From: a virus
Length of the DNA stretch: 64,000 bases
Direction: 5' to 3' (one strand)
Virus record (IMG/VR): IMGVR_UViG_3300023257_000007
Location: 124,001-188,000 of that record
Shown one piece after another: positions 1-64,000 of the stretch. A program made the translations under genes and the position numbers. The notes beneath the pieces are model-generated. The model did no database searches. It saw only the letters and a program-made list of their open reading frames with translations, and was not told where the DNA came from. The number at the start of each line of letters is the position of its first letter. The first letter of the stretch is position 1.

Positions 1-153
1 TCTAAAATGAAAAAGAAAGATAACCCAGTAGATATATTAGTAACAAATGATCCTGGATCTACAACATCTAAAATGACACTTGCCAATGAATTAGGTGTTG
101 AAATTATGACTTATGAAGATCTTAAAGATTCATTCAATTTAGAGGTAGATTAA
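1..153 (+). CDS. C-terminal fragment with BRCT-like domain (possible NAD-dependent DNA ligase end)
   Basis: The frame is open from the left edge and ends at TAA 151-153, so only the last 50 residues are visible. They read like the second half of a BRCT domain: a hydrophobic strand (ILVTND), a polar loop with a Ser/Thr-Lys turn, then a helix and the segment ANELGVEIMTYEDLKDSF. In DNA ligase BRCT domains the matching part reads K(A/M)xxAxELGVxIxxxxxF. BRCT domains occur at the end of bacterial NAD-dependent ligases and as stand-alone phage proteins. A ligase would fit the replication genes in this window, but the catalytic part is outside it. The next gene is on the opposite strand. Confidence 0.45.
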   Translation, partial: SKMKKKDNPVDILVTNDPGSTTSKMTLANELGVEIMTYEDLKDSFNLEVD

Positions 154-196
154 AAACTTTTTAACTGTAAGACACTATAATATAAACCAAAAAATT

Positions 197-646
197 TTAA
201 TTGTATTTCGTTCTTCGATTTACTTTTTGAGTTATTTCAAAAAGTAAATCAAGAATATAATTGTCACATTCTTCATTTTTCGTTTCTTCTATTGGAACTG
301 GATTTTCGAAATTTGGATTTTTTTCCGCTCTTTTTTGATCATCTCTAAACCATTGATCTTCATTAATATAATATTCAAATCTCAAACCATTATCTAAAAT
401 AATAATTATCATATCATTTTTACTTTCACTAGAATCAGATGAATTACTAAGTCTAACATCTTTAATTTTACCACCAGGTAAAGTTTGTAAAACTTTCCCA
501 ATATATTCACTAAAATCTAGATCAGATCTATTATTTCTTTGAAATTCTGATTTCCAGTCATCAAATTCATGTCTATCATCTTGATTTAAAGAACCATAAA
601 TATCTTTAAGTTTATTAAAATTCTCGAATTTTTTTAAGTATTTCAT
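197..646 (-). CDS. Small late protein with capsid-targeting-like leader
   Basis: Unrecognised 149-residue acidic protein. It begins MKYLKKFENFNKLKD, one of about 20 related leaders in this window. The middle is polar and Ser/Asp-rich (about residues 65-78) and is followed by a short predicted beta stretch (MIIIILDNGLRFEYYI). The start is supported by the leader motif and by the upstream sequence, an A-tract ending in CGATTATG. The same arrangement precedes the genes starting at 961 and 54996. A TATATAAT-type element lies about 30 nt upstream. It is the last gene of a minus-strand late block. Function is unknown; packaging into the head is an inference from the leader. Confidence 0.7.
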   Translation of the reverse strand: MKYLKKFENFNKLKDIYGSLNQDDRHEFDDWKSEFQRNNRSDLDFSEYIGKVLQTLPGGKIKDVRLSNSSDSSESKNDMIIIILDNGLRFEYYINEDQWFRDDQKRAEKNPNFENPVPIEETKNEECDNYILDLLFEITQKVNRRTKYN

Positions 647-671
647 AATCGTTTTTTTTTTTTGTGGTTAT

Positions 672-690
672 TGATATTATATATATTATT
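672..690 (-). promoter_or_regulatory. Late-promoter-like element
   Basis: Read on the minus strand this is AATAATATATATAATATCAA, followed by TAACC, an A-tract and CGATTATG. The block ATATATAATATCAATAACC is repeated ahead of the next upstream gene (979-997). It overlaps the stop codon of the gene at 689-961. Its role as a promoter is inferred from recurrence and position. Confidence 0.4.
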
Positions 691-961
691 AAGTTGAAAT
701 ATTTTTAGAGAAATTTTTTACAAATGGTATATAAATTTCTCTATAAGGTGACTCATTTTTAATTTGAGGGTGTTTATTAACTAGTTTTTTTAACCTATTT
801 AATTGTTCATCTATATCATCTATTTTAGTAATATCATCTAACATTTCTTCTAAATCTTTTATTTCTAATTTATAAAGACCAAGTTGATCGCTTACTGATT
901 TCCAATCTTTATCATTATTGAATGTATCATTCCATTCGTTGAATTTTCTTAAGTATTTCAT
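689..961 (-). CDS. Small late protein with capsid-targeting-like leader
   Basis: Unrecognised 90-residue protein starting MKYLRKFNEWNDTF, close to the leader of its downstream neighbour (MKYLKKFENFN). The rest is largely helical and charged (YKLEIKDLEEMLDDI, then QLNRLKKLVNKHP). Upstream lies ATATATAATATCAATAACC, an A-tract and GATTATG, nearly identical to the leader of the gene at 197-646. The two genes therefore share regulation and perhaps a duplicated 5' end. Function unknown; possibly an internal head protein. Confidence 0.65.
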   Translation of the reverse strand: MKYLRKFNEWNDTFNNDKDWKSVSDQLGLYKLEIKDLEEMLDDITKIDDIDEQLNRLKKLVNKHPQIKNESPYREIYIPFVKNFSKNIST

Positions 962-978
962 AATCTTTTTTTTGGGTT

Positions 979-997
979 ATTGATATTATATATCAAC
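979..997 (-). promoter_or_regulatory. Late-promoter-like element
   Basis: The minus strand reads TTGATATATAATATCAATA about 18-35 nt ahead of the ATG at 961. It shares 19 bases with the element at 672-690. Spacing and recurrence suggest a phage late promoter. Confidence 0.4.
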
Positions 998-1028
998 AAA
1001 AAAAAATGGTTTTTAACAAGATTGAAGA

Positions 1029-1433
1029 TTAAAATAATTCTTTTTCTAATTCTTTCATACATTGAATAACACCAAATTTGGTACCTTCCAATATAAAATC
1101 ATATAAAGAAAATATATTATTACTCTTTGGTGAATCATCAAACCAATTATTATCATTACAAATATCATCAACATCACTTTGATATTTCAAATAAAAATTA
1201 AAAATATCTCCATTCTCAACAAAATCTTGTAATTTACCTGGTTCTGGGTCATTAATGTAATCTCTGATAAAATTTTGAACATTAACCAATTCAGTTGTAT
1301 TATCAACTGAATTATCTAATAAATCTAATACTCCTCTCTTTAAAGAAATATATTGTTCGGTTAGTTTATCTTTAAGAGTATCTTCAAGATTCTCTTTTAT
1401 CATTTTTGAATATTCTTCTGTAAATTTTTTCAT
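1029..1433 (-). CDS. Small helical protein, possible packaged protein
   Basis: Unrecognised 134-residue acidic protein. It starts MKKFTEEYSKMIKENLED, which carries an aromatic-rich beginning and an I-K-E tripeptide at residues 12-14, like the [LI]-x-E cleavage site of T4 internal proteins. The rest is mostly predicted helix with several Asp/Asn-rich turns. A TATATAG element lies only a few bases upstream of the start. It follows the L,D-transpeptidase-like gene by 23 bp and is probably co-transcribed with the tail hub genes. Function unknown. Confidence 0.6.
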   Translation of the reverse strand: MKKFTEEYSKMIKENLEDTLKDKLTEQYISLKRGVLDLLDNSVDNTTELVNVQNFIRDYINDPEPGKLQDFVENGDIFNFYLKYQSDVDDICNDNNWFDDSPKSNNIFSLYDFILEGTKFGVIQCMKELEKELF

Positions 1434-1456
1434 AAGACTATATATTATTATATTTT

Positions 1457-2401
1457 TTAAAAATCTGATGCATTTAATAATGTGTATTGATAAATACCAC
1501 CTTCCAATTTAGTTCGATATTTTTCACATAAAGACATAAATCTTTGAAAATCAGACCAATAATGTATTACTTGACAACCTGCAGACCATGATTTAACACC
1601 ACTCCCTGGTGATGATTTTTCGGTACCTACCTTAGTAGAATGTATATTAATACCTCCACCTTCACTACTATTAATATTATAATGAAAAGTTCCGTTTTTT
1701 GTAGGATCTCTATGAACTGGTAAATTATAAGTAGGGTTCAACGCTCTATATCTAGCAGAATTAGTTTGTTTATGATATCCAAGTTTATATGTAAATTGTC
1801 CCTCTTTTAAAATTGAACAACCTTTAGAATTTAATAATTTTTTAAGGTAATAAACTCCAGGTTTTGTAGTACATTCAAATTCTTCAACAATATCATCATA
1901 TACAACTAGCATAGTATCATTCCAATTATTCGGTTTATCAGCGTTTCTAACTCCTATTAATTGAAAAGGTTCAATCCATTTGTATTTTTTTAGTTTAAAA
2001 ATTCGTTTAAGTTGACTAACCGTAATATTTGAAGGTTTTGGTGTTGTGTTTGCTGGATTAGAACTACCATTATTTGAAGTTGATATATTTGTTTGACCAC
2101 CTTGACCTATTGATGAATCTAATTGTTTAGTAGGTGTATAAGTTCCCCATTCAGGGTTATTATATATAACATCTGATTCTCCAAAAGTATCTCCATCTAC
2201 ATACGGATCATAACTATCATCATCGGCATTAATATTACTAGAATATTGATTCATTTCAGAATAAGTAAACTCATTTGCGTCACCATATGAACCAGAATCT
2301 TCAAAATCATCAACACCACTATAAGGATCATATTCTTCTTTTATCACAGTCTCCTGTTTTTGTGTTATTGGCTTTGTTTCATCATATTTAGGTATAGCCA
2401 T
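1457..2401 (-). CDS. L,D-transpeptidase-like cell-wall enzyme next to the tail spike gene
   Basis: This 314-residue protein has two parts. Residues 1-125 are acidic, Tyr/Asp-rich and low in complexity, ending in an Asn/Ser/Thr linker. Residues 130-314 form a compact domain that ends in GGGINIHSTKVG (His254) and VKSWSAGCQVI (Cys276). The pair H-x-S/T plus (S/T)-x-G-C is the signature of YkuD/L,D-transpeptidase-type enzymes, whose catalytic Cys sits in SxGC. Such enzymes act on peptidoglycan peptides. The start codon overlaps the stop of the gp5-like gene by one base (TAATG), so the two are coupled. I infer a tail-borne enzyme that cuts or remodels the cell wall at entry. The fold should be checked because the overall similarity is short. 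Confidence 0.55.
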   Translation of the reverse strand: MAIPKYDETKPITQKQETVIKEEYDPYSGVDDFEDSGSYGDANEFTYSEMNQYSSNINADDDSYDPYVDGDTFGESDVIYNNPEWGTYTPTKQLDSSIGQGGQTNISTSNNGSSNPANTTPKPSNITVSQLKRIFKLKKYKWIEPFQLIGVRNADKPNNWNDTMLVVYDDIVEEFECTTKPGVYYLKKLLNSKGCSILKEGQFTYKLGYHKQTNSARYRALNPTYNLPVHRDPTKNGTFHYNINSSEGGGINIHSTKVGTEKSSPGSGVKSWSAGCQVIHYWSDFQRFMSLCEKYRTKLEGGIYQYTLLNASDF

Positions 2402-3564
2402 TATTTATATCTTATAAATTTTTTAGTTTTCTTATCAAAAATTGCAATTTTTCCATCTTCTGTTTCTCTATATATAATATCCTTTTTAGTACCAGAAGTT
2501 GGTATCGTTTTTATTATTTTAGGTTCTAAACCACTTGATTTTTTAACATTTAATTTCTTAAAATCTTTATATTGTGCGTATTCAGATTCATCTGTTTCAA
2601 TTGTCTCACCATCAACAACTTTAATATATGTTATATATTCAGTTCCGTCTTCGTTTTGACTAACAAAAGGAGCGTCATCTATAATAAATTTTGATGGTTG
2701 TGATTCTACTTCTTTATCTACAGCCTTTTCTCTTTCTTCATTAACTTTTTCTTTAAAATCTTTTGAAACATATTCAGATTTTAAAAGTTTTTTAGGTTTT
2801 GGTTCATTAAATTTATCAGTTAAATCAATTGTAAGATCATCATCATCTTTAATAACAGACGTTTCAGGTGATCTTTTCAATTTCTTAATTTTATTATCAT
2901 CATTCAAGAAAACATTATCAGAAACAAAAGTTTCTCTGATTACTTTATATTCCATTAACAACATATCTAACTCTGGTCTAATAATAGGGGCCGCTAAATT
3001 TCCTGTTAATGTTGTAGGAACCAATAATTTATTGATAAATTTATCCATCCACGCAAAAAAATTAGTTCCTAAAACAGCTTCTTGATCTGCAGTTTTATCA
3101 CCTAAATTTATTTTCTGTGAATTATCTTTTAATTCAATATTAATAGAATTATTATCTATTCTAATTTTATTATATTTATGATCTATTATAAATTCATCAC
3201 CATTTGTATATACCTGAGAAGTTTCATCAAATAATAAAGCCACAAAATTCAAATAATCATCTTCACTTAAACTCTTTAATTTTCTTTCAAGATTTATATT
3301 GTAATTCTCACTATAAATATAATGAGGATCATATATATCATCATTTAGAAAAATAACATTCACTATTTTACCAATAGCAGGAACCTCAAAAGATTTTCCA
3401 GCTAACCCCCTATATGGGGAAGAATATGGCAAATCTTCCATTGGTATAGTATCAAAAACACCTTGTACCCTAACTTTAAGTCTACCTTTTCTATTAGGAT
3501 CTTTATTATCTTCTACAATACCTACAAATATTTTATCTCTAATATCAACATTAATTTGTTGCAT
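2401..3564 (-). CDS. Baseplate hub spike protein, gp5-like OB-fold, no lysozyme domain
   Basis: Residues 10-90 match the N-terminal OB-fold of T4 gp5. FVGIVEDNKDPNRKGRLKVR corresponds to the FVGVVEDRxDPxxxGRVRVR start of gp5, followed by an EDLPYSSP segment equivalent to the EKLPWMS stretch. The protein is 387 residues (T4 gp5 is 575) and I see no lysozyme catalytic region. The middle (about 125-155) has short beta repeats (DEFIIDHKYNKIRIDNNSINIEL) typical of a spike beta-helix. The C-terminal third is Lys/Asp/Glu-rich and ends in beta strands. It lies between other hub genes. The cell-wall-degrading job may have moved to the next gene, the L,D-transpeptidase-like protein. Confidence 0.75.
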   Translation of the reverse strand: MQQINVDIRDKIFVGIVEDNKDPNRKGRLKVRVQGVFDTIPMEDLPYSSPYRGLAGKSFEVPAIGKIVNVIFLNDDIYDPHYIYSENYNINLERKLKSLSEDDYLNFVALLFDETSQVYTNGDEFIIDHKYNKIRIDNNSINIELKDNSQKINLGDKTADQEAVLGTNFFAWMDKFINKLLVPTTLTGNLAAPIIRPELDMLLMEYKVIRETFVSDNVFLNDDNKIKKLKRSPETSVIKDDDDLTIDLTDKFNEPKPKKLLKSEYVSKDFKEKVNEEREKAVDKEVESQPSKFIIDDAPFVSQNEDGTEYITYIKVVDGETIETDESEYAQYKDFKKLNVKKSSGLEPKIIKTIPTSGTKKDIIYRETEDGKIAIFDKKTKKFIRYK

Positions 3565-3579
3565 ATAATTCTTTTAATT

Positions 3580-5220
3580 TTATAAAATTCCAGAAAGACC
3601 AAGAAGATCGATTGTTTCACCTACAGTTGGAACAACATCTAAAAATTCATCTTCTATGTCTCCACTTAAATCTCCAATTAAATCTCCAATAACATTTTGT
3701 AGTGTTAGATCATAATAATCTTCAGCATAAACATTATTAGGATAAATTTCTGGAATACCAGTAACATCTCTAACTTGATAGACAACTTCTCTTAATAAAT
3801 CTCCCCTGAAACCTCTCAATTTATTCATAACATCACCTTTAAAATCTTGAACATTTTCATTCAATGTATTACTCAATGTTTCTAAAAATGTTGGTTGATT
3901 ATTAACAACATCTTCCCATTCAGTAGGTGCAGCATTTATAATCCAAGATTCAGTTCTATCCTTAGTACTAAATGACTTATTAACTTTTCTTTCAACTGCT
4001 TCTTTTCTAATTTGTTCAACAGATTTCTTATATCTACTAAATTCAAAGTCAGTTGAAGCCATAGATGAATCCGTCATATTTCTTATTCTATCACCCGATC
4101 GTATACGCTTACTGTAAAGTATATCCTGTGTAATCATCAATGGATTAAATAATCTTTCAACAGATTTATAATAAATATCAAATTTTAAATTCGCAGATGT
4201 AGTATTTAAAGTTGAATCAAACCCAGCCATTGATAAATCAGAACCATGTATTTGTGATTTCTCAAAATCAAAATTACAATCACGTAATATATAATATTGT
4301 GATGAAACTTCTGGATTTATTTCATAAGAACCAGTAGAATCATTCCATTTTTTAAAACTTCTAAGATCTGTTATTCTGATTACCATGTCAAATCTTAATA
4401 AATTTTCAGGAAACATATACTTTTGTAATCTATAATCATAATTTAAATTATTATATAATTCAGCTAAATATAAAGCAATCATTGTAACATCTTCATTTAA
4501 ATCAAATGTTATTTTATCTTCTTTATATTTTACAATCTTTGCATTTAACTTATCTAAACCATTAATATTCTTAATATAATAAGGTCTATTTCTATCTCTC
4601 TTTTTATTTAAAAATACATCTCCTTCTAAATTAAATAATTGACCAAGTGTTGCAATAAATTTATTATATAATATTTCTCTAACCTTAACATCTGGTATTT
4701 CAGAATATTGTGTAATAAAAGATTTTAACGATTTAGCATCTAATAAACTTGATTTTTGTGATATAAACAAATCAAAACCTAAAAATGTAGGATCTTCGTA
4801 CTTTAAAAAATCAAAATTTTTCGAAAAATCAGATAAACCATATTTAAATGTGTCTTCATCATAATTAAACATAGACTGAGTTCTTCTTGGACCATCATCA
4901 GGTATTAAAGGATTATAAACATTACCTATATTTATATTACCAGTATTGCTAGTATTTAATGAATCAGAATTAGTAGAATTAGGATTATTACCAGCATCAG
5001 TGTTTGAATTTGGGTTTGATGTAGAATTTAATTCTTTTTCAGTCCACGCAGCACCCTCATTTTTTCTAACATCAATTTCCTCAGCTAATTTTTTAGCCGC
5101 ATTAGATGACATATCTTTAGATTCTTTTAATAATGTAGAATCTTTTAATGATTTAACACTAGCTAAATCTTCTGCTACTTTTGTAGGATCTATTTTTGAA
5201 ATTTCATCTAAATAACCCAT
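3580..5220 (-). CDS. Tail/baseplate structural protein
   Basis: 546 residues between the gp27-like and gp5-like genes. The N-terminal 110 residues are Ser/Asn/Lys-rich and low in complexity. The central part (about 120-390) is a well-structured domain with segments such as DPTFLGFDLF and FPENLLRFDMVIRITDLRSF. The last 100 residues repeat acidic and hydrophobic patterns (VIGDLIGDLSGDIEDEFL). I cannot assign it to a specific T4 gene. Position suggests a tube-baseplate junction or central hub component. It is probably translated with its neighbours (8 bp from the upstream gene, 15 bp to the next). Confidence 0.55.
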   Translation of the reverse strand: MGYLDEISKIDPTKVAEDLASVKSLKDSTLLKESKDMSSNAAKKLAEEIDVRKNEGAAWTEKELNSTSNPNSNTDAGNNPNSTNSDSLNTSNTGNINIGNVYNPLIPDDGPRRTQSMFNYDEDTFKYGLSDFSKNFDFLKYEDPTFLGFDLFISQKSSLLDAKSLKSFITQYSEIPDVKVREILYNKFIATLGQLFNLEGDVFLNKKRDRNRPYYIKNINGLDKLNAKIVKYKEDKITFDLNEDVTMIALYLAELYNNLNYDYRLQKYMFPENLLRFDMVIRITDLRSFKKWNDSTGSYEINPEVSSQYYILRDCNFDFEKSQIHGSDLSMAGFDSTLNTTSANLKFDIYYKSVERLFNPLMITQDILYSKRIRSGDRIRNMTDSSMASTDFEFSRYKKSVEQIRKEAVERKVNKSFSTKDRTESWIINAAPTEWEDVVNNQPTFLETLSNTLNENVQDFKGDVMNKLRGFRGDLLREVVYQVRDVTGIPEIYPNNVYAEDYYDLTLQNVIGDLIGDLSGDIEDEFLDVVPTVGETIDLLGLSGIL

Positions 5221-5228
5221 ATCTTATT

Positions 5229-6596
5229 CTATTTTTTTGAAGTGTTTGGAGTATACTCCTCATTTAAACTTCTCTTTGCTAATGTTATTTCTTGAACATT
5301 ACCATCTTTCTTTGAAAATGTGTAACTAATGCCAATTATTATCCATTCCCCTGACAATCTTTTATTAATTTTTGCATCATCAACTTTAGGATTTTTTTCA
5401 GTTGTTACAGCATCTTGATTAAAACCAACATCATCTAATTGTCCTAATGAATATAACTCAAGTAAAACTTTTTGAAATCTATTTAAACTAAAATTAGGTC
5501 TAGTTAATGTTATTAACATATTAGTTTTTTGTAACATTAACATATTATAACTATTCTGTTGATCTGCAAATAAATAATTTTCATGCATATTATCAATATC
5601 CAATTTCCCTAAATATCTACCAGATACAGGTGATAATTGTGAATATTTATCTTTATCATTCTCTTTAATAACTTTTAAATGAAAAAATTTATAACTATTT
5701 TTTAATTTATCATACCATCTAATATACCTTGAATAACCCTCTTTTAAATGAAAAGATGTTTTCTCATCTAACAAATTAAATTTATCAATATAAGTATTAG
5801 TATCATTATAATCTGGATGATTTGTTAATTTTAATTTTGTTATATTATCTTCTTCTTTAGTAGATGATGTTGTATAAGCAGACTCATTACCAACATTTTG
5901 AACTGTTGATATATCGGCTTTTAATTCTATTTCAACATTAACAAAACAAAAATTATAATAAAAATCAATATAACTAGATAAAAAACTCGAATCATTTTTA
6001 AAAGATTTAATTGTTATTTCTTTCATATAATACATTGTATAATCTGCTGGATTTAACCATGTCATTTCATCTTGAGTACCATCTATATTTGTTGCAAATC
6101 CTAATTGTGATTCTTCAGATATTTTTTTTAATATAGAATAACTAGTACCTTTATCAGATCTAAATTCTGTATTATATAAAGTATCTACATTTAATTCACC
6201 TTCTAAATAATATATTAATTTTTGATTTTCTTTTCCAACTGGTTTAGTTGGATTAAAAACTGTTATCTTAAAATCCATTCTAACTGGCATAGAAGATTCA
6301 TTTTGTGCTCTTATAAAAATACTAATTAAATCATTATCAAGTGGATAAATATCACCAAATAATTTATTACTTTTATCATTAAACTTCATTTCTAATTTAG
6401 GTAAAAAATCGTCATTTGTTAATGTTAAATATAATATGTCATCCGATTCTATACTTAATCCTTTATAATATACCAATGGATATTTACCAACATTATCACC
6501 ATAATAATCTTTTTCACTATCCTTTGCATCAGTTCTATAATCATATTCAATATCAACTAATTGTAATTTACTTCTATTTATAATTTCTAATGACAT
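5229..6596 (-). CDS. Baseplate hub protein, gp27-like
   Basis: 455 residues, rich in beta strands. The C-terminus reads LSGEWIIIGISYTFSKKDG followed by an EITLAKRSL segment. This is the usual end of gp27/late-control-D-type hub proteins, where a final strand pair (V/I)xxVxHxFxxxGyxxxLxLxR closes the barrel. Two basic, aromatic segments in the middle and a motif MLITLTRPNFSLNRFQKVL are also present. It sits two bases from the gp53-like gene and upstream of the gp5-like gene, matching the T4 hub neighbourhood. T4 gp27 is 391 residues, so this one is slightly longer. Confidence 0.6.
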   Translation of the reverse strand: MSLEIINRSKLQLVDIEYDYRTDAKDSEKDYYGDNVGKYPLVYYKGLSIESDDILYLTLTNDDFLPKLEMKFNDKSNKLFGDIYPLDNDLISIFIRAQNESSMPVRMDFKITVFNPTKPVGKENQKLIYYLEGELNVDTLYNTEFRSDKGTSYSILKKISEESQLGFATNIDGTQDEMTWLNPADYTMYYMKEITIKSFKNDSSFLSSYIDFYYNFCFVNVEIELKADISTVQNVGNESAYTTSSTKEEDNITKLKLTNHPDYNDTNTYIDKFNLLDEKTSFHLKEGYSRYIRWYDKLKNSYKFFHLKVIKENDKDKYSQLSPVSGRYLGKLDIDNMHENYLFADQQNSYNMLMLQKTNMLITLTRPNFSLNRFQKVLLELYSLGQLDDVGFNQDAVTTEKNPKVDDAKINKRLSGEWIIIGISYTFSKKDGNVQEITLAKRSLNEEYTPNTSKK

Positions 6597-6597
6597 A

Positions 6598-7044
6598 TTA
6601 TTCTAATTTGTTTGTTATTCTAATTCTACCCGCTTTCTTATCATTTGTAACCTGACTTAATCCTTTAGGTTTCATAGTTGGAGATAACTTAGGAGTACCG
6701 TCTGGTTTCTTTTCTTGAAATTTTGTCAATTTATCAAAAGCAGAATCATCATCTTTTCCACCATGTAATATCATAAGATTTTCAGGAGAAAAATATAAGA
6801 TTTCATCACCTTCTTTAATATTCCATGGATTATAAATATTATTAACAACCATTAATTCTTCAATAAAATCCGTGTGAGTATATAAATAATCACATATTAA
6901 ATCGAGTCTCATTTCATGTTCAGGCAATACAACATAAACATAAAAATTCTGTTCTATATCATAAATAACAGTTGTTCCGAAAATATCATATAAACCATTA
7001 CTTGTTCTTTTAAAACCATCTAAATCATCTAAAGAATATAACAT
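6598..7044 (-). CDS. Baseplate wedge protein, gp53-like with LysM-type segment
   Basis: 148 residues. After a short beta-rich start, residues 55-90 read MRLDLICDYLYTHTDF and then a NNIYNPWNIKEGDEILYF stretch. This is the conserved gp53 pattern: a bend resembling a LysM repeat (xxLDxIAxxxYxxxxxWxxIxxxNxIxxPxxIxxGxxLxIP). The last 40 residues are basic and Lys/Pro-rich. In T4, gp53 joins baseplate wedges together. Stop and start are separated from the next gene by one base, so the genes are co-translated. Confidence 0.65.
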   Translation of the reverse strand: MLYSLDDLDGFKRTSNGLYDIFGTTVIYDIEQNFYVYVVLPEHEMRLDLICDYLYTHTDFIEELMVVNNIYNPWNIKEGDEILYFSPENLMILHGGKDDDSAFDKLTKFQEKKPDGTPKLSPTMKPKGLSQVTNDKKAGRIRITNKLE

Positions 7045-7073
7045 ATTAAAATTTAATTTTTAAACATCACCAT

Positions 7074-8711
7074 CTATGGTAAATACTTTTTAGTAAATTC
7101 ATCAGTTTTTTGAGGATTTGTATTAAAATCCACTTGCCATGTTTCTGAACCCGATTCACCACCTGCAGCAACATTTGAAGGGTTAGTAACATCACCAACA
7201 ATAGAACCAACCTTATAAATTCTCTTATATCCATTATTAAAATATGTCATTATTTCCTGTGCACCCATATTTCTACCCAATCTACAATCTATTTTAACAC
7301 CAATATTAATTGGAGAATCATTAAAAGATAATTGGTTTGCAAAATCAATATTAACTTTATCAACAACTATATTGTTAATTGATAATATAGGCATATATGG
7401 ATTACCAACTGTTATATGCCATGGTGTTGAAGGTAAACCTGTCATAACAGATACAGACCCTCTTAAAGGCCATTTATATTTATTTAATGTACTTGCTAAT
7501 AAACTACCAAGAAGACCATTTGCATTAATACTATCAACCCTTTTTACTGCATCCAGACCACTTTTCTTCACTTGAATTAACACATCATCAGATGTTAAAC
7601 CTACTTCATCATTTTTTTCTTCTGTGATAGTACCAGTTACTGAACCAATCACCTCTTTAACTATTTTAATAATAGCTAATACAAAAGCTCTTACCAATGT
7701 TTTAATAAACCCTAACCATGCATCAACAGAACCACTATTTGTAGCAGCTAATAATTTTTTTATAACAGAACTATTAGAATTAGATAAAACATATCTAACA
7801 TCTGATGTACCCATTTTTAATAAATTATCAATTATATCATTCATTGCAATACCTGGATCAATATTATTAATATATTTTTGTTCATAAGATGTTTCTAAAG
7901 AAATATCTAAATTAGATACTAAACCAAATGAATTTGCATCACGAGTAGCACCTTCTTGTAAAACGTTAGGATTACCAAAAGGTATTTCTTGAGAATCAAA
8001 TCCACCAGATGATTTTCCACCTTCTTCTTTATTTCTTTCTGTCATACCCATAGCCTTTAAAAACCCAAACAATAAACCTTGTGACCAACCAGGTATAGGT
8101 ATAGATTTACCAGCATCAAAATCAAATTCATTTGATAATACTTCACCTAATATTTCATGTACCATTTTTGTTTCTGTTATCCATTTCTCATTAAAAGATA
8201 AATTAAATAACTTTTCATCACCATCTTTAACCCATCCAATAACAGTAGATATAGGTTTTTTGGCATTTTCGGACATTTTCGGCCAATTATTTAAATTAGT
8301 AGGAACAATAGTACCTTCTCTATACCTTCTCAAAATTACTAATCTATTTATAGGATAAACACCTAAATCTTTTAAATATACAAAATCGGCTGCTTTTAAT
8401 TTCATAGCATTATTGTCTTTGAAATATTCAATTAATTTTAGATACGGGTTAGCACCTGTATTAGGTTTACTGAAAGAATTAATATTTATCCTATTTGAGA
8501 TAGCTTTTGTACCAGCCAATTTAGCACTAGTGCCTTTAGTTGGTTTATATACATTAACTCTCTCACCACTATCAGATTTTTTATATAAATCACCTGAAAC
8601 CCAGCCTGATCCCGGGTTATCATATATACTACCTTTATTATCCTTATTATTAAATTGGGATGGATCTAATGAAAATAAAAACTTTAATTCTGTTCCATGA
8701 CTTCTAAACAT
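7074..8711 (-). CDS. Tail/baseplate protein (tube cap or junction candidate)
   Basis: 545 residues. The N-terminal region includes VYPINRLVILRRYREGTIVP and a hydrophobic segment about 335-365 (VRAFVLAIIKIVKEVIGSV). The C-terminal region includes the striking block LPSTPWHITVGNPYMPILSI, then NQLSFNDSPINIGVKIDCR and RNMGAQEIMTYFNNGY. Such TPWH-x-VGNP and NDMP-like strings belong to structural proteins of large T4-like phages at the tube-baseplate junction. I infer this role from family resemblance, and a specific T4 equivalent (gp48 or gp54) is not certain. It is the first structural gene of the block, with a late-promoter-like element upstream at 8730-8743. Confidence 0.5.
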   Translation of the reverse strand: MFRSHGTELKFLFSLDPSQFNNKDNKGSIYDNPGSGWVSGDLYKKSDSGERVNVYKPTKGTSAKLAGTKAISNRININSFSKPNTGANPYLKLIEYFKDNNAMKLKAADFVYLKDLGVYPINRLVILRRYREGTIVPTNLNNWPKMSENAKKPISTVIGWVKDGDEKLFNLSFNEKWITETKMVHEILGEVLSNEFDFDAGKSIPIPGWSQGLLFGFLKAMGMTERNKEEGGKSSGGFDSQEIPFGNPNVLQEGATRDANSFGLVSNLDISLETSYEQKYINNIDPGIAMNDIIDNLLKMGTSDVRYVLSNSNSSVIKKLLAATNSGSVDAWLGFIKTLVRAFVLAIIKIVKEVIGSVTGTITEEKNDEVGLTSDDVLIQVKKSGLDAVKRVDSINANGLLGSLLASTLNKYKWPLRGSVSVMTGLPSTPWHITVGNPYMPILSINNIVVDKVNIDFANQLSFNDSPINIGVKIDCRLGRNMGAQEIMTYFNNGYKRIYKVGSIVGDVTNPSNVAAGGESGSETWQVDFNTNPQKTDEFTKKYLP

Positions 8712-8729
8712 TATTTGATATAAATTTTA

Positions 8730-8743
8730 ATTATATATTAAAA
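8730..8743 (-). promoter_or_regulatory. Late-promoter-like element
   Basis: The minus strand reads TTTTAATATATAAT about 20-30 nt upstream of the ATG at 8711. The same string recurs ahead of many minus-strand genes (21249, 33295, 39415, 51192, 60833). It resembles the T4 late promoter TATAAATA in base content and position. Confidence 0.5.
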
Positions 8744-8771
8744 TAATTAAACTGAAACAAAAAGAAAAAAA

Positions 8772-9185
8772 TTAATAATCTCTTATAATCTGTGAAGTAT
8801 CAAAATTATGAAGCTCACCTAAGATTTCTTCCTGTGTTTCAGAATCATCTTGAAAATCTTCATATAAATATAAAGATCCAAACTCAACTGGGAACTCAAA
8901 AATGTTCTTTATCTTAAATAAATCTGCAATATTTAATTCGGGATTTTCAAAATTTGGAATGTAATATATATCTTTTTTCTTTCTTAAAGAATGAACAATT
9001 TTAGTGTATACCAATAAATTGAAGTAATCTCTATATTTTTTAATAGTAAAATCAGGGCCTTCTTCATCTTTTAACTGATCTATTTGTTGTTTTATATCTA
9101 TAATAACTTTGTTCCTAATTCGATTTACTTTCACGTATTTATCAAATTTCTTTCTGTTCTTGCAAAATACTATATAAAATTTCAT
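8772..9185 (-). CDS. Unrecognised 137-residue protein
   Basis: Starts MKFYIVFCKNRKKFDKYVK. The N-terminal half is basic and hydrophobic. The C-terminal half is acidic (YEDFQDDSETQEEILGEL). I see no motif or family. It precedes the tail hub genes but is separated from them by about 60 bp and a promoter-like element. Upstream, at 9202-9212, lies TATATATAACT on the minus strand, a possible promoter. Function unknown. Confidence 0.6.
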   Translation of the reverse strand: MKFYIVFCKNRKKFDKYVKVNRIRNKVIIDIKQQIDQLKDEEGPDFTIKKYRDYFNLLVYTKIVHSLRKKKDIYYIPNFENPELNIADLFKIKNIFEFPVEFGSLYLYEDFQDDSETQEEILGELHNFDTSQIIRDY

Positions 9186-9365
9186 TTAAACATCAATCAT
9201 TTTTAGTTATATATAAGACACCCCAGGTCCAAAATTAACCAAAGTTCATGACAAAAAATGTCATTAATTAAAATTAAAAATTTCACCAACTTTTTCACAA
9301 CTTCAAAATACAAACTTGACAATCTGTGAAATATAATCTTTCACACAAAAATTAATTCATTATGA
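9186..9365. promoter_or_regulatory. Divergent control region upstream of uvsX with two inverted repeats
   Basis: This 180-bp non-coding region separates the minus-strand late block from the plus-strand replication genes. It holds ATGACA-AAAAA-TGTCAT (about 9248-9264). It also holds a perfect 7-bp inverted repeat, TGTGAAA (9325-9331) and TTTCACA (9339-9345), whose spacer contains TATAAT (9332-9337). A TTGACA lies at 9316-9321, too close (10 bp) for an ordinary -35/-10 pair. The palindrome around a -10-like hexamer looks like an operator. This is an inference from sequence. Confidence 0.4.
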
Positions 9366-10610
9366 ATGGCTAAAAGTACAGGAAAATTTGACTTTTCCAA
9401 ATTAACAAGCGTAGTTGAAGATATTTCAAAAAAGACCGCTATTATGATTGAAAAAGATAATAAACAAACATCTTTTATTGATACTGGTATTTATACTTTC
9501 AATGCACTACTTTCTAAAAATATTCGAACTGGCGGTATTTCAAAGAATAGAATTACCGTATTAGCTGGACCCCCACAATGTGGTAAATCTTATTTATGTT
9601 ATAATATTGCTAGAAATGCTCAAAAAGAAGGATATAATATTATTTATATTGATACTGAATTTTCAATTGAAAAACATGAAATGGAAAAATTCGGTATAAA
9701 TATTAGCGAAGATAGATTAATGTTAATAAGATCAAATAAAGTAGAAGATCTTAAAATAATGTTAACGCAACTTCTAGATAATCTTAAAACACAAAAACAA
9801 GATGGTGTTGATATAGGAAAAACAATCATATTCCTAGATTCAATTGGTCAATTAGCATCCAATAAAGAAGTAGAAGATGCTTTAGGCGGTAAAATTAAAG
9901 TTGATATGTCTAGAGCAAAAGCTATCAAATCTCTCCTTAGAATTATTAATAGTGATCTTGGATATTTAGATATTCCATTAGTAGCTACTAACCATGTTTA
10001 TATGACACAAGATTTATATCCAGTTGCTGTAATGGGCGGTGGTGAAGGAATCACATATACTGCATCTACTGTAGTTTATATGAGTATAGCTAAACTTAAA
10101 ACAGGTGAAGAAAATAAAGATTATAAAATGTATGTGTCTGATATTGGGCAATCTGGTGTTATAGTAACTGCAAAATCTAGAAAGAATAGATTAGCAAAAC
10201 CAATGAAAATTAAATTCGAAATTAATCATAACGAAGGAACAAATCCTTATAGAGGACTTGAAGTATTTTGTACTCCAGAAAACTTTGATAAAGTTGGTAT
10301 TGCAAAAGTTAAAAAAGTAGAATCAGGTCGAGGTAAAGCTAAGACAATAGAATATCAAGCTGGTGGTACTAAATATTACGTTAAACATTTAGATCAAAGT
10401 TTTTATGAAAAATCATTATTTAATGGTAAAATTTTCACTGATGAAGTAATTACTGCTCTTGAACCAATCGTTCAAACATACTTTGAATATTCATCATATG
10501 ATGAACAACAGAAAATCATGGATAATTTGGACTCTGAACACGCAAAATTTGAATCAGATACTGATTTTGATATTGATGGTGATAATGATGGGCAACTTTT
10601 TGATAAATAA
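9366..10610 (+). CDS. uvsX: UvsX/RecA-type recombinase
   Basis: 414 residues, close to T4 UvsX (391). Walker A is GPPQCGKS at 68-75 and Walker B is TIIFLD at 153-158. The IDTEFS string (95-100) is the usual acidic residue after the second strand. The L2-equivalent region includes ATNHVYMTQDLYPVAVMGGG, as in UvsX-type proteins. The acidic C-terminus (about 395-414) is typical of RecA-family regulators. It forms filaments on gp32-covered single strands and drives strand exchange. The partner genes uvsY and uvsW are on the minus strand at 41087 and 39467. It begins the plus-strand replication cluster after a 180-bp control region. I chose the ATG at 9366 giving MAKSTGKF; an out-of-frame ATG at 9362 overlaps it. 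Confidence 0.9.
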   Translation: MAKSTGKFDFSKLTSVVEDISKKTAIMIEKDNKQTSFIDTGIYTFNALLSKNIRTGGISKNRITVLAGPPQCGKSYLCYNIARNAQKEGYNIIYIDTEFSIEKHEMEKFGINISEDRLMLIRSNKVEDLKIMLTQLLDNLKTQKQDGVDIGKTIIFLDSIGQLASNKEVEDALGGKIKVDMSRAKAIKSLLRIINSDLGYLDIPLVATNHVYMTQDLYPVAVMGGGEGITYTASTVVYMSIAKLKTGEENKDYKMYVSDIGQSGVIVTAKSRKNRLAKPMKIKFEINHNEGTNPYRGLEVFCTPENFDKVGIAKVKKVESGRGKAKTIEYQAGGTKYYVKHLDQSFYEKSLFNGKIFTDEVITALEPIVQTYFEYSSYDEQQKIMDNLDSEHAKFESDTDFDIDGDNDGQLFDK

Positions 10611-10642
10611 AAAATAGATAAATTACAAAATAAATTTTTTAA

Positions 10643-11980
10643 ATGAGTAAAGAAACCCTAAACACAGGAATGGAAAAAGTATTCTTCCATTATATATTAG
10701 AAAACCCTAACCAGTTTTCTAATGTAGAACCGTATTTTTTCAGAAATGAAAATATACAATTTATCTACACTATTCTCAGAGATAACTATCTAAATAGTAA
10801 AAAGAAAATTGTACCAACACCACAACAAATCTTTGCAATGACAAAATTGCACGATCCCAATGGTAAGATATCCGACAATTTAATTAAAATGTTACTTAAA
10901 GGAGATAATAGTCAATATGAAAATGATTGGTTAGACCCTAGATTTAAAGCCTGGAAAATTTCTAATCTTGTTAAAAATAATGTTATGAAATCAATTGACT
11001 TTGTCAGAGGAATTGATGATGTAAACTATGATAATGTTGTCGAAGTTGCATCAAAAATTAATCAAATGTTTAACGAAGTTCAACTTATTGATACAGACGA
11101 AGATGATCTCGGAGATGATTTCGATGATCCAGAATCACATAAACAAGATTTTAATAAACATAAAATATCTACAGGTTGGAATTGTTTAGACAATATGATG
11201 AATGGTGGATGGGATTATGCATCACTTATTGTTCTATTAGGTGAAACCAATGTTGGTAAATCTATGTGGCTAAATAATATAGCAGTTAATATAGCAAACC
11301 AAGGTAAAAATGTTGTTTTTGTAACTTTAGAAATGGCTTCACATAAATGTATGAAGAGAATGGGATCAATGAGATTAAAAATTCCAGTTGATAGTTATGA
11401 TGAAAAATCAAAAGATTCAATCTTCATGAAAAATAAAATAAATCAACTTAAATCGAGTAACGGTGGTGTTTTTAATTCAACATCAGGCAAAATATATGTT
11501 AAAAAATTCCCAACAGGTGCTTGTACAGTTACAGATTTAGACAATTATATAACAAAATTAGAACAAGTAAAAAAAATTAAAATTGATGCAGTTTTAGTTG
11601 ATTATATTAATATTATGGGAATTGAAAAAGGTCTCGACTTCGCTAATATGCTTTTCCTTAAAGGTAAACATTTAGCTGAAGGTTTAAGATATCTTGCTGA
11701 CAAACATAACGTAGCATTAATTACAGCAACACAAACTAATAAATCAGTATGGGGCGCTTCGGATATTTCTCTTAGAGATATTCCAGAATCAAAAGCAGTA
11801 GCAGAAACTGCTGATGCAGTGTGGGCAATCATTAGAAACAGTGAAATGAAAAGACAAAATAAATATAGACTCAAAGTTTTAAAACTTAGAGATGGTGAAT
11901 ATAAAGATGAACAAATAAGATATGATTTTAACACTACTTTTCTTTCTATGGAAAATGATGAATTTGTCGGTACTACCTAA
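10643..11980 (+). CDS. Replicative DNA helicase, DnaB/gp41 family
   Basis: 445 residues. The N-terminal part (1-150) is helical. The RecA-like domain starts at ISTGWNCLDNMMNGGW (about 175-190), followed by Walker A GETNVGKS (200-207), the TLEM string (228-231) and Walker B IDAVLVDYIN (314-323). ATQTNKS resembles the sensor of DnaB-type helicases, and EAVAETADAVW-type residues near the end match the DnaB pattern ESxxIxxxADxV. T4 gp41 has the same order and size (475). It unwinds the fork 5' to 3' with a primase; no primase gene is visible in this window. It lies 32 bp after uvsX. Confidence 0.88.
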   Translation: MSKETLNTGMEKVFFHYILENPNQFSNVEPYFFRNENIQFIYTILRDNYLNSKKKIVPTPQQIFAMTKLHDPNGKISDNLIKMLLKGDNSQYENDWLDPRFKAWKISNLVKNNVMKSIDFVRGIDDVNYDNVVEVASKINQMFNEVQLIDTDEDDLGDDFDDPESHKQDFNKHKISTGWNCLDNMMNGGWDYASLIVLLGETNVGKSMWLNNIAVNIANQGKNVVFVTLEMASHKCMKRMGSMRLKIPVDSYDEKSKDSIFMKNKINQLKSSNGGVFNSTSGKIYVKKFPTGACTVTDLDNYITKLEQVKKIKIDAVLVDYINIMGIEKGLDFANMLFLKGKHLAEGLRYLADKHNVALITATQTNKSVWGASDISLRDIPESKAVAETADAVWAIIRNSEMKRQNKYRLKVLKLRDGEYKDEQIRYDFNTTFLSMENDEFVGTT

Positions 11981-12007
11981 AAATTTAGGTTAAAATATCA
12001 CAAATAT

Positions 12008-12694
12008 ATGGCTAAAAAGAAATCTGAAATTAATAATTTAGATGATATTTTTGATGGATTTGAGAAAGAAATAATAAATACAGAATCAGATGCAGAATCA
12101 GAATCAGAACTAGATACAGAATCAGAATCAGAATCAGATATAGAACTAGATGATGAATTTGTAAAAGAGGAAGAAGATGATTTTGAAATTAGATTTAAAT
12201 CCATTCAAAATAAACATAAATCTGAAGGTAAACACAGTCTTAATAGAGACACAATATTTAACGGTAAATTAGAAGAAAAAGTTGAAGATGAACAATATTT
12301 AACCGATGTGGATTACTATGATGTAAATCCAGCAAAAATTGAACAAGGTACTCAATTTGAATTTGAATCAAAATTCAATGAAGATTATATTAACCTTAAA
12401 GAACTAGAAAAAGATGTCTATGATCTACTATCAGAAAATACAAAACTAGATTTTACTGCTAATAGAAGAAAACCAAATAGACAAACCTTTAATTCGTACT
12501 ACCAAATGTTACTTAACGAACTTAAATATAAATATACTAAAAGTGAAATTTTTGTAACATTATCGTTTTACTTTACCGATAATATATTTAACATGTTTAA
12601 ACTTTTAGATAAAAAACATGCAACAATAATTATCATTGAATTAAAAAACAAAGGATACCTCGAAGATATTATAGGGGACTTTGATTTTCAATAA
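12008..12694 (+). CDS. Acidic protein of the replication cluster, unrecognised
   Basis: 228 residues. Residues 1-70 contain a striking acidic Ser/Glu/Asp repeat (SDAESESELDTESESESD) encoded by repeated GAATCA codons. Residues 75-140 are mixed. Residues 145-228 look like a compact helical domain ending in a hydrophobic and acidic tail (IIIIELKNKGYLEDIIGDF). It lies between the helicase and the ribonucleotide reductase with short gaps (27 and 16 bp), so it is co-transcribed with replication genes. The acidic N-terminus could mimic DNA or bind a basic partner. A helicase loader role is possible, but I see no motif to support it. Confidence 0.65.
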   Translation: MAKKKSEINNLDDIFDGFEKEIINTESDAESESELDTESESESDIELDDEFVKEEEDDFEIRFKSIQNKHKSEGKHSLNRDTIFNGKLEEKVEDEQYLTDVDYYDVNPAKIEQGTQFEFESKFNEDYINLKELEKDVYDLLSENTKLDFTANRRKPNRQTFNSYYQMLLNELKYKYTKSEIFVTLSFYFTDNIFNMFKLLDKKHATIIIIELKNKGYLEDIIGDFDFQ

Positions 12695-12710
12695 AAAATT
12701 AAACTAATAT

Positions 12711-15236
12711 ATGAATTTTTATGACAGAAACACAGTCTATGAATCTACATTAAAATATTTTAAAGGTGATCAACTCTCAGCTAATGTATGGATTAATAAA
12801 TACGCACTCAAAGACTCAAATGGAAATATATATGAACTTACACCAGATGATATGCATAAAAGATTATCTAAAGAATTACATAGAATAGAATCCAAATATA
12901 TAAACCCAATATCAGAAGAAGAAATATATGATCTTATCAAAGATTTTAAATATATAGTTCCACAAGGTGGTTCAATGTCAGGGATAGGAAATAATTTACA
13001 AACTGTTTCACTTAGCAATTGTTTCGTTGTTGGAAATGAAGCAGATTCATATGGTGGAATATTTATGGCGGATCAAGAACAAGCACAACTTATGAAAAGA
13101 AGAGGAGGAGTTGGTCACGATATGTCTCACATTAGACCAAAAGGTTTTCCTGTTAAAAATTCAGCATTATCATCAACAGGTATAGTTCCATTTATGGAAA
13201 GATATTCAAATACAACAAGAGAAGTTGCACAAGATGGTAGAAGAGGTGCTCTTATGTTATCATGTTCAATAAAACATCCAGATATTGAAGAATTTATAGA
13301 TGCTAAAATGGAACAAGGTAAAGTTACAGGTGCAAACGTATCTGTTAAAATTACCGACGACTTTATGAAAGCCGCTTTAGAAGATAGTGTATTTTTTCAA
13401 CAATATCCAATTGTTAGTGATAATCCAGTTATCGCAAAAGAAGTAAATGCTAAAAACATTTGGGATAAAATTGTGCATAATGCTTGGAAAAGTGCTGAAC
13501 CTGGTATAATGTTTTGGGATACTATGATTAATGAATCTATTCCAGATTGCTACTCAGATTTAGGCTATAAAACAGTATCAACAAATCCATGTGGTGAGAT
13601 CCCTTTATGTCCGTATGATTCTTGTAGATTACTAGCTATTAATCTTTATTCTTATGTTAAAGATCCTTTCACCAAAAATGCTAAATTTAACTATGAATTA
13701 TTTGGCGAACATGTAATAATCGCACAAAGATTTATGGATGATATTATCGATCTAGAAATAGAAAAAATTGATAGTATACTTAAAAAAATTAAAAGTGATC
13801 CAGAAAATCAATTAATCAAACAAGTAGAAATAGATCTTTGGAAAAAGATACAACATAAAGCTAAAGAAGGTAGAAGAACAGGATTAGGCGTAACAGCCGA
13901 AGGTGATATGTTAGCAGCTCTCAATATTAAATATGGTACTAAAAAAGGAACCGAATTTTCAGCAAAAATACACAAATTATTAGCTATCGAAGCATATACA
14001 TCATCTTGTATCATGGCTGAAGAAAGAGGCGCTTTTGAGATATATGATTTTGATAGAGAAAAGAACAATCCTCTTATTAAAAGATTATTTGAAGCAAAAC
14101 CAGAACTTGAAGAACTACACAAAAAACATGGTAGAAGAAATATTGCATTATTAACTATTGCACCAACTGGAACAGTATCTCTAATGACACAAACAACATC
14201 AGGAATTGAACCGGTATTTCAGTTATATTATAAAAGAAATAGAAAAGTAAATCCTAATGACAAAGATTCTAGAGTTGATTTTGTAGATGAAATAGGTGAT
14301 GCATGGGAATCATATAATGTATTTCATCCAAAATTCTTCAAATGGCTTAAAATTAATGATTACAATATTGAAAAAGTTAAGTTGATGTCAAATAATGATA
14401 TTGCTGTAGTAATTGAAAAAACACCTTGGGCTGGTGCAACATCAGCCGATGTAGATTGGCTTGAAAAAGTTAAAATGCAAGGAGAAATTCAAAAATGGGT
14501 TGATCATTCTATTAGTGTAACAGTTAATTTACCTAAAGAAGTAACAGAAGAAATGGTTTCTAAAGTATATGAAGAAGCATGGAAATCTGGTTGTAAAGGT
14601 ATAACAGTTTATAGAGAAGGTTCTAGGAGTGGTGTATTAGTTTCAACAAATGATGATGAAAAGAAAACACTTGAACAAATTATTAAAGAAAACAATGCTC
14701 CTCGAAGACCAAAAAATATGGAATGTGATATTCTTAGATTCCAAAACAAAGGCGAAAAATGGATCGGTTTTGTAGGTTTATTAGAAGGACAACCTTATGA
14801 AATATTTACTGGTATTATTGATTCTTTCAATATTCCAACATATGTAGAAAAAGGTGTGGTTAGAAAAATGAGAGATGAAAATGGTAAATCTAGATATGAT
14901 TTTGTATATGAAGATAAAGATGGATATGAAGTTATTATGACTGGTTTAAGTAGAGCCTTCAATAGAGAATATTGGAATACAGGTAAATTCATCTCTGCTA
15001 TTTTAAGACACGGTATGCCATTACCAAATGTAATTGCTTTAATGGACTCAATTAGTTTAGATGGTGATTATATAGGAACTTGGAAATCAGGTGTTAAGAG
15101 AATGCTTAAAAAATACATTAAAGATAATACAACAATATCAGCAGTTTGTCCAGAATGTGGACAAGATACATTAGTATTTAATAGTGGTTGTGTACAATGC
15201 ACAAACCCAGAATGTGTTTATTCAAAATGTGAATAA
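12711..15236 (+). CDS. nrdJ: Class II (adenosylcobalamin-dependent) ribonucleotide reductase
   Basis: 841 residues, one chain. It has SLSNCFV (Cys104), RRGGVGHDMSHIRP (130-142), STNPCGEIPLC (Asn292-x-Cys294-x-Glu296, the radical site) and DSCRLLAINL (Cys305, the partner of Cys104). APTGTVSLMTQTTSGIEPVF is also present. The C-terminal Cys cluster (Cys813, 816, 827, 830, 835, 840) ends in CVYSKC, the zinc-ribbon and redox tail usual in class II NrdJ enzymes. It makes dNTPs from ribonucleotides and works with or without oxygen, but needs host vitamin B12. No small subunit gene follows, which fits class II. The acidic gene upstream and the 100-residue gene downstream are in the same unit. Confidence 0.85.
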   Translation: MNFYDRNTVYESTLKYFKGDQLSANVWINKYALKDSNGNIYELTPDDMHKRLSKELHRIESKYINPISEEEIYDLIKDFKYIVPQGGSMSGIGNNLQTVSLSNCFVVGNEADSYGGIFMADQEQAQLMKRRGGVGHDMSHIRPKGFPVKNSALSSTGIVPFMERYSNTTREVAQDGRRGALMLSCSIKHPDIEEFIDAKMEQGKVTGANVSVKITDDFMKAALEDSVFFQQYPIVSDNPVIAKEVNAKNIWDKIVHNAWKSAEPGIMFWDTMINESIPDCYSDLGYKTVSTNPCGEIPLCPYDSCRLLAINLYSYVKDPFTKNAKFNYELFGEHVIIAQRFMDDIIDLEIEKIDSILKKIKSDPENQLIKQVEIDLWKKIQHKAKEGRRTGLGVTAEGDMLAALNIKYGTKKGTEFSAKIHKLLAIEAYTSSCIMAEERGAFEIYDFDREKNNPLIKRLFEAKPELEELHKKHGRRNIALLTIAPTGTVSLMTQTTSGIEPVFQLYYKRNRKVNPNDKDSRVDFVDEIGDAWESYNVFHPKFFKWLKINDYNIEKVKLMSNNDIAVVIEKTPWAGATSADVDWLEKVKMQGEIQKWVDHSISVTVNLPKEVTEEMVSKVYEEAWKSGCKGITVYREGSRSGVLVSTNDDEKKTLEQIIKENNAPRRPKNMECDILRFQNKGEKWIGFVGLLEGQPYEIFTGIIDSFNIPTYVEKGVVRKMRDENGKSRYDFVYEDKDGYEVIMTGLSRAFNREYWNTGKFISAILRHGMPLPNVIALMDSISLDGDYIGTWKSGVKRMLKKYIKDNTTISAVCPECGQDTLVFNSGCVQCTNPECVYSKCE

Positions 15237-15237
15237 T

Positions 15238-15540
15238 ATGTGGAAACCTAGAATAAAAAAGACAAAAGATGATCTCTACACAGAAATAAATCAAATTCTA
15301 ATAAAATCTGGTTTATCTGATGGAGAAAACTTCTATGGTTTAAATCACACAGAAGTTGTTACTATAGTTTACGAATATTGTAAGATATTAGAATTTAAAT
15401 TATATTTCAAATCTTTTAAAACTTTAGGAGTACCTCTAAGACAATTATATACTTGTTGTGAAAAACTTAGTATGTTAGAAAAAAAAGAAATACTGGAATT
15501 TCGAAAAACAATACCTACAAAGAAAAAAGATGACAAATAA
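15238..15540 (+). CDS. Small basic protein downstream of nrdJ
   Basis: 100 residues from the ATG at 15238, one base after the reductase stop (TAA-T-ATG). An upstream GTG at 15184 is in frame but would overlap the reductase zinc tail, so I prefer the ATG. The protein is helical and basic at both ends, with a hydrophobic core (EVVTIVYEYCKILEFKLYF) and a CC pair in LYTCCEKL. No family recognised. A strong terminator overlaps its last codons, so it is the end of the replication unit. Confidence 0.65.
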   Translation: MWKPRIKKTKDDLYTEINQILIKSGLSDGENFYGLNHTEVVTIVYEYCKILEFKLYFKSFKTLGVPLRQLYTCCEKLSMLEKKEILEFRKTIPTKKKDDK

Positions 15541-15553
15541 AGTCATCTTTTTT
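15523..15553 (+). terminator. Intrinsic terminator after the replication unit
   Basis: Perfect 12-bp stem: AAAAAAGATGAC (15523-15534), loop of 7, GTCATCTTTTTT (15542-15553). It overlaps the stop codon of the preceding gene and has a run of T on the plus strand. Confidence 0.8.
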
Positions 15554-15659
15554 GTAAAAATAAATCACATGAAAGTTAAATATAGATTTTATTAAATTAT
15601 TAAATAAAAAATCCCAAGCTGAATCAGATTTTATAAAATTTTCTGATAAATTTGATTTC

Positions 15660-15920
15660 ATGGACTATAAAATGTGTGTTGAAATTACTAAAATTATAGA
15701 ATCTATACATAATTATGATGATTTCGATGATGATTTCGATGGTGTGTCATGTTTTACAGATATTACAAATCTTGATATATTTTGGGATATTGGTGAATTA
15801 TCAAAAATAGTAACATTGACTATTCTTATTGGTAGTTCAGAAATATTTTTATATACTATAAATAATGATGAAATATTTATGAATGAAACTTGTTTCTATG
15901 TAATTCAACAATCTTATTAA
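15660..15920 (+). CDS. Small unrecognised protein, possibly 5'-disrupted
   Basis: 86 residues from the first in-frame ATG, acidic with an Asp-rich stretch (DDFDDDFDG) and several hydrophobic strands. The reading frame stays open for another 29 codons upstream (from 15573) and reads like protein, with a basic, hydrophobic start (LNIDFIKLLNKKSQAE). The only ATG there (15569) is in another frame and stops after 8 codons. It may therefore be an older gene with a frameshift near its start. The end overlaps the converging gene on the other strand by 44 bp. Confidence 0.5.
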   Translation: MDYKMCVEITKIIESIHNYDDFDDDFDGVSCFTDITNLDIFWDIGELSKIVTLTILIGSSEIFLYTINNDEIFMNETCFYVIQQSY

Positions 15921-16626
15921 ACTCATCTAATAGTTCTTCACTATTTTCAGAATTATCAATATATTCTTTTACCAATTCCTCTACATCAAAAGATTCATCA
16001 TTGATAGTTATTGGTTCAGTTATATCTTTAGGGTAAGTAATCTTCTTAAAATCAAACTTAGATAAAACAATATCAAGTTTAAGTTTATGTTCAATAGCAT
16101 TTTCCGTTAATTCTAATTCAATCCAATTATTCTTAACCCATTCTTTGTCAATGCCTTCTAACTCATCAACATTATCAATTTTGACTTTACCAAATCTCGG
16201 ACTAGTTGTATTTTCATAGAATTTGTGAGTTCCACTATCTTCATCAATAACTACAAAGCCAATTTTTTTATAATCTCTTTTCAATTGATATAATCCATCA
16301 ATTTCATAATTTGCATCTATTTTATCATAATACTCAATATTTGGATAATATTTGAAAATATAATTTTTCTTCGAATTTTCTACTTTTACAGGTAAAATAG
16401 TTGATATATTATCTAATATTATTGCAACATAATATAATATATCTATATTAATGTTTTGTCCATTAAATATGTTGCCAGTTATATGAAGTGTGTCTTCTTT
16501 ATTTGCATTTTTATGTAATAAAGGAATGAAAATATTATTAAAATAATCTTGCATCATTTTAAAAATATCAGAATCATTATTTTTCCATCCAAACAAGGGA
16601 TTAGATATAACAAAGTTTTTAGACAT
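15877..16626 (-). CDS. Degenerate metallophosphoesterase-like protein
   Basis: 249 residues, starting MSKNFVISNPLFGWKN. This lines up with the FISDxHFGHxN start of calcineurin-type phosphoesterases in phages, but D-x-H has become N-x-L. Residues 47-75 read LHITGNIFNGQNINIDILYY and then an ILPVKV stretch, matching LGDIFDxR...VLxxAxxLFxxISxILPVxVIxGNHD. Both Asp residues are now Asn, and the GNHD motif has become ENSKK. The metal-binding residues I would expect are therefore missing and it is unlikely to be a working phosphatase. It may serve as a structural or binding protein. The assignment rests on short motifs. Confidence 0.45.
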   Translation of the reverse strand: MSKNFVISNPLFGWKNNDSDIFKMMQDYFNNIFIPLLHKNANKEDTLHITGNIFNGQNINIDILYYVAIILDNISTILPVKVENSKKNYIFKYYPNIEYYDKIDANYEIDGLYQLKRDYKKIGFVVIDEDSGTHKFYENTTSPRFGKVKIDNVDELEGIDKEWVKNNWIELELTENAIEHKLKLDIVLSKFDFKKITYPKDITEPITINDESFDVEELVKEYIDNSENSEELLDEFNKIVELHRNKFHS

Positions 16627-16643
16627 GTCTTTTATATTAAAAA

Positions 16644-17111
16644 TTAACCAGAAAGTTTACTTTTACAAATATTACCTAATTGTCCTAATGCTTTATAATT
16701 AATATTTTCAAACATTTCCCAAGTGACTACTTCTACATCTTCAAATCTTTGTGTTTGTGGTCCTTGTAAATTATGAATTTGTTGTGGTTTAGGGTATGAT
16801 ATAACTTCATTTAAACTATTTTCACCAATAAACTGGTTTAATCCGTTTGGATCATTGGCAGGTTTTCTTTTTTTATTTTGTTGAATATAAGGATTGCTGT
16901 TTGTTTGTGGAACACCATTAACTTTAATCTCACAATCTATATTCCATCCATCATTAAGATTTTCATTGATTTGATATTGACTCAAATCTGGAGTCTCATT
17001 TAATGATTCCATATCATCATACTGTGGAGTTTCATTTAAAGGTTTTAATTCCTCTTCACTATTATTGTTTTCTTGTACTTGTTTAAATGCTTTTAAATAT
17101 TCCTCATTCAT
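16644..17111 (-). CDS. Low-complexity acidic protein
   Basis: 155 residues with a repeated phrase, LNETPxYDDMES and LNETPDLSQYQ (about 24-45), then an Asn/Pro/Lys-rich region (TNSNPYIQQNKKRKP) and a folded-looking tail (VVTWEMFENINYKALGQLG). No family recognised. It lies 17 bp upstream of the degenerate phosphoesterase gene on the same strand. The 5' region has TATATATAGAAAAA on the minus strand (about 17127-17140) as a possible late promoter. Function unknown. Confidence 0.55.
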   Translation of the reverse strand: MNEEYLKAFKQVQENNNSEEELKPLNETPQYDDMESLNETPDLSQYQINENLNDGWNIDCEIKVNGVPQTNSNPYIQQNKKRKPANDPNGLNQFIGENSLNEVISYPKPQQIHNLQGPQTQRFEDVEVVTWEMFENINYKALGQLGNICKSKLSG

Positions 17112-17144
17112 GACAAAATTTGTTATTTTTTCTATATATAAAAA

Positions 17145-17165
17145 AAACCAGTTATAAACTGGTTT
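17145..17165 (-). terminator. Terminator after the P-loop kinase gene
   Basis: Stem AAACCAGTT (17145-17153), loop ATA, AACTGGTTT (17157-17165). It has a T run on the minus strand (opposite 17141-17147) and overlaps the stop codon at 17164-17166. Confidence 0.7.
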
Positions 17166-17763
17166 AATTCAATGTATCTGTAAACTTAACAGTGGAAAAC
17201 TTTTTATTAAGTTGATTCTTTATTTTGTTCTTAAATGTATCATCCCATTCACCATCATATTTCAAATCATTAACAACAGATTTTTTAAAATCATTAAATT
17301 GTCTTTGAATAACTTCATAAGGTACATTTGATCTAATTTCACCATTATCAATTTGACTTCTTATTCTATGATTAGATATTTCTACACCAGGTCTAAAAAC
17401 AATAGCTGTTTTCTTAACATCAAGAAACTGTTTAATAGAGCTATTTCTTGTTGTACTATTTGTATTAATAGCATCTAAAACAGCCACACCATATTCTTTT
17501 AATAATACTTTAATTCTAGCATATGCAACTTCCCATGCTTTTTTAGATCTCCACCAATCTCCACTGTTTCCAGCATTTATGTCACCGTATAATTCTAATC
17601 TAATATCATCTGGCGCAATTCGAATATCATCAATTGTTAAGCCGTTCTTATCTAATATTTTTTTAACTTCTGGAAAATCATTTAAAAATACATTATTAAA
17701 ATAAGTTGATTTTCCGGAACCTGAAATTCCAATTGGAAAATATAGAATTGGTTTATTTGCCAT
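17164..17763 (-). CDS. P-loop polynucleotide kinase-like protein
   Basis: 199 residues. Walker A is GISGSGKST at 12-20, with an IRIAPDDIRLELYGD segment and a DAINTNSTTRNSSI string. This matches the D-x-T/N...R pattern after strand 3 in T4 Pnk-type 5' kinases (AAA_33/zeta-type family). The substrate could be a nucleic-acid 5' end or a small molecule. There is no attached 3' phosphatase domain as in T4 Pnk. It could take part in end repair of cut tRNA with an RNA ligase, but no ligase is visible here. It is followed by a terminator and preceded by TATATATAAA on the minus strand. Confidence 0.7.
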   Translation of the reverse strand: MANKPILYFPIGISGSGKSTYFNNVFLNDFPEVKKILDKNGLTIDDIRIAPDDIRLELYGDINAGNSGDWWRSKKAWEVAYARIKVLLKEYGVAVLDAINTNSTTRNSSIKQFLDVKKTAIVFRPGVEISNHRIRSQIDNGEIRSNVPYEVIQRQFNDFKKSVVNDLKYDGEWDDTFKNKIKNQLNKKFSTVKFTDTLN

Positions 17764-17822
17764 ATTATTACGTTTTTTGATTTAACTTTAATTTATATAT
17801 AAAACAAATATAATAAATTTAT

Positions 17823-18683
17823 ATGAAAGAACCTGATGAAATTGAAAATTTTTTTACTTTTGAAAATGAAGATGAAGATGAAGAAAATAAAAAAGAAGCA
17901 AAAGAAGTTAAAAAAAGAATTGAAGAAGATCATATTAAAGAAGTAAAATCTAATATCTCTGAACTTGAAGATAATATTCAAAATATACTTGATGAAATAG
18001 AAGAACCCGTCGAAAACCTTTTTCCTACCAATGATTTATTACCAGATCTCGATATGGAAATTGATATTCATGATTATGAAAAAGATATTCAAATGGTTAA
18101 AATTGCAGCAAGTGAAACAATTACTTGTTTAGCTAATCTTTATCTTGATGGAGAAACAATGAAAAATAAAAATATTAATAGTATTATTAAAGACGACGCT
18201 AATAAATTATCAGAACTTAATTTTAATGTAACTCAAACTAAAAGAGCATTAATAATGTGTATGAGACAATTAGATTTAGGTATAAATGATCCTGAAATGT
18301 TTCAATCTGTTACTATGTTTCAAAAAGAAATGAGGGAAACAATCAAAATGGCGTATGGATTACAAATTCAAATGAAAGACTTCTATAAAGGACTTAAAAG
18401 TGAATTAGATGAACTTAATAAAGGTGACGATTTAGAAGATGAATTAGGTGTAAGTGAAATGAATATTATAGGTGACCCTAAAGAACTTAATAATATACTT
18501 GAAGCAATGCAAAATGATAGAACACTTTTAACTTATAATGAAGAAAGAAAAGAAAGAGAAGAAAGAGAAAGGCTAGAAGATGAAGAGTTCGAAGAAAATA
18601 GAAAAAGAAGATTAAAAGAAAAAGAATCTGAAGAAAAAGAAACTAAAAAAGAAAATATACCTAAAGAAGAAAATCCTGATTAA
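17823..18683 (+). CDS. Coiled-coil acidic protein, unrecognised
   Basis: 286 residues. The N-terminus (1-75) and C-terminus (about 225-286) are very rich in Glu and Lys and likely coiled coil (RKEREERERLEDEEFEENRK). The middle (90-210) is a helical domain with Met-rich helices (RALIMCMRQLDLGI, then MFQSVTMFQKEMRETIKMAY). I considered a small terminase subunit, which is also helical and oligomeric. I see no specific signature, so I leave it unassigned. It converges on the DHH gene with which it shares a terminator. Confidence 0.6.
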   Translation: MKEPDEIENFFTFENEDEDEENKKEAKEVKKRIEEDHIKEVKSNISELEDNIQNILDEIEEPVENLFPTNDLLPDLDMEIDIHDYEKDIQMVKIAASETITCLANLYLDGETMKNKNINSIIKDDANKLSELNFNVTQTKRALIMCMRQLDLGINDPEMFQSVTMFQKEMRETIKMAYGLQIQMKDFYKGLKSELDELNKGDDLEDELGVSEMNIIGDPKELNNILEAMQNDRTLLTYNEERKEREERERLEDEEFEENRKRRLKEKESEEKETKKENIPKEENPD

Positions 18684-18697
18684 AATCAGGATTTTCT
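18668..18697. terminator. Bidirectional terminator
   Basis: AGAAAATCCTGATT (18668-18681) and AATCAGGATTTTCT (18684-18697) form a 14-bp symmetric stem. It spans the stop codons of two converging genes, with A/T tails on both sides. Confidence 0.8.
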
Positions 18698-20146
18698 ATT
18701 TTGTAATTCCGTTAATTTAAAATAAAAATCTCGAGCTATTTTCTTTAAGTAATATGTACCCATTCCTTGCATGCCTGTTTTCTCGTTATCTGGATCTGGT
18801 ACTCTTTTACCATTTAAGTAGTTTAAACCACTAACATTTGTAATAAATTTATGACCCCCTGAATTTGATTGAATAATATCCCATGCCGTAACATACATAT
18901 CATTTAATATCTTTTTATCATTTTCACTTAATTTTATAAAAGGAACAGTCATCACAGCATCTAACACATTTTCAGATTGCTGATCTAAACCAACAATTTG
19001 ATCTTTAAATAAAGAAACTAAATCTTTAAATCTAAAACCAAATTCATTTGAAATATCTTTTGGAGCTTTATTTCTTGTACCTTTAGCAGCTCTGACCATA
19101 TCTTGTTCAGATATTCTCTTAATATTTTTAACAGTTATTTTAACGTTTTGTAAATTAGTTTTGAAATTATTTAATACATCTTGTGCAATATCGCCCAAGT
19201 TAATATGTTCAAATTTTGGATCTTTCTTTTTAAAAGGATTTGTTGAAACTTGAACTAATCCCATTGGCCAAGCCATAATAAAAAAATTAGCATCTGGATA
19301 TAATTTAAATGAAGCATATCTATCATATGAACCAGTATCAAACATTCTAGGACCACCATATTGCATCATTATATCATTCTTAACAACTAATTTTTTAAAA
19401 TTTTTAAGATTGTCAAAATATGTATTTGCATGTTTTTCAATTGATTCAGCAGGATCTAAACCTAAATCTTTAGCTAATTTCTTAATTTCTAAAAACATAC
19501 TAACTAAACTAGGTTTTGAATTTTCAACTAAACCTACTAAAAAACCAGGTTTATTTTTATAAGCCAATAATAGTTTATTTACAACAAATCCTAATTTCAT
19601 TCTATTTGATTTAGTTGATATATCTTTATTGGTTTTATAGAAAAATTGAATTACATCAGAAGGAGTTATATCTTGACTTGCATAATCTGCACTATCAACA
19701 GTATCAATCATATTAACATCTTCTGCTGAAAATATATCATTAGGTGAAATTTCACCGGAAATAGTACCAGCATTTGATTTAGCTTTCTTAAAATGTGCAG
19801 ACATAGTTTCTACGCCTATTTGCATATCATGGTGGTCTGTATGAATAACAAATTCTGTTTTACCGTGAGCAAAATCTACTAAAACAGCTAATGTACCGGG
19901 TTGTGGTTTATCTAAATGATATTCCATACCACCATATTGAATAGTATGATATCTTACTGTTTTAATACCATATTGTTTCAAATATTCTCTCATAGCAATA
20001 GCTGATGTAACACCATCTAAATCTACATGAAAATATATTTCAGCTTCATCAAAAGTTTTAGATATTTTTTTAATATCACGTATGCCAGATTCATTTAATT
20101 TCAGAAACTGATTATAACTTTCTAATAAACGCATGAAATTAAACAT
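18686..20146 (-). CDS. DHH-family phosphoesterase with possible head-targeting leader
   Basis: 486 residues. Motif I is HVDLDGVTSA (40-49), motif II-like is LVDFAHG (89-95), and motif III is HTDHHDMQ (102-109), the DHH signature of the RecJ/NrnA/GdpP superfamily. These manganese enzymes cleave phosphodiester bonds in short RNA, cyclic dinucleotides or single-stranded DNA. The remaining 370 residues are not obviously a DHHA1 domain and may hold a substrate-binding part. The N-terminus, MRLLESYNQFLKLNESG after an optional MFNF, resembles the capsid-targeting leader, with L-N-E at residues 17-19. The start at 20146 overlaps the upstream gene by 8 bp; the ATG at 20134 is an alternative. Confidence 0.72.
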   Translation of the reverse strand: MFNFMRLLESYNQFLKLNESGIRDIKKISKTFDEAEIYFHVDLDGVTSAIAMREYLKQYGIKTVRYHTIQYGGMEYHLDKPQPGTLAVLVDFAHGKTEFVIHTDHHDMQIGVETMSAHFKKAKSNAGTISGEISPNDIFSAEDVNMIDTVDSADYASQDITPSDVIQFFYKTNKDISTKSNRMKLGFVVNKLLLAYKNKPGFLVGLVENSKPSLVSMFLEIKKLAKDLGLDPAESIEKHANTYFDNLKNFKKLVVKNDIMMQYGGPRMFDTGSYDRYASFKLYPDANFFIMAWPMGLVQVSTNPFKKKDPKFEHINLGDIAQDVLNNFKTNLQNVKITVKNIKRISEQDMVRAAKGTRNKAPKDISNEFGFRFKDLVSLFKDQIVGLDQQSENVLDAVMTVPFIKLSENDKKILNDMYVTAWDIIQSNSGGHKFITNVSGLNYLNGKRVPDPDNEKTGMQGMGTYYLKKIARDFYFKLTELQNRKS

Positions 20147-20696
20147 TTTTTAACAGATTCATTAAATCATCATTTAATATCTGTAACACTTTTTTACCAT
20201 TTAGTTCAATTTGTGGGACATTCTTAATTATAGAAAAAACATCATTGCCCTCAACAACTATTTCACTAAATAATTTATCAAGTTGTGGATTTCTTCTATA
20301 ATAAGAAACTAAATTATCAACAAACTCTTTTAATTTTAATTCATGATTTTCATTATATTTCAAAACTAATAAAGATTTATCAGTTTGCTCTATTATCATG
20401 AAATGTAAATCATCTTTAGAATGATTATTTGATTCTAAAAGAGAATAAGCATCAGAAGGTTTATAATTATCTAAAAATTTAGCGACTTTGCCATTAAGTT
20501 TAAACCTAGGTTTTTTCCTACTAACATTTGGATCTCTGTTATCTCTTCTTGGAGGTTTAGATAACTCTTGAGCCATTGCAGCCAAATTAGCCTTCTTAAT
20601 CGGAATTTCCTTTGGAATTTCAGGAACAGAACTAGTAATAGTTTTTGAACTACCACCACCTGTTGATGCAAAATCACTATATTTTTTTAAGCCCAT
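20139..20696 (-). CDS. Unrecognised protein with leader-like N-terminus
   Basis: 185 residues starting MGLKKYSDFASTGGGSS, weakly like the leaders of other small proteins here. Residues 20-65 are Pro/Lys/Arg-rich and probably unfolded. Residues 70-185 look like a compact alpha/beta domain with strands LHFMIIEQTDKSLLVLKY and a final helical segment. It is co-translated with the DHH gene (8-bp overlap), so the two may work together. No family seen. Confidence 0.6.
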   Translation of the reverse strand: MGLKKYSDFASTGGGSSKTITSSVPEIPKEIPIKKANLAAMAQELSKPPRRDNRDPNVSRKKPRFKLNGKVAKFLDNYKPSDAYSLLESNNHSKDDLHFMIIEQTDKSLLVLKYNENHELKLKEFVDNLVSYYRRNPQLDKLFSEIVVEGNDVFSIIKNVPQIELNGKKVLQILNDDLMNLLKNV

Positions 20697-20706
20697 TTTT
20701 TAATTT

Positions 20707-21228
20707 TTAAATTTCTTGACTACCTTGTTGTAACTGTTGACCTTGTTGTTGTAATTTCTGGCCTTGTTGTTGTAATTGCTGCCCTTGTGTTTGTAGATTT
20801 TGACCTTGTGCTTGTAAACCATCATCCTGTGCAGGAATATCCTGTGCAGTTTGTTGAGCTTGAGTTTCATCTGGAACATCTTGTAATGGTTGAACTTGTT
20901 GCGTTTGAGCTTGTTGCATTTGAGGTTGAACTTGTGCACCTTTTGCATAATTAGAACCCATTGCCATTGTAACAGGCAAATTCTCAATGTTCATATATGA
21001 TGAAGCGATATAGTTAACAATCATTTCAGCCATTTGTTCTGCACCATAAAGATCTTTAACATCTCTACCTGTCTCATCTTTAACTTTTTTAGTAAAAGCG
21101 TTAATTAATGATTTAGGTACATCAACGTTTGGTAATACTCTATAAACATCATCAATAGCAAATACAGTTTCTTGAACTTTATTTCCTTTTGAATTTTTAA
21201 AATCATTTAGATTTGTTAAATGTTTCAT
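20707..21228 (-). CDS. Gln-rich repeat protein with leader-like N-terminus
   Basis: 173 residues starting MKHLTNLNDFKNSKG. Residues 15-90 form a helical domain. Residues 97-173 are Gln-rich and end in tandem repeats of a seven-residue unit, roughly QxLQQQG. The short period and the repeated TTGTTGTAA codons in the DNA make this tract prone to slippage. The leader and the upstream element TTTAATATATAAT (21249-21261) point to late expression. It may be an internal head protein with an extended helical tail. It belongs with the next two genes downstream. Confidence 0.6.
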   Translation of the reverse strand: MKHLTNLNDFKNSKGNKVQETVFAIDDVYRVLPNVDVPKSLINAFTKKVKDETGRDVKDLYGAEQMAEMIVNYIASSYMNIENLPVTMAMGSNYAKGAQVQPQMQQAQTQQVQPLQDVPDETQAQQTAQDIPAQDDGLQAQGQNLQTQGQQLQQQGQKLQQQGQQLQQGSQEI

Positions 21229-21248
21229 AATCGGATTTTTTATTTTTT

Positions 21249-21261
21249 ATTATATATTAAA
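21249..21261 (-). promoter_or_regulatory. Late-promoter-like element
   Basis: The minus strand reads TTTAATATATAAT, about 20-33 nt before the ATG at 21228, followed by an A-rich leader ending in CCGATTATG. Confidence 0.5.
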
Positions 21262-21281
21262 CTTTATTTCTCATTTTTCTT

Positions 21282-22109
21282 TTAGAATATATTCTTAATA
21301 TCCTGCCATGTGGTTCTTCTAGTAATTCCTAAACCTATACCAATATAAGGACCTACTCCTTTATTCATAGGATTATACATAAAACCAACTGAAAACGTTG
21401 GACCAATTCCCCATCTATATTTAGGCATAATAGCTTTTAATACTTTAGATTTTTGTGGATCTATCAAAGCACCATCCAAATTAGCAATACTGAAACCTGG
21501 ATAATCAGATTTAATAAATATTTTTAATTGACCTTTTTCTTCAATTAAACCAGTTGTTAAACCTAAACTAAATTCATCTTTTAATAATGTTGTTATAATA
21601 GGTTTTACAATTTTACCACTATCTATCATAAATCTAGATTCACCAACTAATGTTCTACTATTATATTTATCAAACTGTTTAAAATAATCCCATTTCAACC
21701 CATTTGAACCATCAGGATAAACAGTATCAGTAGTGTGTATTATAATAGGTTCTTTATTTTTAATCTTAGCTAAAGCAGTTGCTAGATAAATAACATCACC
21801 CCTTTGTTTTTTAACTTCATCATATAATTCTTTATTCTTTTCTTTTAGTTCTTTCTTATCAGCAATTAATACAGCTCTCTCATATTGTAATTCATTATTC
21901 TTATTATAAACCTTTATTAAAGTATCTTTATAATATGATTCATTTTGTTCTTTAATTATTAATTTATCTTGTAATTTTCCAACTTTATCACATTTCTGAA
22001 TAAAAAGTAATATTACAATCGCACCAGCAATTAATAAAACTGTTCTTTGATTTTTAGGATCTGAAATAAAACCCCATATTTTCTTTAATATTTCCCAAAA
22101 TTTACCCAT
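21282..22109 (-). CDS. Membrane-anchored coiled-coil protein, spanin-like candidate
   Basis: 275 residues. One transmembrane segment lies at about 23-41 (TVLLIAGAIVILLFI). It is followed by a long charged coiled coil (about 45-110, with YERAVLIADKKELKEKNKEL). The C-terminal 130 residues have alternating Gly/aromatic strands (KYRWGIGPTFSVGFMYNPM, then GPYIGIGLGITR) typical of a small beta-barrel. The layout resembles inner-membrane-anchored proteins of Bacteroidota phages that reach the outer membrane during lysis, but no signature proves this. It is 2 bp from the fibre-like gene and co-translated with it. Confidence 0.55.
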   Translation of the reverse strand: MGKFWEILKKIWGFISDPKNQRTVLLIAGAIVILLFIQKCDKVGKLQDKLIIKEQNESYYKDTLIKVYNKNNELQYERAVLIADKKELKEKNKELYDEVKKQRGDVIYLATALAKIKNKEPIIIHTTDTVYPDGSNGLKWDYFKQFDKYNSRTLVGESRFMIDSGKIVKPIITTLLKDEFSLGLTTGLIEEKGQLKIFIKSDYPGFSIANLDGALIDPQKSKVLKAIMPKYRWGIGPTFSVGFMYNPMNKGVGPYIGIGLGITRRTTWQDIKNIF

Positions 22110-22111
22110 TC

Positions 22112-24064
22112 TTATAAACTATTTTTTGACGAATCTATTGGTGGTGTACCATCTCTAGAAGTTTTATTACTTGGATTAAACACCGCACTCATAGAACTAT
22201 TTGGTATTGAATTATCACCAGTAATTTTATTTTCACCTAGTACCCAATAACCTTTATTCCAAATTCCATTATACCAATTACCAAGATAAAATTTTCCATT
22301 AATAAAAGTTCCATTATACCAATCACCAGACCAAAAATATCCATCATTAAATGTACCACCACTCCATCTACTAAAAAATATATTAGTTTTTGTTGATGAA
22401 CCATTTTTCCAATCAGCATATATTATATCGCTATTTTCTGCTATACCATTTTCCCAAATTGTATTTGTTGTTCCTGTCATGCCTAAAATCGGATCATAAA
22501 TATTCTCTGTTTCAGAATTGAAAAATTTACCATTTTTCCATGTACCATGACTCCATGTTGAATTATTAAACTCGCCTTGATACCAAGTACCAGAACTCCA
22601 TGTAGAATTTATCATTTTTCCATTATACCATGAACCATCTCTCCAACCACCATTATTAAAAGTTCCACCATACCACACACCGTCATACCACGTACCAGTT
22701 TCAAATATTCCATTATTCCAGATTCCATTATTCCATGTAGATCCACTACCTTTAAAAGCACCATTATTAAAAATTCCATCATACCATGTAACATAATTAA
22801 TTATATTACCATTATTAAAAGTTCCATCATACCAGTATATTTTATAATAATATATCAATAATTTTAAATCTCCACTCATATCACCACCATTAAATGTACC
22901 ACCTGACCACATACAATCTATATTATCTGCATTAAAATTGCCATTATTAAAAACACCATTATACCATTGTGAATCTACAAATGTTCCATCATTAAAAGTA
23001 CCACCAGTCCAATTTGATCTATAAAAATACCCATCATTAAAAATACCATTTAACCAAGTTTTTGAACTATTAAAATAACCAAATATCCCATTATTCCAAA
23101 TACCATCATACCAAACACTTGGTCCAAATTTTTGACTTTCTTCACTTAATAAAGAATAATCTTCACCTATATCATATTCCCATGTACCATAACTCCAAAT
23201 ACAATTATTTTCCACCGTACAATTTTTAAAATATCCACCAGTAATTATGTAATCACTTATCACACATTCTTCAAAATATCCACCACTTATAATATGATTA
23301 GAGCCATTAAAAACTCCATTATAATAAATACCAGATTCTATATTAGTTATATAAATATTTGAACTAATTGAATTTTCACAACCAATATAACTATAACCAT
23401 TATTATTATTATTTTTACTTATAGATAAAGATAATATATCATCTTCAGTATTAACTAATGTAGGATACATATAATCATATTTTAATTCAAATGTTGTACC
23501 AGTAGAATTACAAACAAAAAAGATACCTTGATTTACATTAACATCACCAATCAAATCACATTCTTTTATAATAGCTGCATCTATATAACCATCATTTATT
23601 GTGATATTTTCACATTTAACCAAACTAATATAATGATTTGTTAAATTAACATTTGAAGGTAAATCTTCATATTTTTTATTAATAATAATTAGATTTCTAT
23701 TACTATCTACATATATTACTTTATATCCATTATCTTTAACATAAGGAAAATTTAAATCATATCTTCTTTCATAAAATGTATCAATATTACCAGTTGCATC
23801 ATCAAAACTTGAAATATAAACTATATCTCCTATTTTAATATTAGAATCTAACATTGTATAAAACCCAAGATATTCATTATATCTTTCTGGTATGTTTACA
23901 ATCTTAACAGAATTTCTTGTTTCAGGATATTTTGCAAGTTCTCTTTTTCTAACAGGATCAATAGGATCTGATAAATTAACATTAATACCCAATTCTAATG
24001 ATAGACCCTTTATAATTCCATTTGAATTTAATGTGTCAACAGGTATGTTTGTTATTCTAGCCAT
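22112..24064 (-). CDS. Trp/Gly-repeat fibre-like protein
   Basis: 650 residues from the ATG at 24064 (MARITNIPVDTLNSNG). A longer frame uses a TTG at 24124, but a TATATATAAA element at about 24087-24098 lies inside that extension, so I prefer the ATG. Residues 1-280 are a beta-rich head. About residues 285-620 hold some 30 imperfect repeats of the type W-x-x-G-x-[FW]-x-[ND]-G-x-[FW] (for example WYNGVFNNGNF, TWSSGTWYQGEF). This looks like a long beta-helix, as in phage fibres or needle proteins. The DNA of the repeats is also periodic. I infer a receptor-binding or structural fibre role. Confidence 0.6.
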   Translation of the reverse strand: MARITNIPVDTLNSNGIIKGLSLELGINVNLSDPIDPVRKRELAKYPETRNSVKIVNIPERYNEYLGFYTMLDSNIKIGDIVYISSFDDATGNIDTFYERRYDLNFPYVKDNGYKVIYVDSNRNLIIINKKYEDLPSNVNLTNHYISLVKCENITINDGYIDAAIIKECDLIGDVNVNQGIFFVCNSTGTTFELKYDYMYPTLVNTEDDILSLSISKNNNNNGYSYIGCENSISSNIYITNIESGIYYNGVFNGSNHIISGGYFEECVISDYIITGGYFKNCTVENNCIWSYGTWEYDIGEDYSLLSEESQKFGPSVWYDGIWNNGIFGYFNSSKTWLNGIFNDGYFYRSNWTGGTFNDGTFVDSQWYNGVFNNGNFNADNIDCMWSGGTFNGGDMSGDLKLLIYYYKIYWYDGTFNNGNIINYVTWYDGIFNNGAFKGSGSTWNNGIWNNGIFETGTWYDGVWYGGTFNNGGWRDGSWYNGKMINSTWSSGTWYQGEFNNSTWSHGTWKNGKFFNSETENIYDPILGMTGTTNTIWENGIAENSDIIYADWKNGSSTKTNIFFSRWSGGTFNDGYFWSGDWYNGTFINGKFYLGNWYNGIWNKGYWVLGENKITGDNSIPNSSMSAVFNPSNKTSRDGTPPIDSSKNSL

Positions 24065-24387
24065 TAATAATCTTAATTTAGTTTTATATATAAAATATTG
24101 ATTAGTGATAAAAAAATTTTTCAAAAATTTCCTTGAATTCTCTAAGATGTTGATTTTATTGTATTTGAATTTTCAACAAATCCTTTAAATATAATAGTTT
24201 TAGAAATTTTAAAAAAGTGAAAAATTTTTTAAATATATAAATAGTGTAGTATTTAAACAGAATTTAGATTGAAAAGTATTAAAAAAATTAAAAACTTTTA
24301 TTTGAATTCGTTTTATATGATTTAAGATAAATTTTAAAACGCTTTAAAGTTTTTCAGTTGAACTAAACAACATTAAAAATTAGTATT
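24065..24387. promoter_or_regulatory. Intergenic region ahead of gp32
   Basis: About 320 bp between divergent genes. It contains a late-type TATATATAAA element at 24087-24098 (minus strand) and long A/T tracts. A possible plus-strand promoter is TTTG (24301-24304) followed 9 bp later by TATATG (24314-24319). I see no gene longer than 20 codons in it. Confidence 0.4.
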
Positions 24388-24486
24388 ATGAAGATTCAAA
24401 TAATTCAAAGGCAATTAATAGCAATCAAAGGATTTTTTAAGAATTACAAGAATTTTCATACAAAAAAAGGCAATTATAGGCAATGA
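24388..24486 (+). CDS. Leader peptide candidate overlapping gp32
   Basis: A 32-codon frame starting at ATG 24388 (MKIQIIQRQLIAIKG) ends with TGA inside the gp32 start, ATGA at 24483-24486. The predicted peptide is short and very basic. The overlap would couple translation of gp32 to this ORF. It could be chance in an AT-rich leader, but the exact ATGA overlap is typical of real coupling. It holds two copies of a GGCAATTA-type repeat. Confidence 0.35.
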   Translation: MKIQIIQRQLIAIKGFFKNYKNFHTKKGNYRQ

Positions 24487-24489
24487 AAG
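24410..24489 (+). repeat. Direct repeats in the gp32 translation start region
   Basis: GGCAATTAATAGCAATCAAAG (24410-24430) and GGCAATTATAGGCAATGAAAG (24469-24489) are imperfect direct copies 38 bases apart. The second copy includes the gp32 ATG. T4 gp32 represses its own translation by binding its leader; this pair is a candidate for such an operator. Confidence 0.45.
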
Positions 24490-25439
24490 AATTAGAAAAC
24501 GTTGATCTTTTCAACATGACAGCTGACGACGAATCGTTAAATGTCTTCGACAAACCGACTACAAATCAAGACGGAATTTACAGACCAAAATTAGATGAGG
24601 CAAAAGATAAGAAAACTGGATATCGTTCAGTTATTAGATTTTTACCTAACCTCTTCGAAAATGGTAAAATAGGACCTAGTGCAATAGAAAAACATGTACA
24701 TTACGCTGACCTAAAAAACGAACCGGGATTAGCTAATTATTACGACTGTGCAAAAAACTGGGATCCTAAATGTCCACTCTGTACAATATATTGGAAACTT
24801 AAAAATTCCAAAAATCAAGCAGATGTTGAGAAATCTCAACTCATCAATAGAACAACTAAGTATTATTCTTATGTTCAAATTATTGAAGATGACCAAAACA
24901 CCGATTTAATAGGAAAAATTTTAGTATTCCCTTATGGATATACTATTAAAGAAAAAATTAACAGTGAACGTAATGGTGATGTTACTGGGGAACCCTGTAA
25001 TGTGTTTGACTTAGCAACAGGCAAAGATTTTGTTCTTATTATCAAAGAAAAAGGTGGATTTCCAAATTATGAAGGATCACAATTTAAAGATAGTTCACCT
25101 ATCAAATTGTATGATGCTAATAAAGCTAAATTCCTATCAGCTCCTGTAGATGAGAATGGTAGAATAACAAATGCTAAAGTGCAAAAGAAAGTCAAAGATT
25201 TCTTACTTGAAAGAACTGTAACACTTGATGAACATGCACCAGTACAATGGAATGAAGAAGTAAAAGGTAAAATTGAAAACATTTTAGCTATACTTAATGG
25301 TGAAGAAATAGTTAAAGCAGAAAGATCTTCTAATAAGGCAACAACTGATTCAACAAATGATAACAAAGATCTACCAACTGACTTTGGTGGTGATGAAACA
25401 GACGCTGAAGATTTCTTTAGTATAGAAGATGAAGATTAA
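24483..25439 (+). CDS. Single-stranded DNA-binding protein, gp32-like
   Basis: 318 residues (T4 gp32 is 301). Zinc ligands are visible: His71 or His73, Cys89, Cys97 and Cys100 (DCAKNWDPKCPLC), close to the His-Cys-x9-Cys-x2-Cys of T4 gp32. Aromatic residues for DNA contact follow (YYSYVQIIEDD, FPNYEG). The last 60 residues are acidic (TDFGGDETDAEDFFSIEDED), as expected for the tail that recruits partner proteins. It coats single strands during replication and recombination and works with UvsX, UvsY and the helicase. It has a 5' leader with repeats and a small ORF, and a strong terminator follows. Confidence 0.85.
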   Translation: MKELENVDLFNMTADDESLNVFDKPTTNQDGIYRPKLDEAKDKKTGYRSVIRFLPNLFENGKIGPSAIEKHVHYADLKNEPGLANYYDCAKNWDPKCPLCTIYWKLKNSKNQADVEKSQLINRTTKYYSYVQIIEDDQNTDLIGKILVFPYGYTIKEKINSERNGDVTGEPCNVFDLATGKDFVLIIKEKGGFPNYEGSQFKDSSPIKLYDANKAKFLSAPVDENGRITNAKVQKKVKDFLLERTVTLDEHAPVQWNEEVKGKIENILAILNGEEIVKAERSSNKATTDSTNDNKDLPTDFGGDETDAEDFFSIEDED

Positions 25440-25460
25440 TCCTCTTTTTATATGATATTT

Positions 25461-25488
25461 AAAAGCCTCGCAATAATGTGAGGCTTTT
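25461..25488 (+). terminator. Terminator after gp32
   Basis: AAAAGCCTCGCA (25461-25472), loop ATAA, TGTGAGGCTTTT (25477-25488), then T-rich sequence. 12-bp stem with one G-T pair. Confidence 0.85.
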
Positions 25489-25516
25489 TTATTTTAAAAT
25501 ATTAATATATAGGTGC

Positions 25517-26491
25517 ATGAAAATATATAAATTTAATTCTTTTATATTTGAAAAAAGTTCTCTAACTTCAATTGGAATACCAAATGAAGTTCTTAAACAA
25601 ATTCAAATAGATTACGAATTACCACATAATATAAAATGGGAAGAACTTACATTTTCAAACACCATCAAATCATCACTAGAAAATGATGACAAAAATCTAT
25701 ATATTGAAATAAATAAAGAAGGCACTAAAGTAAACGTAATAACATCAATAAGAAAAAATAAAAAGAAAATCTACATATTAGACGAATATAAATATAATTT
25801 CGGATGGGAAAAATCAGAAAGAATTGATATAACATTCGCACCAATTGTACAAAAAATGTCATTTAAAAGTATATATTATCACTGTGAATCTAAAAACTTT
25901 AAACTCACATCCAAAAAAGAAAGATCACTTGAAAATATAAATGTCCAATATGAAAATTTTAATACACAATTTAAAAAAGACTTTACTAACAAATTCATAA
26001 GTATAATTAAAAAAGATAAATATAATCTACTAGACAATACTATAAAAGAAAACGGTCTAACAACATTTGATGAATATTTATATGATTTTGAATCACAATG
26101 TTCAGAAGAATTAAAAAGATATTTAACAATTAAAGAACTTATTTCTAGATATGGTAAAGATAAAATATTTAGATCATTTATGTATTTCATTAAAACAAAT
26201 AACTTAAAATTATTTGAATCAAATACTTCATTAAAACAAACAATAAGTTTATTCGTTGACGATTATTGGTATGCAATGGACGAATTAGAAGGAGTATTAC
26301 ATGACTTAGGATATAAAAGAATGAGTGATAGTGGTAAAGATGTTCTTTTTGTAGAAAAAGAAGGCGAAACTAGATTATATTGGTACGGAAAAGCTTTTGA
26401 AATTAAAAATGAACCACATTATAAAATGCCAGAAGACTGGGCAACTTTTGTTAAAGAAATAACACAAAATTTTGAAGATATAAAAATATGA
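25517..26491 (+). CDS. Unrecognised protein with leader-like N-terminus
   Basis: 324 residues from the ATG at 25517 (MKIYKFNSFIFEKSS). A longer frame from GTG 25478 would start inside the terminator hairpin, so I reject it. The N-terminus resembles the capsid-targeting-like leader (F-x-x-F-I-F-E). The middle is rich in Lys and has beta-strand pairs. The C-terminal part (about 250-324) holds DDYWYAMDELEGVLHDLGYK and RLYWYGKAFEIKNEP, perhaps a small domain. A TATATAGG element lies just upstream of the start. Function unknown; possibly packaged. Confidence 0.6.
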   Translation: MKIYKFNSFIFEKSSLTSIGIPNEVLKQIQIDYELPHNIKWEELTFSNTIKSSLENDDKNLYIEINKEGTKVNVITSIRKNKKKIYILDEYKYNFGWEKSERIDITFAPIVQKMSFKSIYYHCESKNFKLTSKKERSLENINVQYENFNTQFKKDFTNKFISIIKKDKYNLLDNTIKENGLTTFDEYLYDFESQCSEELKRYLTIKELISRYGKDKIFRSFMYFIKTNNLKLFESNTSLKQTISLFVDDYWYAMDELEGVLHDLGYKRMSDSGKDVLFVEKEGETRLYWYGKAFEIKNEPHYKMPEDWATFVKEITQNFEDIKI

Positions 26492-26700
26492 AACATATAA
26501 AAACTTTTGAACAACATGCTGCAGATTATTATGAAGGAGAAACTTCATCTTCACCTTCAGGACCAGTTAAAATGAACTGTCCTAATTGTGGTAATGAAAT
26601 GAATGTAATGTTCCATGAAATTAGTCCAAAACCAATCACTTGTGAATTTTGTGGTGATAAAATAGAATATCCATATGGTCAAAGTTGGCGTTGGGCATAA
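26488..26700 (+). CDS. Small zinc-ribbon protein with leader-like N-terminus
   Basis: 70 residues beginning MKHIKTFEQHAADYYEGE. Residues 30-57 hold CPNCGNEM and CEFCGDKI, a complete four-Cys zinc ribbon. The start codon overlaps the stop of the upstream gene (ATGA), so the two are co-translated. Zinc ribbons bind nucleic acid or protein. A packaged single-domain zinc ribbon could act soon after entry, for instance on host transcription, but that is inference. Confidence 0.65.
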   Translation: MKHIKTFEQHAADYYEGETSSSPSGPVKMNCPNCGNEMNVMFHEISPKPITCEFCGDKIEYPYGQSWRWA

Positions 26701-26701
26701 T

Positions 26702-27187
26702 ATGAAACATTTAAAAACATATAATGAAAAATTTTCTTTTAGGAAAGATGATCAAAGAGAAATTAGAAAATGGCTTTTTAATTATATATGTAATGAATAT
26801 TTTGGCGAAAAACAAGAATCATTAAAAAAATATGATAGAAAAATTCGTTTTTCACCAGGTTCTAATGGTAACGATATATATAAAATATATAAAATATTTA
26901 ATGATAATAGATATAGATTTGACATTATATGTGAACTAACAGACGAAGAAATTAAAGATGATATCTATCTCAGTGCAAGTATTGTAAAATTCAAAGATAT
27001 GTATGATATCTCACTTAGACAGACATACAATGAAACAGAAAAACAAATAGAAATTAAAGGTATTGCTTTTGAAGTAAGAGCAATATTAAAAAAGGGAATG
27101 GACAAATCAAAATTTAAATCTGAATTATCTGATAAATTAAGAGAAACTGTTGAACATGAATTCAGCATTATGACTCATTATTTATGA
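26702..27187 (+). CDS. N-terminal half of a split HExxH-family-like protein
   Basis: 161 residues from the ATG at 26702 (MKHLKTYNEKFSFRK), one base after the previous stop. An in-frame ATG at 26675 would add nine residues inside the upstream gene. It ends RETVEHEFSIMTHYL. This lines up with ISELVDHEMSHFQKYF in the 257-residue protein at 55757-56530, and the next gene lines up with the rest of that protein. The second His of HExxH is missing here (HEFSI), so it is probably not a working peptidase. The leader suggests head packaging. Confidence 0.6.
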   Translation: MKHLKTYNEKFSFRKDDQREIRKWLFNYICNEYFGEKQESLKKYDRKIRFSPGSNGNDIYKIYKIFNDNRYRFDIICELTDEEIKDDIYLSASIVKFKDMYDISLRQTYNETEKQIEIKGIAFEVRAILKKGMDKSKFKSELSDKLRETVEHEFSIMTHYL

Positions 27188-27636
27188 AATATTTCGGTCC
27201 GGGTAAGTGGAAGATACCAGAAAATGATCGTTTTAAAAATTTTTATAACCTTAAACATTACGAACCACTTTTACTTGACCTTATGAAGGGTTGTGTAATA
27301 GATGATAATTATATACCTAAAGATTTAAAAAAAATTATTTTAGGTGATTATCCATATGGTATCACTAATGATGAAATTAGAAAATATTTATTTAAATTAA
27401 TACATCCAGATGAGGTTAAAGCATACCTTAGAGGATGGTATAAAGTAAGTAAATCTAAAAAGTTAGATTTCACAAAACAAATCTATAAAGATCTTGAATA
27501 TCAAAAAAATAGTAGATTCGAATCTAAAAAAGATTTTAAACCTTTAACTGAAAAATATCCAGAATTTTGGAATGATGTCAAAAAATTATATATCGGAACA
27601 GCTAAAGATATGTTCCAAAATTTAAAATGGAATTAA
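27184..27636 (+). CDS. C-terminal half of a split HExxH-family-like protein
   Basis: 150 residues, overlapping the previous gene by 4 bp (ATGA). Residues 79-95 read IHPDEVKAYLRGWYKVSK, matching ITPDEILAYLRGINKMAKRQ in the protein at 55757-56530. Both proteins end alike (FQNLKWN and FPNIKL). So this gene and its upstream partner together correspond to one longer protein elsewhere in the window. It has no leader of the common type. Function unknown. The translational overlap suggests the two halves act as a complex. Confidence 0.55.
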   Translation: MKYFGPGKWKIPENDRFKNFYNLKHYEPLLLDLMKGCVIDDNYIPKDLKKIILGDYPYGITNDEIRKYLFKLIHPDEVKAYLRGWYKVSKSKKLDFTKQIYKDLEYQKNSRFESKKDFKPLTEKYPEFWNDVKKLYIGTAKDMFQNLKWN

Positions 27637-27652
27637 AAATAATTGTTTTTTC

Positions 27653-27673
27653 TTGAAATTTTTAGTATATTAA
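27653..27673 (+). promoter_or_regulatory. Early-promoter-like element
   Basis: TTG at 27653-27655 and TATATTAATG from 27666, 10 bp apart, about 20 bp before the endonuclease IV start. Similar pairs occur at 28510, 59922 and 60887. Confidence 0.4.
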
Positions 27674-27694
27674 TGTAAATTAAAACTAAAAATT

Positions 27695-28459
27695 ATGAGA
27701 ATAGGATACCATACTTCAATCTCCGAAGGACTTAAAAAAACTGCAAAATATATTAAAGATACAGGAATGAGCGCAACACAAATTTTCGCAGGCTCACCTA
27801 GAACATATTATGTATCAAAAAACCAATCAGAAAGACACTACATAAAAGAACTAAATTGTTATAAAGTAGTTCATATAAATTACCTAGTAAATCCAGCAAA
27901 ATCAAGACCAGCCATACCTAAATCTATTATTGATAATATTAGATTTTGTAGAGACATTGATGCTGATGGTATTGTAATTCATTGGGGTTCAAATGAAAAT
28001 CTTAAAGAAGCATTGCACTATTCATATGAAAACTTTTTAGCAGTAAGAAATAAAATAGGATTAGAAACAAAAATATTAATAGAAACAACAGCCGAAGGTG
28101 GAAACAAATTAAAATTTAATACACTAATAGACTTTTATGACAAATATAAAGATGAATTAAACTTAGGATTATGTTTTGACACCGCTCACCTTTATGCAGC
28201 AGGTTATAACGTATTTAAATTAATTGAAAAACATGGAAAAAATATAGATGTAATGCATTTAAATAACCCAAGTCCAGATGTAGTTTTCGGAAAACATCTA
28301 GATAGACATAATATGTCTCTTTTTGATGAAGCAGGAAAATTTACAAGAGAAGAAATATATGAATTAATGAGACTTGGCACAAAATATGATATACCAATGA
28401 TTTTAGAAACAGGAGAACCACATAATGATTTCATGATTTGTGAATCAATAAAACTATAG
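27695..28459 (+). CDS. nfo: Endonuclease IV-type AP endonuclease
   Basis: 254 residues with a TIM-barrel pattern. All nine metal ligands of E. coli endonuclease IV have counterparts: His60 (VVHINYLVN), His96 (VIHWGS), Glu130 (LIETTAEGG), Asp162 and His165 (CFDTAHLYAAGY), His188 (MHLNNP), Asp203 and His205 (KHLDRHN), and Glu238 (ILETG). It cuts DNA beside abasic sites during base excision repair. It is shorter than the bacterial enzyme (285) but complete at the active site. It has its own promoter-like element and is followed by a region with a possible small RNA. Confidence 0.85.
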   Translation: MRIGYHTSISEGLKKTAKYIKDTGMSATQIFAGSPRTYYVSKNQSERHYIKELNCYKVVHINYLVNPAKSRPAIPKSIIDNIRFCRDIDADGIVIHWGSNENLKEALHYSYENFLAVRNKIGLETKILIETTAEGGNKLKFNTLIDFYDKYKDELNLGLCFDTAHLYAAGYNVFKLIEKHGKNIDVMHLNNPSPDVVFGKHLDRHNMSLFDEAGKFTREEIYELMRLGTKYDIPMILETGEPHNDFMICESIKL

Positions 28460-28509
28460 ATCTTTTTAACTCATTTGAATTAAAAAAATTCACATTTAAT
28501 TTTTAATTT

Positions 28510-28531
28510 TTGAAAAAATTCACTATATTTA
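28510..28531 (+). promoter_or_regulatory. Early-promoter-like element
   Basis: TTGAAA (28510-28515) and TATATTTA (28524-28531). The 24 bases from 28498 to 28521 are identical to 60875-60898 ahead of the membrane peptidase gene, and the same TATATTTA follows at the same distance. This exact copy at two unrelated genes supports a promoter. Confidence 0.5.
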
Positions 28532-28534
28532 TAG

Positions 28535-28617
28535 TAGATAAAAAAGAAAAAAAGGTTAACAAAAGTTCATAGTTTAGTAGTTTAGTGGTGAAAGGGCGGA
28601 CAGATAGTTCGCCTTTT
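28535..28617 (+). ncRNA. Candidate small RNA between endonuclease IV and gp62-like genes
   Basis: A promoter-like element (28510-28531) is followed after about 60 bases by a strong terminator hairpin (28591-28617). No ORF of useful length lies between. A tandem repeat AGTTTAGT x2 (28571-28586) precedes the hairpin. The arrangement would give an RNA of about 80 nt. Alternatively the hairpin is an attenuator in the leader of the gene at 28671. Confidence 0.35.
28591..28617 (+). terminator. Terminator or attenuator hairpin
   Basis: AAAGGGCGGAC (28591-28601), loop AGATA, GTTCGCCTTTT (28607-28617). 11-bp stem with two G-T pairs and a T tail. Confidence 0.65.
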
Positions 28618-28670
28618 CTATTTTACTGTTTTTCGTAATTAAACTAATCATTTATTTTTTAGTAAATATT

Positions 28671-29096
28671 ATGTTTGAAAAATTTAACGAGAAAATGAAA
28701 ATTGATTTTATAGAAGTAATTAATAGATTATTTAAAAACAAAATAGATTATAAATTACTGATAGATAAAGATAAAGAAGATAATTTCTTTATGGTTAATA
28801 GAAAAATTGCAACCAAATATATTAAAGGTGCACAATTTTTTAATTCTAGATATGTTGATAAAGCAACTGCTTTAGATATTTGGAAATATTTTTTTAGAAA
28901 TGCTCAAGGGATACCTTCTTGGTATTGGGCTCCAAAAAATAGAACAAAAACACCCAAAACAAAAACTCCTAAAAAAGATATTGAAAAAATAACATCATTT
29001 TATGATTTAAATAATGATGATTTTTTATTTTTAGAAAAATATTTCAAGGATAACGTTGATTACGAGATTAAAAAACTAAAAAGATTTGAAGAATGA
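28671..29096 (+). CDS. Clamp-loader small subunit, gp62-like (tentative)
   Basis: 141 residues. The helical N-terminus (IDFIEVINRLFKNK) is followed by NFFMVNRKIATKYIKGAQFF and DIWKYFFRNAQGIPSWYW. This matches the pattern of small gp62-type proteins in T4-like phages, with xxFF(M/I)(V/I)NRxxSxxxxxxAxxxN and a later PxWxxxK. The tail is Lys/Thr-rich. T4 gp62 (187 residues) with gp44 loads the sliding clamp; gp44 and the clamp are not visible here. The assignment rests on this short stretch. Confidence 0.45.
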   Translation: MFEKFNEKMKIDFIEVINRLFKNKIDYKLLIDKDKEDNFFMVNRKIATKYIKGAQFFNSRYVDKATALDIWKYFFRNAQGIPSWYWAPKNRTKTPKTKTPKKDIEKITSFYDLNNDDFLFLEKYFKDNVDYEIKKLKRFEE

Positions 29097-29146
29097 AAAT
29101 TTGGATATTTCAATAGAAATATATAAATAAAAATAATTCAAAAAGA

Positions 29147-29437
29147 ATGGCAAAAATAAATACAGAATATATTCATTTTATACTAGAACAGTTTGAAAAA
29201 ACATTTGAAGAAAAACTTTATGATGTATATGTAGGACATAAAAAAACCAGTGATGATGACAAGGATGTCAAAATCTATACTGCAAAACCAGAAGAATGGG
29301 AACAAGTCATTGATACATTATTAGAAAAAGGTGTAAATCTAGAAGAATATGAACTATGTTCAAAAATACAAGGATTAAAACCTAAAGTATTGGAAGAAGC
29401 AAAGAAAAGACTTGAACAAAAAGAAAATATAGATTAA
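29147..29437 (+). CDS. Small unrecognised protein
   Basis: 96 residues, acidic and helical, starting MAKINTEYIHFILEQFEKTF. The C-terminal half is helix and coiled coil (KPKVLEEAKKRLEQKENID). A TATATAAATA string, identical to the T4 late promoter core, lies upstream at about 29121-29130. It ends one base before the stop of the converging gene. Function unknown. Confidence 0.6.
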   Translation: MAKINTEYIHFILEQFEKTFEEKLYDVYVGHKKTSDDDKDVKIYTAKPEEWEQVIDTLLEKGVNLEEYELCSKIQGLKPKVLEEAKKRLEQKENID

Positions 29438-30091
29438 TTATCTACTTAATAAACCTATTTTAGAATAAACATTTTTCCAATCATCCTCATTGTTTATTAT
29501 ATATTCAGGTTCTCTGGAATCTAAAATAGTTTCAGCATTTTCAATTGTTACATAATCAACGGCTTTTATTTTAATTCCATCATTAATTCTAACTCTATAA
29601 GTTTTAAATGTTTCACTCAAAATTTGTGCTATATATAAAGGAAAAGTACCATCATCAATATACATAACAGCAGAAAGTTTTGCATTTGGCATCTCAACGT
29701 ACAACTTATTCTCTGTATCTATCAAATGATATTTGGATAAGCTTTCTTTAATTCCGTTATGTTTAATAACATCACTATTCTTAACATAATAATAAGAATC
29801 TGTAGAAGTTTCTTTAAAAACTAATGATGCATCAATTTTTTTACAGAATTGATTTAACATTTTTCTTTGAAAATTGCCTTTATCTAATAAATTACTATTA
29901 ATTAATCCACTAAACTTATATTTATCTTCTAATATAACAACAATTTTTCTATTTGCATTATCATAATACAAACAATCTATATCCAACATATAATTAGATC
30001 TAGATAAACTTCTATGTCCTTCAGAAAAGACATTACTTTTACCCCATTTTCTTTTATAATCTTCAAATATGTTTTTAATTCTTTGTATCAT
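29438..30091 (-). CDS. Possible PD-(D/E)XK-type protein
   Basis: 217 residues. Residues 34-58 contain YMLDIDCLYYD (Asp37, Asp39) and IVVILEDKYK (Glu55-x-Lys57). Spaced like this, D...E-x-K on adjacent strands is the core of PD-(D/E)XK nucleases. The surrounding fold cannot be judged by eye, so this is a candidate only. It overlaps the nucleotidyltransferase gene by 17 bp and is co-translated with it, hinting at a shared role in RNA or DNA end processing. Confidence 0.45.
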   Translation of the reverse strand: MIQRIKNIFEDYKRKWGKSNVFSEGHRSLSRSNYMLDIDCLYYDNANRKIVVILEDKYKFSGLINSNLLDKGNFQRKMLNQFCKKIDASLVFKETSTDSYYYVKNSDVIKHNGIKESLSKYHLIDTENKLYVEMPNAKLSAVMYIDDGTFPLYIAQILSETFKTYRVRINDGIKIKAVDYVTIENAETILDSREPEYIINNEDDWKNVYSKIGLLSR

Positions 30092-31382
30092 TACTCATAT
30101 ATTCATTTTTAAATCTTTCGTATTCTATTCTTCTCATTTCTTCACCTAAAGCCTTTCCATGAAATCCCTTTTGCATTAACTCTTGTGAATTTTTTAAAAA
30201 ACCATCACTACAATATTTAATGAAAGCTTCAGTTATATTTGAATATAATCCCTGAGACTTAGTATATAATCTTAATATATTATCATCAATACCAAATCTA
30301 GTCTTATTTTTAGCTAACTGATAAATATTTGTCATCCACATATCACCTGTAGATTCTTCTATTATCTTTTTCTCATAATTAAATAGAAAAATAATATAAT
30401 CAATCAAATTATTTTGCAACTTACAATCAATTAATTTGTTGGTTAAATTCGAATCATCTGAACTTGGAGTCATCAAAATAGGTAAAATTATCCTATTATC
30501 GAAAAGTGAAAAATTCACCCAAGGAACCTCTATTTTAATTCCAGGGAAAATCTCATCAAACATATCAAATTCATCAAGTAATCTTAAATATTTAATAAAC
30601 ATAGACATATCATTTGCATCTCTCGCATGACCTAACATTTTATTCCATTCACCATTTTTAGTGTCAAATATTCTTTCAAATGAAACATCATCTTTCTCAG
30701 ATATTCCATGTAATCTATGATCCATAGTTAATGCATTCTTTACATTTTCACTTATTTTACCATTAGTTCTTGCACAAAATCTAAACAATCTTAATATTCT
30801 CAATCTATCTTCATTAAACCTTTCATAAGGTTCACCAACAGTTTTAATAAGTCCTTTCTTTAAATCTTCAATACCACCAACATAATCAATGATTTTCTTA
30901 CTACCAAGATCATAAAACATTGCATTAATTGTTAAATCTCTTCTTAAAACATCATCTTGTATTGTAACATTTGAACCAATTTCTACTTTTTGATCATCAC
31001 CTTTAACATCTCTACCTTTAGCAATATCTTTTCTATAGGTTGCTAATTCATGACCTAATGGTTCTAAATCTGTATAAATTCTTAATACTCCAAAATTTTG
31101 TCCTTGCTCTTCTTCAGAAACATAACCACCATTCCAATCTTCTAATATCTCTTTAGATTCATCTGGCATTGCATCTGTAACTAAATCAAAATCTTTAGGT
31201 TTTTTTCCTTGTAAATAATCTCTAGGAGCGCCACCTACAACATATAATTCCTTACCATACTTTTTAAATCTTTCATATATTTCTACAATATCTTCGGGTA
31301 TGAACATATCTTTAGCTTTAACAGTTTTCTTTTGCATTTTATTTTCATTTAAAAATTCAGAATATTTATACAATTTATTCAT
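30075..31382 (-). CDS. CCA-adding enzyme / poly(A) polymerase family nucleotidyltransferase with head-targeting-like leader
   Basis: 435 residues. The catalytic block YVVGGAPRDYLQGKKPKDFD (47-66) has GG...RD and the D-x-D metal ligands (Asp64, Asp66). RRDLTINAMFYD and the YERFNEDRLRILRLFRFCAR block follow in the standard order of class II tRNA nucleotidyltransferases. Such enzymes rebuild or repair the CCA end of tRNA, or add A tails. The start MNKLYKYSEFLNENKMQKK resembles the capsid-targeting leader, with L-N-E at 11-13. A late-type TTTAATATATATT element lies 4 bases upstream. It may therefore be packaged and injected to repair tRNA early in infection. Confidence 0.8.
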   Translation of the reverse strand: MNKLYKYSEFLNENKMQKKTVKAKDMFIPEDIVEIYERFKKYGKELYVVGGAPRDYLQGKKPKDFDLVTDAMPDESKEILEDWNGGYVSEEEQGQNFGVLRIYTDLEPLGHELATYRKDIAKGRDVKGDDQKVEIGSNVTIQDDVLRRDLTINAMFYDLGSKKIIDYVGGIEDLKKGLIKTVGEPYERFNEDRLRILRLFRFCARTNGKISENVKNALTMDHRLHGISEKDDVSFERIFDTKNGEWNKMLGHARDANDMSMFIKYLRLLDEFDMFDEIFPGIKIEVPWVNFSLFDNRIILPILMTPSSDDSNLTNKLIDCKLQNNLIDYIIFLFNYEKKIIEESTGDMWMTNIYQLAKNKTRFGIDDNILRLYTKSQGLYSNITEAFIKYCSDGFLKNSQELMQKGFHGKALGEEMRRIEYERFKNEYMSNDTKN

Positions 31383-31385
31383 GAC

Positions 31386-31398
31386 AATATATATTAAA
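31386..31398 (-). promoter_or_regulatory. Late-promoter-like element
   Basis: The minus strand reads TTTAATATATATT immediately before the start of the nucleotidyltransferase gene at 31382, so the leader would be very short. Confidence 0.35.
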
Positions 31399-31402
31399 TT
31401 AA

Positions 31403-31431
31403 AAAACCATCGTTTAAATTACGATGGTTTT
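31403..31431 (-). terminator. Terminator after phoH-like gene
   Basis: AAAACCATCGT (31403-31413), loop TTAAATT, ACGATGGTTTT (31421-31431). 11-bp stem with A/T tails on both sides. Confidence 0.75.
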
Positions 31432-31449
31432 ATTATAAGACATTATTTA

Positions 31450-32196
31450 TTAATCTTTTAAATCATATCTTTGTAAAATTCCTGCAATTATAGGATTTCT
31501 AACAATATCTTCAGGTCTATCTACTATAAATTCATAAACTCCAACACCTTTAGCACCTTTCATTAAAGTGAATGCGTCATATAAACCACTACTATTCTTT
31601 TTATTATACCTATCAGTTTGTTCTAAATCACCACTAATAATAAATTTACTATTAAAACCAATTCTAGTTAAAACAGTTTTCATTTGTTTTGGTGTACAAT
31701 TCTGTGCTTCTTCAAATATTAAAATACTATTATCTATATTCCAACCTCTTAAATAAGCTAAAGCTAAAGGTTTAATTATTTCAGATTCAACTAATTTTTT
31801 TCTATTTTCAATGCCTATTATTTTGTCAATAAGTTTATAAGTTGAATATAAATAAGGTTCTAATTTATCTTCTAAATCACCAGGTAAATAACCTAATTTC
31901 TCTTCTGATTCAACAGCTGGTGTAATAATATAAATATTATGATAATTGTTAGAAGAATCAGCTAATAATTGTAATGCCTTAATTATACTAATATAACTTT
32001 TTCCTACACCGGCAGGTCCTATACAAATTGATATTTGATTACTATCAATTATTTTTATAAAATCTTTTTGTTTTTCATTTTTACATCTAATCTTAACTTT
32101 TTTGCCATATAATATATCTGCAAGTTGTTTATTATTTAACAACTCTTTATCTTTACTTTTTACATTTAATTTTGTTGTTATTATTGGTTTTCTCAT
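31450..32196 (-). CDS. phoH: PhoH-like ATPase
   Basis: 248 residues. Walker A is GPAGVGKS at 60-67 and Walker B is LIFEEAQN at 158-165. The QMKTVLTRIG and FIISGDLEQTDR segments are the standard PhoH signatures. PhoH proteins are common in marine and Bacteroidota phages; their task is poorly defined, with links to RNA metabolism. It lies near an RNase H-like, a nucleotidyltransferase and an S1 protein, which fits an RNA role. It has its own terminator downstream. Confidence 0.88.
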   Translation of the reverse strand: MRKPIITTKLNVKSKDKELLNNKQLADILYGKKVKIRCKNEKQKDFIKIIDSNQISICIGPAGVGKSYISIIKALQLLADSSNNYHNIYIITPAVESEEKLGYLPGDLEDKLEPYLYSTYKLIDKIIGIENRKKLVESEIIKPLALAYLRGWNIDNSILIFEEAQNCTPKQMKTVLTRIGFNSKFIISGDLEQTDRYNKKNSSGLYDAFTLMKGAKGVGVYEFIVDRPEDIVRNPIIAGILQRYDLKD

Positions 32197-32399
32197 ATAA
32201 ATATTTTATTTTTAACCAAAAACAAAAAAACCACTCGTTGCAATATCGCATTTTAAGTGGCTTAAAAAAATATGTTTTTAGTATTCTTAATTTTCATTCA
32301 TTATTATATATTTTTAAAAATAGATGAAATTTTCACAATATTTTTAAAATAGTTTAAACAAAAAGTTTAATATATAAATAATATAATAACAAAAAATAT
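32197..32399. other. Intergenic region with imperfect hairpin
   Basis: About 200 bp between divergent genes. CCACT (32231-32235) and AGTGG (32256-32260) pair, with an inner TGC/GCA, flanked by A-tracts. The T4-late-like string TATATAAATA lies at about 32372-32381, just before the plus-strand gene at 32400. No gene seen. Confidence 0.35.
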
Positions 32400-32633
32400 A
32401 TGAAATATTTAAAGACATACGAAGAATTAACCGATTCACAAAAAGAATCTGAATATAATAAAAAATTAGAAGAACTAGAAGATAAAAAAGAAAGACTTCA
32501 GAAAAAACTCCAATATTCAGAAGATGTAAGAGATCCAGAAAAAACAGAACAAATAAGAAAAGAAAAGAAAGAAGAAATTGAAAAGAATAAAAAGAAAAAG
32601 AGTTCTGAAGATCAAAACTCTTTTGTATCCTAA
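32400..32633 (+). CDS. Small highly charged protein with leader-like N-terminus
   Basis: 77 residues starting MKYLKTYEELTDSQKES. The rest is a highly charged coiled coil of Lys and Glu (EELEDKKERLQKKLQYSE). The TATATAAATA string about 20 bases upstream equals the T4 late promoter core. It converges with the RNase H-like gene with a 4-bp overlap. It may be a packaged internal protein; function unknown. Confidence 0.55.
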   Translation: MKYLKTYEELTDSQKESEYNKKLEELEDKKERLQKKLQYSEDVRDPEKTEQIRKEKKEEIEKNKKKKSSEDQNSFVS

Positions 32634-33274
32634 TTTTTACATAATAAATCTGCAGCACTAGTAGAAGCATATGCTTTAGGTTTACATTCAACCTTAAATC
32701 CATAACCACACAACATACCCATCATAGCTTTATAAACTTTATTAGATTTATTTCTACCATTTCCATCATCTGAATTAAAATCAACATGTAATACAGGTAA
32801 TCTATAAGGCATAGAACCATCATATTCATTTAATTCATGATCTTTAAAATATTTACCTTTTAATTTTTCATCTAAATATAAAGCAAGTTCAAGTAAATAT
32901 AAACCTTCTGTATATAATCTATTAAAAATTGCTTCATTAGAACCTGAACTAATTAATTTTGAATTATCTGGTTTATTTTCTTTATACCATTGATCAAATT
33001 TATAACCTCTAGCAGCTAAATATTTAGGTATATTAATTCTTTTAAAAATACAATGCGCACCATTATGCTTAAAATTATCATAAAATACGATAGTTATAGC
33101 ATATTGTGTTTTTCGTCTCTTATTTTTAGAATCACAACCAACAGAAATTGTAACATCACTTGGTACTGAATAATTACCAGATTTATCCCCTAAATATTCC
33201 ATTATGTAATCAATTTCATTATCAACGAAATCACCACCAAACCTTTTAAAGTAAATTTTATTTTTCATTTTCAT
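32630..33274 (-). CDS. RNase H-like protein (DUF458/YkuK type)
   Basis: 214 residues. TISVGCDSKNKRRKTQYAIT supplies the first Asp, LPVLHVDFNSDDG the second, and a KPKAYASTSAADLLC block the last, in the order seen in YkuK-type RNase H-like proteins (C/GSDSK...HxDxN...KPxxxxASxxAD). The enzyme would cut RNA in hybrids or structured RNA, but members of this family are little studied. A late-type element lies upstream at 33295-33308. Confidence 0.7.
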   Translation of the reverse strand: MKMKNKIYFKRFGGDFVDNEIDYIMEYLGDKSGNYSVPSDVTISVGCDSKNKRRKTQYAITIVFYDNFKHNGAHCIFKRINIPKYLAARGYKFDQWYKENKPDNSKLISSGSNEAIFNRLYTEGLYLLELALYLDEKLKGKYFKDHELNEYDGSMPYRLPVLHVDFNSDDGNGRNKSNKVYKAMMGMLCGYGFKVECKPKAYASTSAADLLCKN

Positions 33275-33294
33275 TATTTTACAATTTTTAAAAA

Positions 33295-33308
33295 ATTATA
33301 TATTAAAA
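33295..33308 (-). promoter_or_regulatory. Late-promoter-like element
   Basis: The minus strand reads TTTTAATATATAAT, 20 bases ahead of the ATG at 33274. It abuts the terminator of the upstream S1 gene. Confidence 0.45.
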
Positions 33309-33333
33309 AATCCCACTGAGAGTGGGATTTTTT
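33305..33333. terminator. Strong terminator after the S1-domain gene
   Basis: AAAAAATCCCACT (33305-33317), loop GAG, AGTGGGATTTTTT (33321-33333). Perfect 13-bp stem, bidirectional. Confidence 0.85.
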
Positions 33334-33335
33334 AT

Positions 33336-34487
33336 TTAATTAGGAAAGTCTAAATAAATCTTTCTATCGTCCCGTATAACAGAAATCACTTTAACTTTCA
33401 CCTCTTTTCCCACTTCCAACTTTTTATCAGCCTTCTGTATATAAGTGTTCTGAATTAACCCTGTTGTCTCTGGATCCAATTCTACTAAAACACCAAATGA
33501 CTTGATAGATTTAACCTTGCCATCTTTAATTTGTCCAACTTTAATCTTATCCCACAAAGATTCTCTCAAAAATTGAGATAAAATAATCTTATTACCTTTC
33601 AAAATATCTCTAACATAGAATGTTACTTCCATACCAGGTTGAACTTGATCAATCTTCCATTCAGGATTAAGATTGACTTTATGTATCATACCAGTTAAAC
33701 ATTCATTAAACTGAACAAATACACCGTAAGCCATTGTGCCTGTTACTGTTCCTTTATAAGCAATTGTTTTCTTAAGTTTACTAATTTCTACTGGAATTAG
33801 AGTTTTAAGATATTTCTTGCGTGAAACAACATATACACCTTTCTCTTGTTGTAAAGATTCTAATAACACATTAATTCTACTACCAACTAAATTACTAGAT
33901 TGTTCATCTGTTAATTTATTAATTCCAGCCAAAATATTTGGCATAAAAGATTTAATAGTTATATTATCCAACTCAATATCCAACATGAAACCTGCTGGTA
34001 TTCTTTCAATAACTTTTACAACTAACTGACGATTTTCTTTATAATAATCTTTCAATTTGTGCGAAACCTTCGCTTTAATAAGATCTGTTATTGAACCTTT
34101 AATTTGAAACGGATTATCTATCACCTTTATTATCATAACATCAATTTCATCACCAACCTTCAAATTTTGAATAATTTTAAAATCAGATAACTTATTCTCA
34201 ACATAAATACTATCTTTATAATTTATATTAATCTTAAGTTCCCTTTTAGAAATCGTTTCAATTTGACCAGTAACAATGTCACCTATTTTCACCTCATTAT
34301 ATGAAGATTCATTTTCAGACATCATATCTAACATCTCTTTATACTTATCATTAAAAGCTGATGTATCCATATCATCAGTCCACTTGATAATTTTATTATC
34401 TTCTTTCTCTAATTCATTCCAAAACGCATCATCATCAATAATCGATGTATAATCTAAATTTTCTGGATTTTCTGAATTTTCTTTCAT
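33336..34487 (-). CDS. Four-domain S1 RNA-binding protein
   Basis: 383 residues. Residues 1-65 are acidic. Four S1 repeats then follow, starting at about 66 (VKIGDIVTGQIETISKREL), 140, 235 (IAYKGTVTGTMAYGVFVQF) and 315 (VGQIKDGKVKSIKSFGVLVEL). The last two have the full GxVxxxxxxGxFVxl pattern. Bacterial ribosomal protein S1 has 4-6 such domains and brings mRNA to the ribosome. A phage S1 could change translation in favour of its own AT-rich leaders, which lack Shine-Dalgarno sites. It could also bind RNA in degradation complexes. It has its own terminator. Confidence 0.8.
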   Translation of the reverse strand: MKENSENPENLDYTSIIDDDAFWNELEKEDNKIIKWTDDMDTSAFNDKYKEMLDMMSENESSYNEVKIGDIVTGQIETISKRELKININYKDSIYVENKLSDFKIIQNLKVGDEIDVMIIKVIDNPFQIKGSITDLIKAKVSHKLKDYYKENRQLVVKVIERIPAGFMLDIELDNITIKSFMPNILAGINKLTDEQSSNLVGSRINVLLESLQQEKGVYVVSRKKYLKTLIPVEISKLKKTIAYKGTVTGTMAYGVFVQFNECLTGMIHKVNLNPEWKIDQVQPGMEVTFYVRDILKGNKIILSQFLRESLWDKIKVGQIKDGKVKSIKSFGVLVELDPETTGLIQNTYIQKADKKLEVGKEVKVKVISVIRDDRKIYLDFPN

Positions 34488-34543
34488 AAATTAATTTTTT
34501 TGGTTAAACTTCTTTTATCTTTACATATACTTAAACAATAAAA

Positions 34544-34572
34544 AAAAGTTGTTAAAAAAATTAACAACTTTT
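34544..34572 (-). terminator. Terminator after the UVR-motif gene
   Basis: AAAAGTTGTTAA (34544-34555), loop of five A, TTAACAACTTTT (34561-34572). 12-bp stem with T run on the minus strand. Confidence 0.7.
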
Positions 34573-34593
34573 CTTAATTATATTAAAAATGTT

Positions 34594-34989
34594 TCAATAA
34601 CTAATTTCTAGTTTTTGTAAATAATTATTTAATACTGATGCCCTTTCATAATCTTCAATTTCTAAATAATATTTCATTTTTTTGATAAGATCCTGTTCGC
34701 TGTCATTATATGAAAAAACGTTATTTTTTGTAATGTCTACAACATATTTCTTTCTTTTTTTGTTGTAAGTAACATCATAGTCTTTTAATTTTTGTCTGAC
34801 ATCTTCTATCGTATAATTATAGTCAGAATTTTCATCAAGTTTATTTAAACTCTCCGATTCTATCAACATTAACATAAACTCTTCTGAGAATGCCTTTTTC
34901 TCACATAAAAAATCACACAGAATTTCAGGATCTGTGCCAATAATCTTTAATAGTGAGTTGAAATTTTCCTTAAATCTTCTTGTAGCCAT
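34594..34989 (-). CDS. Small protein with C-terminal UVR-like motif
   Basis: 131 residues. The C-terminal 35 residues (LIKKMKYYLEIEDYERASVL) match the UVR motif of UvrB/UvrC and related proteins (L..xMxxAaexxdFExAaxlRdxixxLe). This is a helical hairpin for protein contact. The rest is mixed and unrecognised. It precedes the S1 gene by about 100 bp with a terminator between, so it is a separate unit. Confidence 0.55.
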   Translation of the reverse strand: MATRRFKENFNSLLKIIGTDPEILCDFLCEKKAFSEEFMLMLIESESLNKLDENSDYNYTIEDVRQKLKDYDVTYNKKRKKYVVDITKNNVFSYNDSEQDLIKKMKYYLEIEDYERASVLNNYLQKLEISY

Positions 34990-35036
34990 GATAATATGGT
35001 TATTTTCTGCCCAATAAGAAACTTATTAGGCAAATA

Positions 35037-35333
35037 TTAATCATCAAATTGTGTGTACTCATTAGGTTGATTCAATAAACCTAAACTTTTGTAAATACAC
35101 ACTTTATTATTATCAATATAATATTTATCATAAGACGTAAAATTACATAAACTTATAAAAGATTCAAACCAAACCTCTTTTCCTGTAATAATATCATTTA
35201 ATTCAATTGTTATCATCTGATTTTCTTCAATTAAATTAATATCAATGTCAAGATCTTCAAAAAAATTATATAAATTTGATTTCAATGAAACATACTGTGT
35301 TTCATTTATAAATTGATTAAATTTTGTTTTCAT
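35037..35333 (-). CDS. Small protein with clear capsid-targeting-like leader
   Basis: 98 residues starting MKTKFNQFINETQY. This is very close to the MKTYQEFIxEA start of T4 internal proteins, with I-N-E at residues 9-11. The rest is a compact alpha/beta domain with acidic patches. The three genes 35037, 35333 and 36025 are packed with 1-bp overlaps. I take it as an internal head protein candidate. Confidence 0.65.
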   Translation of the reverse strand: MKTKFNQFINETQYVSLKSNLYNFFEDLDIDINLIEENQMITIELNDIITGKEVWFESFISLCNFTSYDKYYIDNNKVCIYKSLGLLNQPNEYTQFDD

Positions 35334-36025
35334 TATCTAAATGTTTTATAAAATTTACCTAAATTGTTCTTCTTATATATTAATTCTTTTTCTCTTCTAT
35401 CTAATTCTTCTAAAAATTCTTCATCATTAGAAACACCAAAATCTTTATAATGTTTCTCTCTAGAAGGCGCGGATGTCGTATAACTACCGTAAGTCGCAAT
35501 TGAGTCTGGTTTTGTAGTTTCAGGTAAATTTCTTTTTATAATTAACCCAGCCATTCTATTATCAATTTGATTAATTATTGGATCTTTTAAATGTTTAACA
35601 ATTTTCTTATTATTTTTAGTTTCTGGATAAAATGCAATAAATTCATCAAAAACGCCAATATCAAAAAGTCTACTTTTATTACTAGATTTAGTACTCGTTA
35701 TTCCTTCACTATATTCATAATCTGCAATTAAAGGAAATATATCATTAATATCTTTTGATTTTGAATTCATAAAATCATATAGAGGTTGTATGGCTTTTTT
35801 ATAAGCTTTTTGATTTTCTTCTTCTATACCAACTTTATTTCTTTCATACCAATTCGTACTCAAAGATCTCCATTTATCCTTGATCTTATCATATCCTTGA
35901 TAAGTACTATAATCTTTTTTAAGTTTTTGAAGACTTTTTAATACAACATCATCATCAACAATATTTTCAATTTCTTCCAATCTAATTTCAAGATCTTCAA
36001 GATCATTACTACAATATATTTTCAT
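35333..36025 (-). CDS. Unrecognised helical protein
   Basis: 230 residues, charged and mostly helical. It starts MKIYCSNDLEDLEIRLEEIE, without the common leader. NWYERNKVGIEEENQKAYKK recalls KKWYKKFEDETDETYQKGLD in the small protein at 54631-54996, and the two may share a domain. The last 60 residues include HYKDFGVSNDEEFLEEL. It is translated with its neighbours (1-bp overlaps on both sides). Confidence 0.55.
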   Translation of the reverse strand: MKIYCSNDLEDLEIRLEEIENIVDDDVVLKSLQKLKKDYSTYQGYDKIKDKWRSLSTNWYERNKVGIEEENQKAYKKAIQPLYDFMNSKSKDINDIFPLIADYEYSEGITSTKSSNKSRLFDIGVFDEFIAFYPETKNNKKIVKHLKDPIINQIDNRMAGLIIKRNLPETTKPDSIATYGSYTTSAPSREKHYKDFGVSNDEEFLEELDRREKELIYKKNNLGKFYKTFR

Positions 36026-36447
36026 TAAAATAAACCTAATTTATTTGATTCAGTTGAATATTTGTATTGTGGATATTTATCCAAAAACTCATCTAATTCA
36101 AAATTGTTTTTTGTTTTAGTTTTTTGTAAAATTTCATTAAGACTATCTTCAACACTAACACCTAAAACTTCGAAATCTTTGTAGATACCAGTTGATAGTT
36201 TATTCTTATATTCAGAATTAGGATTATAAGATATATAACCTTTATTTTCAGAAGGTTTAAAATTCTTTTTATCATTAACAAAATCTAACCATTCTATATT
36301 AAATTTTTCATCACCATTATAAATATCACAAAAAATAGTGTAAATAATTTTCAATTTATCAGGTTTAATATTATATAATGTTAAATCGTTCCCTGTATAA
36401 TCAAGATTAATGTTTTCAAACATTTTATATAAAACTAAATATTTCAT
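36025..36447 (-). CDS. Small protein with leader-like N-terminus
   Basis: 140 residues starting MKYLVLYKMFENINLDY. The C-terminal part includes IYKDFEVLGVSVEDSLNEIL, which recalls the end of its neighbour (HYKDFGVSNDEEFLEEL). A late-type TTTAAATATATAAT element lies directly upstream (36451-36464). It is the first gene of a three-gene unit. Function unknown. Confidence 0.55.
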   Translation of the reverse strand: MKYLVLYKMFENINLDYTGNDLTLYNIKPDKLKIIYTIFCDIYNGDEKFNIEWLDFVNDKKNFKPSENKGYISYNPNSEYKNKLSTGIYKDFEVLGVSVEDSLNEILQKTKTKNNFELDEFLDKYPQYKYSTESNKLGLF

Positions 36448-36450
36448 AAT

Positions 36451-36464
36451 ATTATATATTTAAA
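36451..36464 (-). promoter_or_regulatory. Late-promoter-like element
   Basis: The minus strand reads TTTAAATATATAAT, ending 3 bases before the start codon at 36447. The untranslated leader would be almost absent. Confidence 0.35.
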
Positions 36465-36503
36465 TTAAATTCTAACTTTTTGTTTTTTCTTTTGTAAGGT
36501 TTT

Positions 36504-37208
36504 TTAGATATTCACATCACCTTGTTCCTTAATATAACTAATTAAATCAGGTCTTCTTTCACCGCCACGAGGATATGGATCATTTCCAAATGCTTTATCT
36601 AAAGTGCCTTGTTGGAAATTTATAGGAATATCATAAATTGAAGTACTAGTCGCAACATCATCATCGTCAATTTCCCAAAATATATCAATCCAATTAAATC
36701 TAAATGTTATAGTAAATGTAATTTCTTGAACCTCTTGAATTTGATATGCTAAACTAATAGAAGATATATTTTTTAATAAAACATCCCTAAATGATACAGT
36801 ATAAATCAAATCCCCATCTTTATTCAAAACATGTAATAAAAATAAGGGTAAATGAGTCTTCTTAGGGTTTAAATAACTCTCAATTAATACCTGTAATAAT
36901 ATAAAATAATTTAAATGAGAATCAACAGATCTAAAAGTTATATCTAAATCATTACTAAATTTATCCTGTACATTTTGAGCCTCTCTCCATGAATATTTCT
37001 TACCATATTTTAATCTCTGCTCTGGATTATCTAATGTAAAAGAAGGAAAAGATATTTCCTTTATCGTAGAATTAACATAATCAATAACAGAATCATATGC
37101 TACAAAATTTTTATCCATTAACTTCTTAAAATCTCTGTATAAATACTCTTCGATAAAATCAACCGGTAAGTTGAATATAAACTGATTGTTTTGTGAACTT
37201 AATCTCAT
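36504..37208 (-). CDS. Tail tube/baseplate-type structural protein
   Basis: 234 residues. Residues 95-185 have long amphipathic strands with a turn (LPLFLLHVLNKDGDLIYTVS, then VLLKNISSISLAYQIQE and ITFTITFRFNWIDIFWE). This resembles the beta-barrel of tail tube and tube-like baseplate proteins, where the last strands read exxTxTfxyxxxd. A specific T4 name cannot be given. It lies 5 bp from the 726-residue gene upstream. Confidence 0.45.
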   Translation of the reverse strand: MRLSSQNNQFIFNLPVDFIEEYLYRDFKKLMDKNFVAYDSVIDYVNSTIKEISFPSFTLDNPEQRLKYGKKYSWREAQNVQDKFSNDLDITFRSVDSHLNYFILLQVLIESYLNPKKTHLPLFLLHVLNKDGDLIYTVSFRDVLLKNISSISLAYQIQEVQEITFTITFRFNWIDIFWEIDDDDVATSTSIYDIPINFQQGTLDKAFGNDPYPRGGERRPDLISYIKEQGDVNI

Positions 37209-37212
37209 AATT

Positions 37213-39393
37213 TTATGTTAATATTTCATATGCCTTATCAATACCACCTTCACTACTAATACCTTCAAGTTTTAGTATTTCATCTTTCATTGCATTTGTA
37301 ATGTTTTCTATTATATAGGTGAAATTATACATTGTCTTAACTTTAGAAAAATCTCCAATAATTTGTTCCAATTGTGAATTAAATGATGTTTGATTATAAG
37401 TACTTTTCACAAATAAAACAAAATATCTAATATTAGAACTTGTACCATCACTTGCACCACCTTGTCCAGATTCTGCAGCTATACCACCTTGTTTATAACC
37501 TTCATCATAACCTGCATCATAATTTACATTAACTTTAATATCATTATAATTTCCAACAACACCATCATTATAACCAGCTAAAAAACCATCAGCATAATCA
37601 GCAGAAGCACCACCTCCACCTCCAGTAACATCATTAATACCAGGTCCGGTATTTGGTTTTAAATTAGAATATACAGGTGATGTTACTCCAACATTTATTT
37701 GATCTTGTAAACTTGAACCAACAGCAGCTTGACTAGACGCACTATCTAAAAAAGTAACATTTTCATAAATAGCAAACTTACCAGAATAAATAAGAGTCTT
37801 AGTTCCACTAAACTGTCCGTTTAAAGTAATATAAAAATTAGTATTATTTTCACTTATAGTTTTTAATGTTTGTACATCTCTTTGACTAACCTTAAATACT
37901 ATTTGACCTTTATCATATAAATTTTGATCTGTTTCATAAAATATATCCTTCTCTAAAAACTCCTCATCAGATTTAAATGATAATACTATTTTTGAATTAA
38001 ACATTAATTCTGATAAATCATAAGGGGCTACACTAGCATCCGCTGATAATATACCCATAGAAAATTTAATAATATTATCAAATGGAGTAATCATTATCTC
38101 TAATAAACCATTGCCCTTATAACCGGAAACAGACTTAGAACTACCAACCATTATTTTATACTTATCTATTAATATAGGATAATTAACCTTACTAACAGAT
38201 AAATCAGGTAAAAATTTACTTGTAATATTACCTCTATTCAAACTTTCAACTGGGTTTGAATTATATAAAGTAGGCAAATAAGCATCCGCAATATCTATCC
38301 TAGTTAAATTAATACCATATTTAAATAAATTAGTAGTTAAACCCAATGAAGCACTTCTTTCAATTTGACTTAAATCTGTTAAATCTATAACTTTCATTAA
38401 TACATCTATAGCTGCAGTAGTATTAGAAAATGTAATAACAGGTCTGTAATAAACCTCCTGTGCAAAATTTTCAGTCACAGTAAATGTTTGTGTTCTCTGT
38501 CTTATATTTTCTTCATATAATGTAACATCATATTCTAATCTTATAATTTTTCCTTTAGCTCTTAAATCAGCAACAAAATCATCCATATTTTCATTTGAAC
38601 CATTATAAGTTCCCTGAATTATGAAAAAATCTCCAACATCAGACTCTGCAATCTCACAACCCAATGTTTCATATTCTGGTGATTGAGACAATGAAGCGGT
38701 ATACCAATTATCAGTATAATAATACTTAGTTCCAAATGTTGTTTCAGTATCAGTTATATATGTAAATTGAATAAATATAGGAGCAGTCTCACTTAAACCA
38801 ACACCATTAGTTAAATTGTAATTAATAGTATCTGGTAACGCAGCGTTATTTTGATTTAAAAATGTTGTTCTTTGTGGTGATAAAACTCTCACTGAAGGTA
38901 CATCTAACTCAATATATTTAATCCAAACTTGTTCGTCATAGTATTGAGGCACTCCAAATTGTACTTCATTTTGTCTATTAGGATCTTCATTATCAAAGAA
39001 ATAATTAGATAATTCATATACATTATTATTATTATAATCATAAGTATAAACCTTAATTAAAAAACCTTTATAAGTTCCATCATCTATTGTGTTATTTTGA
39101 GATAATTTAATTTTTATTTTATCATATAAAACTGGACTAGAATTATATGTTTGTGATTTTATAAAATTGTATGTTGTACTTAATTGAGCATATTTTCTAG
39201 ATATAGGATCAATATTAATTAATTGGTTATTTGGAATATTAATAGCAGTTGCTCTATTAGATGTGAACAACCTTTTACTATTATCATTTAGATTAGTGTA
39301 TACTTGATATTGCTCAGATATATTGTTATCATTATCATAAGTCCATTCAAGTAGAATATTAGTATCTAATTTTAAATATTTGTTCAACGACAT
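37213..39393 (-). CDS. Large tail/baseplate protein
   Basis: 726 residues, beta-rich. The first 560 residues look like a series of beta-sandwich domains. Residues 590-640 are Gly/Tyr/Asp-rich with short repeats (GYNDGVVGNYND, GYDEGYKQGG), probably a flexible hinge. The last 70 residues form a small alpha/beta domain. No catalytic motif. A late-type element lies upstream (39415-39428). It is followed by the tube-like gene. Confidence 0.5.
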   Translation of the reverse strand: MSLNKYLKLDTNILLEWTYDNDNNISEQYQVYTNLNDNSKRLFTSNRATAINIPNNQLINIDPISRKYAQLSTTYNFIKSQTYNSSPVLYDKIKIKLSQNNTIDDGTYKGFLIKVYTYDYNNNNVYELSNYFFDNEDPNRQNEVQFGVPQYYDEQVWIKYIELDVPSVRVLSPQRTTFLNQNNAALPDTINYNLTNGVGLSETAPIFIQFTYITDTETTFGTKYYYTDNWYTASLSQSPEYETLGCEIAESDVGDFFIIQGTYNGSNENMDDFVADLRAKGKIIRLEYDVTLYEENIRQRTQTFTVTENFAQEVYYRPVITFSNTTAAIDVLMKVIDLTDLSQIERSASLGLTTNLFKYGINLTRIDIADAYLPTLYNSNPVESLNRGNITSKFLPDLSVSKVNYPILIDKYKIMVGSSKSVSGYKGNGLLEIMITPFDNIIKFSMGILSADASVAPYDLSELMFNSKIVLSFKSDEEFLEKDIFYETDQNLYDKGQIVFKVSQRDVQTLKTISENNTNFYITLNGQFSGTKTLIYSGKFAIYENVTFLDSASSQAAVGSSLQDQINVGVTSPVYSNLKPNTGPGINDVTGGGGGASADYADGFLAGYNDGVVGNYNDIKVNVNYDAGYDEGYKQGGIAAESGQGGASDGTSSNIRYFVLFVKSTYNQTSFNSQLEQIIGDFSKVKTMYNFTYIIENITNAMKDEILKLEGISSEGGIDKAYEILT

Positions 39394-39414
39394 AAATTTT
39401 TACTATAATTTTAA

Positions 39415-39428
39415 ACTATATATTAAAA
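39415..39428 (-). promoter_or_regulatory. Late-promoter-like element
   Basis: The minus strand reads TTTTAATATATAGT, about 22-35 bases ahead of the ATG at 39393. Confidence 0.45.
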
Positions 39429-39466
39429 TGACAAATATGAAACTAGAAAATTTATAGATTATTAAA

Positions 39467-41023
39467 TTAAATTGTAATAGTTAATTCATCATATGGATAT
39501 TCCTGTTTTTTATAAATATTATCCCTTCTCGATAAATAGTGATTATATAATGTATTAGTATATTGCTTTGAAAATCTATCAACTATATCAAATACAATTA
39601 ATTTACTTTTTTCAGAATGTAATCTTAATCCACGTCCAATAGACTGACGTATAATTTGATCAGATTTAAAAGAATCAGCAAATACAATATTAACAATTGA
39701 TTTTATATTAACACCTGTACTTAATGTACCATAACTCGCTACAAGTATTTTTGGATTACCACTTGTAATCTCCATATATTTTTTAATTTGTATTCTAACA
39801 TCCGATTTAACAGAACCATCTATATAATAAAAATCTTTTCCCTGTATATTATTTCTAAAAAAATCATATAATTGTGTACCATAGTCAATACTATGAAACA
39901 AAACTAACGAATTTTGTTTAAATTTAGTAACCAATTTAGTTAAAAATAATTTTCTTTTTTCTGAATTATGAATATATTGTTTCTCTAATTCAAAAGCTTT
40001 CTTACCACCGCCCCTCTTCTTAATCATAAAAACATTTTCTGCAAATTCATGATCATCATAATTTAATTGTAAAGACTTTATTTTTAAATTACTTATAACA
40101 CCAATCTCCTGTAGTTTTTTAGCTCTCACAGTTAAAAGTTTAGGACCCATTAATGATTCAATAGTCATTAATTCTGAAGTTCCATTTAATGGATATGTAC
40201 CAGACATACCAAATCTATATCTAGCATAACCAAATGTTCTTTCTAGAATAGTATTAATAGTTTTAGCTTTAGCTTTATGTGCTTCATCAGTACCTATTAA
40301 ATAAAATTGTTTGAAAAATTCTTTTGGATATTTCTCTAAAGATTGATATGTGCCAATATAAATATTCGGTTCAACATTATCTCTATTTTTTCTTGGTTTA
40401 TCAGACATAATCTCTTGTATCTTAATATCTAAAGGTTCTTTTTGTTCTTTATTATAACCCTCATTATAATCTAAAATATCATCATAAAATTGTGTCACCA
40501 AAGATATATTAGGAACAATTAACAAAAATTTAGCTTCAGGGTCAATATATTTTAATATGAAAAATACAACAGTCGCAAACACTAATGACTTACCACCCGC
40601 TGTAGCAATTTCTACTAAACCATACCTGTGTTTTAACAACTTAAACATCGCATCTATCTGATGTTCATACGGGAAAAATATTTCTCCTTTATCAGTTTTA
40701 TATCCTGTATAAAACTCATTACAAAAATTTTCAATTTCAATTTTTTTAATATCATTGTTCCTAGGAAAGTTTTCTTTATTTTCTATCTCAAACGGATACC
40801 CATATTCTTTACAAATTTCATATACATAGTTCCATAAACCAAAATTTATAAAACCATTTTTGAAAAAATCAATTTTACCATCCCAAACACCTAATTTATA
40901 TCTTTTCATAAATCGATAATTATTAACGAATGGATTTAATAAATGTTTTAATTGATTGTATTCTTCTCGGGTAGATTCTTGTAATATTATCTTAGTGTTG
41001 TGTTCATTCAACTTAAATTTCAT
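39467..41023 (-). CDS. uvsW: UvsW-type recombination helicase
   Basis: 518 residues (T4 UvsW 503). The N-terminal domain (about 1-100) includes RYKLGVWDGKIDFF, as in UvsW. Then come ATAGGKS (Walker A, 140-146), TDEAHKA (DEAH 246-249), RFGMSGTYP (motif III) and DQIIRQSIGRGLRLH (motif VI). It reverses forks and removes R-loops to drive recombination-dependent replication. It is next to the UvsY-like gene, an order also found in T4. Confidence 0.88.
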   Translation of the reverse strand: MKFKLNEHNTKIILQESTREEYNQLKHLLNPFVNNYRFMKRYKLGVWDGKIDFFKNGFINFGLWNYVYEICKEYGYPFEIENKENFPRNNDIKKIEIENFCNEFYTGYKTDKGEIFFPYEHQIDAMFKLLKHRYGLVEIATAGGKSLVFATVVFFILKYIDPEAKFLLIVPNISLVTQFYDDILDYNEGYNKEQKEPLDIKIQEIMSDKPRKNRDNVEPNIYIGTYQSLEKYPKEFFKQFYLIGTDEAHKAKAKTINTILERTFGYARYRFGMSGTYPLNGTSELMTIESLMGPKLLTVRAKKLQEIGVISNLKIKSLQLNYDDHEFAENVFMIKKRGGGKKAFELEKQYIHNSEKRKLFLTKLVTKFKQNSLVLFHSIDYGTQLYDFFRNNIQGKDFYYIDGSVKSDVRIQIKKYMEITSGNPKILVASYGTLSTGVNIKSIVNIVFADSFKSDQIIRQSIGRGLRLHSEKSKLIVFDIVDRFSKQYTNTLYNHYLSRRDNIYKKQEYPYDELTITI

Positions 41024-41086
41024 AATGCCTAAAAATTTTTATCACCGTGCCATAAATGATTATTATATTTTAAAGTGATTGTTTCA

Positions 41087-41548
41087 CTACATATCTAATC
41101 CAGTAATATTATGGATTTCTATCTTATTCTTAATAGACCATATAACATGATCTACACTTTTTCTAGATTCTCCTAAAAATTGTATATGATTTTCATACAA
41201 TTCTAACTTAGCCTTTTGCCAAGCTAAATCAGATTCTATTAACTTACCTTTTTCACTACCATTAGTCTTAATTTGATATTTAGTAGCATAATATTCAAAT
41301 CTAGCCTTAGTCATTTGTTTCAATTTAGGAACATCTTTATATATTCTATAAGTATATATTGCAATTTCATCATTTAATATTTGTCTATAAGATATAGCTT
41401 CAGATTCTAATTGCATTGCATCTTTCAAATCACTGGTGATTCTGTTAGTTAAATTTTGAATAATTCTATTACATTTATTTCTTTGTTCCTCTAACTTATC
41501 AGCCAATTGTTCAATTATTTCTTCAAAATTAACTTCATTTTCTTTCAT
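41087..41548 (-). CDS. UvsY-like recombination mediator
   Basis: 153 residues, nearly all helical. Residues 55-135 read IYTYRIYKDVPKLKQMTKAR then FEYYATKYQIK, and later SRKSVDHVIWSIKNKIEI. This follows the UvsY order (Y...K...xKxxARxDYY......DKxxxxxxxxxYxxxxxFLexxxxxIxxRxFxI). T4 UvsY (137 residues) loads UvsX on gp32-coated DNA. It sits beside uvsW, as in T4. The evidence is the pattern, the length and the context. Confidence 0.6.
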   Translation of the reverse strand: MKENEVNFEEIIEQLADKLEEQRNKCNRIIQNLTNRITSDLKDAMQLESEAISYRQILNDEIAIYTYRIYKDVPKLKQMTKARFEYYATKYQIKTNGSEKGKLIESDLAWQKAKLELYENHIQFLGESRKSVDHVIWSIKNKIEIHNITGLDM

Positions 41549-41578
41549 GACAATTATAATATAAATTCAATTTTGGGT

Positions 41579-42328
41579 TTAAATTTTTTGATAATTGATA
41601 TCAAAATAATAATTAAACTTATAATTCTTAGAAGATTCAGTTTGATTATATGTCATAAACAATTCACCTAAACCATTACTAGGAAACTTCTTAACAACAT
41701 TTAAATTACTTTCCAAATCACCTTTTTGCTTCGCTTCAAATGTGTATTCTGGGTTATATTTCAAAACTGAACTTGTACCTATTTTTTGATCATTTTCAAT
41801 AGAAATATATTCAATATACATATCAATATTTAAAAATTTATATCTATCTAAAACATTCTTTTCTATATAATAATAAATAGATTGATTAATATCTTTATTT
41901 AACAAATCATCATAATAGACAGATTTAAATGCTCTATTCTCTTTAATTTTAACAAATAAATATTCCTTTAAAATTGTCTTAACATCAATGGTATATTCCC
42001 ATATAGTACTAATTTCTCTAATTTTGACGTTTTGTTGGGATTCTTTTATAGTATGATTATCATTTTTTAAAGACGTTAAATTCAATGTAAATACAGTTTC
42101 ATCTCCTACATGTGTTTCACAATCATAATATTGAAATCCATTATTTTTTACTAGATCTCTATCACCAGAAGTGAAAAATTGAGAATATTGTATTGTCTCA
42201 TTATCAATAATAACATCATCTTCGATTTCTAACATTTTAGAACCAAAAAAAGATTTCTCCTCTATCATATTAAGAGTACCAGGTACTCTAGAAGTTTTAA
42301 ATTTTCTTAGTATAAGATTATTTTTCAC
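41579..42328 (-). CDS. Structural protein of the tail block, unrecognised
   Basis: 249 residues, beta-rich with many aromatic residues. It follows the 1825-residue gene with a 1-bp overlap, so they are co-translated. Segments: SFFGSKMLEIEDDVIIDNE near the start and FNYYFDINYQKI at the end. No family seen. It is probably a baseplate or fibre-associated component. Confidence 0.45.
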   Translation of the reverse strand: MKNNLILRKFKTSRVPGTLNMIEEKSFFGSKMLEIEDDVIIDNETIQYSQFFTSGDRDLVKNNGFQYYDCETHVGDETVFTLNLTSLKNDNHTIKESQQNVKIREISTIWEYTIDVKTILKEYLFVKIKENRAFKSVYYDDLLNKDINQSIYYYIEKNVLDRYKFLNIDMYIEYISIENDQKIGTSSVLKYNPEYTFEAKQKGDLESNLNVVKKFPSNGLGELFMTYNQTESSKNYKFNYYFDINYQKI

Positions 42329-45300
42329 TATGTTAAATTCTTTTTTGTATCATCTTTAGATGTATCTAAAACTTCTTTATCTGTAAATATGTAATATTCT
42401 TTATCCCAAGTTGATTTAAATATAAATCTTTCTACATAACTATAACCAAACTCATCAACCATAGGGTAAATTGATCTATCTTCTTCTGTATTTCTTATCT
42501 TTAATACATTTTCCACTGGGTTTATTTTAGAATAAATAATCTCAGAAACCTTACCAAAATCTTCCAGATTTTCATTAAACTTATAATTTCTTTCTAATGC
42601 ATTAAAATAATATTCACCTTCTGTTACTCTTGGCATAGTATAACATACTTGAACTTCAACATTATCAAAATATGCATTATAAGTTGGACTTGATATTGGT
42701 GTAGCCAAAAATACAACATCAAAATCACAATACACACTAAAATCTATATTTATTTCAATGTTACTAGAAGTAACTGCAGAACTTATATCTATACCAGAAA
42801 TTGTATATTTATCTATAATCCAATATGGATTATAAATTGTTGTTTTAGATAAATTATCAGAACTCGTATTATTTATCAAAATATCAACGAGATAGTCTTT
42901 AAAAAACAAATTCTTTTCAATGGATATTAACTTATAATATATAAAATCACCCTTTTTTTTAATAATAACATTAATTTCTGATATAATTGCCTCATTGGGA
43001 ATGTCAAAATTAAAATTAGATAATCTTAATGTATCTGAATATCCTGTTAATGTTACAACAAGACCCGCTGAAATATCAGGTATTAAAAAATCAATTTTAG
43101 CAGAAATATTATCACTTTTATCTAAAATATTTTCTTCATCAACCCAATTTATAACAGTAGTATAACCTGATGTACCACCAGTTAATCCATTTGTAGTTAT
43201 TTCAACATCACTAGCAAAAGATTTTTGACAAAATATTCCATTATGAGATGAATAATCTGTACCATCAAATAATTCAATATTTTTGAAAATAGGTTCATAT
43301 GGCCCACTATATCTATATATTTCTTTATTATAAATTTGTGTTTCACCATGTTGTTGAACCTTTTTACTTATGTCTTTCTCATTTATAGTAATTTTTCTTG
43401 AAATAGGTTCATTAATGTCATAATTAACAGACGCACTAGCATCTACAGGTTTATATTTATCATAAATATTAGTTCTTGGACCTTTCAATGCACTATGATT
43501 AAATGATTGTTTCTTGATAGTTAATAAATCTGGTCTACTAATAGAAACCATATATGGTGGGAAATCTTTGCCCCAAGACTCTAATTCTTCCATGGTACCA
43601 TTTGTAGTGGCACTTGGAACCATATTCATATAAGCATAATTACCATTTTCATCAATATAATGATAATATACATTTCTATCAAATCCATAAGTATTATTTA
43701 AATCATTTAAAGCAGATATTACATTTGAAGCAGTCAATGTAACAGTATTATAACTAATACCTGTATTATTATATGGTGTTCCATCTAATGCCTTAGCATA
43801 ATAATATCCATAATTCTCACCAAATATTTTAATATTATTTAAATCATATAAATCCTTAAACATTGTTAATTTTGTATTAACAACAATTAATAAATTTTTA
43901 TACTTATCATTTAAAAATATATCAATACCAGTATCAGATGTATCAATATAATTTTCATTAATAATTGCAGAACTTTCAAAATCTAATTCATTTACAACTT
44001 CATATAACTCATATGTAGCACCACAAACAACAAAATCAGAAAAATTAGATGTCATATCATCTTCCTCCCAATTATCTAATGAAACATAAATAGTACAACC
44101 AGTATCACCACTAAATTGATATATTTGTGCAGTTAATCTAGTAGAATCAATATAATAAGAACTTCCAGTTGAATAAAAATGAGAATAATCTCCAGTTGTG
44201 TCTATATCATAAAAATCATATAAAGGTAGAGTTAAACCTGCAAATGTAAAACCTGTGGTTTTTATATAATAATCTTTATAATCTATAAAACTAGCATCAT
44301 ATGATCTTTTTAATTTTAAAGGGCCATTGTTAACATAAGCTAAATCTGTAAAACTTGTTAAAGTCATAGTTTGTCCAGTAATAAAACCCCTAATACCTAA
44401 ATTTTCATAATGCCAATTCACAGTATCCATGTATCTTGTTTGATAAAAACTATATCCAGACACATCAACATAATCTGCAATAGTTCTTCCACTATCACCA
44501 TCACTATTATAAACTGTTTCAATATACTGATAACAAGGATTAAATATAATACTACACTTATATTCATCATATTTCTTTTTACCGGAAATTATATTATAAA
44601 TTTTATAATTAGAATCTCTAAATAAATTTGCAACAGAATCTAAATCAATTCTCAAACCTTTAAAAAGAGTTGAAGCTGCATTATAATTATTTGTTGTTTT
44701 AAATATTGAATATTTAGTAGTAGATTTAATATATAGTTGACTCTCATATTCATAATACATCTTATTCTTGAAAAAATAATCAAAATAATCAAAAGTAGAA
44801 CCAACATATAAACTCAAATTAAATTTTTGACTATCATCATTCATTAAATTTGTTTCAATATTAGTACTTTGTTGAACATACTTTTCATTAGTACCATTAT
44901 CATGCAAACCACCAACACGATACATATAATCCATATTTTTATCTGTTACACTTGGAGTATCTTTATAAATATTAGTTGTTTTATTGAATTGTGAGCCTAC
45001 TTTATTATTATTATTTAATTTGTATGAATAATCACTGTGACTTATACTATTCATAAAACCCCATTTACAAACTGTCTCATTTTTAATCCACATAGGATTA
45101 ATATCTTTTGTTTCTGTTATTTGATATAATTCATCTGTAGAAATATACTCTGACGAAACATTCATTATCTTATTTTGACCAGGAACACCTTCTGGCATAA
45201 CTTTAAATTGTTTAGGAGTTGAATTATCTCTAAATTCAGTTGTATATAATTTATGTTCATCAGTATCAACATATTCTGTTTTCTCATAATCAAAATCAGC

Positions 45301-47805
45301 ATAATGTGTATCAACTCTATCAAAATCCCAATCTTTAATATCACTAAATTTAACTCTATAAACAGGATACATTAACGGTTTTCTTAATTTCTTATTTACT
45401 CTTATATCTTTAACTACAGAATATTCTGAATCATTTGATTTAATCCAATATTCTAATTTGGAACTATTAGATTTTATAGCATAATCAGTATCTATATAAT
45501 ACTTTAACTCAATTTCATCATTTTGATCTATCGGCAAATTATATATATTTACATATGTTAATGAAGTATTAGAATCAGTTAAAGCTACAATATTTTCATT
45601 ATAAAACACACCACCAGAATATATATTATCATAATCAATACTAGGACTTAATAAATAATCAGTTAAAGTATCAGTTAAAGTATCATATTTCATTAATCCA
45701 GTACTAGCACTATTTTCAAACCACTTAAAAATTACATTATTATTATTATCATAAAAAACATGAGATGTTGAACCAGTAATATCATAACTAGTTGTTTGTG
45801 TAATATTTTTTTCATAATATTCTTTTTTAATAAACAAACCTTCAGTAGTACCCAAAAAAATTGTTCCATCATCTTTTAAATCAAATGTTAAAGGAATACC
45901 TTCCATAGACGTATTTGCAGAATTATATTCAACAGAAGCTATAGGTTCTAAATCATAATAAACTGTAAAAATACCTGCATCTAATCCATTACTAATAACA
46001 CTATATAAATTATTATTTTGTACTTCAATTTTACAATTAAAAACATCTCCTGTTACATTTGTATTATAAAATGTAACATCATATTTATTAGAAAGTTTTA
46101 CAGACCAAGATACAGTTAAAGTACCACCAGATCGAGCACAGGCAAAAATTGTAGAACCTGTAACAAAAATACTTTTAATTTGTTCAGCATCTTCTATACC
46201 AGAATTTAAATTAGTAATTGTATCTTCTACACCACTATCAAAATCTTTAATCCACATTCCTTCATATGTACCAACATACAATACATTATTATCTAAAAAT
46301 AATGATTGCACACCTGAATTTGGTAATGAAGAATTTGAAGTAGTATATGAATTTAATAAAACTAAATCTATATCATATATGAATAAACCATCATCAGCAC
46401 CAATGTAAATCTTATCATCATTAAAATAAACTACATTAAATGGTGGAATTGATTCTGTGATTGATGTATAAGAATAAGCAATATCTGATTTCTCAATAAT
46501 ATTTTGTTCAACTTTTAAAACATGAAACTTGTTGTCAATATCAACTAAATACAAATCACCATATAATCCCTTGAAATATCCATCATCATCAATATACGTA
46601 TCACAAGTAAATTCACCAGTTCTGCCATTTACAACATTTATATAAGATGTACCAGTATTTTGAAAAACAATATCAACAATATTATCACTATGAATATCTG
46701 TAATAGATAAATCATAATCACTTATAATTTTATATGTATCAACATTATCATCACTCTTTTTAACTACTCTATATAAATCTTCTAAAGCATAAATATAATA
46801 CTCATTATTATTATCCCAAGTATTAATAAAAGGCATGGTTGAACCAGTTGTTCCACTAACAACAAATATATTATTTACAATATCTAAACCATCTATTAAT
46901 GTAGGTGGTTGATATGAAGTTAAGTTACAAACCTCATCCATTTGTTCCACATAAAAACCATAATATCTATTAACAGAATATTTATTTAAACCGAAAGGTG
47001 ATGCAGGTGTATCATCATATAAAAATTTAAAGTTGACAATGCTTGGAAATATCAAATTATTTAATTGATACCCCTCCGTTATAAATTGTTCTAATTGAAA
47101 ATGTGGTTGTTCATAATATAATTTATCATCTAAAAAGAAATCCTTTTCAGTATAAGTACCATAATCATAATCAATACCATACCATCTACTAAAATTATAT
47201 TTTTTAGCATCAAACTCAAATGGAGATTCAGGAAATCTGTCATTTTCAGTAAAATTTCTATACATCCAATATCCTAAAGGTGATTGATAAGTTAAATCAA
47301 ATGTTGTAACACATTTCCATTTATCCACAATCTCACTTCTAAAATTATTTTTAGTTAAATTTACTATTTCATATGAATTACTATCATAAACTGCAGAATC
47401 ATCAACTCTTAATATAATAAAATTTGAAGGTAAATTGTTAGGTCTAATATATAGAGGAGCCAAATATTCAAATTCTTCTTCATACCACTGATCTTGAATA
47501 TTTTTAGCACCAGCATAATAAATATCATCAAATTGACAATCATATGTATTATACATTTTATCACTATCATCTTCATATTTAACTTTAAAAGCTAAATTAG
47601 AAGGCAAACCTTTATAAAATATAGGTAATTGATCCTCCAAATAAGTATTCTTATTCATAGAAAAATGTTTAAATCTTTCATCACTTAATTGTCTATTAAC
47701 CTTGAAAGATTCTAAATATAAGTTATAATCAGTATTAACCACTACACTTACATTTGTTGTAAGTGTAGGATTAGTTCTTATTATTTGAAAACTTTTATCT
47801 ATCAT
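42328..47805 (-). CDS. Giant baseplate/tail protein with propeller-like repeats
   Basis: 1825 residues, the largest gene here. The first 300 residues are aromatic and beta-rich. About residues 330-760 hold repeats such as KIYIGADDGLFIYD, VLYVGTYEGMWIKD and TIFLGTTEGLFIKK, separated by 40-60 residues. This is the blade pattern of ligand-binding or regulator-type beta-propellers. The remainder (760-1825) is made of beta-sandwich-like parts, including a C-terminal segment with many short strands. A propeller in a tail protein could bind a host surface structure. It lies between the 1116- and 249-residue structural genes. Confidence 0.55.
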   Translation of the reverse strand: MIDKSFQIIRTNPTLTTNVSVVVNTDYNLYLESFKVNRQLSDERFKHFSMNKNTYLEDQLPIFYKGLPSNLAFKVKYEDDSDKMYNTYDCQFDDIYYAGAKNIQDQWYEEEFEYLAPLYIRPNNLPSNFIILRVDDSAVYDSNSYEIVNLTKNNFRSEIVDKWKCVTTFDLTYQSPLGYWMYRNFTENDRFPESPFEFDAKKYNFSRWYGIDYDYGTYTEKDFFLDDKLYYEQPHFQLEQFITEGYQLNNLIFPSIVNFKFLYDDTPASPFGLNKYSVNRYYGFYVEQMDEVCNLTSYQPPTLIDGLDIVNNIFVVSGTTGSTMPFINTWDNNNEYYIYALEDLYRVVKKSDDNVDTYKIISDYDLSITDIHSDNIVDIVFQNTGTSYINVVNGRTGEFTCDTYIDDDGYFKGLYGDLYLVDIDNKFHVLKVEQNIIEKSDIAYSYTSITESIPPFNVVYFNDDKIYIGADDGLFIYDIDLVLLNSYTTSNSSLPNSGVQSLFLDNNVLYVGTYEGMWIKDFDSGVEDTITNLNSGIEDAEQIKSIFVTGSTIFACARSGGTLTVSWSVKLSNKYDVTFYNTNVTGDVFNCKIEVQNNNLYSVISNGLDAGIFTVYYDLEPIASVEYNSANTSMEGIPLTFDLKDDGTIFLGTTEGLFIKKEYYEKNITQTTSYDITGSTSHVFYDNNNNVIFKWFENSASTGLMKYDTLTDTLTDYLLSPSIDYDNIYSGGVFYNENIVALTDSNTSLTYVNIYNLPIDQNDEIELKYYIDTDYAIKSNSSKLEYWIKSNDSEYSVVKDIRVNKKLRKPLMYPVYRVKFSDIKDWDFDRVDTHYADFDYEKTEYVDTDEHKLYTTEFRDNSTPKQFKVMPEGVPGQNKIMNVSSEYISTDELYQITETKDINPMWIKNETVCKWGFMNSISHSDYSYKLNNNNKVGSQFNKTTNIYKDTPSVTDKNMDYMYRVGGLHDNGTNEKYVQQSTNIETNLMNDDSQKFNLSLYVGSTFDYFDYFFKNKMYYEYESQLYIKSTTKYSIFKTTNNYNAASTLFKGLRIDLDSVANLFRDSNYKIYNIISGKKKYDEYKCSIIFNPCYQYIETVYNSDGDSGRTIADYVDVSGYSFYQTRYMDTVNWHYENLGIRGFITGQTMTLTSFTDLAYVNNGPLKLKRSYDASFIDYKDYYIKTTGFTFAGLTLPLYDFYDIDTTGDYSHFYSTGSSYYIDSTRLTAQIYQFSGDTGCTIYVSLDNWEEDDMTSNFSDFVVCGATYELYEVVNELDFESSAIINENYIDTSDTGIDIFLNDKYKNLLIVVNTKLTMFKDLYDLNNIKIFGENYGYYYAKALDGTPYNNTGISYNTVTLTASNVISALNDLNNTYGFDRNVYYHYIDENGNYAYMNMVPSATTNGTMEELESWGKDFPPYMVSISRPDLLTIKKQSFNHSALKGPRTNIYDKYKPVDASASVNYDINEPISRKITINEKDISKKVQQHGETQIYNKEIYRYSGPYEPIFKNIELFDGTDYSSHNGIFCQKSFASDVEITTNGLTGGTSGYTTVINWVDEENILDKSDNISAKIDFLIPDISAGLVVTLTGYSDTLRLSNFNFDIPNEAIISEINVIIKKKGDFIYYKLISIEKNLFFKDYLVDILINNTSSDNLSKTTIYNPYWIIDKYTISGIDISSAVTSSNIEINIDFSVYCDFDVVFLATPISSPTYNAYFDNVEVQVCYTMPRVTEGEYYFNALERNYKFNENLEDFGKVSEIIYSKINPVENVLKIRNTEEDRSIYPMVDEFGYSYVERFIFKSTWDKEYYIFTDKEVLDTSKDDTKKNLT

Positions 47806-47819
47806 AATTTATAATAATT

Positions 47820-50800
47820 TTATTGAAAACCTACTGATACTTGTGATTGTGTTGATATATAATTAGCCGTTCTGTGTTGTTTCATATTAAATATCAAAGT
47901 AAATTGGAACGGTCTAATACTGTTCTCAGTTTCTACAAATATTTTCAACGGTCTCTTTAATATACGTGAAACAGGTTTTTCAGTTGGATTTATAGTAAAT
48001 GAACTTCCACTTACAGCATCAAACTTAAAATATAAATTTATTGGTATAATCATCTCTTCTTGACCATTTATTAATTTCAACTTTTCCTGTCCTGTGTCAA
48101 TTAAATCTGATATATCTATAACTAATGGATATATACTAGATAAAAATGCATTTTGGTTTGTTAATGTCCCATCAGTCCAACTAATACCAGTTAACAAATT
48201 GAACGTATAATCATCTCTAGTAAAAGTTGTCCCTGTTAATCCAAGATTTGAACCATATGTTCCACCATCAGCATTTAACCAATTATAAGCAGTTGCTTTA
48301 TCAGACTCTGTTATACCTGAATATAAATTCTGTCCGTTGTGATTATCAGAAAACCAAAGAAATTGATTGTCTTCTTGATTATGTAGATAACCATCAGCAT
48401 CAATATAACAGGATGAATCATCTGTAAATTGAAAGAAACTATTTGTTCCACCAACTGTATAATTTCTATCAGAAAATAAACCTAATGGGTTATTTTGTGC
48501 AATATTCTTCAAACTAATATAATAATCTTTTATAACATAAATATTATTATAATAAATTCTATCTGCAGTAGCACCACTTATTTCTCCATAATCTTCACAT
48601 TCAACTATAATATTAGTTTCCGAATTATTACCAATTTCAGTTTCTGTTGTACCTTTAAATAATGTAACAAGAAGTTCACCTTTAGCTCTACTAACTTGTT
48701 CTTCTAAAGAAGATATCTTATTTGTTAATGTTTCTAAATAATCAAATAAATTAATTAAATTACCTTGAGCATCTCTAAATGACGTTGCCAAAGTTTTATC
48801 ATTATGTGCATAATAACTATCATTTTGAGTAAAACTATCTCTAACGTGTCTATAAACACCTTTAGCATCCATTTCATTATCAAATTCAACTCTTACTGAT
48901 TCTTGACTATTTTGTAATGTTATTAATTGAGAATCATCATTAGTGTTTTCATATTCATCAGGAAAATCAATCTTAACAATATCCGACCATTCTGATTCAA
49001 TCAAAGCATCGGGCCAACCAACCTCAGAAATAGATTTAACTTTTATTTCAATAGATTCATTTTCCTTAATGGGAATATCTACTTGATTTATATTTGGTTT
49101 TTCTGCATTTGCAACATCTTCAACAACCCAATACCACACATTTTTGGTACTATCAAAACTTCTCTCTCTAGGTTTTGTTACATATTCTTTCCAATTAGAA
49201 AAGAAACCATTAGTATTTTGTGTTTGTAATATAGTTTGATTACTTAAAGGTATTTTTTGACCAGATGCAGTTGTTATAACTGTATTAGTTGGTGATGGTG
49301 TCATACCAATAGAAGGTGCATTAATTTGTGAACTTCTAGGAGTAAATTCAGCACTACTACTTTCAGGATTATTTATAACCGATCCACTTGTTGTTGGATC
49401 TGGTTTTAAGTTTGGTTGCGTTAATAAACTTGTATCAATAGTTAAACCTTGTTGACCAGATAAATCTTCTAAATTCACAGTAGGTTTAATATCAAAACTC
49501 TCTATTGGATTAGTTTGACCATCTTTAGCACTATATCTATACTGAATTTTAAATGCAACCACATCTTGTATTTTATCTTCAAGACTTCTAGCCATTGGAA
49601 TATCAAAGAAACCTCTTAATCTATATTTAGGGCTTGCAGATAAAGTTGTAACAACATTAGAAATTTGATTAACAATTGAGCCATATTGTTTAGATTCACT
49701 CTCTTGTTGTGTTATAAGTCTATTTAACTCATTTTGAGATTTATTTTTTTCACCAATACTTTTATATTGTTTTGTGTTTAATTCTTTATTTTTTTCAATA
49801 ATAGAATCATTTAATTGGTTTAATCTAGACTTAATAGATTCTTTTCTTGTATGTAAATCTTTCTTTTCTTTTGAATTTCCATTATCTGTAAGATGTTTAT
49901 TAATTTGTACAACTTTAAAATTATCTATTTCCAATACTGGTTTATTTGGAATTAATGCCTCATCAGTTGGTGTTTGTCTTCTTATTAAATCTTTTAATAA
50001 TTTACCATAATCATATATATTATCTAAATAATAACTTGTCAAATCTATCGTATTATCCGTATTTAATACTAAATCATTTGTATAAAATGCACTACCTTGA
50101 GACCAAACACTACCAATTATATTATTATCAGTATTTACAGGTTTCATAAATACAAGATTATATTCATTATAACCCACACCAATATTAACAGATTTATCTA
50201 ACTCACCAGCTGAGTATATCTTTAAAACATCTGTTCCAACAGGAATAGGATCATAACCTTCAACTCTTTCAACTATTATCTTAGGCGTAGATGAAGCTTT
50301 ACTAATTTCAATTATTTTATATCTAGTATTACTTTCTTTTTTATTTATTATTATTTCATCATTAATAGATAATTCTTTATTAACACCATCTTTAGTTCTA
50401 TAAGTTAGAGTATTTAAGTGATACCAAAATTTCTTTCTTATTGTATCATCCTCTGTATTTAAAACACTAAAAAAACCAACATTATTTAATGTTTGTAAAT
50501 TAATATCATAAATATCTTCATCCAAATATTTATAAGGGTCCAAATTATCAACAACACCTGGTTGAGCCAAGTACCAATTAATAAAAGTGTCATAATTAAT
50601 ATCTGATTTATTCAAAAATGTGTCTATAAAACTATTTAAAGAATTTCTTCCTGTCTCTGTTAATTGTCCATAACTACCAACTTGAAATTTTACAATATGT
50701 CTCCTTACCAAAACTTTCTTATTCCTATCATCAATTTTACCAGTTAAATCAAAATTTACATGTATGTTAGGGTTAATTAATTCTTCGAAAAACCAGTTAG

Positions 50801-51170
50801 TTTTACTTTCAAATTTATCAATGTTATTTAAATTACTAATAGGTACAGGTTCTCTATTAAGATCAACTTGATAGATCTTTTTTGTAGTTTGTCCATCTAT
50901 AATATAAGTTGAACCTTGACCTTCTCCGCCTGTTAATTTTTTAATATTTTGATTTAGTAAATCTATTTGTGATTTCAAATAACCAACTGTAGGCATCTGA
51001 AATGTTGAATTAGTATAATTACCACTATTATCTTTTATCACCCAATCAACTGTTACATTACTATCATTAGTTGATAGTAGATCATTTATTGATGATAAAA
51101 TTTCTATACTATTTTTATTAAGAATAGCAATATCTTCTAATAATTTAACAAAGGAATTTTCTTGACTCAT
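47820..51170 (-). CDS. Large baseplate wedge-type protein
   Basis: 1116 residues. It starts with a helical segment (SFVKLLEDIAILNKNSIEIL). Residues 60-85 form a trimer-like coil (YLKSQIDLLNQNIKKL). A second coiled coil lies at about 440-510 (LHTRKESIKSRLNQLNDSI) and a third at 830-860. Beta-rich domains lie between, one with a fibronectin-like string (PIKENESIEIKVKSISEVGW). The size recalls T4 gp7 (1032), but no signature decides this. A late-type element lies upstream (51192-51204). Confidence 0.5.
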   Translation of the reverse strand: MSQENSFVKLLEDIAILNKNSIEILSSINDLLSTNDSNVTVDWVIKDNSGNYTNSTFQMPTVGYLKSQIDLLNQNIKKLTGGEGQGSTYIIDGQTTKKIYQVDLNREPVPISNLNNIDKFESKTNWFFEELINPNIHVNFDLTGKIDDRNKKVLVRRHIVKFQVGSYGQLTETGRNSLNSFIDTFLNKSDINYDTFINWYLAQPGVVDNLDPYKYLDEDIYDINLQTLNNVGFFSVLNTEDDTIRKKFWYHLNTLTYRTKDGVNKELSINDEIIINKKESNTRYKIIEISKASSTPKIIVERVEGYDPIPVGTDVLKIYSAGELDKSVNIGVGYNEYNLVFMKPVNTDNNIIGSVWSQGSAFYTNDLVLNTDNTIDLTSYYLDNIYDYGKLLKDLIRRQTPTDEALIPNKPVLEIDNFKVVQINKHLTDNGNSKEKKDLHTRKESIKSRLNQLNDSIIEKNKELNTKQYKSIGEKNKSQNELNRLITQQESESKQYGSIVNQISNVVTTLSASPKYRLRGFFDIPMARSLEDKIQDVVAFKIQYRYSAKDGQTNPIESFDIKPTVNLEDLSGQQGLTIDTSLLTQPNLKPDPTTSGSVINNPESSSAEFTPRSSQINAPSIGMTPSPTNTVITTASGQKIPLSNQTILQTQNTNGFFSNWKEYVTKPRERSFDSTKNVWYWVVEDVANAEKPNINQVDIPIKENESIEIKVKSISEVGWPDALIESEWSDIVKIDFPDEYENTNDDSQLITLQNSQESVRVEFDNEMDAKGVYRHVRDSFTQNDSYYAHNDKTLATSFRDAQGNLINLFDYLETLTNKISSLEEQVSRAKGELLVTLFKGTTETEIGNNSETNIIVECEDYGEISGATADRIYYNNIYVIKDYYISLKNIAQNNPLGLFSDRNYTVGGTNSFFQFTDDSSCYIDADGYLHNQEDNQFLWFSDNHNGQNLYSGITESDKATAYNWLNADGGTYGSNLGLTGTTFTRDDYTFNLLTGISWTDGTLTNQNAFLSSIYPLVIDISDLIDTGQEKLKLINGQEEMIIPINLYFKFDAVSGSSFTINPTEKPVSRILKRPLKIFVETENSIRPFQFTLIFNMKQHRTANYISTQSQVSVGFQ

Positions 51171-51191
51171 TTTGAAATGAATTTATTTTTT

Positions 51192-51204
51192 ATTATATAT
51201 TAAA
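51192..51204 (-). promoter_or_regulatory. Late-promoter-like element
   Basis: The minus strand reads TTTAATATATAAT, about 22-34 bases ahead of the ATG at 51170. Confidence 0.5.
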
Positions 51205-51289
51205 TTGAATCAATTAAAAGAAGGAAAATGATAATTATTATTTATCATAATTTTACGCCATTTTTAGCTAATGATAATAAGTTAAGTAA

Positions 51290-52045
51290 TTATAAATGCG
51301 GATCAAAATTAAAAAAAGTTATCTGTTCTTCTATTATTCTAAAAAAGAATTTTACTTCATTATTTTCTTTGTCAACATTTGTATATGGTGTAACTTTTTC
51401 AATCCAAGATTTATCTTGTGCAAAATGTATTAACGATTGGTTTAAAAGTGTTTCATCTTTGTGATCTTCTTTAAATAAATCTAAAGACATAGTTTTACTA
51501 ATTCTTAATTCATCTAATATTTTAACTTCAGATTTTACATTAGACCACCAATCCACAAAATCTTTTTTAACTTGATGTAATAAATTTAAATTCTTAAGAT
51601 TAGAATCTTTTAATCTCAACTTAATTGATTTAACACATTGGTGTCTTGGAAAATCATACCTTAAAAATCTATCATTAATTTTAAATTTCCCTATTTTATA
51701 GACTAGATTTTTTATACTATTATAGAATCCATATTCTAAAATTTTATTCTTTATACCTATAAAAAATGATAATTTATCGTCTTTAATACTTCTTAATGTC
51801 AAAAATGCAGTTTCTAAACTTTTCTTCATTTCTAATTCACCAAGTAATTCATTAATCTTCGTTATTCTATCAGTTGAAAAAAAATAGTAAAAACTACCAG
51901 TATTTAAATAGTTTTGGAAAGCAAAATCATTACCATGTTTATTAACCAAATCAAAAAAAATTCTAAATCCTTCTTTACCAGCTAACAATGGTTCTATTTG
52001 TATTTGTTCATTTATAAATTGTATATATGTATTAATAACTTTCAT
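51290..52045 (-). CDS. Protein with clear capsid-targeting-like leader
   Basis: 251 residues starting MKVINTYIQFINEQIQ. I-N-E at residues 11-13 is placed like the [LI]-x-E prohead protease site of T4 internal proteins. The rest is helical and rich in Lys and Phe, without a known motif (RIFFDLVNKHGNDFAFQNYL near the start). It overlaps the next upstream gene by 4 bp (ATGA on the minus strand). It is probably an internal head protein. Confidence 0.65.
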   Translation of the reverse strand: MKVINTYIQFINEQIQIEPLLAGKEGFRIFFDLVNKHGNDFAFQNYLNTGSFYYFFSTDRITKINELLGELEMKKSLETAFLTLRSIKDDKLSFFIGIKNKILEYGFYNSIKNLVYKIGKFKINDRFLRYDFPRHQCVKSIKLRLKDSNLKNLNLLHQVKKDFVDWWSNVKSEVKILDELRISKTMSLDLFKEDHKDETLLNQSLIHFAQDKSWIEKVTPYTNVDKENNEVKFFFRIIEEQITFFNFDPHL

Positions 52046-52377
52046 AATAATCCAAGTTTAATTGCTTCTATTTTTGTATTTAAATCATTAATATTTTTAA
52101 TATCCTCAGATTTACAAAATACATAGTTCGATTCACCACCCAAATTCTCTTCAATGCCAGTGTATGTTATTAAATTGTAATCTAGTTGATAAATTATACC
52201 TTTTATATAATTTTTAAAAGATTTTGGTTGTTGATCTGAATAACCATGCCCATCTTGCCAATATATCTTATTATTGAAAAACATTTCTTGCAATCTATAA
52301 AATTCTGATTTATCACACGATATAATTAAATATTTTTCATTCGTTGTTCTTTCATTATATGTTTTTAAATACTTCAT
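52042..52377 (-). CDS. Small protein with leader-like N-terminus
   Basis: 111 residues starting MKYLKTYNERTTNEK. Small alpha/beta fold: KYLIISCDKSEFYRLQEMFF, then GGESNYVFCKSEDIKNINDL. Overlaps the upstream gene by one base and the downstream one by 4. Function unknown. Together with its neighbours it is part of a late unit of possible internal proteins. Confidence 0.6.
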   Translation of the reverse strand: MKYLKTYNERTTNEKYLIISCDKSEFYRLQEMFFNNKIYWQDGHGYSDQQPKSFKNYIKGIIYQLDYNLITYTGIEENLGGESNYVFCKSEDIKNINDLNTKIEAIKLGLL

Positions 52378-52862
52378 TAATAACTTTCATATCCATAAAC
52401 ACTATTCAAATATTCCTCTTTACTTACTTTTGTTTCTTTACCATTTTTGTAAATATAATACTCACTTGGTGCAGTTTTAATTTTATCTTCATTAACAAAA
52501 TTATTATATCGCATAATATTATTCTCATTATTCATGCCTGTCTCACCAACTAATGAATTTGGACTGCTTTCATCACTTCTATTAAATTTCTGATCATAAT
52601 CAGCATTTACAATAGATTTTTCATAGAATTGATCTACAATAGCCTTAGCAATATCATAATCACCTTTACCAATATTCTCATCGAATATTTTTTTGATTCT
52701 GTTCTGATTTTCAGCCATCATCATATTAAGAAAATCGTTAGCTTCCTGGTCATTATACTCAGTACCAGCATCTCTCTTATTTTCTTTAATGATATCCTTG
52801 ATAATTTCTTGGATAGTCTGAAATTTATTGTCAACTTCTTTTGGTGTGAATTCTGTATACAT
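52377..52862 (-). CDS. Acidic helical protein with an internal leader-like motif
   Basis: 161 residues. Residues 1-100 are helical and acidic (IQEIIKDIIKENKRDAG). At Met117 the sequence becomes MRYNNFVNEDKIK, which has the same shape as the leaders of other proteins (Y-x-x-F-V-N-E). The last 34 residues (SEYYIYKNGKETKVSKEEYL) would form a small domain. Either a leader-bearing gene has been fused behind another gene, or the ATG at 52514 is a second start. The first 110 residues do not resemble the leader. Confidence 0.5.
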   Translation of the reverse strand: MYTEFTPKEVDNKFQTIQEIIKDIIKENKRDAGTEYNDQEANDFLNMMMAENQNRIKKIFDENIGKGDYDIAKAIVDQFYEKSIVNADYDQKFNRSDESSPNSLVGETGMNNENNIMRYNNFVNEDKIKTAPSEYYIYKNGKETKVSKEEYLNSVYGYESY

Positions 52863-52964
52863 ATCTTTTAAATTTTATTTTCATTCAACAGTATATATAA
52901 AAATTTAATTGTAAACTAAATATCCAATGATTAATATAATTTTAAATAAAAGAAAAACATACAA

Positions 52965-54596
52965 ATGATCACAATAAACGATCTTAACATACACTTCCCA
53001 CTAAAACTTATACCAAGAAACCAACAAATAGAATCACTACATTTTGTTAAAGAATCAATTAATACTGGTAATAAATTTGTACTTCTTAATATACCAACAG
53101 GTGTGGGTAAATCATATTTCGCAATAATGTTTATGAACTGGTATAGAAACTTTGTTAATGAAGATGCAAAATTTGATATTTTAACAAACTCTAAAGTACT
53201 ACAAAACCAATATATAAAAGATTATGTTTTTATAGAAAATTTTAAAGGTAGAAGTAATTATAAATGTGAACCTTTTAACACAGACTGTGAACAAGGAAAA
53301 GAATTATGTTCAATTATGAAAAGAAAATGTTCAGATTGTCCATATGATATGGCAAAAGAAAAATGGAAAAACAGTAATATCTCACTTACAAACTTCCATT
53401 TATTTAACACAATTGCATTATATTTGCCATCTTTATTAAAAGAAAGATCTTCTAATGTTCTATTAATAGATGAAGCACACGATTTTGAAAATGTTTTTTG
53501 TGATTTCATTTCAACAAGATTAAATGTTAGAGGTCTTAAAATGATGGGTTTTACATTATCAGAATTAGAAAAAATAGACAAACAAATACAAAAAGTAAAA
53601 AGGATTGACCAATATGTTAATTTACTTGAACGAGTTATAATACCAGACTTAAATGAAAAAGATGTACTATTTTCAAAAGAGGTTATAGAAAAATCAATTA
53701 CATCAAAAAGAAAAACAGAAATAACTAAATATATATCTCAAATACAAACAAACAAATTAAAATATAAAAACTTTATCGAAGAATTCAAAAAAAATAAAAA
53801 TAACTGGGTTCTAGATATTAATCTTAACAAAAAAGCCAAAATATATTCCGGAATTGAATTAATAACACAACCAGTATGGGGTAATGAATATTTAAAAGAA
53901 TCTATATGGGATAAATATGACCATGTTATATTTATGTCTGGCACCATTCTAAATAAAGAAATGTTTAGCTATATAAATGGACTGGATAAAGAAGTTTCAA
54001 CATATTATGAAATGAATAGTCCATTTTCTATTAAAAGAAGACCAATATATTATATAAAAGCTGGTAAAATGACTTATAATGAAAAAATAGAAACATTCAA
54101 AAATCAAAAAGAATGGATTAAAAAAATTATAAAGAAAAACGCTAAAAGAAAAGGTATAATACATACAACTACATATGAATTCGCAGATATGTTAAAAACC
54201 CAAATTTATAACAAAAGATTAATTTTTCATGAAACAAAAAACCGTGAAGAAATGTTAAATAAACATATTGATAGCAAACAACCGACAATATTAGTAAGCC
54301 CAAGTATGAATAGTGGTGTTGATTTAAAAGATGATTTAAGCAGATTTCAAATTATAATGAAAATACCTTTCCCAAATATTAGTAGCAATAAGATTAAGCA
54401 AAGACAAAAAACAAATAAAGAATGGTATAACTGGAAAACATGTGTTGATTTTATTCAATCTTATGGTAGGTCATTGCGATCTGAAGAGGACTGGGCTGAA
54501 ACGTATGTACTAGATTCTAGTTTATCAACGTTACTTAAATATAATAGTAATTTAATTCCGAGATATATCACTGACGCTATTAAAGTTCTAAAATAA
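52965..54596 (+). CDS. DinG/XPD-type superfamily 2 helicase with Cys cluster
   Basis: 543 residues. Walker A is IPTGVGKS at 43-50, the DEAH box is at 169-172 (LIDEAH), MSGT is motif III-like and SYGRSLRSEEDW is motif VI. Between motifs I and II are Cys101, Cys108, Cys115, Cys122 and Cys125 (YKCEPFNTDC...LC...KCSDC). This is the place and pattern of the iron-sulphur cluster in XPD and DinG. Such helicases unwind 5' to 3' and open D-loops or R-loops. It has no N-terminal nuclease. The gene forms its own plus-strand unit between minus-strand late genes. Confidence 0.8.
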   Translation: MITINDLNIHFPLKLIPRNQQIESLHFVKESINTGNKFVLLNIPTGVGKSYFAIMFMNWYRNFVNEDAKFDILTNSKVLQNQYIKDYVFIENFKGRSNYKCEPFNTDCEQGKELCSIMKRKCSDCPYDMAKEKWKNSNISLTNFHLFNTIALYLPSLLKERSSNVLLIDEAHDFENVFCDFISTRLNVRGLKMMGFTLSELEKIDKQIQKVKRIDQYVNLLERVIIPDLNEKDVLFSKEVIEKSITSKRKTEITKYISQIQTNKLKYKNFIEEFKKNKNNWVLDINLNKKAKIYSGIELITQPVWGNEYLKESIWDKYDHVIFMSGTILNKEMFSYINGLDKEVSTYYEMNSPFSIKRRPIYYIKAGKMTYNEKIETFKNQKEWIKKIIKKNAKRKGIIHTTTYEFADMLKTQIYNKRLIFHETKNREEMLNKHIDSKQPTILVSPSMNSGVDLKDDLSRFQIIMKIPFPNISSNKIKQRQKTNKEWYNWKTCVDFIQSYGRSLRSEEDWAETYVLDSSLSTLLKYNSNLIPRYITDAIKVLK

Positions 54597-54603
54597 ACAA
54601 GAA

Positions 54604-54627
54604 AACCTCCTATTAATATAGGAGGTT
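54604..54627. terminator. Bidirectional hairpin between converging genes
   Basis: AACCTCCTAT (54604-54613), loop TAAT, ATAGGAGGTT (54618-54627). 10-bp stem between the helicase and the minus-strand gene. Confidence 0.65.
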
Positions 54628-54630
54628 ATA

Positions 54631-54996
54631 TTATTTATTGTATGATCCTGTGTTTGTCCAATCTCTTTTAGTTACCAATCCTGTTTGTTTTTTAAATTCT
54701 GTTTCTTGTGTTATTGATAAATTTTTATAACCATTTACAAGATTTGTAACTTTATCTAAACCTTTTTGATATGTTTCATCCGTTTCATCTTCAAATTTTT
54801 TATACCATTTTTTAGTAATAGCTGACCACATAGGTTCACTACCCACCTCCGGATGATTTTCCTTATAATCTTGTAAATATTTTGTGCATTCTTCATAATC
54901 ACCACAATTATCTATGTAATCCAACACATCTTGTAAATCATTATCATCTTGTAAATCATTATCTTGTAAATTTTCAAATTTTTTTAAGTGTTTCAT
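54631..54996 (-). CDS. Small acidic protein with leader-like N-terminus
   Basis: 121 residues from the ATG at 54996 (MKHLKKFENLQDND). A longer frame from 55026 would begin inside the TATA-type sequence, and the ATG at 54996 follows the AAAAAAACGATTATG leader shared with the gene at 197-646. Residues 10-25 repeat NDLQDD. KKWYKKFEDETDETYQKGLD recalls the protein at 35333-36025. It is next to the winged-helix gene. Possibly packaged. Confidence 0.6.
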   Translation of the reverse strand: MKHLKKFENLQDNDLQDDNDLQDVLDYIDNCGDYEECTKYLQDYKENHPEVGSEPMWSAITKKWYKKFEDETDETYQKGLDKVTNLVNGYKNLSITQETEFKKQTGLVTKRDWTNTGSYNK

Positions 54997-55030
54997 AATC
55001 GTTTTTTTTTTGTTGTCATTTGACATATAT

Positions 55031-55651
55031 TTAAAATTTTTGGATAAACCAAAAATTATCTCTTCCCCAAGTGGTCTTTACAATTTTCCCTTTAGCTTGT
55101 AAATCAGTTAAAACATTATTAACATCAGCTTCAGAAAAACCAACATGACCAGCAATAGTATAAGAACTCATCTTAACACCTTTATCTTTCATAACATGTA
55201 AAACATCATTACCTATTTCATTAATATCTTTAGAAATACCTTTAGTTTTTCCTAAAGTATTTAAACCTTTTGGTCCTTCACTTTGTAAATCATTAATAGT
55301 CTTAGAAATACCTAAAACTGGTTTTGCAATAGCTGGTCCTTTAGCTTTTGTATCATTCAATTGATCTAAACTATAACCTGGTTGATTACCTTCAAATTTT
55401 TGAATAAATTCAAATTTATCGTGTCCTAATATATTATTCTTAACGATATGACCACCGTCTTCTAGACCTTTTAGTATATTGTTAACTTGAGCTACAGTAA
55501 CAGCACCACCCAAAGCGGTTTTAATTGACATAGCAGTTGCAGGAACGCCTTTATCTTTCATTGCTGATATAACTTGATCTTTTAAATCACCTATTTCTTT
55601 TGCTACTTTATTAGCTTCTGTGATAAACTCTGTTAATGTTTTAATTTTCAT
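55031..55651 (-). CDS. Tandem winged-helix protein with capsid-targeting-like leader
   Basis: 206 residues. It starts MKIKTLTEFITEANK, with I-T-E at 10-12. Two similar domains follow: about 20-88 (VISAMKDKGVPATAMSIKTA, VAQVNNILKGLEDGGHIVKN) and about 140-206 (VLHVMKDKGVKMSSYTIAGH, EADVNNVLTDLQAKGKIVKT). Both end in F-x-F/W-IQKF. Each has the helix-turn-helix and wing of small DNA-binding domains. The linker is Gly/Lys/Pro-rich. A two-domain DNA-binding protein with a head-targeting leader fits an internal protein that folds the genome or acts on host DNA after entry. Confidence 0.6.
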   Translation of the reverse strand: MKIKTLTEFITEANKVAKEIGDLKDQVISAMKDKGVPATAMSIKTALGGAVTVAQVNNILKGLEDGGHIVKNNILGHDKFEFIQKFEGNQPGYSLDQLNDTKAKGPAIAKPVLGISKTINDLQSEGPKGLNTLGKTKGISKDINEIGNDVLHVMKDKGVKMSSYTIAGHVGFSEADVNNVLTDLQAKGKIVKTTWGRDNFWFIQKF

Positions 55652-55696
55652 AATAACAATTATTATTTTTTCTTTTACTTATATATAAAAGTTAAA

Positions 55697-55755
55697 AATT
55701 CATTTTTTTAATTCAATACTATATATAAAATTCGATTACCTAAAATTTTTAAACT
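55697..55755. repeat. 59-bp direct repeat, copy 1
   Basis: Identical over 59 bases to 56531-56589. It ends one base before the stop codon of the gene at 55757-56530 and contains TATATATAAA, a late-type element for the gene at 55031-55651. Confidence 0.9.
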
Positions 55756-55756
55756 A

Positions 55757-56530
55757 TCATAATTTTATATTTGGAAATAGGTTTTTAACATTATCATAAT
55801 AAAGATTTCTAATATCATCTATAGATATATTAAATTCTTCTAATAAATTAGTTGGAGAATGTTTAGTTTTACCTGTCAGAACATCTTCAAAAAAATTTAA
55901 TTTTTCGTCTAATAAAGTTTTAAAATCTGATTTTTGTCTTTTTGCCATTTTATTTATACCTCTTAAGTATGCTAAAATTTCATCTGGTGTGATGATTTTA
56001 TTTAATAATCCATTTTTTTCTTTAATCATTATGTTATATAAATGTTTATTATTATAAGTAATATTATATCTTTTAGATAATTTATCATTATAATCTGATT
56101 TAACCATGTCGATTATTTCATCTGTAAAGTATTTTTGGAAATGTGACATTTCATGATCAACTAATTCAGATATTTTATAAGATAATTCCTCATATATTTT
56201 TTTAATATTGAGTGGATTTAATTTAATTTCTTCAATAGGAATACTAAATGTTATTACACTTACAAATATCATAAAATTTGTAGTTTTTGGTAAAATTTGA
56301 CCACCAACTTTAACTGAATAATTATCACTTTTTTTAAAATTGATATCAATATCAAAATAAAATCTAATATCATCAAATTTTTTTTCCTCTTTAATTTTTA
56401 TACTCTTTGAATCATTAATATTTTCAACATTCTCAATTATATCAACACATTTATTAAAAAAATATTTTTGTAATGATTTTCTAATCTCTCTCTTTAAATT
56501 AAAATATTCGTAATATTTAATATACTTCAT
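55757..56530 (-). CDS. HExxH protein with leader-like N-terminus, bracketed by direct repeats
   Basis: 257 residues starting MKYIKYYEYFNLKRE. VDHEMSHFQ holds HExxH (His126, Glu127, His130), the zinc site of many metallopeptidases. TPDEILAYLRG at 181-191 could give the third ligand (Glu184). The two genes at 26702-27636 together resemble this protein. The whole gene lies exactly between two identical 59-bp repeats, so it may have been inserted or duplicated as a cassette. The upstream repeat provides its promoter-like TATATATAG element. Peptidase activity is unproven. Confidence 0.6.
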   Translation of the reverse strand: MKYIKYYEYFNLKREIRKSLQKYFFNKCVDIIENVENINDSKSIKIKEEKKFDDIRFYFDIDINFKKSDNYSVKVGGQILPKTTNFMIFVSVITFSIPIEEIKLNPLNIKKIYEELSYKISELVDHEMSHFQKYFTDEIIDMVKSDYNDKLSKRYNITYNNKHLYNIMIKEKNGLLNKIITPDEILAYLRGINKMAKRQKSDFKTLLDEKLNFFEDVLTGKTKHSPTNLLEEFNISIDDIRNLYYDNVKNLFPNIKL

Positions 56531-56589
56531 AATTCATTTTTTTAATTCAATACTATATATAAAATTCGATTACCTAAAATTTTTAAACT
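56531..56589. repeat. 59-bp direct repeat, copy 2
   Basis: Identical to 55697-55755. It directly adjoins the ATG of the gene at 55757-56530 and supplies its 5' leader and TATA-type element. Confidence 0.9.
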
Positions 56590-56645
56590 TATAACTCTTA
56601 TTAATATATATTTTTCGGAGAAACACATAAAATTCAATAAATATT

Positions 56646-59600
56646 ATGACGAAAAAACTTGAAGAACGATATAAAAAATTAACCCATCGTGAGCATATTC
56701 TACAACGACCAGAAACATATATTGGTTCAACTGTCACAGAACTTAAAAAAATGTTCATTATCGAAGATATAAATGATATTAAAAATTTAAATATTGTAAA
56801 TCAAATGGTACATTATAATCCAGGTTTTATTAAAATATTTGATGAAATAATTACAAATGCATCAGATCATTATATTAGAACAAAAAAAGTCAAATATATT
56901 AAAGTTATTATAGAAAAAGATCATATTTCAATTGAAAATGATGGTCCTGGCATACCAGTAGAAATACATAAAAAAGAAAAAATTTATGTACCAGAATTAA
57001 TATTCGGTCACCTTTTAACTGGAGAAAATTATGACGATACAGAAGAAAGAATAGTAGGCGGTAGAAACGGATATGGTTCAAAACTCACTAATACATACTC
57101 AACGAAATTTATTGTAGAAACTGCAGATGGTACAAATAAATATAAACAAGAATTTTCAAATAATCTTGAAATAAAAGGTAAACCAAAAATTACAAAAAAT
57201 AAAAAGAATTTTACAAAAATAACATTCTATCCAGATTTTAATAGATTTGGTCTAACAGAAATTACAGAAGAACTTCAACAAATAATGCTGAAAAGATGTG
57301 TGGACATATCTGTATATTGTCCAAATGTAAAAGTATATTATAACAATACATTAATACCTGTTAAAACATTTAAAGACTATATGAAAATGTATGTTGAAGA
57401 CCAAGACTATTTTTATGAAAAAGTAAACACATCATGGGAGATTGGAGTATCCAAATCCGAAGACGATTTATTCCAACAAATATCAATGGTAAATAGTATA
57501 TCAACTTATCAAGGTGGAACTCATGTTAATTTTATAACTAAACAAATAACAAAAGGTGTTGCTGATATCTTAAATAAGAAATATAAAAATATTAATATTA
57601 AAGAAGCAGATATTAAAAGAAACCTTTTCATATTCGTTAATTCTAAAATAGTAAATCCTTCTTTTGATACACAAACAAAAGAAAACCTAATAACAAGAAT
57701 GACACAGAAAAACACTGAAGGTGTAAACATATCAGATAAATTCTTGAAATTGCTAGCTTCTTCAGAAATAATGGAGAGCGTTCTTAGATATATCGAAGCA
57801 AAAGAAAAATCATCATTGGCTAAAGAAAGTGGTAAGAAGGTTTCTAAAGTTAGGATTAAAAAACTTGACGATGCAAATAAAGCAGGTACTACTCAATCAC
57901 AAAAATGTATGTTATTCTTAACAGAAGGTGATTCAGCTTTATCTACGGCTTTATCAGGATTCGCAGTAACAGGTAGAGATTATTATGGAGCATTCCCCTT
58001 GAAAGGAAAACCTTTGAATGTCAGAGACATCGCAATGGATAAAATACGAGCCAATGAAGAAATTAAAAACATAGTATCAGCATTAGGATTAGAATATGGT
58101 AAAAAATATAAATCAACAAAAGATCTGAGATATGGCAAAGTTGTTATTATGTCTGACCAAGATTTGGATGGATATCACATTAAAGGATTATTAATAAATC
58201 TATTTGATACATTTTGGCCCGAATTATTACAATTAGATTTTTTATATGAATTTATAACACCAATTGTTAAAGTAACAAAAGGAAAACAATATAAATATTT
58301 CTACAGATTAGAAGAATATAGAAAATGGAAAAATAGCTCAGATACAAAAGGATTTTTTGTTAAATATTATAAAGGTCTTGGTACAATAGAACCAAAGGAA
58401 TCTAAAAGATTTTTCAAAAATATCGCAAAACACTTAATAAGATTTAATTATAAAGATGAAGAAAAAACCGAAAATCTTATTGATTTAGCTTTCAATAAAA
58501 AAAGAGCAGAAGATAGGAAAAAATGGTTACTTAACTATAATCCAGCCAACGAAATAGATAAATTCACAACAAAAACAACTATTGATTCATTTATAGACGA
58601 TGAACTAATAGAATTTTCAATGGCAGATAATATAAGATCAATACCTTCATTGTTAGATGGTTTAAAACCATCACAAAGGAAAATCTTATTTACAATGTTT
58701 TTGAATAATTATAAAAATGAAGTTAAAGTCAATCAACTAAGTGGTTCTATTATTGATAAATCAGCATATCACCATGGACCTGCTAGTTTAGAACAAGGCA
58801 TAGTTGGAATGGCACAAAATTTTGTTGGTTCCAATAATATAAACTTATTAGTACCAAATGGTCAATTTGGTACAAGAATAACTGGTGGTAAAGATAGCTC
58901 TGCGTCAAGATATATCTTCACAAAATTAAATAAAATATCTAATGTTATTTTTGATAAAAGAGATACAGATGTTTTAAATCACAATTATGATGATGGTAAG
59001 AAAATAGAACCTGAATATTATATACCAGTAATACCAATGATACTTGTAAATGGTGCAAAAGGAATCGGAACAGGTTATTCTACAGATATTACACAATTTA
59101 ATCCTGTTGATATAATAGAATATTATGAAAACAAACTCACTAAAAAGAAAACAGACAAAATAATAAAGCCTTGGTTCAATGGATTTAAAGGTGAAATTAA
59201 ATGGGATGAAGAAAATGGTAGATATCTAACAAAAGGTATTTATGAGAAATTAAATGCAACAACAATTAGAATAACAGAATTACCAATCGGTACCTGGAAT
59301 GATAAATATTTTGATCATTTAGATAAATTAATTGATAGAAAAGTTATTAAAGATTATACCAAAAATTGTACTGATATAGAAATAGATATTACTATTAATA
59401 TAGGTAGAGAAGAAATCCAAAATATTGATAGTATTAATAAAGTTTTTAATCTTATTAGTTATATAAGCCTAGACAACTTAAACGTGATGGATAAAGAAGG
59501 TAAAATAAAGAAATATAAAGATCAATATGAAATATTAGATGATTTCTTAGTTATAAGATTAAATTATTATAAATTAAGAAAAGAAAATATGTTAGCTAAA

Positions 59601-59909
59601 TTAAAACGTGAAAAATCTATTCTTTATAATAAAATGAAATTTATCAAATATATTCTAGAAGATAAACTGGATTTTAAAAACAAAAAAAGAGTAACAATAG
59701 AAAAATCCATGATCGAATTAGGCTTAAAAAAAATTGATGATAATCTAGATTATTTGTTAAATATGAACTTTTTATCATTAAGTAATGAAAAATTACGTGA
59801 TTTAAAAAACACATATGAAAATAAAAAGAGTGAAATTGATGTTATTCAAAATATATCAATAAATAAAATGTGGTTAACTGATTTACAAAATGTTAAAAAA
59901 TTATTATAA
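56646..59909 (+). CDS. Single-chain type IIA DNA topoisomerase
   Basis: 1087 residues with the GyrB-like and GyrA-like halves in one chain. ATPase: Asn71 (EIITNASDHY), ENDGPGIP (97-104), GGRNGYGSK (138-146) and QTK (343-345). TOPRIM: LTEGDSA (425-431) and DQDLDGYH (504-511). Cleavage: catalytic Tyr756 in SSASRYIFTK, with the DGLKPSQRK start of the A half at about 671. In T4 the same parts are split over genes 39, 60 and 52; bacterial gyrase and topoisomerase IV are two-gene enzymes. Eukaryotes and some large viruses have the fused form. It passes DNA strands during phage replication. Confidence 0.9.
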   Translation: MTKKLEERYKKLTHREHILQRPETYIGSTVTELKKMFIIEDINDIKNLNIVNQMVHYNPGFIKIFDEIITNASDHYIRTKKVKYIKVIIEKDHISIENDGPGIPVEIHKKEKIYVPELIFGHLLTGENYDDTEERIVGGRNGYGSKLTNTYSTKFIVETADGTNKYKQEFSNNLEIKGKPKITKNKKNFTKITFYPDFNRFGLTEITEELQQIMLKRCVDISVYCPNVKVYYNNTLIPVKTFKDYMKMYVEDQDYFYEKVNTSWEIGVSKSEDDLFQQISMVNSISTYQGGTHVNFITKQITKGVADILNKKYKNINIKEADIKRNLFIFVNSKIVNPSFDTQTKENLITRMTQKNTEGVNISDKFLKLLASSEIMESVLRYIEAKEKSSLAKESGKKVSKVRIKKLDDANKAGTTQSQKCMLFLTEGDSALSTALSGFAVTGRDYYGAFPLKGKPLNVRDIAMDKIRANEEIKNIVSALGLEYGKKYKSTKDLRYGKVVIMSDQDLDGYHIKGLLINLFDTFWPELLQLDFLYEFITPIVKVTKGKQYKYFYRLEEYRKWKNSSDTKGFFVKYYKGLGTIEPKESKRFFKNIAKHLIRFNYKDEEKTENLIDLAFNKKRAEDRKKWLLNYNPANEIDKFTTKTTIDSFIDDELIEFSMADNIRSIPSLLDGLKPSQRKILFTMFLNNYKNEVKVNQLSGSIIDKSAYHHGPASLEQGIVGMAQNFVGSNNINLLVPNGQFGTRITGGKDSSASRYIFTKLNKISNVIFDKRDTDVLNHNYDDGKKIEPEYYIPVIPMILVNGAKGIGTGYSTDITQFNPVDIIEYYENKLTKKKTDKIIKPWFNGFKGEIKWDEENGRYLTKGIYEKLNATTIRITELPIGTWNDKYFDHLDKLIDRKVIKDYTKNCTDIEIDITINIGREEIQNIDSINKVFNLISYISLDNLNVMDKEGKIKKYKDQYEILDDFLVIRLNYYKLRKENMLAKLKREKSILYNKMKFIKYILEDKLDFKNKKRVTIEKSMIELGLKKIDDNLDYLLNMNFLSLSNEKLRDLKNTYENKKSEIDVIQNISINKMWLTDLQNVKKLL

Positions 59910-59921
59910 TATTTTATTTTT

Positions 59922-59943
59922 TTGAATAATTATTATATATTTG
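59922..59943 (+). promoter_or_regulatory. Promoter-like element matching Bacteroidota type
   Basis: TTTG at 59921-59924 and TATATTTG at 59936-59943, 11 bp apart. TAnnTTTG is the known Bacteroidota -7 element, though the spacing is shorter than the usual one. The start codon follows at 59948. Confidence 0.4.
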
Positions 59944-59947
59944 TATT

Positions 59948-60337
59948 ATGGAAAGGGAATATGAAAAATTAAAATTTATACTTAATAAAAAACCCCATAA
60001 AAGAGGTATAACTAACTATAATAAATATTGGGATAGTTTAAGAAAAGAATCAGAAGAAGAATATTTTAGACAACAATATGAATTAGTAGAAGATGAATTA
60101 CATGTGTGGTTTAGTAGAAAAACTGTTACTTCATTTATGTATAAATTATTTATTGGTTTATCTATAGTATTTATATTTTTGAATGTTATATTAGCTTTAA
60201 TTTTCTTAGTGTTATCTTTTATTTCACAATTATATATGAAACACAGTGACCAAAAAATTATAAGTACACAATTTTTTTACCGACTATTAGAAATAGATGA
60301 AAAAACTGAACCTTTTTCAGAAATAGATAAAAATTGA
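59948..60337 (+). CDS. Small protein with membrane hairpin
   Basis: 129 residues. A basic, helical N-terminus (about 1-65) is followed by a hydrophobic region (about 66-97, FIGLSIVFIFLNVILALIFL) that fits two closely spaced transmembrane helices, and then a charged tail. It is downstream of the topoisomerase gene with a 38-bp gap. It could be a membrane protein of the infected cell (holin-like or a superinfection factor), but nothing proves this. Confidence 0.5.
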   Translation: MEREYEKLKFILNKKPHKRGITNYNKYWDSLRKESEEEYFRQQYELVEDELHVWFSRKTVTSFMYKLFIGLSIVFIFLNVILALIFLVLSFISQLYMKHSDQKIISTQFFYRLLEIDEKTEPFSEIDKN

Positions 60338-60364
60338 AAACTTAAAAAATTGTTTAAAAAAATT

Positions 60365-60392
60365 AAAACCAATCTGGTATCAGATTGGTTTT
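60365..60392. terminator. Terminator between converging units
   Basis: AAAACCAATCTG (60365-60376), loop GTAT, CAGATTGGTTTT (60381-60392). Perfect 12-bp stem. Confidence 0.85.
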
Positions 60393-60416
60393 AAAATTTA
60401 TATTAAATTTATTACT

Positions 60417-60809
60417 TTATAATGTAGGTAAATTTGAAGTTGGTCCTGACATTAATCGACCAGATTGTTTTGCTGGCATATAAACCCATTTTGTATGTTT
60501 TTTATCAATACCAATCAATCCTCTAAATTTATCTACTTCTGCTTCTTTTACTAATTCATCAACATCTTTTTTAGTTAACTTTAATTTAGTTCTATGTGTT
60601 TGTAAAATCTTTTGTTTATGTTTAGTATTTTTATTTAGTTTATTAAATTTTTCTAATATATCACCTTCTACACCAAGTTTTGTCATCAATTCAGTCCAAC
60701 CTTTTTTTACTTTTTCTAAATTTGCTTTATCTTCTTTTGACATAAATGAAAAACCTTCATCTATTTGATTCTCTTTTGAGAATGATTCATATGTCATTAA
60801 ATGTTTCAT
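60417..60809 (-). CDS. Small basic protein with leader-like N-terminus
   Basis: 130 residues starting MKHLMTYESFSKENQIDEGF. It has I-D-E at residues 16-18, a possible protease site. The rest is very basic (27 Lys) and helical. A basic internal protein would suit DNA packaging or injection. A late-type element lies upstream (60833-60847). Function unknown. Confidence 0.6.
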   Translation of the reverse strand: MKHLMTYESFSKENQIDEGFSFMSKEDKANLEKVKKGWTELMTKLGVEGDILEKFNKLNKNTKHKQKILQTHRTKLKLTKKDVDELVKEAEVDKFRGLIGIDKKHTKWVYMPAKQSGRLMSGPTSNLPTL

Positions 60810-60832
60810 AATTTTAATTTTATTTTTCTTTA

Positions 60833-60847
60833 TTTTATATATTAAAC
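60833..60847 (-). promoter_or_regulatory. Late-promoter-like element
   Basis: The minus strand reads GTTTAATATATAAAA, about 24-38 bases ahead of the ATG at 60809. Confidence 0.45.
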
Positions 60848-60886
60848 AAAAAAATTCATTTTTTAATCCATTGAAATTTTTAATTT

Positions 60887-60908
60887 TTGAAAAAATTCCG
60901 TATATTTA
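60887..60908 (+). promoter_or_regulatory. Early-promoter-like element
   Basis: TTGAAA (60887-60892) and TATATTTA (60901-60908). The 24 bases 60875-60898 are identical to 28498-28521. The gene starts at 60928. Confidence 0.5.
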
Positions 60909-60927
60909 ATTAAACTAAAACACTAAA

Positions 60928-61296
60928 ATGAAAAAATTAATTAAAATATTGATAACAATTTATAACGTAATATCAATACCTAGTATATTAATACACGAAC
61001 TTCTACACATAATTGCAACCTATTTAACAGGAAACACAGTTAATTGGTATAATTCAGAATTTAGATGTTATCTAGACACCGGTGAAATGTATGCCTCTGT
61101 AGTAATTAATAAAAAATTAACAAAGGTAAAATCAGCAATAATATCTATGGCTCCTATATTTGCGGTATTGTTAACTCTATCTTTAAGTTTTATTTCCCCT
61201 TTCTTTATATATATATTAGCTTACCAAGCAACAACTTTCATATATTCATTACCAAGCAAAACCGATTTTGAAGATTTTTTAGACTTATTAGAATAA
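60928..61296 (+). CDS. Membrane HExxH protein, site-2-protease-like
   Basis: 122 residues. It starts with a hydrophobic helix (about 5-30) that contains IHELLHIIA, that is HExxH at His23, Glu24, His27. A beta-rich loop and a second hydrophobic region (70-108, SAIISMAPIFAVLLTLSLSF) follow. This is the layout of small site-2-type membrane metallopeptidases (HELxH near the first helix, later a helix with the third ligand). The candidate third ligand is not clear. It is a small single-gene unit with its own promoter-like element. Confidence 0.6.
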   Translation: MKKLIKILITIYNVISIPSILIHELLHIIATYLTGNTVNWYNSEFRCYLDTGEMYASVVINKKLTKVKSAIISMAPIFAVLLTLSLSFISPFFIYILAYQATTFIYSLPSKTDFEDFLDLLE

Positions 61297-61331
61297 TTAT
61301 TATATATTAAATATAAAATAAAATTTTATTA

Positions 61332-61826
61332 ATGATCGGCCCTTTTGAAGGTAAATATGAGTTTCTAAGTAATTTCTACAATTTTTATAAGAAACATGGA
61401 ATTATGATTTCATTCAATGGTATTGAATGTGAAACATCTGAACATGCATATCAAGCTGCAAAATCAACCACTTTTGATGATTTCATGTATGTTATGAATT
61501 CATCTACAGCATCAAAATCTAAAAAAAGAGGCAAAGAAATTAAGAAAAGAATTGATTGGAGAGAAGCTAAATTTAAAGTTATGTATGAAGTTTGTAGAAG
61601 AAAATTTGAAATACCAGAACTTAAACAACTTTTGTTAAATACAGAAGAAGAAGAACTCATAGAACTTAATTGGTGGGGAGATGAAGTATTTGGTGTCAAT
61701 AGCAATACAATGAAAGGCGAAAATCATCTCGGTAAAATATTAATGAAAATAAGAGATGAGTTTAACGGTAAAGTTGATGAAAATAAATCAACTGGACTCG
61801 GCAAAATATTATTTCCAGATGAATGA
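61332..61826 (+). CDS. NADAR-family protein (YbiA/RibX-like)
   Basis: 164 residues. It has FEGKYEFLSNFYNF near the start, ECETSEHAYQAAKS, then NWWGDEVFGVNSNTMKGENH and LGKILMKIR. These are the NADAR signatures (FLSNFY, EHxYQxxK, D-x-x-xG, GxNxLGxxLmxxR). NADAR proteins act on ADP-ribose or riboflavin-pathway intermediates. Some are linked to removing ADP-ribose from nucleic acid, so it may help against NAD- or ADP-ribosylation-based defence. This is inference. It overlaps the dNMP kinase gene by 4 bp. Confidence 0.75.
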   Translation: MIGPFEGKYEFLSNFYNFYKKHGIMISFNGIECETSEHAYQAAKSTTFDDFMYVMNSSTASKSKKRGKEIKKRIDWREAKFKVMYEVCRRKFEIPELKQLLLNTEEEELIELNWWGDEVFGVNSNTMKGENHLGKILMKIRDEFNGKVDENKSTGLGKILFPDE

Positions 61827-62386
61827 TAATTATTGGTATTAGTGGAAAAATTGGTAGTGGTAAAGATACTGTCACCAATTCAATTATTAAAAACTTCAAA
61901 GAATACAAATTTAAAAATAAAAAATTTGCACATTATGTTAAAAAAATCTGTGCACTTCTCACAGGTATAAATCTTAAAGTGCTCACTAATAGACAAACAA
62001 AAGAAAAATATCTAGAAGATTGGGGAATGACAGTTGGTAGGATGTTTCAATTAATAGGAACAGAATCAATTAGAAATAATTTACACCCTGATGCCTGGAT
62101 TTTAACACTAGTTGCCAACAGCAAAGGACAAAATGTTATTATATCAGATGTAAGATTTAAAAATGAAGCAAATTACATAAAAAATAATGGTGGTATTCTA
62201 ATAAGATTGGAAGGCGATCCAAAAGAAATAAGAGGAAAAGATGGTAGAGATTTAAATCATATATCAGAAACAGATTTAGACGATTATGAAGATTTTGACA
62301 TAATATGGAACAACAAACCACCCATCGAAAATCTCAAAAACTTAATGAAAATAATAAAAGATAAGATAAATGAAAAATATAACTAA
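61823..62386 (+). CDS. Deoxynucleoside monophosphate kinase, T4 gp1-like
   Basis: 187 residues. Walker A is GKIGSGKDT (8-16). DWGMTVGRMFQLIGTESIRN and VIISDVRFKNEANYI are the conserved dNMP kinase segments. The enzyme makes dNDPs for phage DNA synthesis and works together with the class II reductase at 12711. It is close in size to T4 gp1 (241). It is in one unit with the NADAR gene (4-bp overlap) and the next two small genes. Confidence 0.8.
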   Translation: MIIIGISGKIGSGKDTVTNSIIKNFKEYKFKNKKFAHYVKKICALLTGINLKVLTNRQTKEKYLEDWGMTVGRMFQLIGTESIRNNLHPDAWILTLVANSKGQNVIISDVRFKNEANYIKNNGGILIRLEGDPKEIRGKDGRDLNHISETDLDDYEDFDIIWNNKPPIENLKNLMKIIKDKINEKYN

Positions 62387-62687
62387 AGTTTATGAAATAA
62401 AAGACTCTAAAATTGATATAACAATCAATTATGGTTTAGATAAAGAACAAATATTAAATCACCCAATATCTTTTGATGAAAAAAATCCACATATATTATA
62501 TGTATTTCTTTCAAGTAAAGAAATGGAAAAACATACAGATTGGTTATGGGAAAATAAAGAAAATAATCCTTTCGTAGTTGTTATGTTAACACAATACGAA
62601 GAAAAAGATTTCGATGAAATAGAATCAAGCATAGATTTATTATATACTTCTGTAAAAGAAAAATTTGAAAATAAGAATGACAATTAG
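62370..62687 (+). CDS. Unrecognised small protein
   Basis: 105 residues starting MKNITKVYEIKDSKIDIT. Acidic, alpha/beta, with DEKNPHILYVFLSSKEMEK. It overlaps the dNMP kinase gene by 17 bp and the next gene by 11 bp, so the genes are co-translated. No leader of the common type and no motif seen. Confidence 0.55.
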   Translation: MKNITKVYEIKDSKIDITINYGLDKEQILNHPISFDEKNPHILYVFLSSKEMEKHTDWLWENKENNPFVVVMLTQYEEKDFDEIESSIDLLYTSVKEKFENKNDN

Positions 62688-62931
62688 TGAACTATTTGAA
62701 AAAGAAAGACCAATGTATGTTATTTGTGTAAAATCAGATTCAGCTTATAATGTATCTGAAGGTACAAAATATAAAATTGAATCTTATACTACTAGAAGTC
62801 TTAAATTATTCATGTTATTTAAAAATGATAATAATGATGAATTAGAATTACAAGTAGGTGAATCTTCAAAACATTTTATACCAATTATTTCTGATAGAAA
62901 AAGAAAATTAGATAGAGTGAGAGGATTATAA
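62677..62931 (+). CDS. Small basic beta protein
   Basis: 84 residues from the ATG at 62677 (MTISELFEKERPMYV). A TTG at 62665 would add four residues. Beta-rich with basic ends (YKIESYTTRSLKLFMLFK, ISDRKRKLDRVRGL). No family seen. Its stop codon touches the stop codon of the converging gene (no gap). Confidence 0.5.
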   Translation: MTISELFEKERPMYVICVKSDSAYNVSEGTKYKIESYTTRSLKLFMLFKNDNNDELELQVGESSKHFIPIISDRKRKLDRVRGL

Positions 62932-63216
62932 TTATCTTTTAACATCTCTAATAACTTTATCCATTCCTTTTTTCATATCTTCTATTAAAGATAATATAGT
63001 TTTATATTGTGGATCTTTTTTATGATATTTATCTAATTCTTGATATAATCTTTGTAATTCTTCTTCAAAATCTGGTCGTTTATTTTGTTTGCCAGTTTTT
63101 ATTCCTTTAGTATAAACAGTTCCTTCCTCATCTACAAACCTATTTCTCCAATTCCAACCTATAGGCCCAATTTTATTTTCATTAACATAATCATCAAAAT
63201 TACAAATATGTTTCAT
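62932..63216 (-). CDS. Small protein with clear capsid-targeting-like leader
   Basis: 94 residues starting MKHICNFDDYVNENKI. V-N-E at 11-13 is in the position of the protease site. The rest is basic and helical (RPDFEEELQRLYQELDKYHK). A perfect 12-bp hairpin begins one base upstream of the start (63217-63244), in the 5' leader of this gene. Function unknown. Confidence 0.6.
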   Translation of the reverse strand: MKHICNFDDYVNENKIGPIGWNWRNRFVDEEGTVYTKGIKTGKQNKRPDFEEELQRLYQELDKYHKKDPQYKTILSLIEDMKKGMDKVIRDVKR

Positions 63217-63244
63217 AATATTTAGATATTTTTATCTAAATATT
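63217..63244. repeat. Perfect inverted repeat between divergent genes
   Basis: AATATTTAGATA (63217-63228), loop TTTT, TATCTAAATATT (63233-63244). 12-bp arms. It directly adjoins the start of the minus-strand gene and lies 55 bp before the plus-strand gene. Could be an operator or an RNA hairpin at the start codon. Confidence 0.75.
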
Positions 63245-63298
63245 AAAAAACTTAAATTATTTTTTATACTAAGTAAGTAAATCTAAAATTTTAACTTC

Positions 63299-63730
63299 AT
63301 GAAAAAAACTATGACGATTGATTATAACGAATATATGTCTTTAATCAATAGTAAAGATGAACTTCGAAAACAAATGGAAATACTTAAAAAAGAAGTCTTT
63401 AAGAAAAACGAAGAATTATCTTTTATTAAAGATAATGCGGAAGAAATATTAGTAATTGAAAAAACAGAAGATGGTTCAAAAATAGAAAGCAGAAGAAAAG
63501 AAAAAGATGTTATATCAAGTATTGTTAATGAAAATATGAAATTAATGGAAAAATTAGAAAAGACAAAAGAAAAATTATCAGAACTTAAAGATGAGTTTGA
63601 TTTAATAAAATATGAATATGAAGATTATTTAAAACTAAACCATGAATTAAAAATAAATAATTTTGAAAATAAAATTCAAAAATTAGAAAAAAGAAATATT
63701 CTACAAAGAATAATAAATAAAAAACAATGA
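63299..63730 (+). CDS. Coiled-coil protein
   Basis: 143 residues, almost entirely coiled coil from residue 15 onward (LRKQMEILKKEVFKKNEELS, MEKLEKTKEKLSELKDEFDL), basic at the C-terminus. No enzyme motif. The stop overlaps the start of the next gene (ATGA), so the two are co-translated. It may be an adaptor for its neighbour. Confidence 0.6.
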   Translation: MKKTMTIDYNEYMSLINSKDELRKQMEILKKEVFKKNEELSFIKDNAEEILVIEKTEDGSKIESRRKEKDVISSIVNENMKLMEKLEKTKEKLSELKDEFDLIKYEYEDYLKLNHELKINNFENKIQKLEKRNILQRIINKKQ

Positions 63731-64000
63731 AAATGGCTTTTATCTATTTAATTGAAAGTGACAACGAACATGAAAAATTATATAAGATAGGTTTTACAAG
63801 AAATAACGATGTCAAAAAAAGATTAAAACAACTTAAAATTGGTAATACATCTAAATTAACAATAATAGAAAAATTTGAAACAAACCACAATAGAAAAGTA
63901 GAAATTACACTACACAATATTTATTCAGTAAAAAATATTGATGGAGAATGGTTTAAACTTGAAAATTATGATGTTGATAATTTTTTAGAAAATTGTTCTA
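63727..64000 (+). CDS. T5orf172/MUG113 (GIY-YIG-like) protein, 5' part
   Basis: 91 codons are visible up to the right edge. It begins MKMAFIYLIESDNEHEKLYK, followed by IGFTRNNDVKKRLKQLKIGN. The later part, KVEITLHNIYS and DGEWFKL, completes the T5orf172 domain pattern (Y-x-I-G-x-T...R-x-x-x-L...E-x-x-LH...GEWF), a branch of the GIY-YIG nuclease superfamily. Many such phage genes are small stand-alone nucleases. The end lies outside the window. Confidence 0.6.
   Translation, partial: MKMAFIYLIESDNEHEKLYKIGFTRNNDVKKRLKQLKIGNTSKLTIIEKFETNHNRKVEITLHNIYSVKNIDGEWFKLENYDVDNFLENCS

Follow-up and report, generated by a model that had tools for sequence, protein, structure and literature searches.

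Leaders resembling T4 capsid-targeting sequences begin more than 100 proteins of a huge phage

More than 100 mostly accessory proteins of this T4-like phage begin with related short peptides. The statistics of these leaders, their match to T4 capsid-targeting sequences (CTSs), a protease-scaffold gene and conservation in relatives suggest that they are probably T4-type CTSs, multiplied for head loading and injection. The window (the 64-kb stretch of DNA analysed) belongs to a record that, joined to an overlapping contig of 100% identity, gives a phage genome of at least 434 kb with 664 genes. Using a position-specific profile built from the N-termini, as an earlier note had suggested, the leader is found phage-wide on 136 of the 664 genes, where 6-9 are expected from the same profile on shuffled N-termini. 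Scores above 8 bits occur at 130/664 N-termini versus 11/1665 internal Met sites, and at 102/664 versus 10/1665 on cross-validation (Fisher p ~1e-46). In AT-rich genes, K, Y, I and N abound at the N-termini, which would favor an artefact of chance or composition in this 25% G+C genome, but the shuffled N-termini and an AT-rich pelagiphage stretch (0/56) leave that reading with practically no probability, and a chance origin of the leaders is excluded. Three partial control proteomes give 0/150, and neither Syn9 nor a pelagiphage, each covered over its first 50 kb, has the leader. Copies at C-termini are near chance level (three candidates). The bodies behind the leaders are unrelated, as had been claimed, the 136 proteins falling into 109 blastp clusters when the sequence after residue 20 is compared.

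The likeness to T4 has been probed with a blind profile. The T4 set comprises three internal proteins plus Alt; the internal proteins (IPI, IPII and IPIII) are described as basic, are injected with the DNA, and carry CTSs of the forms MKTYQEFIAE and MKTFKEF...ITE. A profile trained on the leaders of this phage alone gives its four highest ranks among 288 T4 ORFs to 61.1, IPI, IPIII and IPII, in that order, which bears out the resemblance noted earlier. Similar to the T4 CTSs, the leader in its full form is an N-terminal peptide of 10-19 residues with two aromatics and [LI]-x-E in front of unrelated bodies, and a gp21-type protease is encoded by the phage. In IPIII, residues 4 (Y) and 7 (F) are the main determinants of targeting and residues 8 (I) and 10 (E) those of processing, and an E10D variant is still targeted (PMC9026906); these positions map onto the leader profile. 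Unlike in T4, about 125 genes bear the putative tag here, and their products include enzymes and are mostly acidic, with a median net charge of -2.3 per 100 aa; many of the leaders also lack the adjacent cleavage site. The leader proteins were not filed as homologues of the IPI-IPIII family, being acidic where the T4 proteins are described as basic.

The earlier note had reported about 20 leader proteins. All 20 were located in the window with matching start codons and peptides, while the phage-wide count is the far larger one given above. Eighteen of them exceed 8 bits on the profile, and the genes starting at 36447 (1.1) and 56530 (4.2) are weak. In nine of the 20, [LIV]-x-E ends at residue 9-19, in agreement with the at least eight counted before. 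These genes, together with one internal copy of the motif, are as follows.

197..646, minus strand: 149-aa protein, leader MKYLKKFENFNKLKD, score 15.0; targeting aromatics, without cleavage site
689..961, minus strand: 90-aa protein, leader MKYLRKFNEWND, score 9.3
1029..1433, minus strand: 134-aa protein, leader MKKFTEEYSKMIKE, score 10.9, IKE-14
18686..20134, minus strand: DHH-family phosphoesterase-like protein, leader MRLLESYNQFLKLNE, score 10.3, LNE-15
20139..20696, minus strand: 185-aa protein, leader MGLKKYSDFAS; paralogue without leader at G000 199743
20707..21228, minus strand: 173-aa protein, leader MKHLTNLNDFKNS, score 9.7
25517..26491, plus strand: 324-aa protein, full CTS-type leader MKIYKFNSFIFE, which has the targeting as well as the processing positions; IFE-12
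26488..26700, plus strand: 70-aa zinc-ribbon-like protein, leader MKHIKTFEQHAAD, score 11.2; zinc-ribbon hits in Pfam fall short of the cut-off
26702..27187, plus strand: 161-aa protein, leader MKHLKTYNEKFSF, score 15.1
30075..31382, minus strand: tRNA nucleotidyltransferase (CCA-adding type), full CTS-type leader MNKLYKYSEFLNE; PF01743 1e-29
32400..32633, plus strand: 77-aa protein, leader MKYLKTYEELTD, score 17.8
35037..35333, minus strand: 98-aa protein, full CTS-type leader MKTKFNQFINE; INE-11
36025..36447, minus strand: 140-aa protein, weak leader MKYLVLYKMFENI, N-terminal score 1.1; C-terminal tag NKLGLF
51290..52045, minus strand: 251-aa protein, full CTS-type leader MKVINTYIQFINE; LR756501 homologue begins MRSYYEYIKENE
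52042..52377, minus strand: 111-aa protein, leader MKYLKTYNERT, C-terminal tag AIKLGLL
54631..54996, minus strand: 121-aa protein, leader MKHLKKFENLQD, score 13.3
55031..55651, minus strand: 206-aa winged-helix-like protein, full CTS-type leader MKIKTLTEFITEA; PF24034 8e-9; ITE-12
55757..56530, minus strand: 257-aa protein, weak leader MKYIKYYEYFNLK, score 4.2
60417..60809, minus strand: 130-aa protein, leader MKHLMTYESFSKENQIDE, score 15.7, IDE-18
62932..63216, minus strand: 94-aa protein, full CTS-type leader MKHICNFDDYVNE, score 8.0, VNE-13
52377..52862, minus strand: 161-aa protein, internal leader-motif copy IMRYNNFVNE at about residue 116, internal score 12.0

PADLOC and Pfam give few assignments for these proteins. 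Enzymes are among them as had been stated, including the tRNA nucleotidyltransferase and the DHH-family phosphoesterase-like protein. The domain of the former begins at residue 44-46, and residues 3-27 are missing from a relative's homologue; judged from this homologue and the leaderless paralogue listed above, the leader is a detachable extension. The statement that most of the genes lie behind late-type promoters did not hold: the late-promoter sequence TATAAATA is found within 120 bp upstream of only one of the 20 window genes and, phage-wide, within 100 bp upstream of 3.7% of leader genes versus 4.1% of others. The late-promoter reading was consequently dropped.

The leaders are not uniform. 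Both T4 targeting positions are present in 88/136, the second aromatic or hydrophobic being missing in the other 48 (about a third), and all four targeting and processing positions are present in only 27. A [LIV]xE site at residues 8-19 is found in 44.5% of leader genes versus 22% of others (p 2e-6), LNE and INE being the commonest cleavage-type sites. In the MKYLKTY subtype (42 genes), [LIV]-x-E shows no enrichment (24% versus a background of 22%), and we infer that MKYLKTYNE leaders would at most target their proteins and not be cut at the usual position. The codon for Thr6 is ACA in 29/29 MK[YH]LKT leaders, which hints, at the level of the DNA, at copying by descent. A C-terminal K[LM]GLL-like tag is also seen in this phage, where it ends 112 genes (about one expected). 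It is carried by 47/133 leader genes versus 62/492 others (p 1e-8), and by 33/58 leader genes of the MK[YHF][LI] subtype versus 14/78 of the remainder.

These features would fit a mixture, in which the full-motif leaders (about 27-52 genes) are capsid-targeting and the MKYLKTYNE leaders, decayed or put to another use, are one end of unpackaged gene cassettes that spread by duplication and recombination and often bear K[LM]GLL as a second conserved end; paralogues of the LRR type have clearly been multiplied by duplication. Such a mixture is conceivable, if on the doubtful side. Synonymous codons at leader Leu, Tyr and Phe match genome usage and no conserved DNA was found upstream of leader genes, so selection acts on the peptide; furthermore, the forms MKHLKQYESFLNEK in this phage and MKYIKEYEDFINEA in LR756500 bridge the subtypes, and a T4 CTS with Asp at residue 10 targets while uncleaved (PMC9026906). 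The codon and upstream results also weigh against action at the level of RNA or translation, in which an efficient start region rather than a peptide signal would be conserved. That reading draws on the position of the leader at the very gene start, its A-rich codons and the invariant Thr6 codon, but hydrophobic spacing is conserved while Y/F and L/I interchange and the distance from Met varies, and the homologues of relatives retain a leader whose sequence differs, making it very improbable.

A gp21-type protease elsewhere in the genome, for which the earlier note had proposed a search and whose lack it had named as a refutation, is present in the overlapping contig (phrog_207, E 7e-32). It is 31% identical to T4 gp21 by alignment, and H85 and S140, which we take to be the catalytic residues of gp21, are invariant. 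The record that holds the window lacks the protease, portal and capsid genes, that is, the whole head module; as portal and major capsid are missing there too and the overlapping contig has them, the absence of the protease was discounted as counter-evidence. The protease is homologous to T4 gp21 and to the 121Q/PBECO4-type jumbo prohead core scaffolding-protease (S77-type, phrog_207). In contrast to gp21 and gp22 of T4, protease and scaffold are fused in one repeat-bearing protein, which has at least 370 relatives in IMG/VR. The scaffold part carries 8-15 tandem 14-residue repeats of the YSEYIAE type (11-12 in the overlapping contig), each with a potential [IV]-x-E cut site, and the repeat is close to the T4 targeting core YQEFIAE. 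A profile of the repeats ranks the IPII and IPIII CTSs 3rd and 4th among T4 windows. Direct kinship of leader and repeat inside this phage was rejected: the repeat profile gives only 2.7-fold enrichment at its N-termini, and the leader profile does not single out its own scaffold repeats (top 0.2-20% of windows), so the kinship rests on the T4 comparison. The AlphaFold2 model of the fusion shows the repeats as long helices at low confidence (pLDDT 57), and a PDB sequence search returned just weak coiled-coil-like or spurious matches.

Leader-type N-termini are also found in all five huge phages whose tail and head genes are homologous to those of this phage (LR756501, 735 kb; LR756502; LR756504; LR745206; LR756500). 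They are scarcer there, at 31-39 per 400 kb (counted over the initial 400 kb in each of LR756501, LR756504 and LR756500, at the same threshold and with a profile derived from the other phage). The K[LM]GLL tag is almost absent there. Scaffold repeats can be read in LR756501 and LR756504 and are degenerate in LR756500. In four phages, including this one, the full motif with [LI]-x-E occurs at 105/2323 N-termini versus 29/6281 internal sites, and near head genes of IMG/VR relatives the motif occurs at 79/1076 versus 35/4847. Homologues of leader genes carry a leader in 9/19 cases versus 24/196 for other homologues (p 5e-4). Many leader genes encode small accessory proteins and enzymes, which would also suit a tag that has nothing to do with the head and instead sorts proteins within the cell or binds a partner, such as a replication compartment or a shared chaperone. 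However, the T4 CTSs were matched in the blind test, the [LI]NE sites agree with gp21 specificity, and many relatives that share the protease-scaffold fusion have leaders close to their head genes, so a sorting tag is improbable.

Capsid targeting remains the preferred reading. The two aromatics of the leader ([YF]xx[FYW]) would bind cargo to the helical scaffold core during prohead formation, after which the gp21-type protease would cut the core to which it is fused into short peptides. Where a leader has an [LI]-x-E site, in most cases LNE or INE, the protease would also cut it off behind that site. The cargo would be left in the head and enter the cell together with the DNA. Giant phages phiKZ and SPN3US package many head proteins (ejection or inner-body proteins) that are cut by a gp21-related protease; several of their propeptides exceed 100 residues, their cleavage motif is A-x-E, and just 8 of about 50 head proteins are processed in SPN3US (PMC5694885), whereas the leaders of this phage are short and have [LI]-x-E where a site is present. 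No virion proteome of this clade was found.

The tag seems to have been multiplied across more than 100 proteins, mainly accessory ones and some of them enzymes, so particles may carry an unusually large protein set into the bacterium. More tentatively, the particle might be a bulk delivery vehicle, with more than 80 CTS-tagged proteins, including enzymes, docked on a protease-scaffold rod of tandem CTS-like repeats that is later cut into 14-residue pieces, and with K[LM]GLL, as a second tag at the C-terminus of over 100 proteins, marking an overlapping set for further sorting. If capsid targeting is correct, the tagged cargo far exceeds that of T4, and the scaffold repeats are a concrete candidate for what the CTS binds. 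The tag would then list the accessory genes at work during the earliest minutes of infection, a stage at which one expects anti-defence proteins; IPI of T4, for instance, inhibits gmrSD (PMC3012670). With the IMG/VR relatives of the protease-scaffold gene, the idea is testable in existing metaproteomes, and sequence would reveal what the heads hold across an entire clade of uncultured huge phages.

A large set of proteins in this phage appears to be tagged by a short N-terminal leader resembling the capsid-targeting sequence (CTS) of T4, and this is probably the best explanation for a peptide shared by otherwise unrelated proteins. All 20 leader genes named in the earlier note begin at true ATG codons with the peptides as given; 18 of these leaders lie above the profile threshold, and those at 36447 and 56530 are weak. 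The leader profile (10 columns, threshold 8 bits) was trained on the N-termini of the phage's 664 non-overlapping ORFs, the ORF calls being mechanical and the training genome being the one searched, with shuffles and a T4 scan as controls. Scores above 8 bits were obtained for 130 of 664 N-termini versus 11 of 1665 internal Met sites (102/664 versus 10/1665 in five-fold cross-validation), and shuffling residues 2-21 gave 6-9 matches to the final profile. With alternative starts included there are 136 leader genes, or approximately 125-130 once expected false matches are subtracted. The bodies are indeed unrelated, as the 136 proteins form 109 blastp clusters past residue 20. The proposal that most of these genes follow late promoters did not hold, with TATAAATA present in 3.7% of leader upstream regions versus 4.1% of others.

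The record containing the window, G000, has 348,222 bases (window at 124001-188000) and a G+C content of 25%. The window's long tail protein is approximately 36-40% identical to those of the huge phages LR756501-LR756504 and LR745206, with weaker similarity to Lak phages. A family search of G000 gave no match to the protease, portal and major capsid families, which are present in all relatives tested, indicating that G000 is a fragment. A second IMG/VR contig, G001 (IMGVR_UViG_3300022868_000009; 344,634 bases), overlaps it with 100% identity (G001 85476-120000 = G000 1-34525); since G001 1-85475 is absent from G000, the joint sequence is at least 434 kb. HNH-type/intein-like frames interrupt the large terminase gene (G000 48602-52500), and G000 has a second terminase-like frame at 345974, close to the end of the contig. 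A gene for a gp21-type prohead protease, which the earlier note had proposed seeking in the rest of the genome, was found in G001, outside the window's record, as a protease-scaffold fusion.

Head genes and protease-scaffold fusions
G001, 5329: capsid protein
G001, 7902, minus strand: protease-scaffold fusion, 811 aa
G001, frame starting at 11405: portal
L176, 10001-12433: protease-scaffold fusion with 11-12 repeats

The fusion retains H85 and S140 of T4 gp21, which we take to be the catalytic residues. Its middle contains 11-12 tandem 14-residue repeats of the type NNIAYSEYIAEHVD (YSEYIAE repeats), a region modelled by AlphaFold2 as long helices with low confidence. The fusion is widespread among huge-phage relatives: it is recognisable in 75 of 79 IMG/VR loci examined, with 8-15 repeats, and the same repeats occur in LR756501 and LR756504 and in degenerate form in LR756500. 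When a profile of the scaffold repeats was used, the CTSs of the T4 internal proteins (IPs) IPII and IPIII ranked third and fourth among T4 windows. The leader profile did not single out the repeats in the phage's own sequence; consequently, a direct kinship between leader and repeats is suggested by way of T4 only.

The propeptides of T4 IPs are 10-19 residues long, direct their proteins to the core and are cleaved off by gp21 behind L/I-x-E. For IPIII, residues 4 and 7 are the main targeting positions, residues 8 and 10 function in processing, and targeting is retained with Asp at position 10 (PMC9026906). The top four of 288 T4 ORFs scanned with this phage's profile were gene 61.1, IPI, IPIII and IPII, followed by scores of 13.4 at rank 5, 8.7 at rank 6 and at most approximately 6.5 for the remainder. 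Gene 61.1 (AF158101 position 19130, minus strand; N-terminus MKTFKEFIKED) outscores the known internal proteins, and gp61.1 is, from its sequence, a candidate unrecognised CTS protein. The profile matched 0 of 150 proteins in partial Syn9, pelagiphage and Lak proteomes. The IPIII residues Y4 and F7 align with the aromatics at columns 0 and +3 of the profile, and I8 and E10 with its columns +4 and +6. Of the leaders, 88 have both targeting positions; 27 of these also have both processing positions, and a further 25 of the 88 have a more distal [LI]-x-E. In residues 8-19, [LIV]-x-E is present in 44.5% of the leader proteins that are 80 aa or longer versus 22% of others, the commonest triplets being LNE, INE and IKE. 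Confidence in tagging is higher for the 27-52 genes that have a cleavage site than for the set as a whole. In contrast to T4 IPs, the leader proteins are acidic; the leader is thus classed as CTS-type, and the proteins are not classed as IP homologues. Copies of the leader motif also occur at C-termini (G001 47771, minus, ending EYLKQYEDFLNEK; G000 94406, minus, ending FLKTFNNFIKG) and inside proteins (G000 13760, minus, residue 79; window 52862, minus, residue 116), in numbers near chance. The C-terminus of T4 Alt is also cut.

Forty-two leaders are of the MK[YH]LK[TK][YF] kind (MKYLKTYNE subtype). The cleavage site is not enriched in these ([LIV]-x-E in 24%; background 22%), and tagging is held less firmly here than overall. 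Since bridging forms to the full leader exist (MKHLKQYESFLNEK in this phage, MKYIKEYEDFINEA in LR756500), the subtype appears to be the first half of that leader, with a putative role as packaging signal. Synonymous codons in the subtype mostly follow genome usage, except at Thr6 (ACA in 29/29); Lys5 is AAG in 11/34, and no conserved DNA was found upstream of these leaders.

The leader is a detachable extension. Several Pfam domains start behind it (residue 31 for DeoC, 22 for RNase H, 21 for Nudix and 46 for the CCA-adding enzyme), and the LR756504 homologue of the CCA enzyme lacks residues 3-27. The 185-aa protein at window 20696 has a leaderless paralogue at G000 199743, and such pairs, one member with the leader and one without it, also occur for a Nudix protein and a MoxR-type ATPase. 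In a count that covered this phage and the first 400 kb of three relatives, 105 of 2323 N-termini have the full motif [YFL]xx[FYHW][ILV]xE, compared with 29 of 6281 internal Met sites; in the IMG/VR loci, the surroundings of the fusion gene give profile matches at 79/1076 N-termini versus 35/4847 internal sites. Homologues in relatives carry a leader for 9 of 19 leader genes versus 24 of 196 others; examples are the protein at window 52045 and DeoC. Most leader genes are accessory: 15/128 have homologues in the three relatives versus 128/434 of others.

A C-terminal tag, [LM][GN][LIV][LIMFYV] (consensus DLKxYIEANK[LM]GLL), was also observed in 112 of 664 genes (0.9 expected from shuffled C-termini; 0-3 in three relatives), including 47/133 leader genes versus 62/492 others. 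The tagged bodies (LRR, ankyrin, small alpha/beta-like) form 81 clusters. An LRR family (LPELPKGL repeats) that combines the C-terminal tag with the MKYLKTY leader has spread through recent duplication.

C-terminal tag genes and LRR family
Mostly G000 214000-340000; in the window, 36447 (end NKLGLF) and 52377 (end IKLGLL): C-terminal tag genes
G000 12345, 251856, 263784, 268440, 268919, 276687, 276986, 281819, 332099 and others: LRR family

No account of so many short CTSs in one phage was found in the open-access literature searched. Large numbers of head proteins are already known from giant phages: SPN3US has approximately 50 head proteins, eight of which are cut, with several propeptides of more than 100 residues (PMC5694885).

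Follow-up and report, generated by a model that had tools for sequence, protein, structure and literature searches.

A huge-phage tRNA nucleotidyltransferase carries a capsid-targeting-like leader and is possibly packaged in the phage head

A phage-encoded class II tRNA nucleotidyltransferase, predicted to be CCA-adding, starts with 13 residues that resemble the repeats of a prohead scaffold protein. Because the enzyme begins with a tag matching the phage's own head scaffold, it probably travels inside the particle and reaches the next cell with it. Based on homology, motif and context, we put the probability that it is packaged in the head at roughly two in three. The stretch of DNA analysed (the window) is 64,000 nucleotides long and corresponds to positions 124,001-188,000 of a virus record of 348,222 bases (IMGVR_UViG_3300023257_000007). 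The nearest CCA proteins are found in the uncultured huge phages LR745206 (635 kb) and LR756502 (642 kb) and in IMG/VR contigs reaching 597 kb, and a CCA enzyme match is present in 482 of 50,697 phage records. CCA enzymes are already known from huge phages and are ordinary there; what is unusual about this one is its first 13 residues.

Results

The CCA gene and its neighborhood

The CCA gene is an ORF of 435 residues with an ATG start (30075-31382, minus strand). The protein matches PolyA_pol of Pfam (1.1e-29), with the catalytic head domain at residues 46-179 (30846-31247, minus), as well as PHROG 2244, tRNA nucleotidyltransferase (3.3e-45). Motif A contains GGAPRD (residues 50-55) and DFD (64-66), and motif B reads RRDLTINAM (147-155). 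Among the aligned phage relatives, the residues G50, G51, R54, D55, D64 and D66 of motif A, R147, R148, D149, T151, N153 and A154 of motif B, D166, G170 and D173 of motif C, and E191, D192 and R195 of motif D (ED..R, 191-195) are invariant. The full class II enzyme assigned here by an earlier, sequence-only reading is borne out by the ORF, the Pfam and PHROG matches and every catalytic motif, and we regard its predicted class membership as solid.

Upstream of the CCA gene lies a PhoH-like ATPase gene (31450-32196, minus) without a late-type element. Downstream is a 217-residue ORF (29438-30091, minus) that shares 17 bases with the end of the CCA gene, and no family was found for it in Pfam, PHROG and a further domain search. 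An Rfam scan of the window gave no match. The ORFs of the window read normally with table 11, and one of them (22112-24124, minus) encodes a long protein built of WYNGTFNNG-type repeats with a MORN-like look. The PNK-like kinase gene reported earlier at 17164 is present as a P-loop (AAA_33) protein (17164-17763, minus), but the connection drawn between it and the CCA enzyme is not supported, as the kinase gene lacks both the leader and the late-type element, and a packaged PNK-CCA pair was rejected for the same reason. Leader and late-type element were also not found at the RNA ligase gene (PF09414, record positions 234205-235188) or at a possible second ligase gene (record positions 104846-105499), which has no Pfam match.

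The N-terminal leader

Residues 1-13 of the CCA protein are MNKLYKYSEFLNE (31344-31382, minus), a capsid-targeting-like leader with a predicted cut after E13, between LNE and N. In the capsid-targeting sequence (CTS) of T4, residues 4 and 7 target the protein and residues 8 and 10 direct its processing (PMC9026906). T4 IPII and IPIII start with MKTYQEFIAE, and Y7-S-E-F10-L11-N-E13 of the CCA leader aligns with Y4-Q-E-F7-I8-A-E10 of T4, with the same aromatic/aliphatic-x-Glu spacing. A leader with an L-N-E site had been claimed before, and MNKLYKYSEFLNENK is literally present; moreover, the pattern [YF]xxF[LI]xE occurs above chance near the N-termini of this phage's proteins, 18 times against 0.56 expected from internal density.

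Leaders of the same type are found on unrelated genes of the window, namely MKTKFNQFINE (35037-35333, minus), MKVINTYIQFINE (51290-52045, minus) and MKIYKFNSFIFE (25517-26491, plus), the last of which has a late-type element 5 nt before its ATG. With a looser pattern, 70 proteins have leader-like N-termini, many of which are of the MKYLKTYNE type and miss the second aromatic residue. This loose pattern, the post hoc choice of the leader motif and the by-eye group counts given below are the weakest of our statistics, and proteins bearing leader-like N-termini may not all be packaged. The leader codons vary synonymously, so the peptide is the conserved thing, and an origin of the leader at the DNA level was rejected. 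Two further starts were observed: a DHH-family protein of the window (18686-20146, minus) has the in-frame leader-like start MRLLESYNQFLKLNESG, and an AAA ATPase of PHROG 1297 (L031:8514-10028, minus) has the leader MKKLVNYKNFLNE, while a second PHROG 1297 protein (L023:800-2083) has none.

Relation of the leader to the prohead scaffold repeat

The sister contig IMGVR_UViG_3300022868_000009 encodes the same CCA protein and contains a head module. In the sister contig and three relatives, a protease-scaffold gene lies between a T4-type portal gene and a Gp23 capsid gene (Portal_T4 3.8e-67; Gp23 6.4e-27; S77 weak, under the Pfam cut-off). Homologues of the sister's protease-scaffold are annotated as prohead core scaffolding protein and protease. 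The motif occurs 10-13 times in these protease-scaffold proteins of 680-811 residues, and about ten of its occurrences are arranged as tandem 14-residue repeats such as YSEYIAENLDKNIA. We built a profile from the scaffold repeats of the three more distant relatives only, and among the 99,884 seven-residue positions of the phage's proteome the CCA leader ranked second. Six of the top 10 positions were N-terminal (0.7 expected), and none of 300 column-shuffled profiles got there. The capsid proteins of the head modules start with YAEFHSINEN or YAEMHQMNEN, whose INEN and MNEN resemble FLNEN of the CCA leader.

Pfam gave no S77 or Gp23 match in the window's own record, and the sister's capsid protein matched only a short part of the record and partially. 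The full capsid gene and the protease were not found there, and the record may be a fragment. A single-sequence search with T4 gp20, gp21, gp22 and gp23 gave no match; gp17 and gp18 alone matched. Separately, the minus strand of L020 (record positions 62113-62649 and 63736-64365) encodes a 178-residue protein resembling the start of Gp23 and, near it, a 209-residue protein with two scaffold repeats (YSEYIADQLNRNINYCEYIAF). Both are reduced copies of head genes lying outside the head module.

The late-type element upstream of the CCA gene

The late-type promoter-like element AATATATA (31388-31395, minus; fuller form TTTAATATATA, 31388-31398, minus) ends 5 nt before the ATG of the CCA gene. Between the phoH gene and the CCA gene there is a terminator-like hairpin followed by a T run (31403-31431, minus; -12.9 kcal/mol, z -4.8), and the CCA gene is therefore likely to have its own promoter. 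The claim of a late-type element ahead of the gene agrees with the positioning of the octamer throughout this genome, where AATATATA (for example at record positions 155395, 206670 and 216589) forms two clusters before start codons, at 4-9 nt and 18-27 nt.

Of 15 tail- or virion-type genes, 8 fall in the 18-27 nt class, as against 1 of 23 genes for replication, RNA and metabolism (p 0.0009). The element is also located 19-22 nt upstream of the capsid and scaffold genes of the sister contig and of the portal genes in two relatives. The 4-9 nt class is rich in leader genes (13 of 28 genes, compared with 56 of the remaining 490; Fisher p 1e-5), and the 4-5 nt spacing is repeated before the CCA gene in three homologous loci (L055, L057 and L058). 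If the distance from element to transcription start is as in T4 late promoters, the near class would produce near-leaderless mRNAs, and the CCA mRNA would start at or near its AUG. These positions suggest that the CCA gene may be expressed late, judging from gene class, as the element stands before many structural genes and hardly any for replication or RNA metabolism.

Leaders and RNA-repair partners of CCA homologues

A second scan collected 80 CCA loci, or 65 once identical N-termini were removed. Counted by eye, about 40 of the 65 homologues have a short leader before the conserved core, about 11 have none, and those left over are longer fusions or ambiguous cases. Among the orthologues, the leaders form the groups KKYxxFLES, LKTFxEFxxxxEA and MKxxIKQILREG. 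At 19 of 37 leader loci, the N-terminus of an unrelated neighboring gene resembles the CCA leader more closely than do internal segments (p<0.05 each), and in leader matching the own locus outscores a median of 86% of foreign loci. In a group B phage, the small protein in the gp67 position, whose gene lies between those for portal and protease, starts with MKIKTFNQFITEA, like the CCA leaders of group B. The CCA gene directly adjoins the gp21 protease gene in seven loci (about five distinct), all of one clade.

Several homologues count against packaging. The CCA enzyme of L005 (36% identical) and that of L102, which lies beside gp21, have no leader, and the huge-phage relatives L011 and L012 have FLES, not FLNE. 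L013-L016, which are cultured and Lak phages, also encode CCA enzymes without such a leader.

A 2H phosphoesterase gene adjoins the CCA gene in ten relatives (L005, L011, L012, L055, L056, L063, L081, L084, L090 and L092); three of these neighbors were tested and match 2H-SAK, and the remainder were identified by tblastn. More generally, 2H-SAK or tRNA_lig_CPD domains are found beside or fused to CCA enzymes in relatives, and the CCA enzymes of the gp21-adjacent group have a 2H-type domain fused at their C-terminus. In phage RNA repair, enzymes of the 2H and HD kinds have been named as partners that heal ends, and the 2H partners in relatives fit a predicted role in tRNA-end repair. With tblastn, no 2H phosphoesterase was found near the window's CCA gene or elsewhere in the record, and the 2H partner in the relatives seen carries no leader.

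Fusions of CCA enzyme and C-terminal 2H-type domain, back to back with a prohead protease gene, were observed in L161 (677-3053), L101, L104 and L130. A marine contig (L003:5704-10230) encodes a 1508-residue protein consisting of CCA nucleotidyltransferase, HD and CTP_transf_like (cytidylyltransferase-like) domains, in which a ligase-like KLDG/EGIVFK segment and LNE/LGE-like linkers can be seen by eye, and a kinase near it starts with MIKLMDLLNEG.

Alternative explanations for the leader and the enzyme

The simplest rival explanation is an ordinary maturation enzyme that adds CCA to the phage's own tRNAs in the infected cell, with an N-terminal extension that has no targeting role. ARAGORN detected about 25 tRNA genes in the record, about 22 of which have no encoded CCA, and the phage would therefore have an ordinary reason to own a CCA enzyme; published annotations likewise assign tRNA maturation or repair (PMC5852040 and PMC7344957). 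(Tangentially, tRNA-like genes with a CTA anticodon, possible amber suppressors, were observed at L018:7139-7213 and L019:15154-15226.) The leaderless enzymes of L005 and of the cultured and Lak phages also speak for maturation. On the other hand, maturation explains neither the second-best match of the leader to the scaffold repeat within the proteome nor the swapping of the leader with the phage group, and it leaves unexplained the gp21 adjacency in one clade and the late-type element at the CCA gene, as the tRNA clusters have no such element nearby. We consider maturation with a functionless extension unlikely as the whole explanation, while maturation as such is possible and compatible with packaging, because one enzyme could do both.

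A poly(A) polymerase acting in RNA turnover, instead of a CCA-adding enzyme, seems improbable to us. The top NCBIfam score belongs to PcnB (138 bits, vs 123 for CCA families), and E. coli PAP heads both the PDB sequence list and the PDB fold list, but every one of these NCBIfam scores is far under its cut-off. The PcnB matches are limited to residues 30-283, whereas the CCA family PRK13299 (score below its curated cut-off) covers residues 34-420 and the Thermotoga CCA enzyme 3h37 matches residues 32-424. The query also reads GQNFGVLRI (EEQGQNFGVLRI) where E. coli PAP has GRRFRLAHV, a region after motif A that we take to be a PAP signature, reportedly from Martin and Keller, and that the query does not fit. 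The AlphaFold2 model (mean pLDDT 69, C-terminal part ~40-60) has fold matches to a mixture of CCA, A-adding and PAP enzymes, and it is weak beyond the head domain. Because of the near full-length CCA-enzyme matches and the missing E. coli PAP segment, we favor a CCA-type over a poly(A)-type activity as the prediction from the sequence.

Alternatively, the leader could be linked to the near-leaderless promoter or translation start, with an element 4-9 nt before the ATG demanding certain first codons. The enrichment of leader genes in this promoter class is what such a link would give, but 44 leader genes lack such an element, the codons vary while the peptide is conserved, and the peptide motif is also repeated within the scaffold protein, far from start codons, which makes this explanation quite improbable. 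Least probable of all is that the leader addresses another phage-made structure, such as a compartment or membrane-bound assembly: about 45 genes start with M[KRN]x[LI]xx[YF], nearly all without known function, but the strict leader has its best external matches in the prohead scaffold repeat and in the core protein at the gp67 position.

Discussion

Homology, motif and context make capsid targeting the best-supported interpretation of the leader. On balance, we favor a late, prohead-directed CCA enzyme that would be cut between LNE and N and would repair tRNA ends early in the next infection. In this proposed mechanism, the phage would make the enzyme late and send it into its own prohead, where the 13-residue leader, copying the scaffold repeat pattern [YF]xx[FY][IL]xE, would dock in the core of the prohead in the manner of T4 internal-protein leaders. 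The leader would then be cut by the gp21-type protease that forms one protein with the scaffold, the mature enzyme would stay in the head with the DNA, and both would enter the cell together at infection. There, before the late genes are switched on, the delivered enzyme may restore the CCA ends of tRNAs shortened or cut by host defence, as well as those of the tRNAs that the phage itself encodes. The sequence-only reading had already proposed a late, head-packaged CCA enzyme; comparison strengthens it through the match between leader and scaffold repeat, the element before structural genes, the clade-specific leaders shared with neighbors, the gp21 adjacency in one clade and the 2H partners, and weakens it in that the protease was found only outside the own record, namely in the sister contig and in relatives.

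The closest known system is that of T4 IPI, IPII and IPIII, whose CTS is a short N-terminal leader with the aromatic-aromatic-aliphatic-x-Glu spacing of the CCA leader. As in T4, there are a gp21-type protease and a Gp23 capsid protein (in the sister contig and relatives) and a late-type element. The cargo differs, being a tRNA nucleotidyltransferase here and anti-restriction or unknown proteins in T4, where Alt is an ADP-ribosyltransferase. Unlike T4 gp22, the scaffold here forms one protein with the protease and has about ten tandem CTS-like copies. P1 DarB (PMC9024508) likewise has an N-terminal signal that directs it into the head, but its function is anti-restriction.

The phage enzyme has all head-domain motifs in common with the class II CCA-adding enzymes of Thermotoga maritima (3h37), Geobacillus (1miv) and human (TRNT1), with an almost full-length sequence match to 3h37; identity is low, and the phage enzyme has an additional leader and a poorly modelled C-terminal part. 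Earlier papers place the phage CCA enzyme among RNA repair and translation genes. The excerpts of Iyer et al. 2021 (PMC7824862) and Al-Shayeb et al. 2020 (PMC7162821) that we consulted cover CCA enzymes of jumbo and huge phages, which are of the same family, are likewise proposed to repair tRNAs or support translation, and often occur with RNA ligases and tRNAs; a leader or packaging of the enzyme is not described in these excerpts. The Erwinia, Aeromonas, Agrobacterium and Lak phage CCA enzymes examined have no leader of this kind, and the excerpts of the literature searched contain no report of the CCA enzyme in virions.

Taken jointly, these observations tentatively suggest, at somewhat less than even odds, a head-loading address code of huge T4-like phages, with the CCA repair enzyme as a recurrent cargo and the leader swapped per group. 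Proteins whose N-termini imitate the repeat of the scaffold-protease would be taken up into the head and set free by the same protease, and dozens of proteins per genome may bear the address. Several distinct groups of phages would carry the CCA transferase as cargo, accompanied in relatives by 2H or HD healing domains, and the transferase's leader would have been replaced to suit each group's own head.

If the enzyme is indeed packaged, the particle would bring a ready-made tRNA-end repair enzyme, active before any phage gene is read. Defences directed against tRNAs or their CCA ends, such as toxSAS enzymes (PMC11559606), would thus be countered directly. As the leader and a repeat of the scaffold protein match, head-travelling proteins would then be predictable from sequence alone, a prediction that would apply to hundreds of uncharacterised huge-phage proteins. 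The contents of giant phage heads, a long-standing question, would thereby become directly testable.
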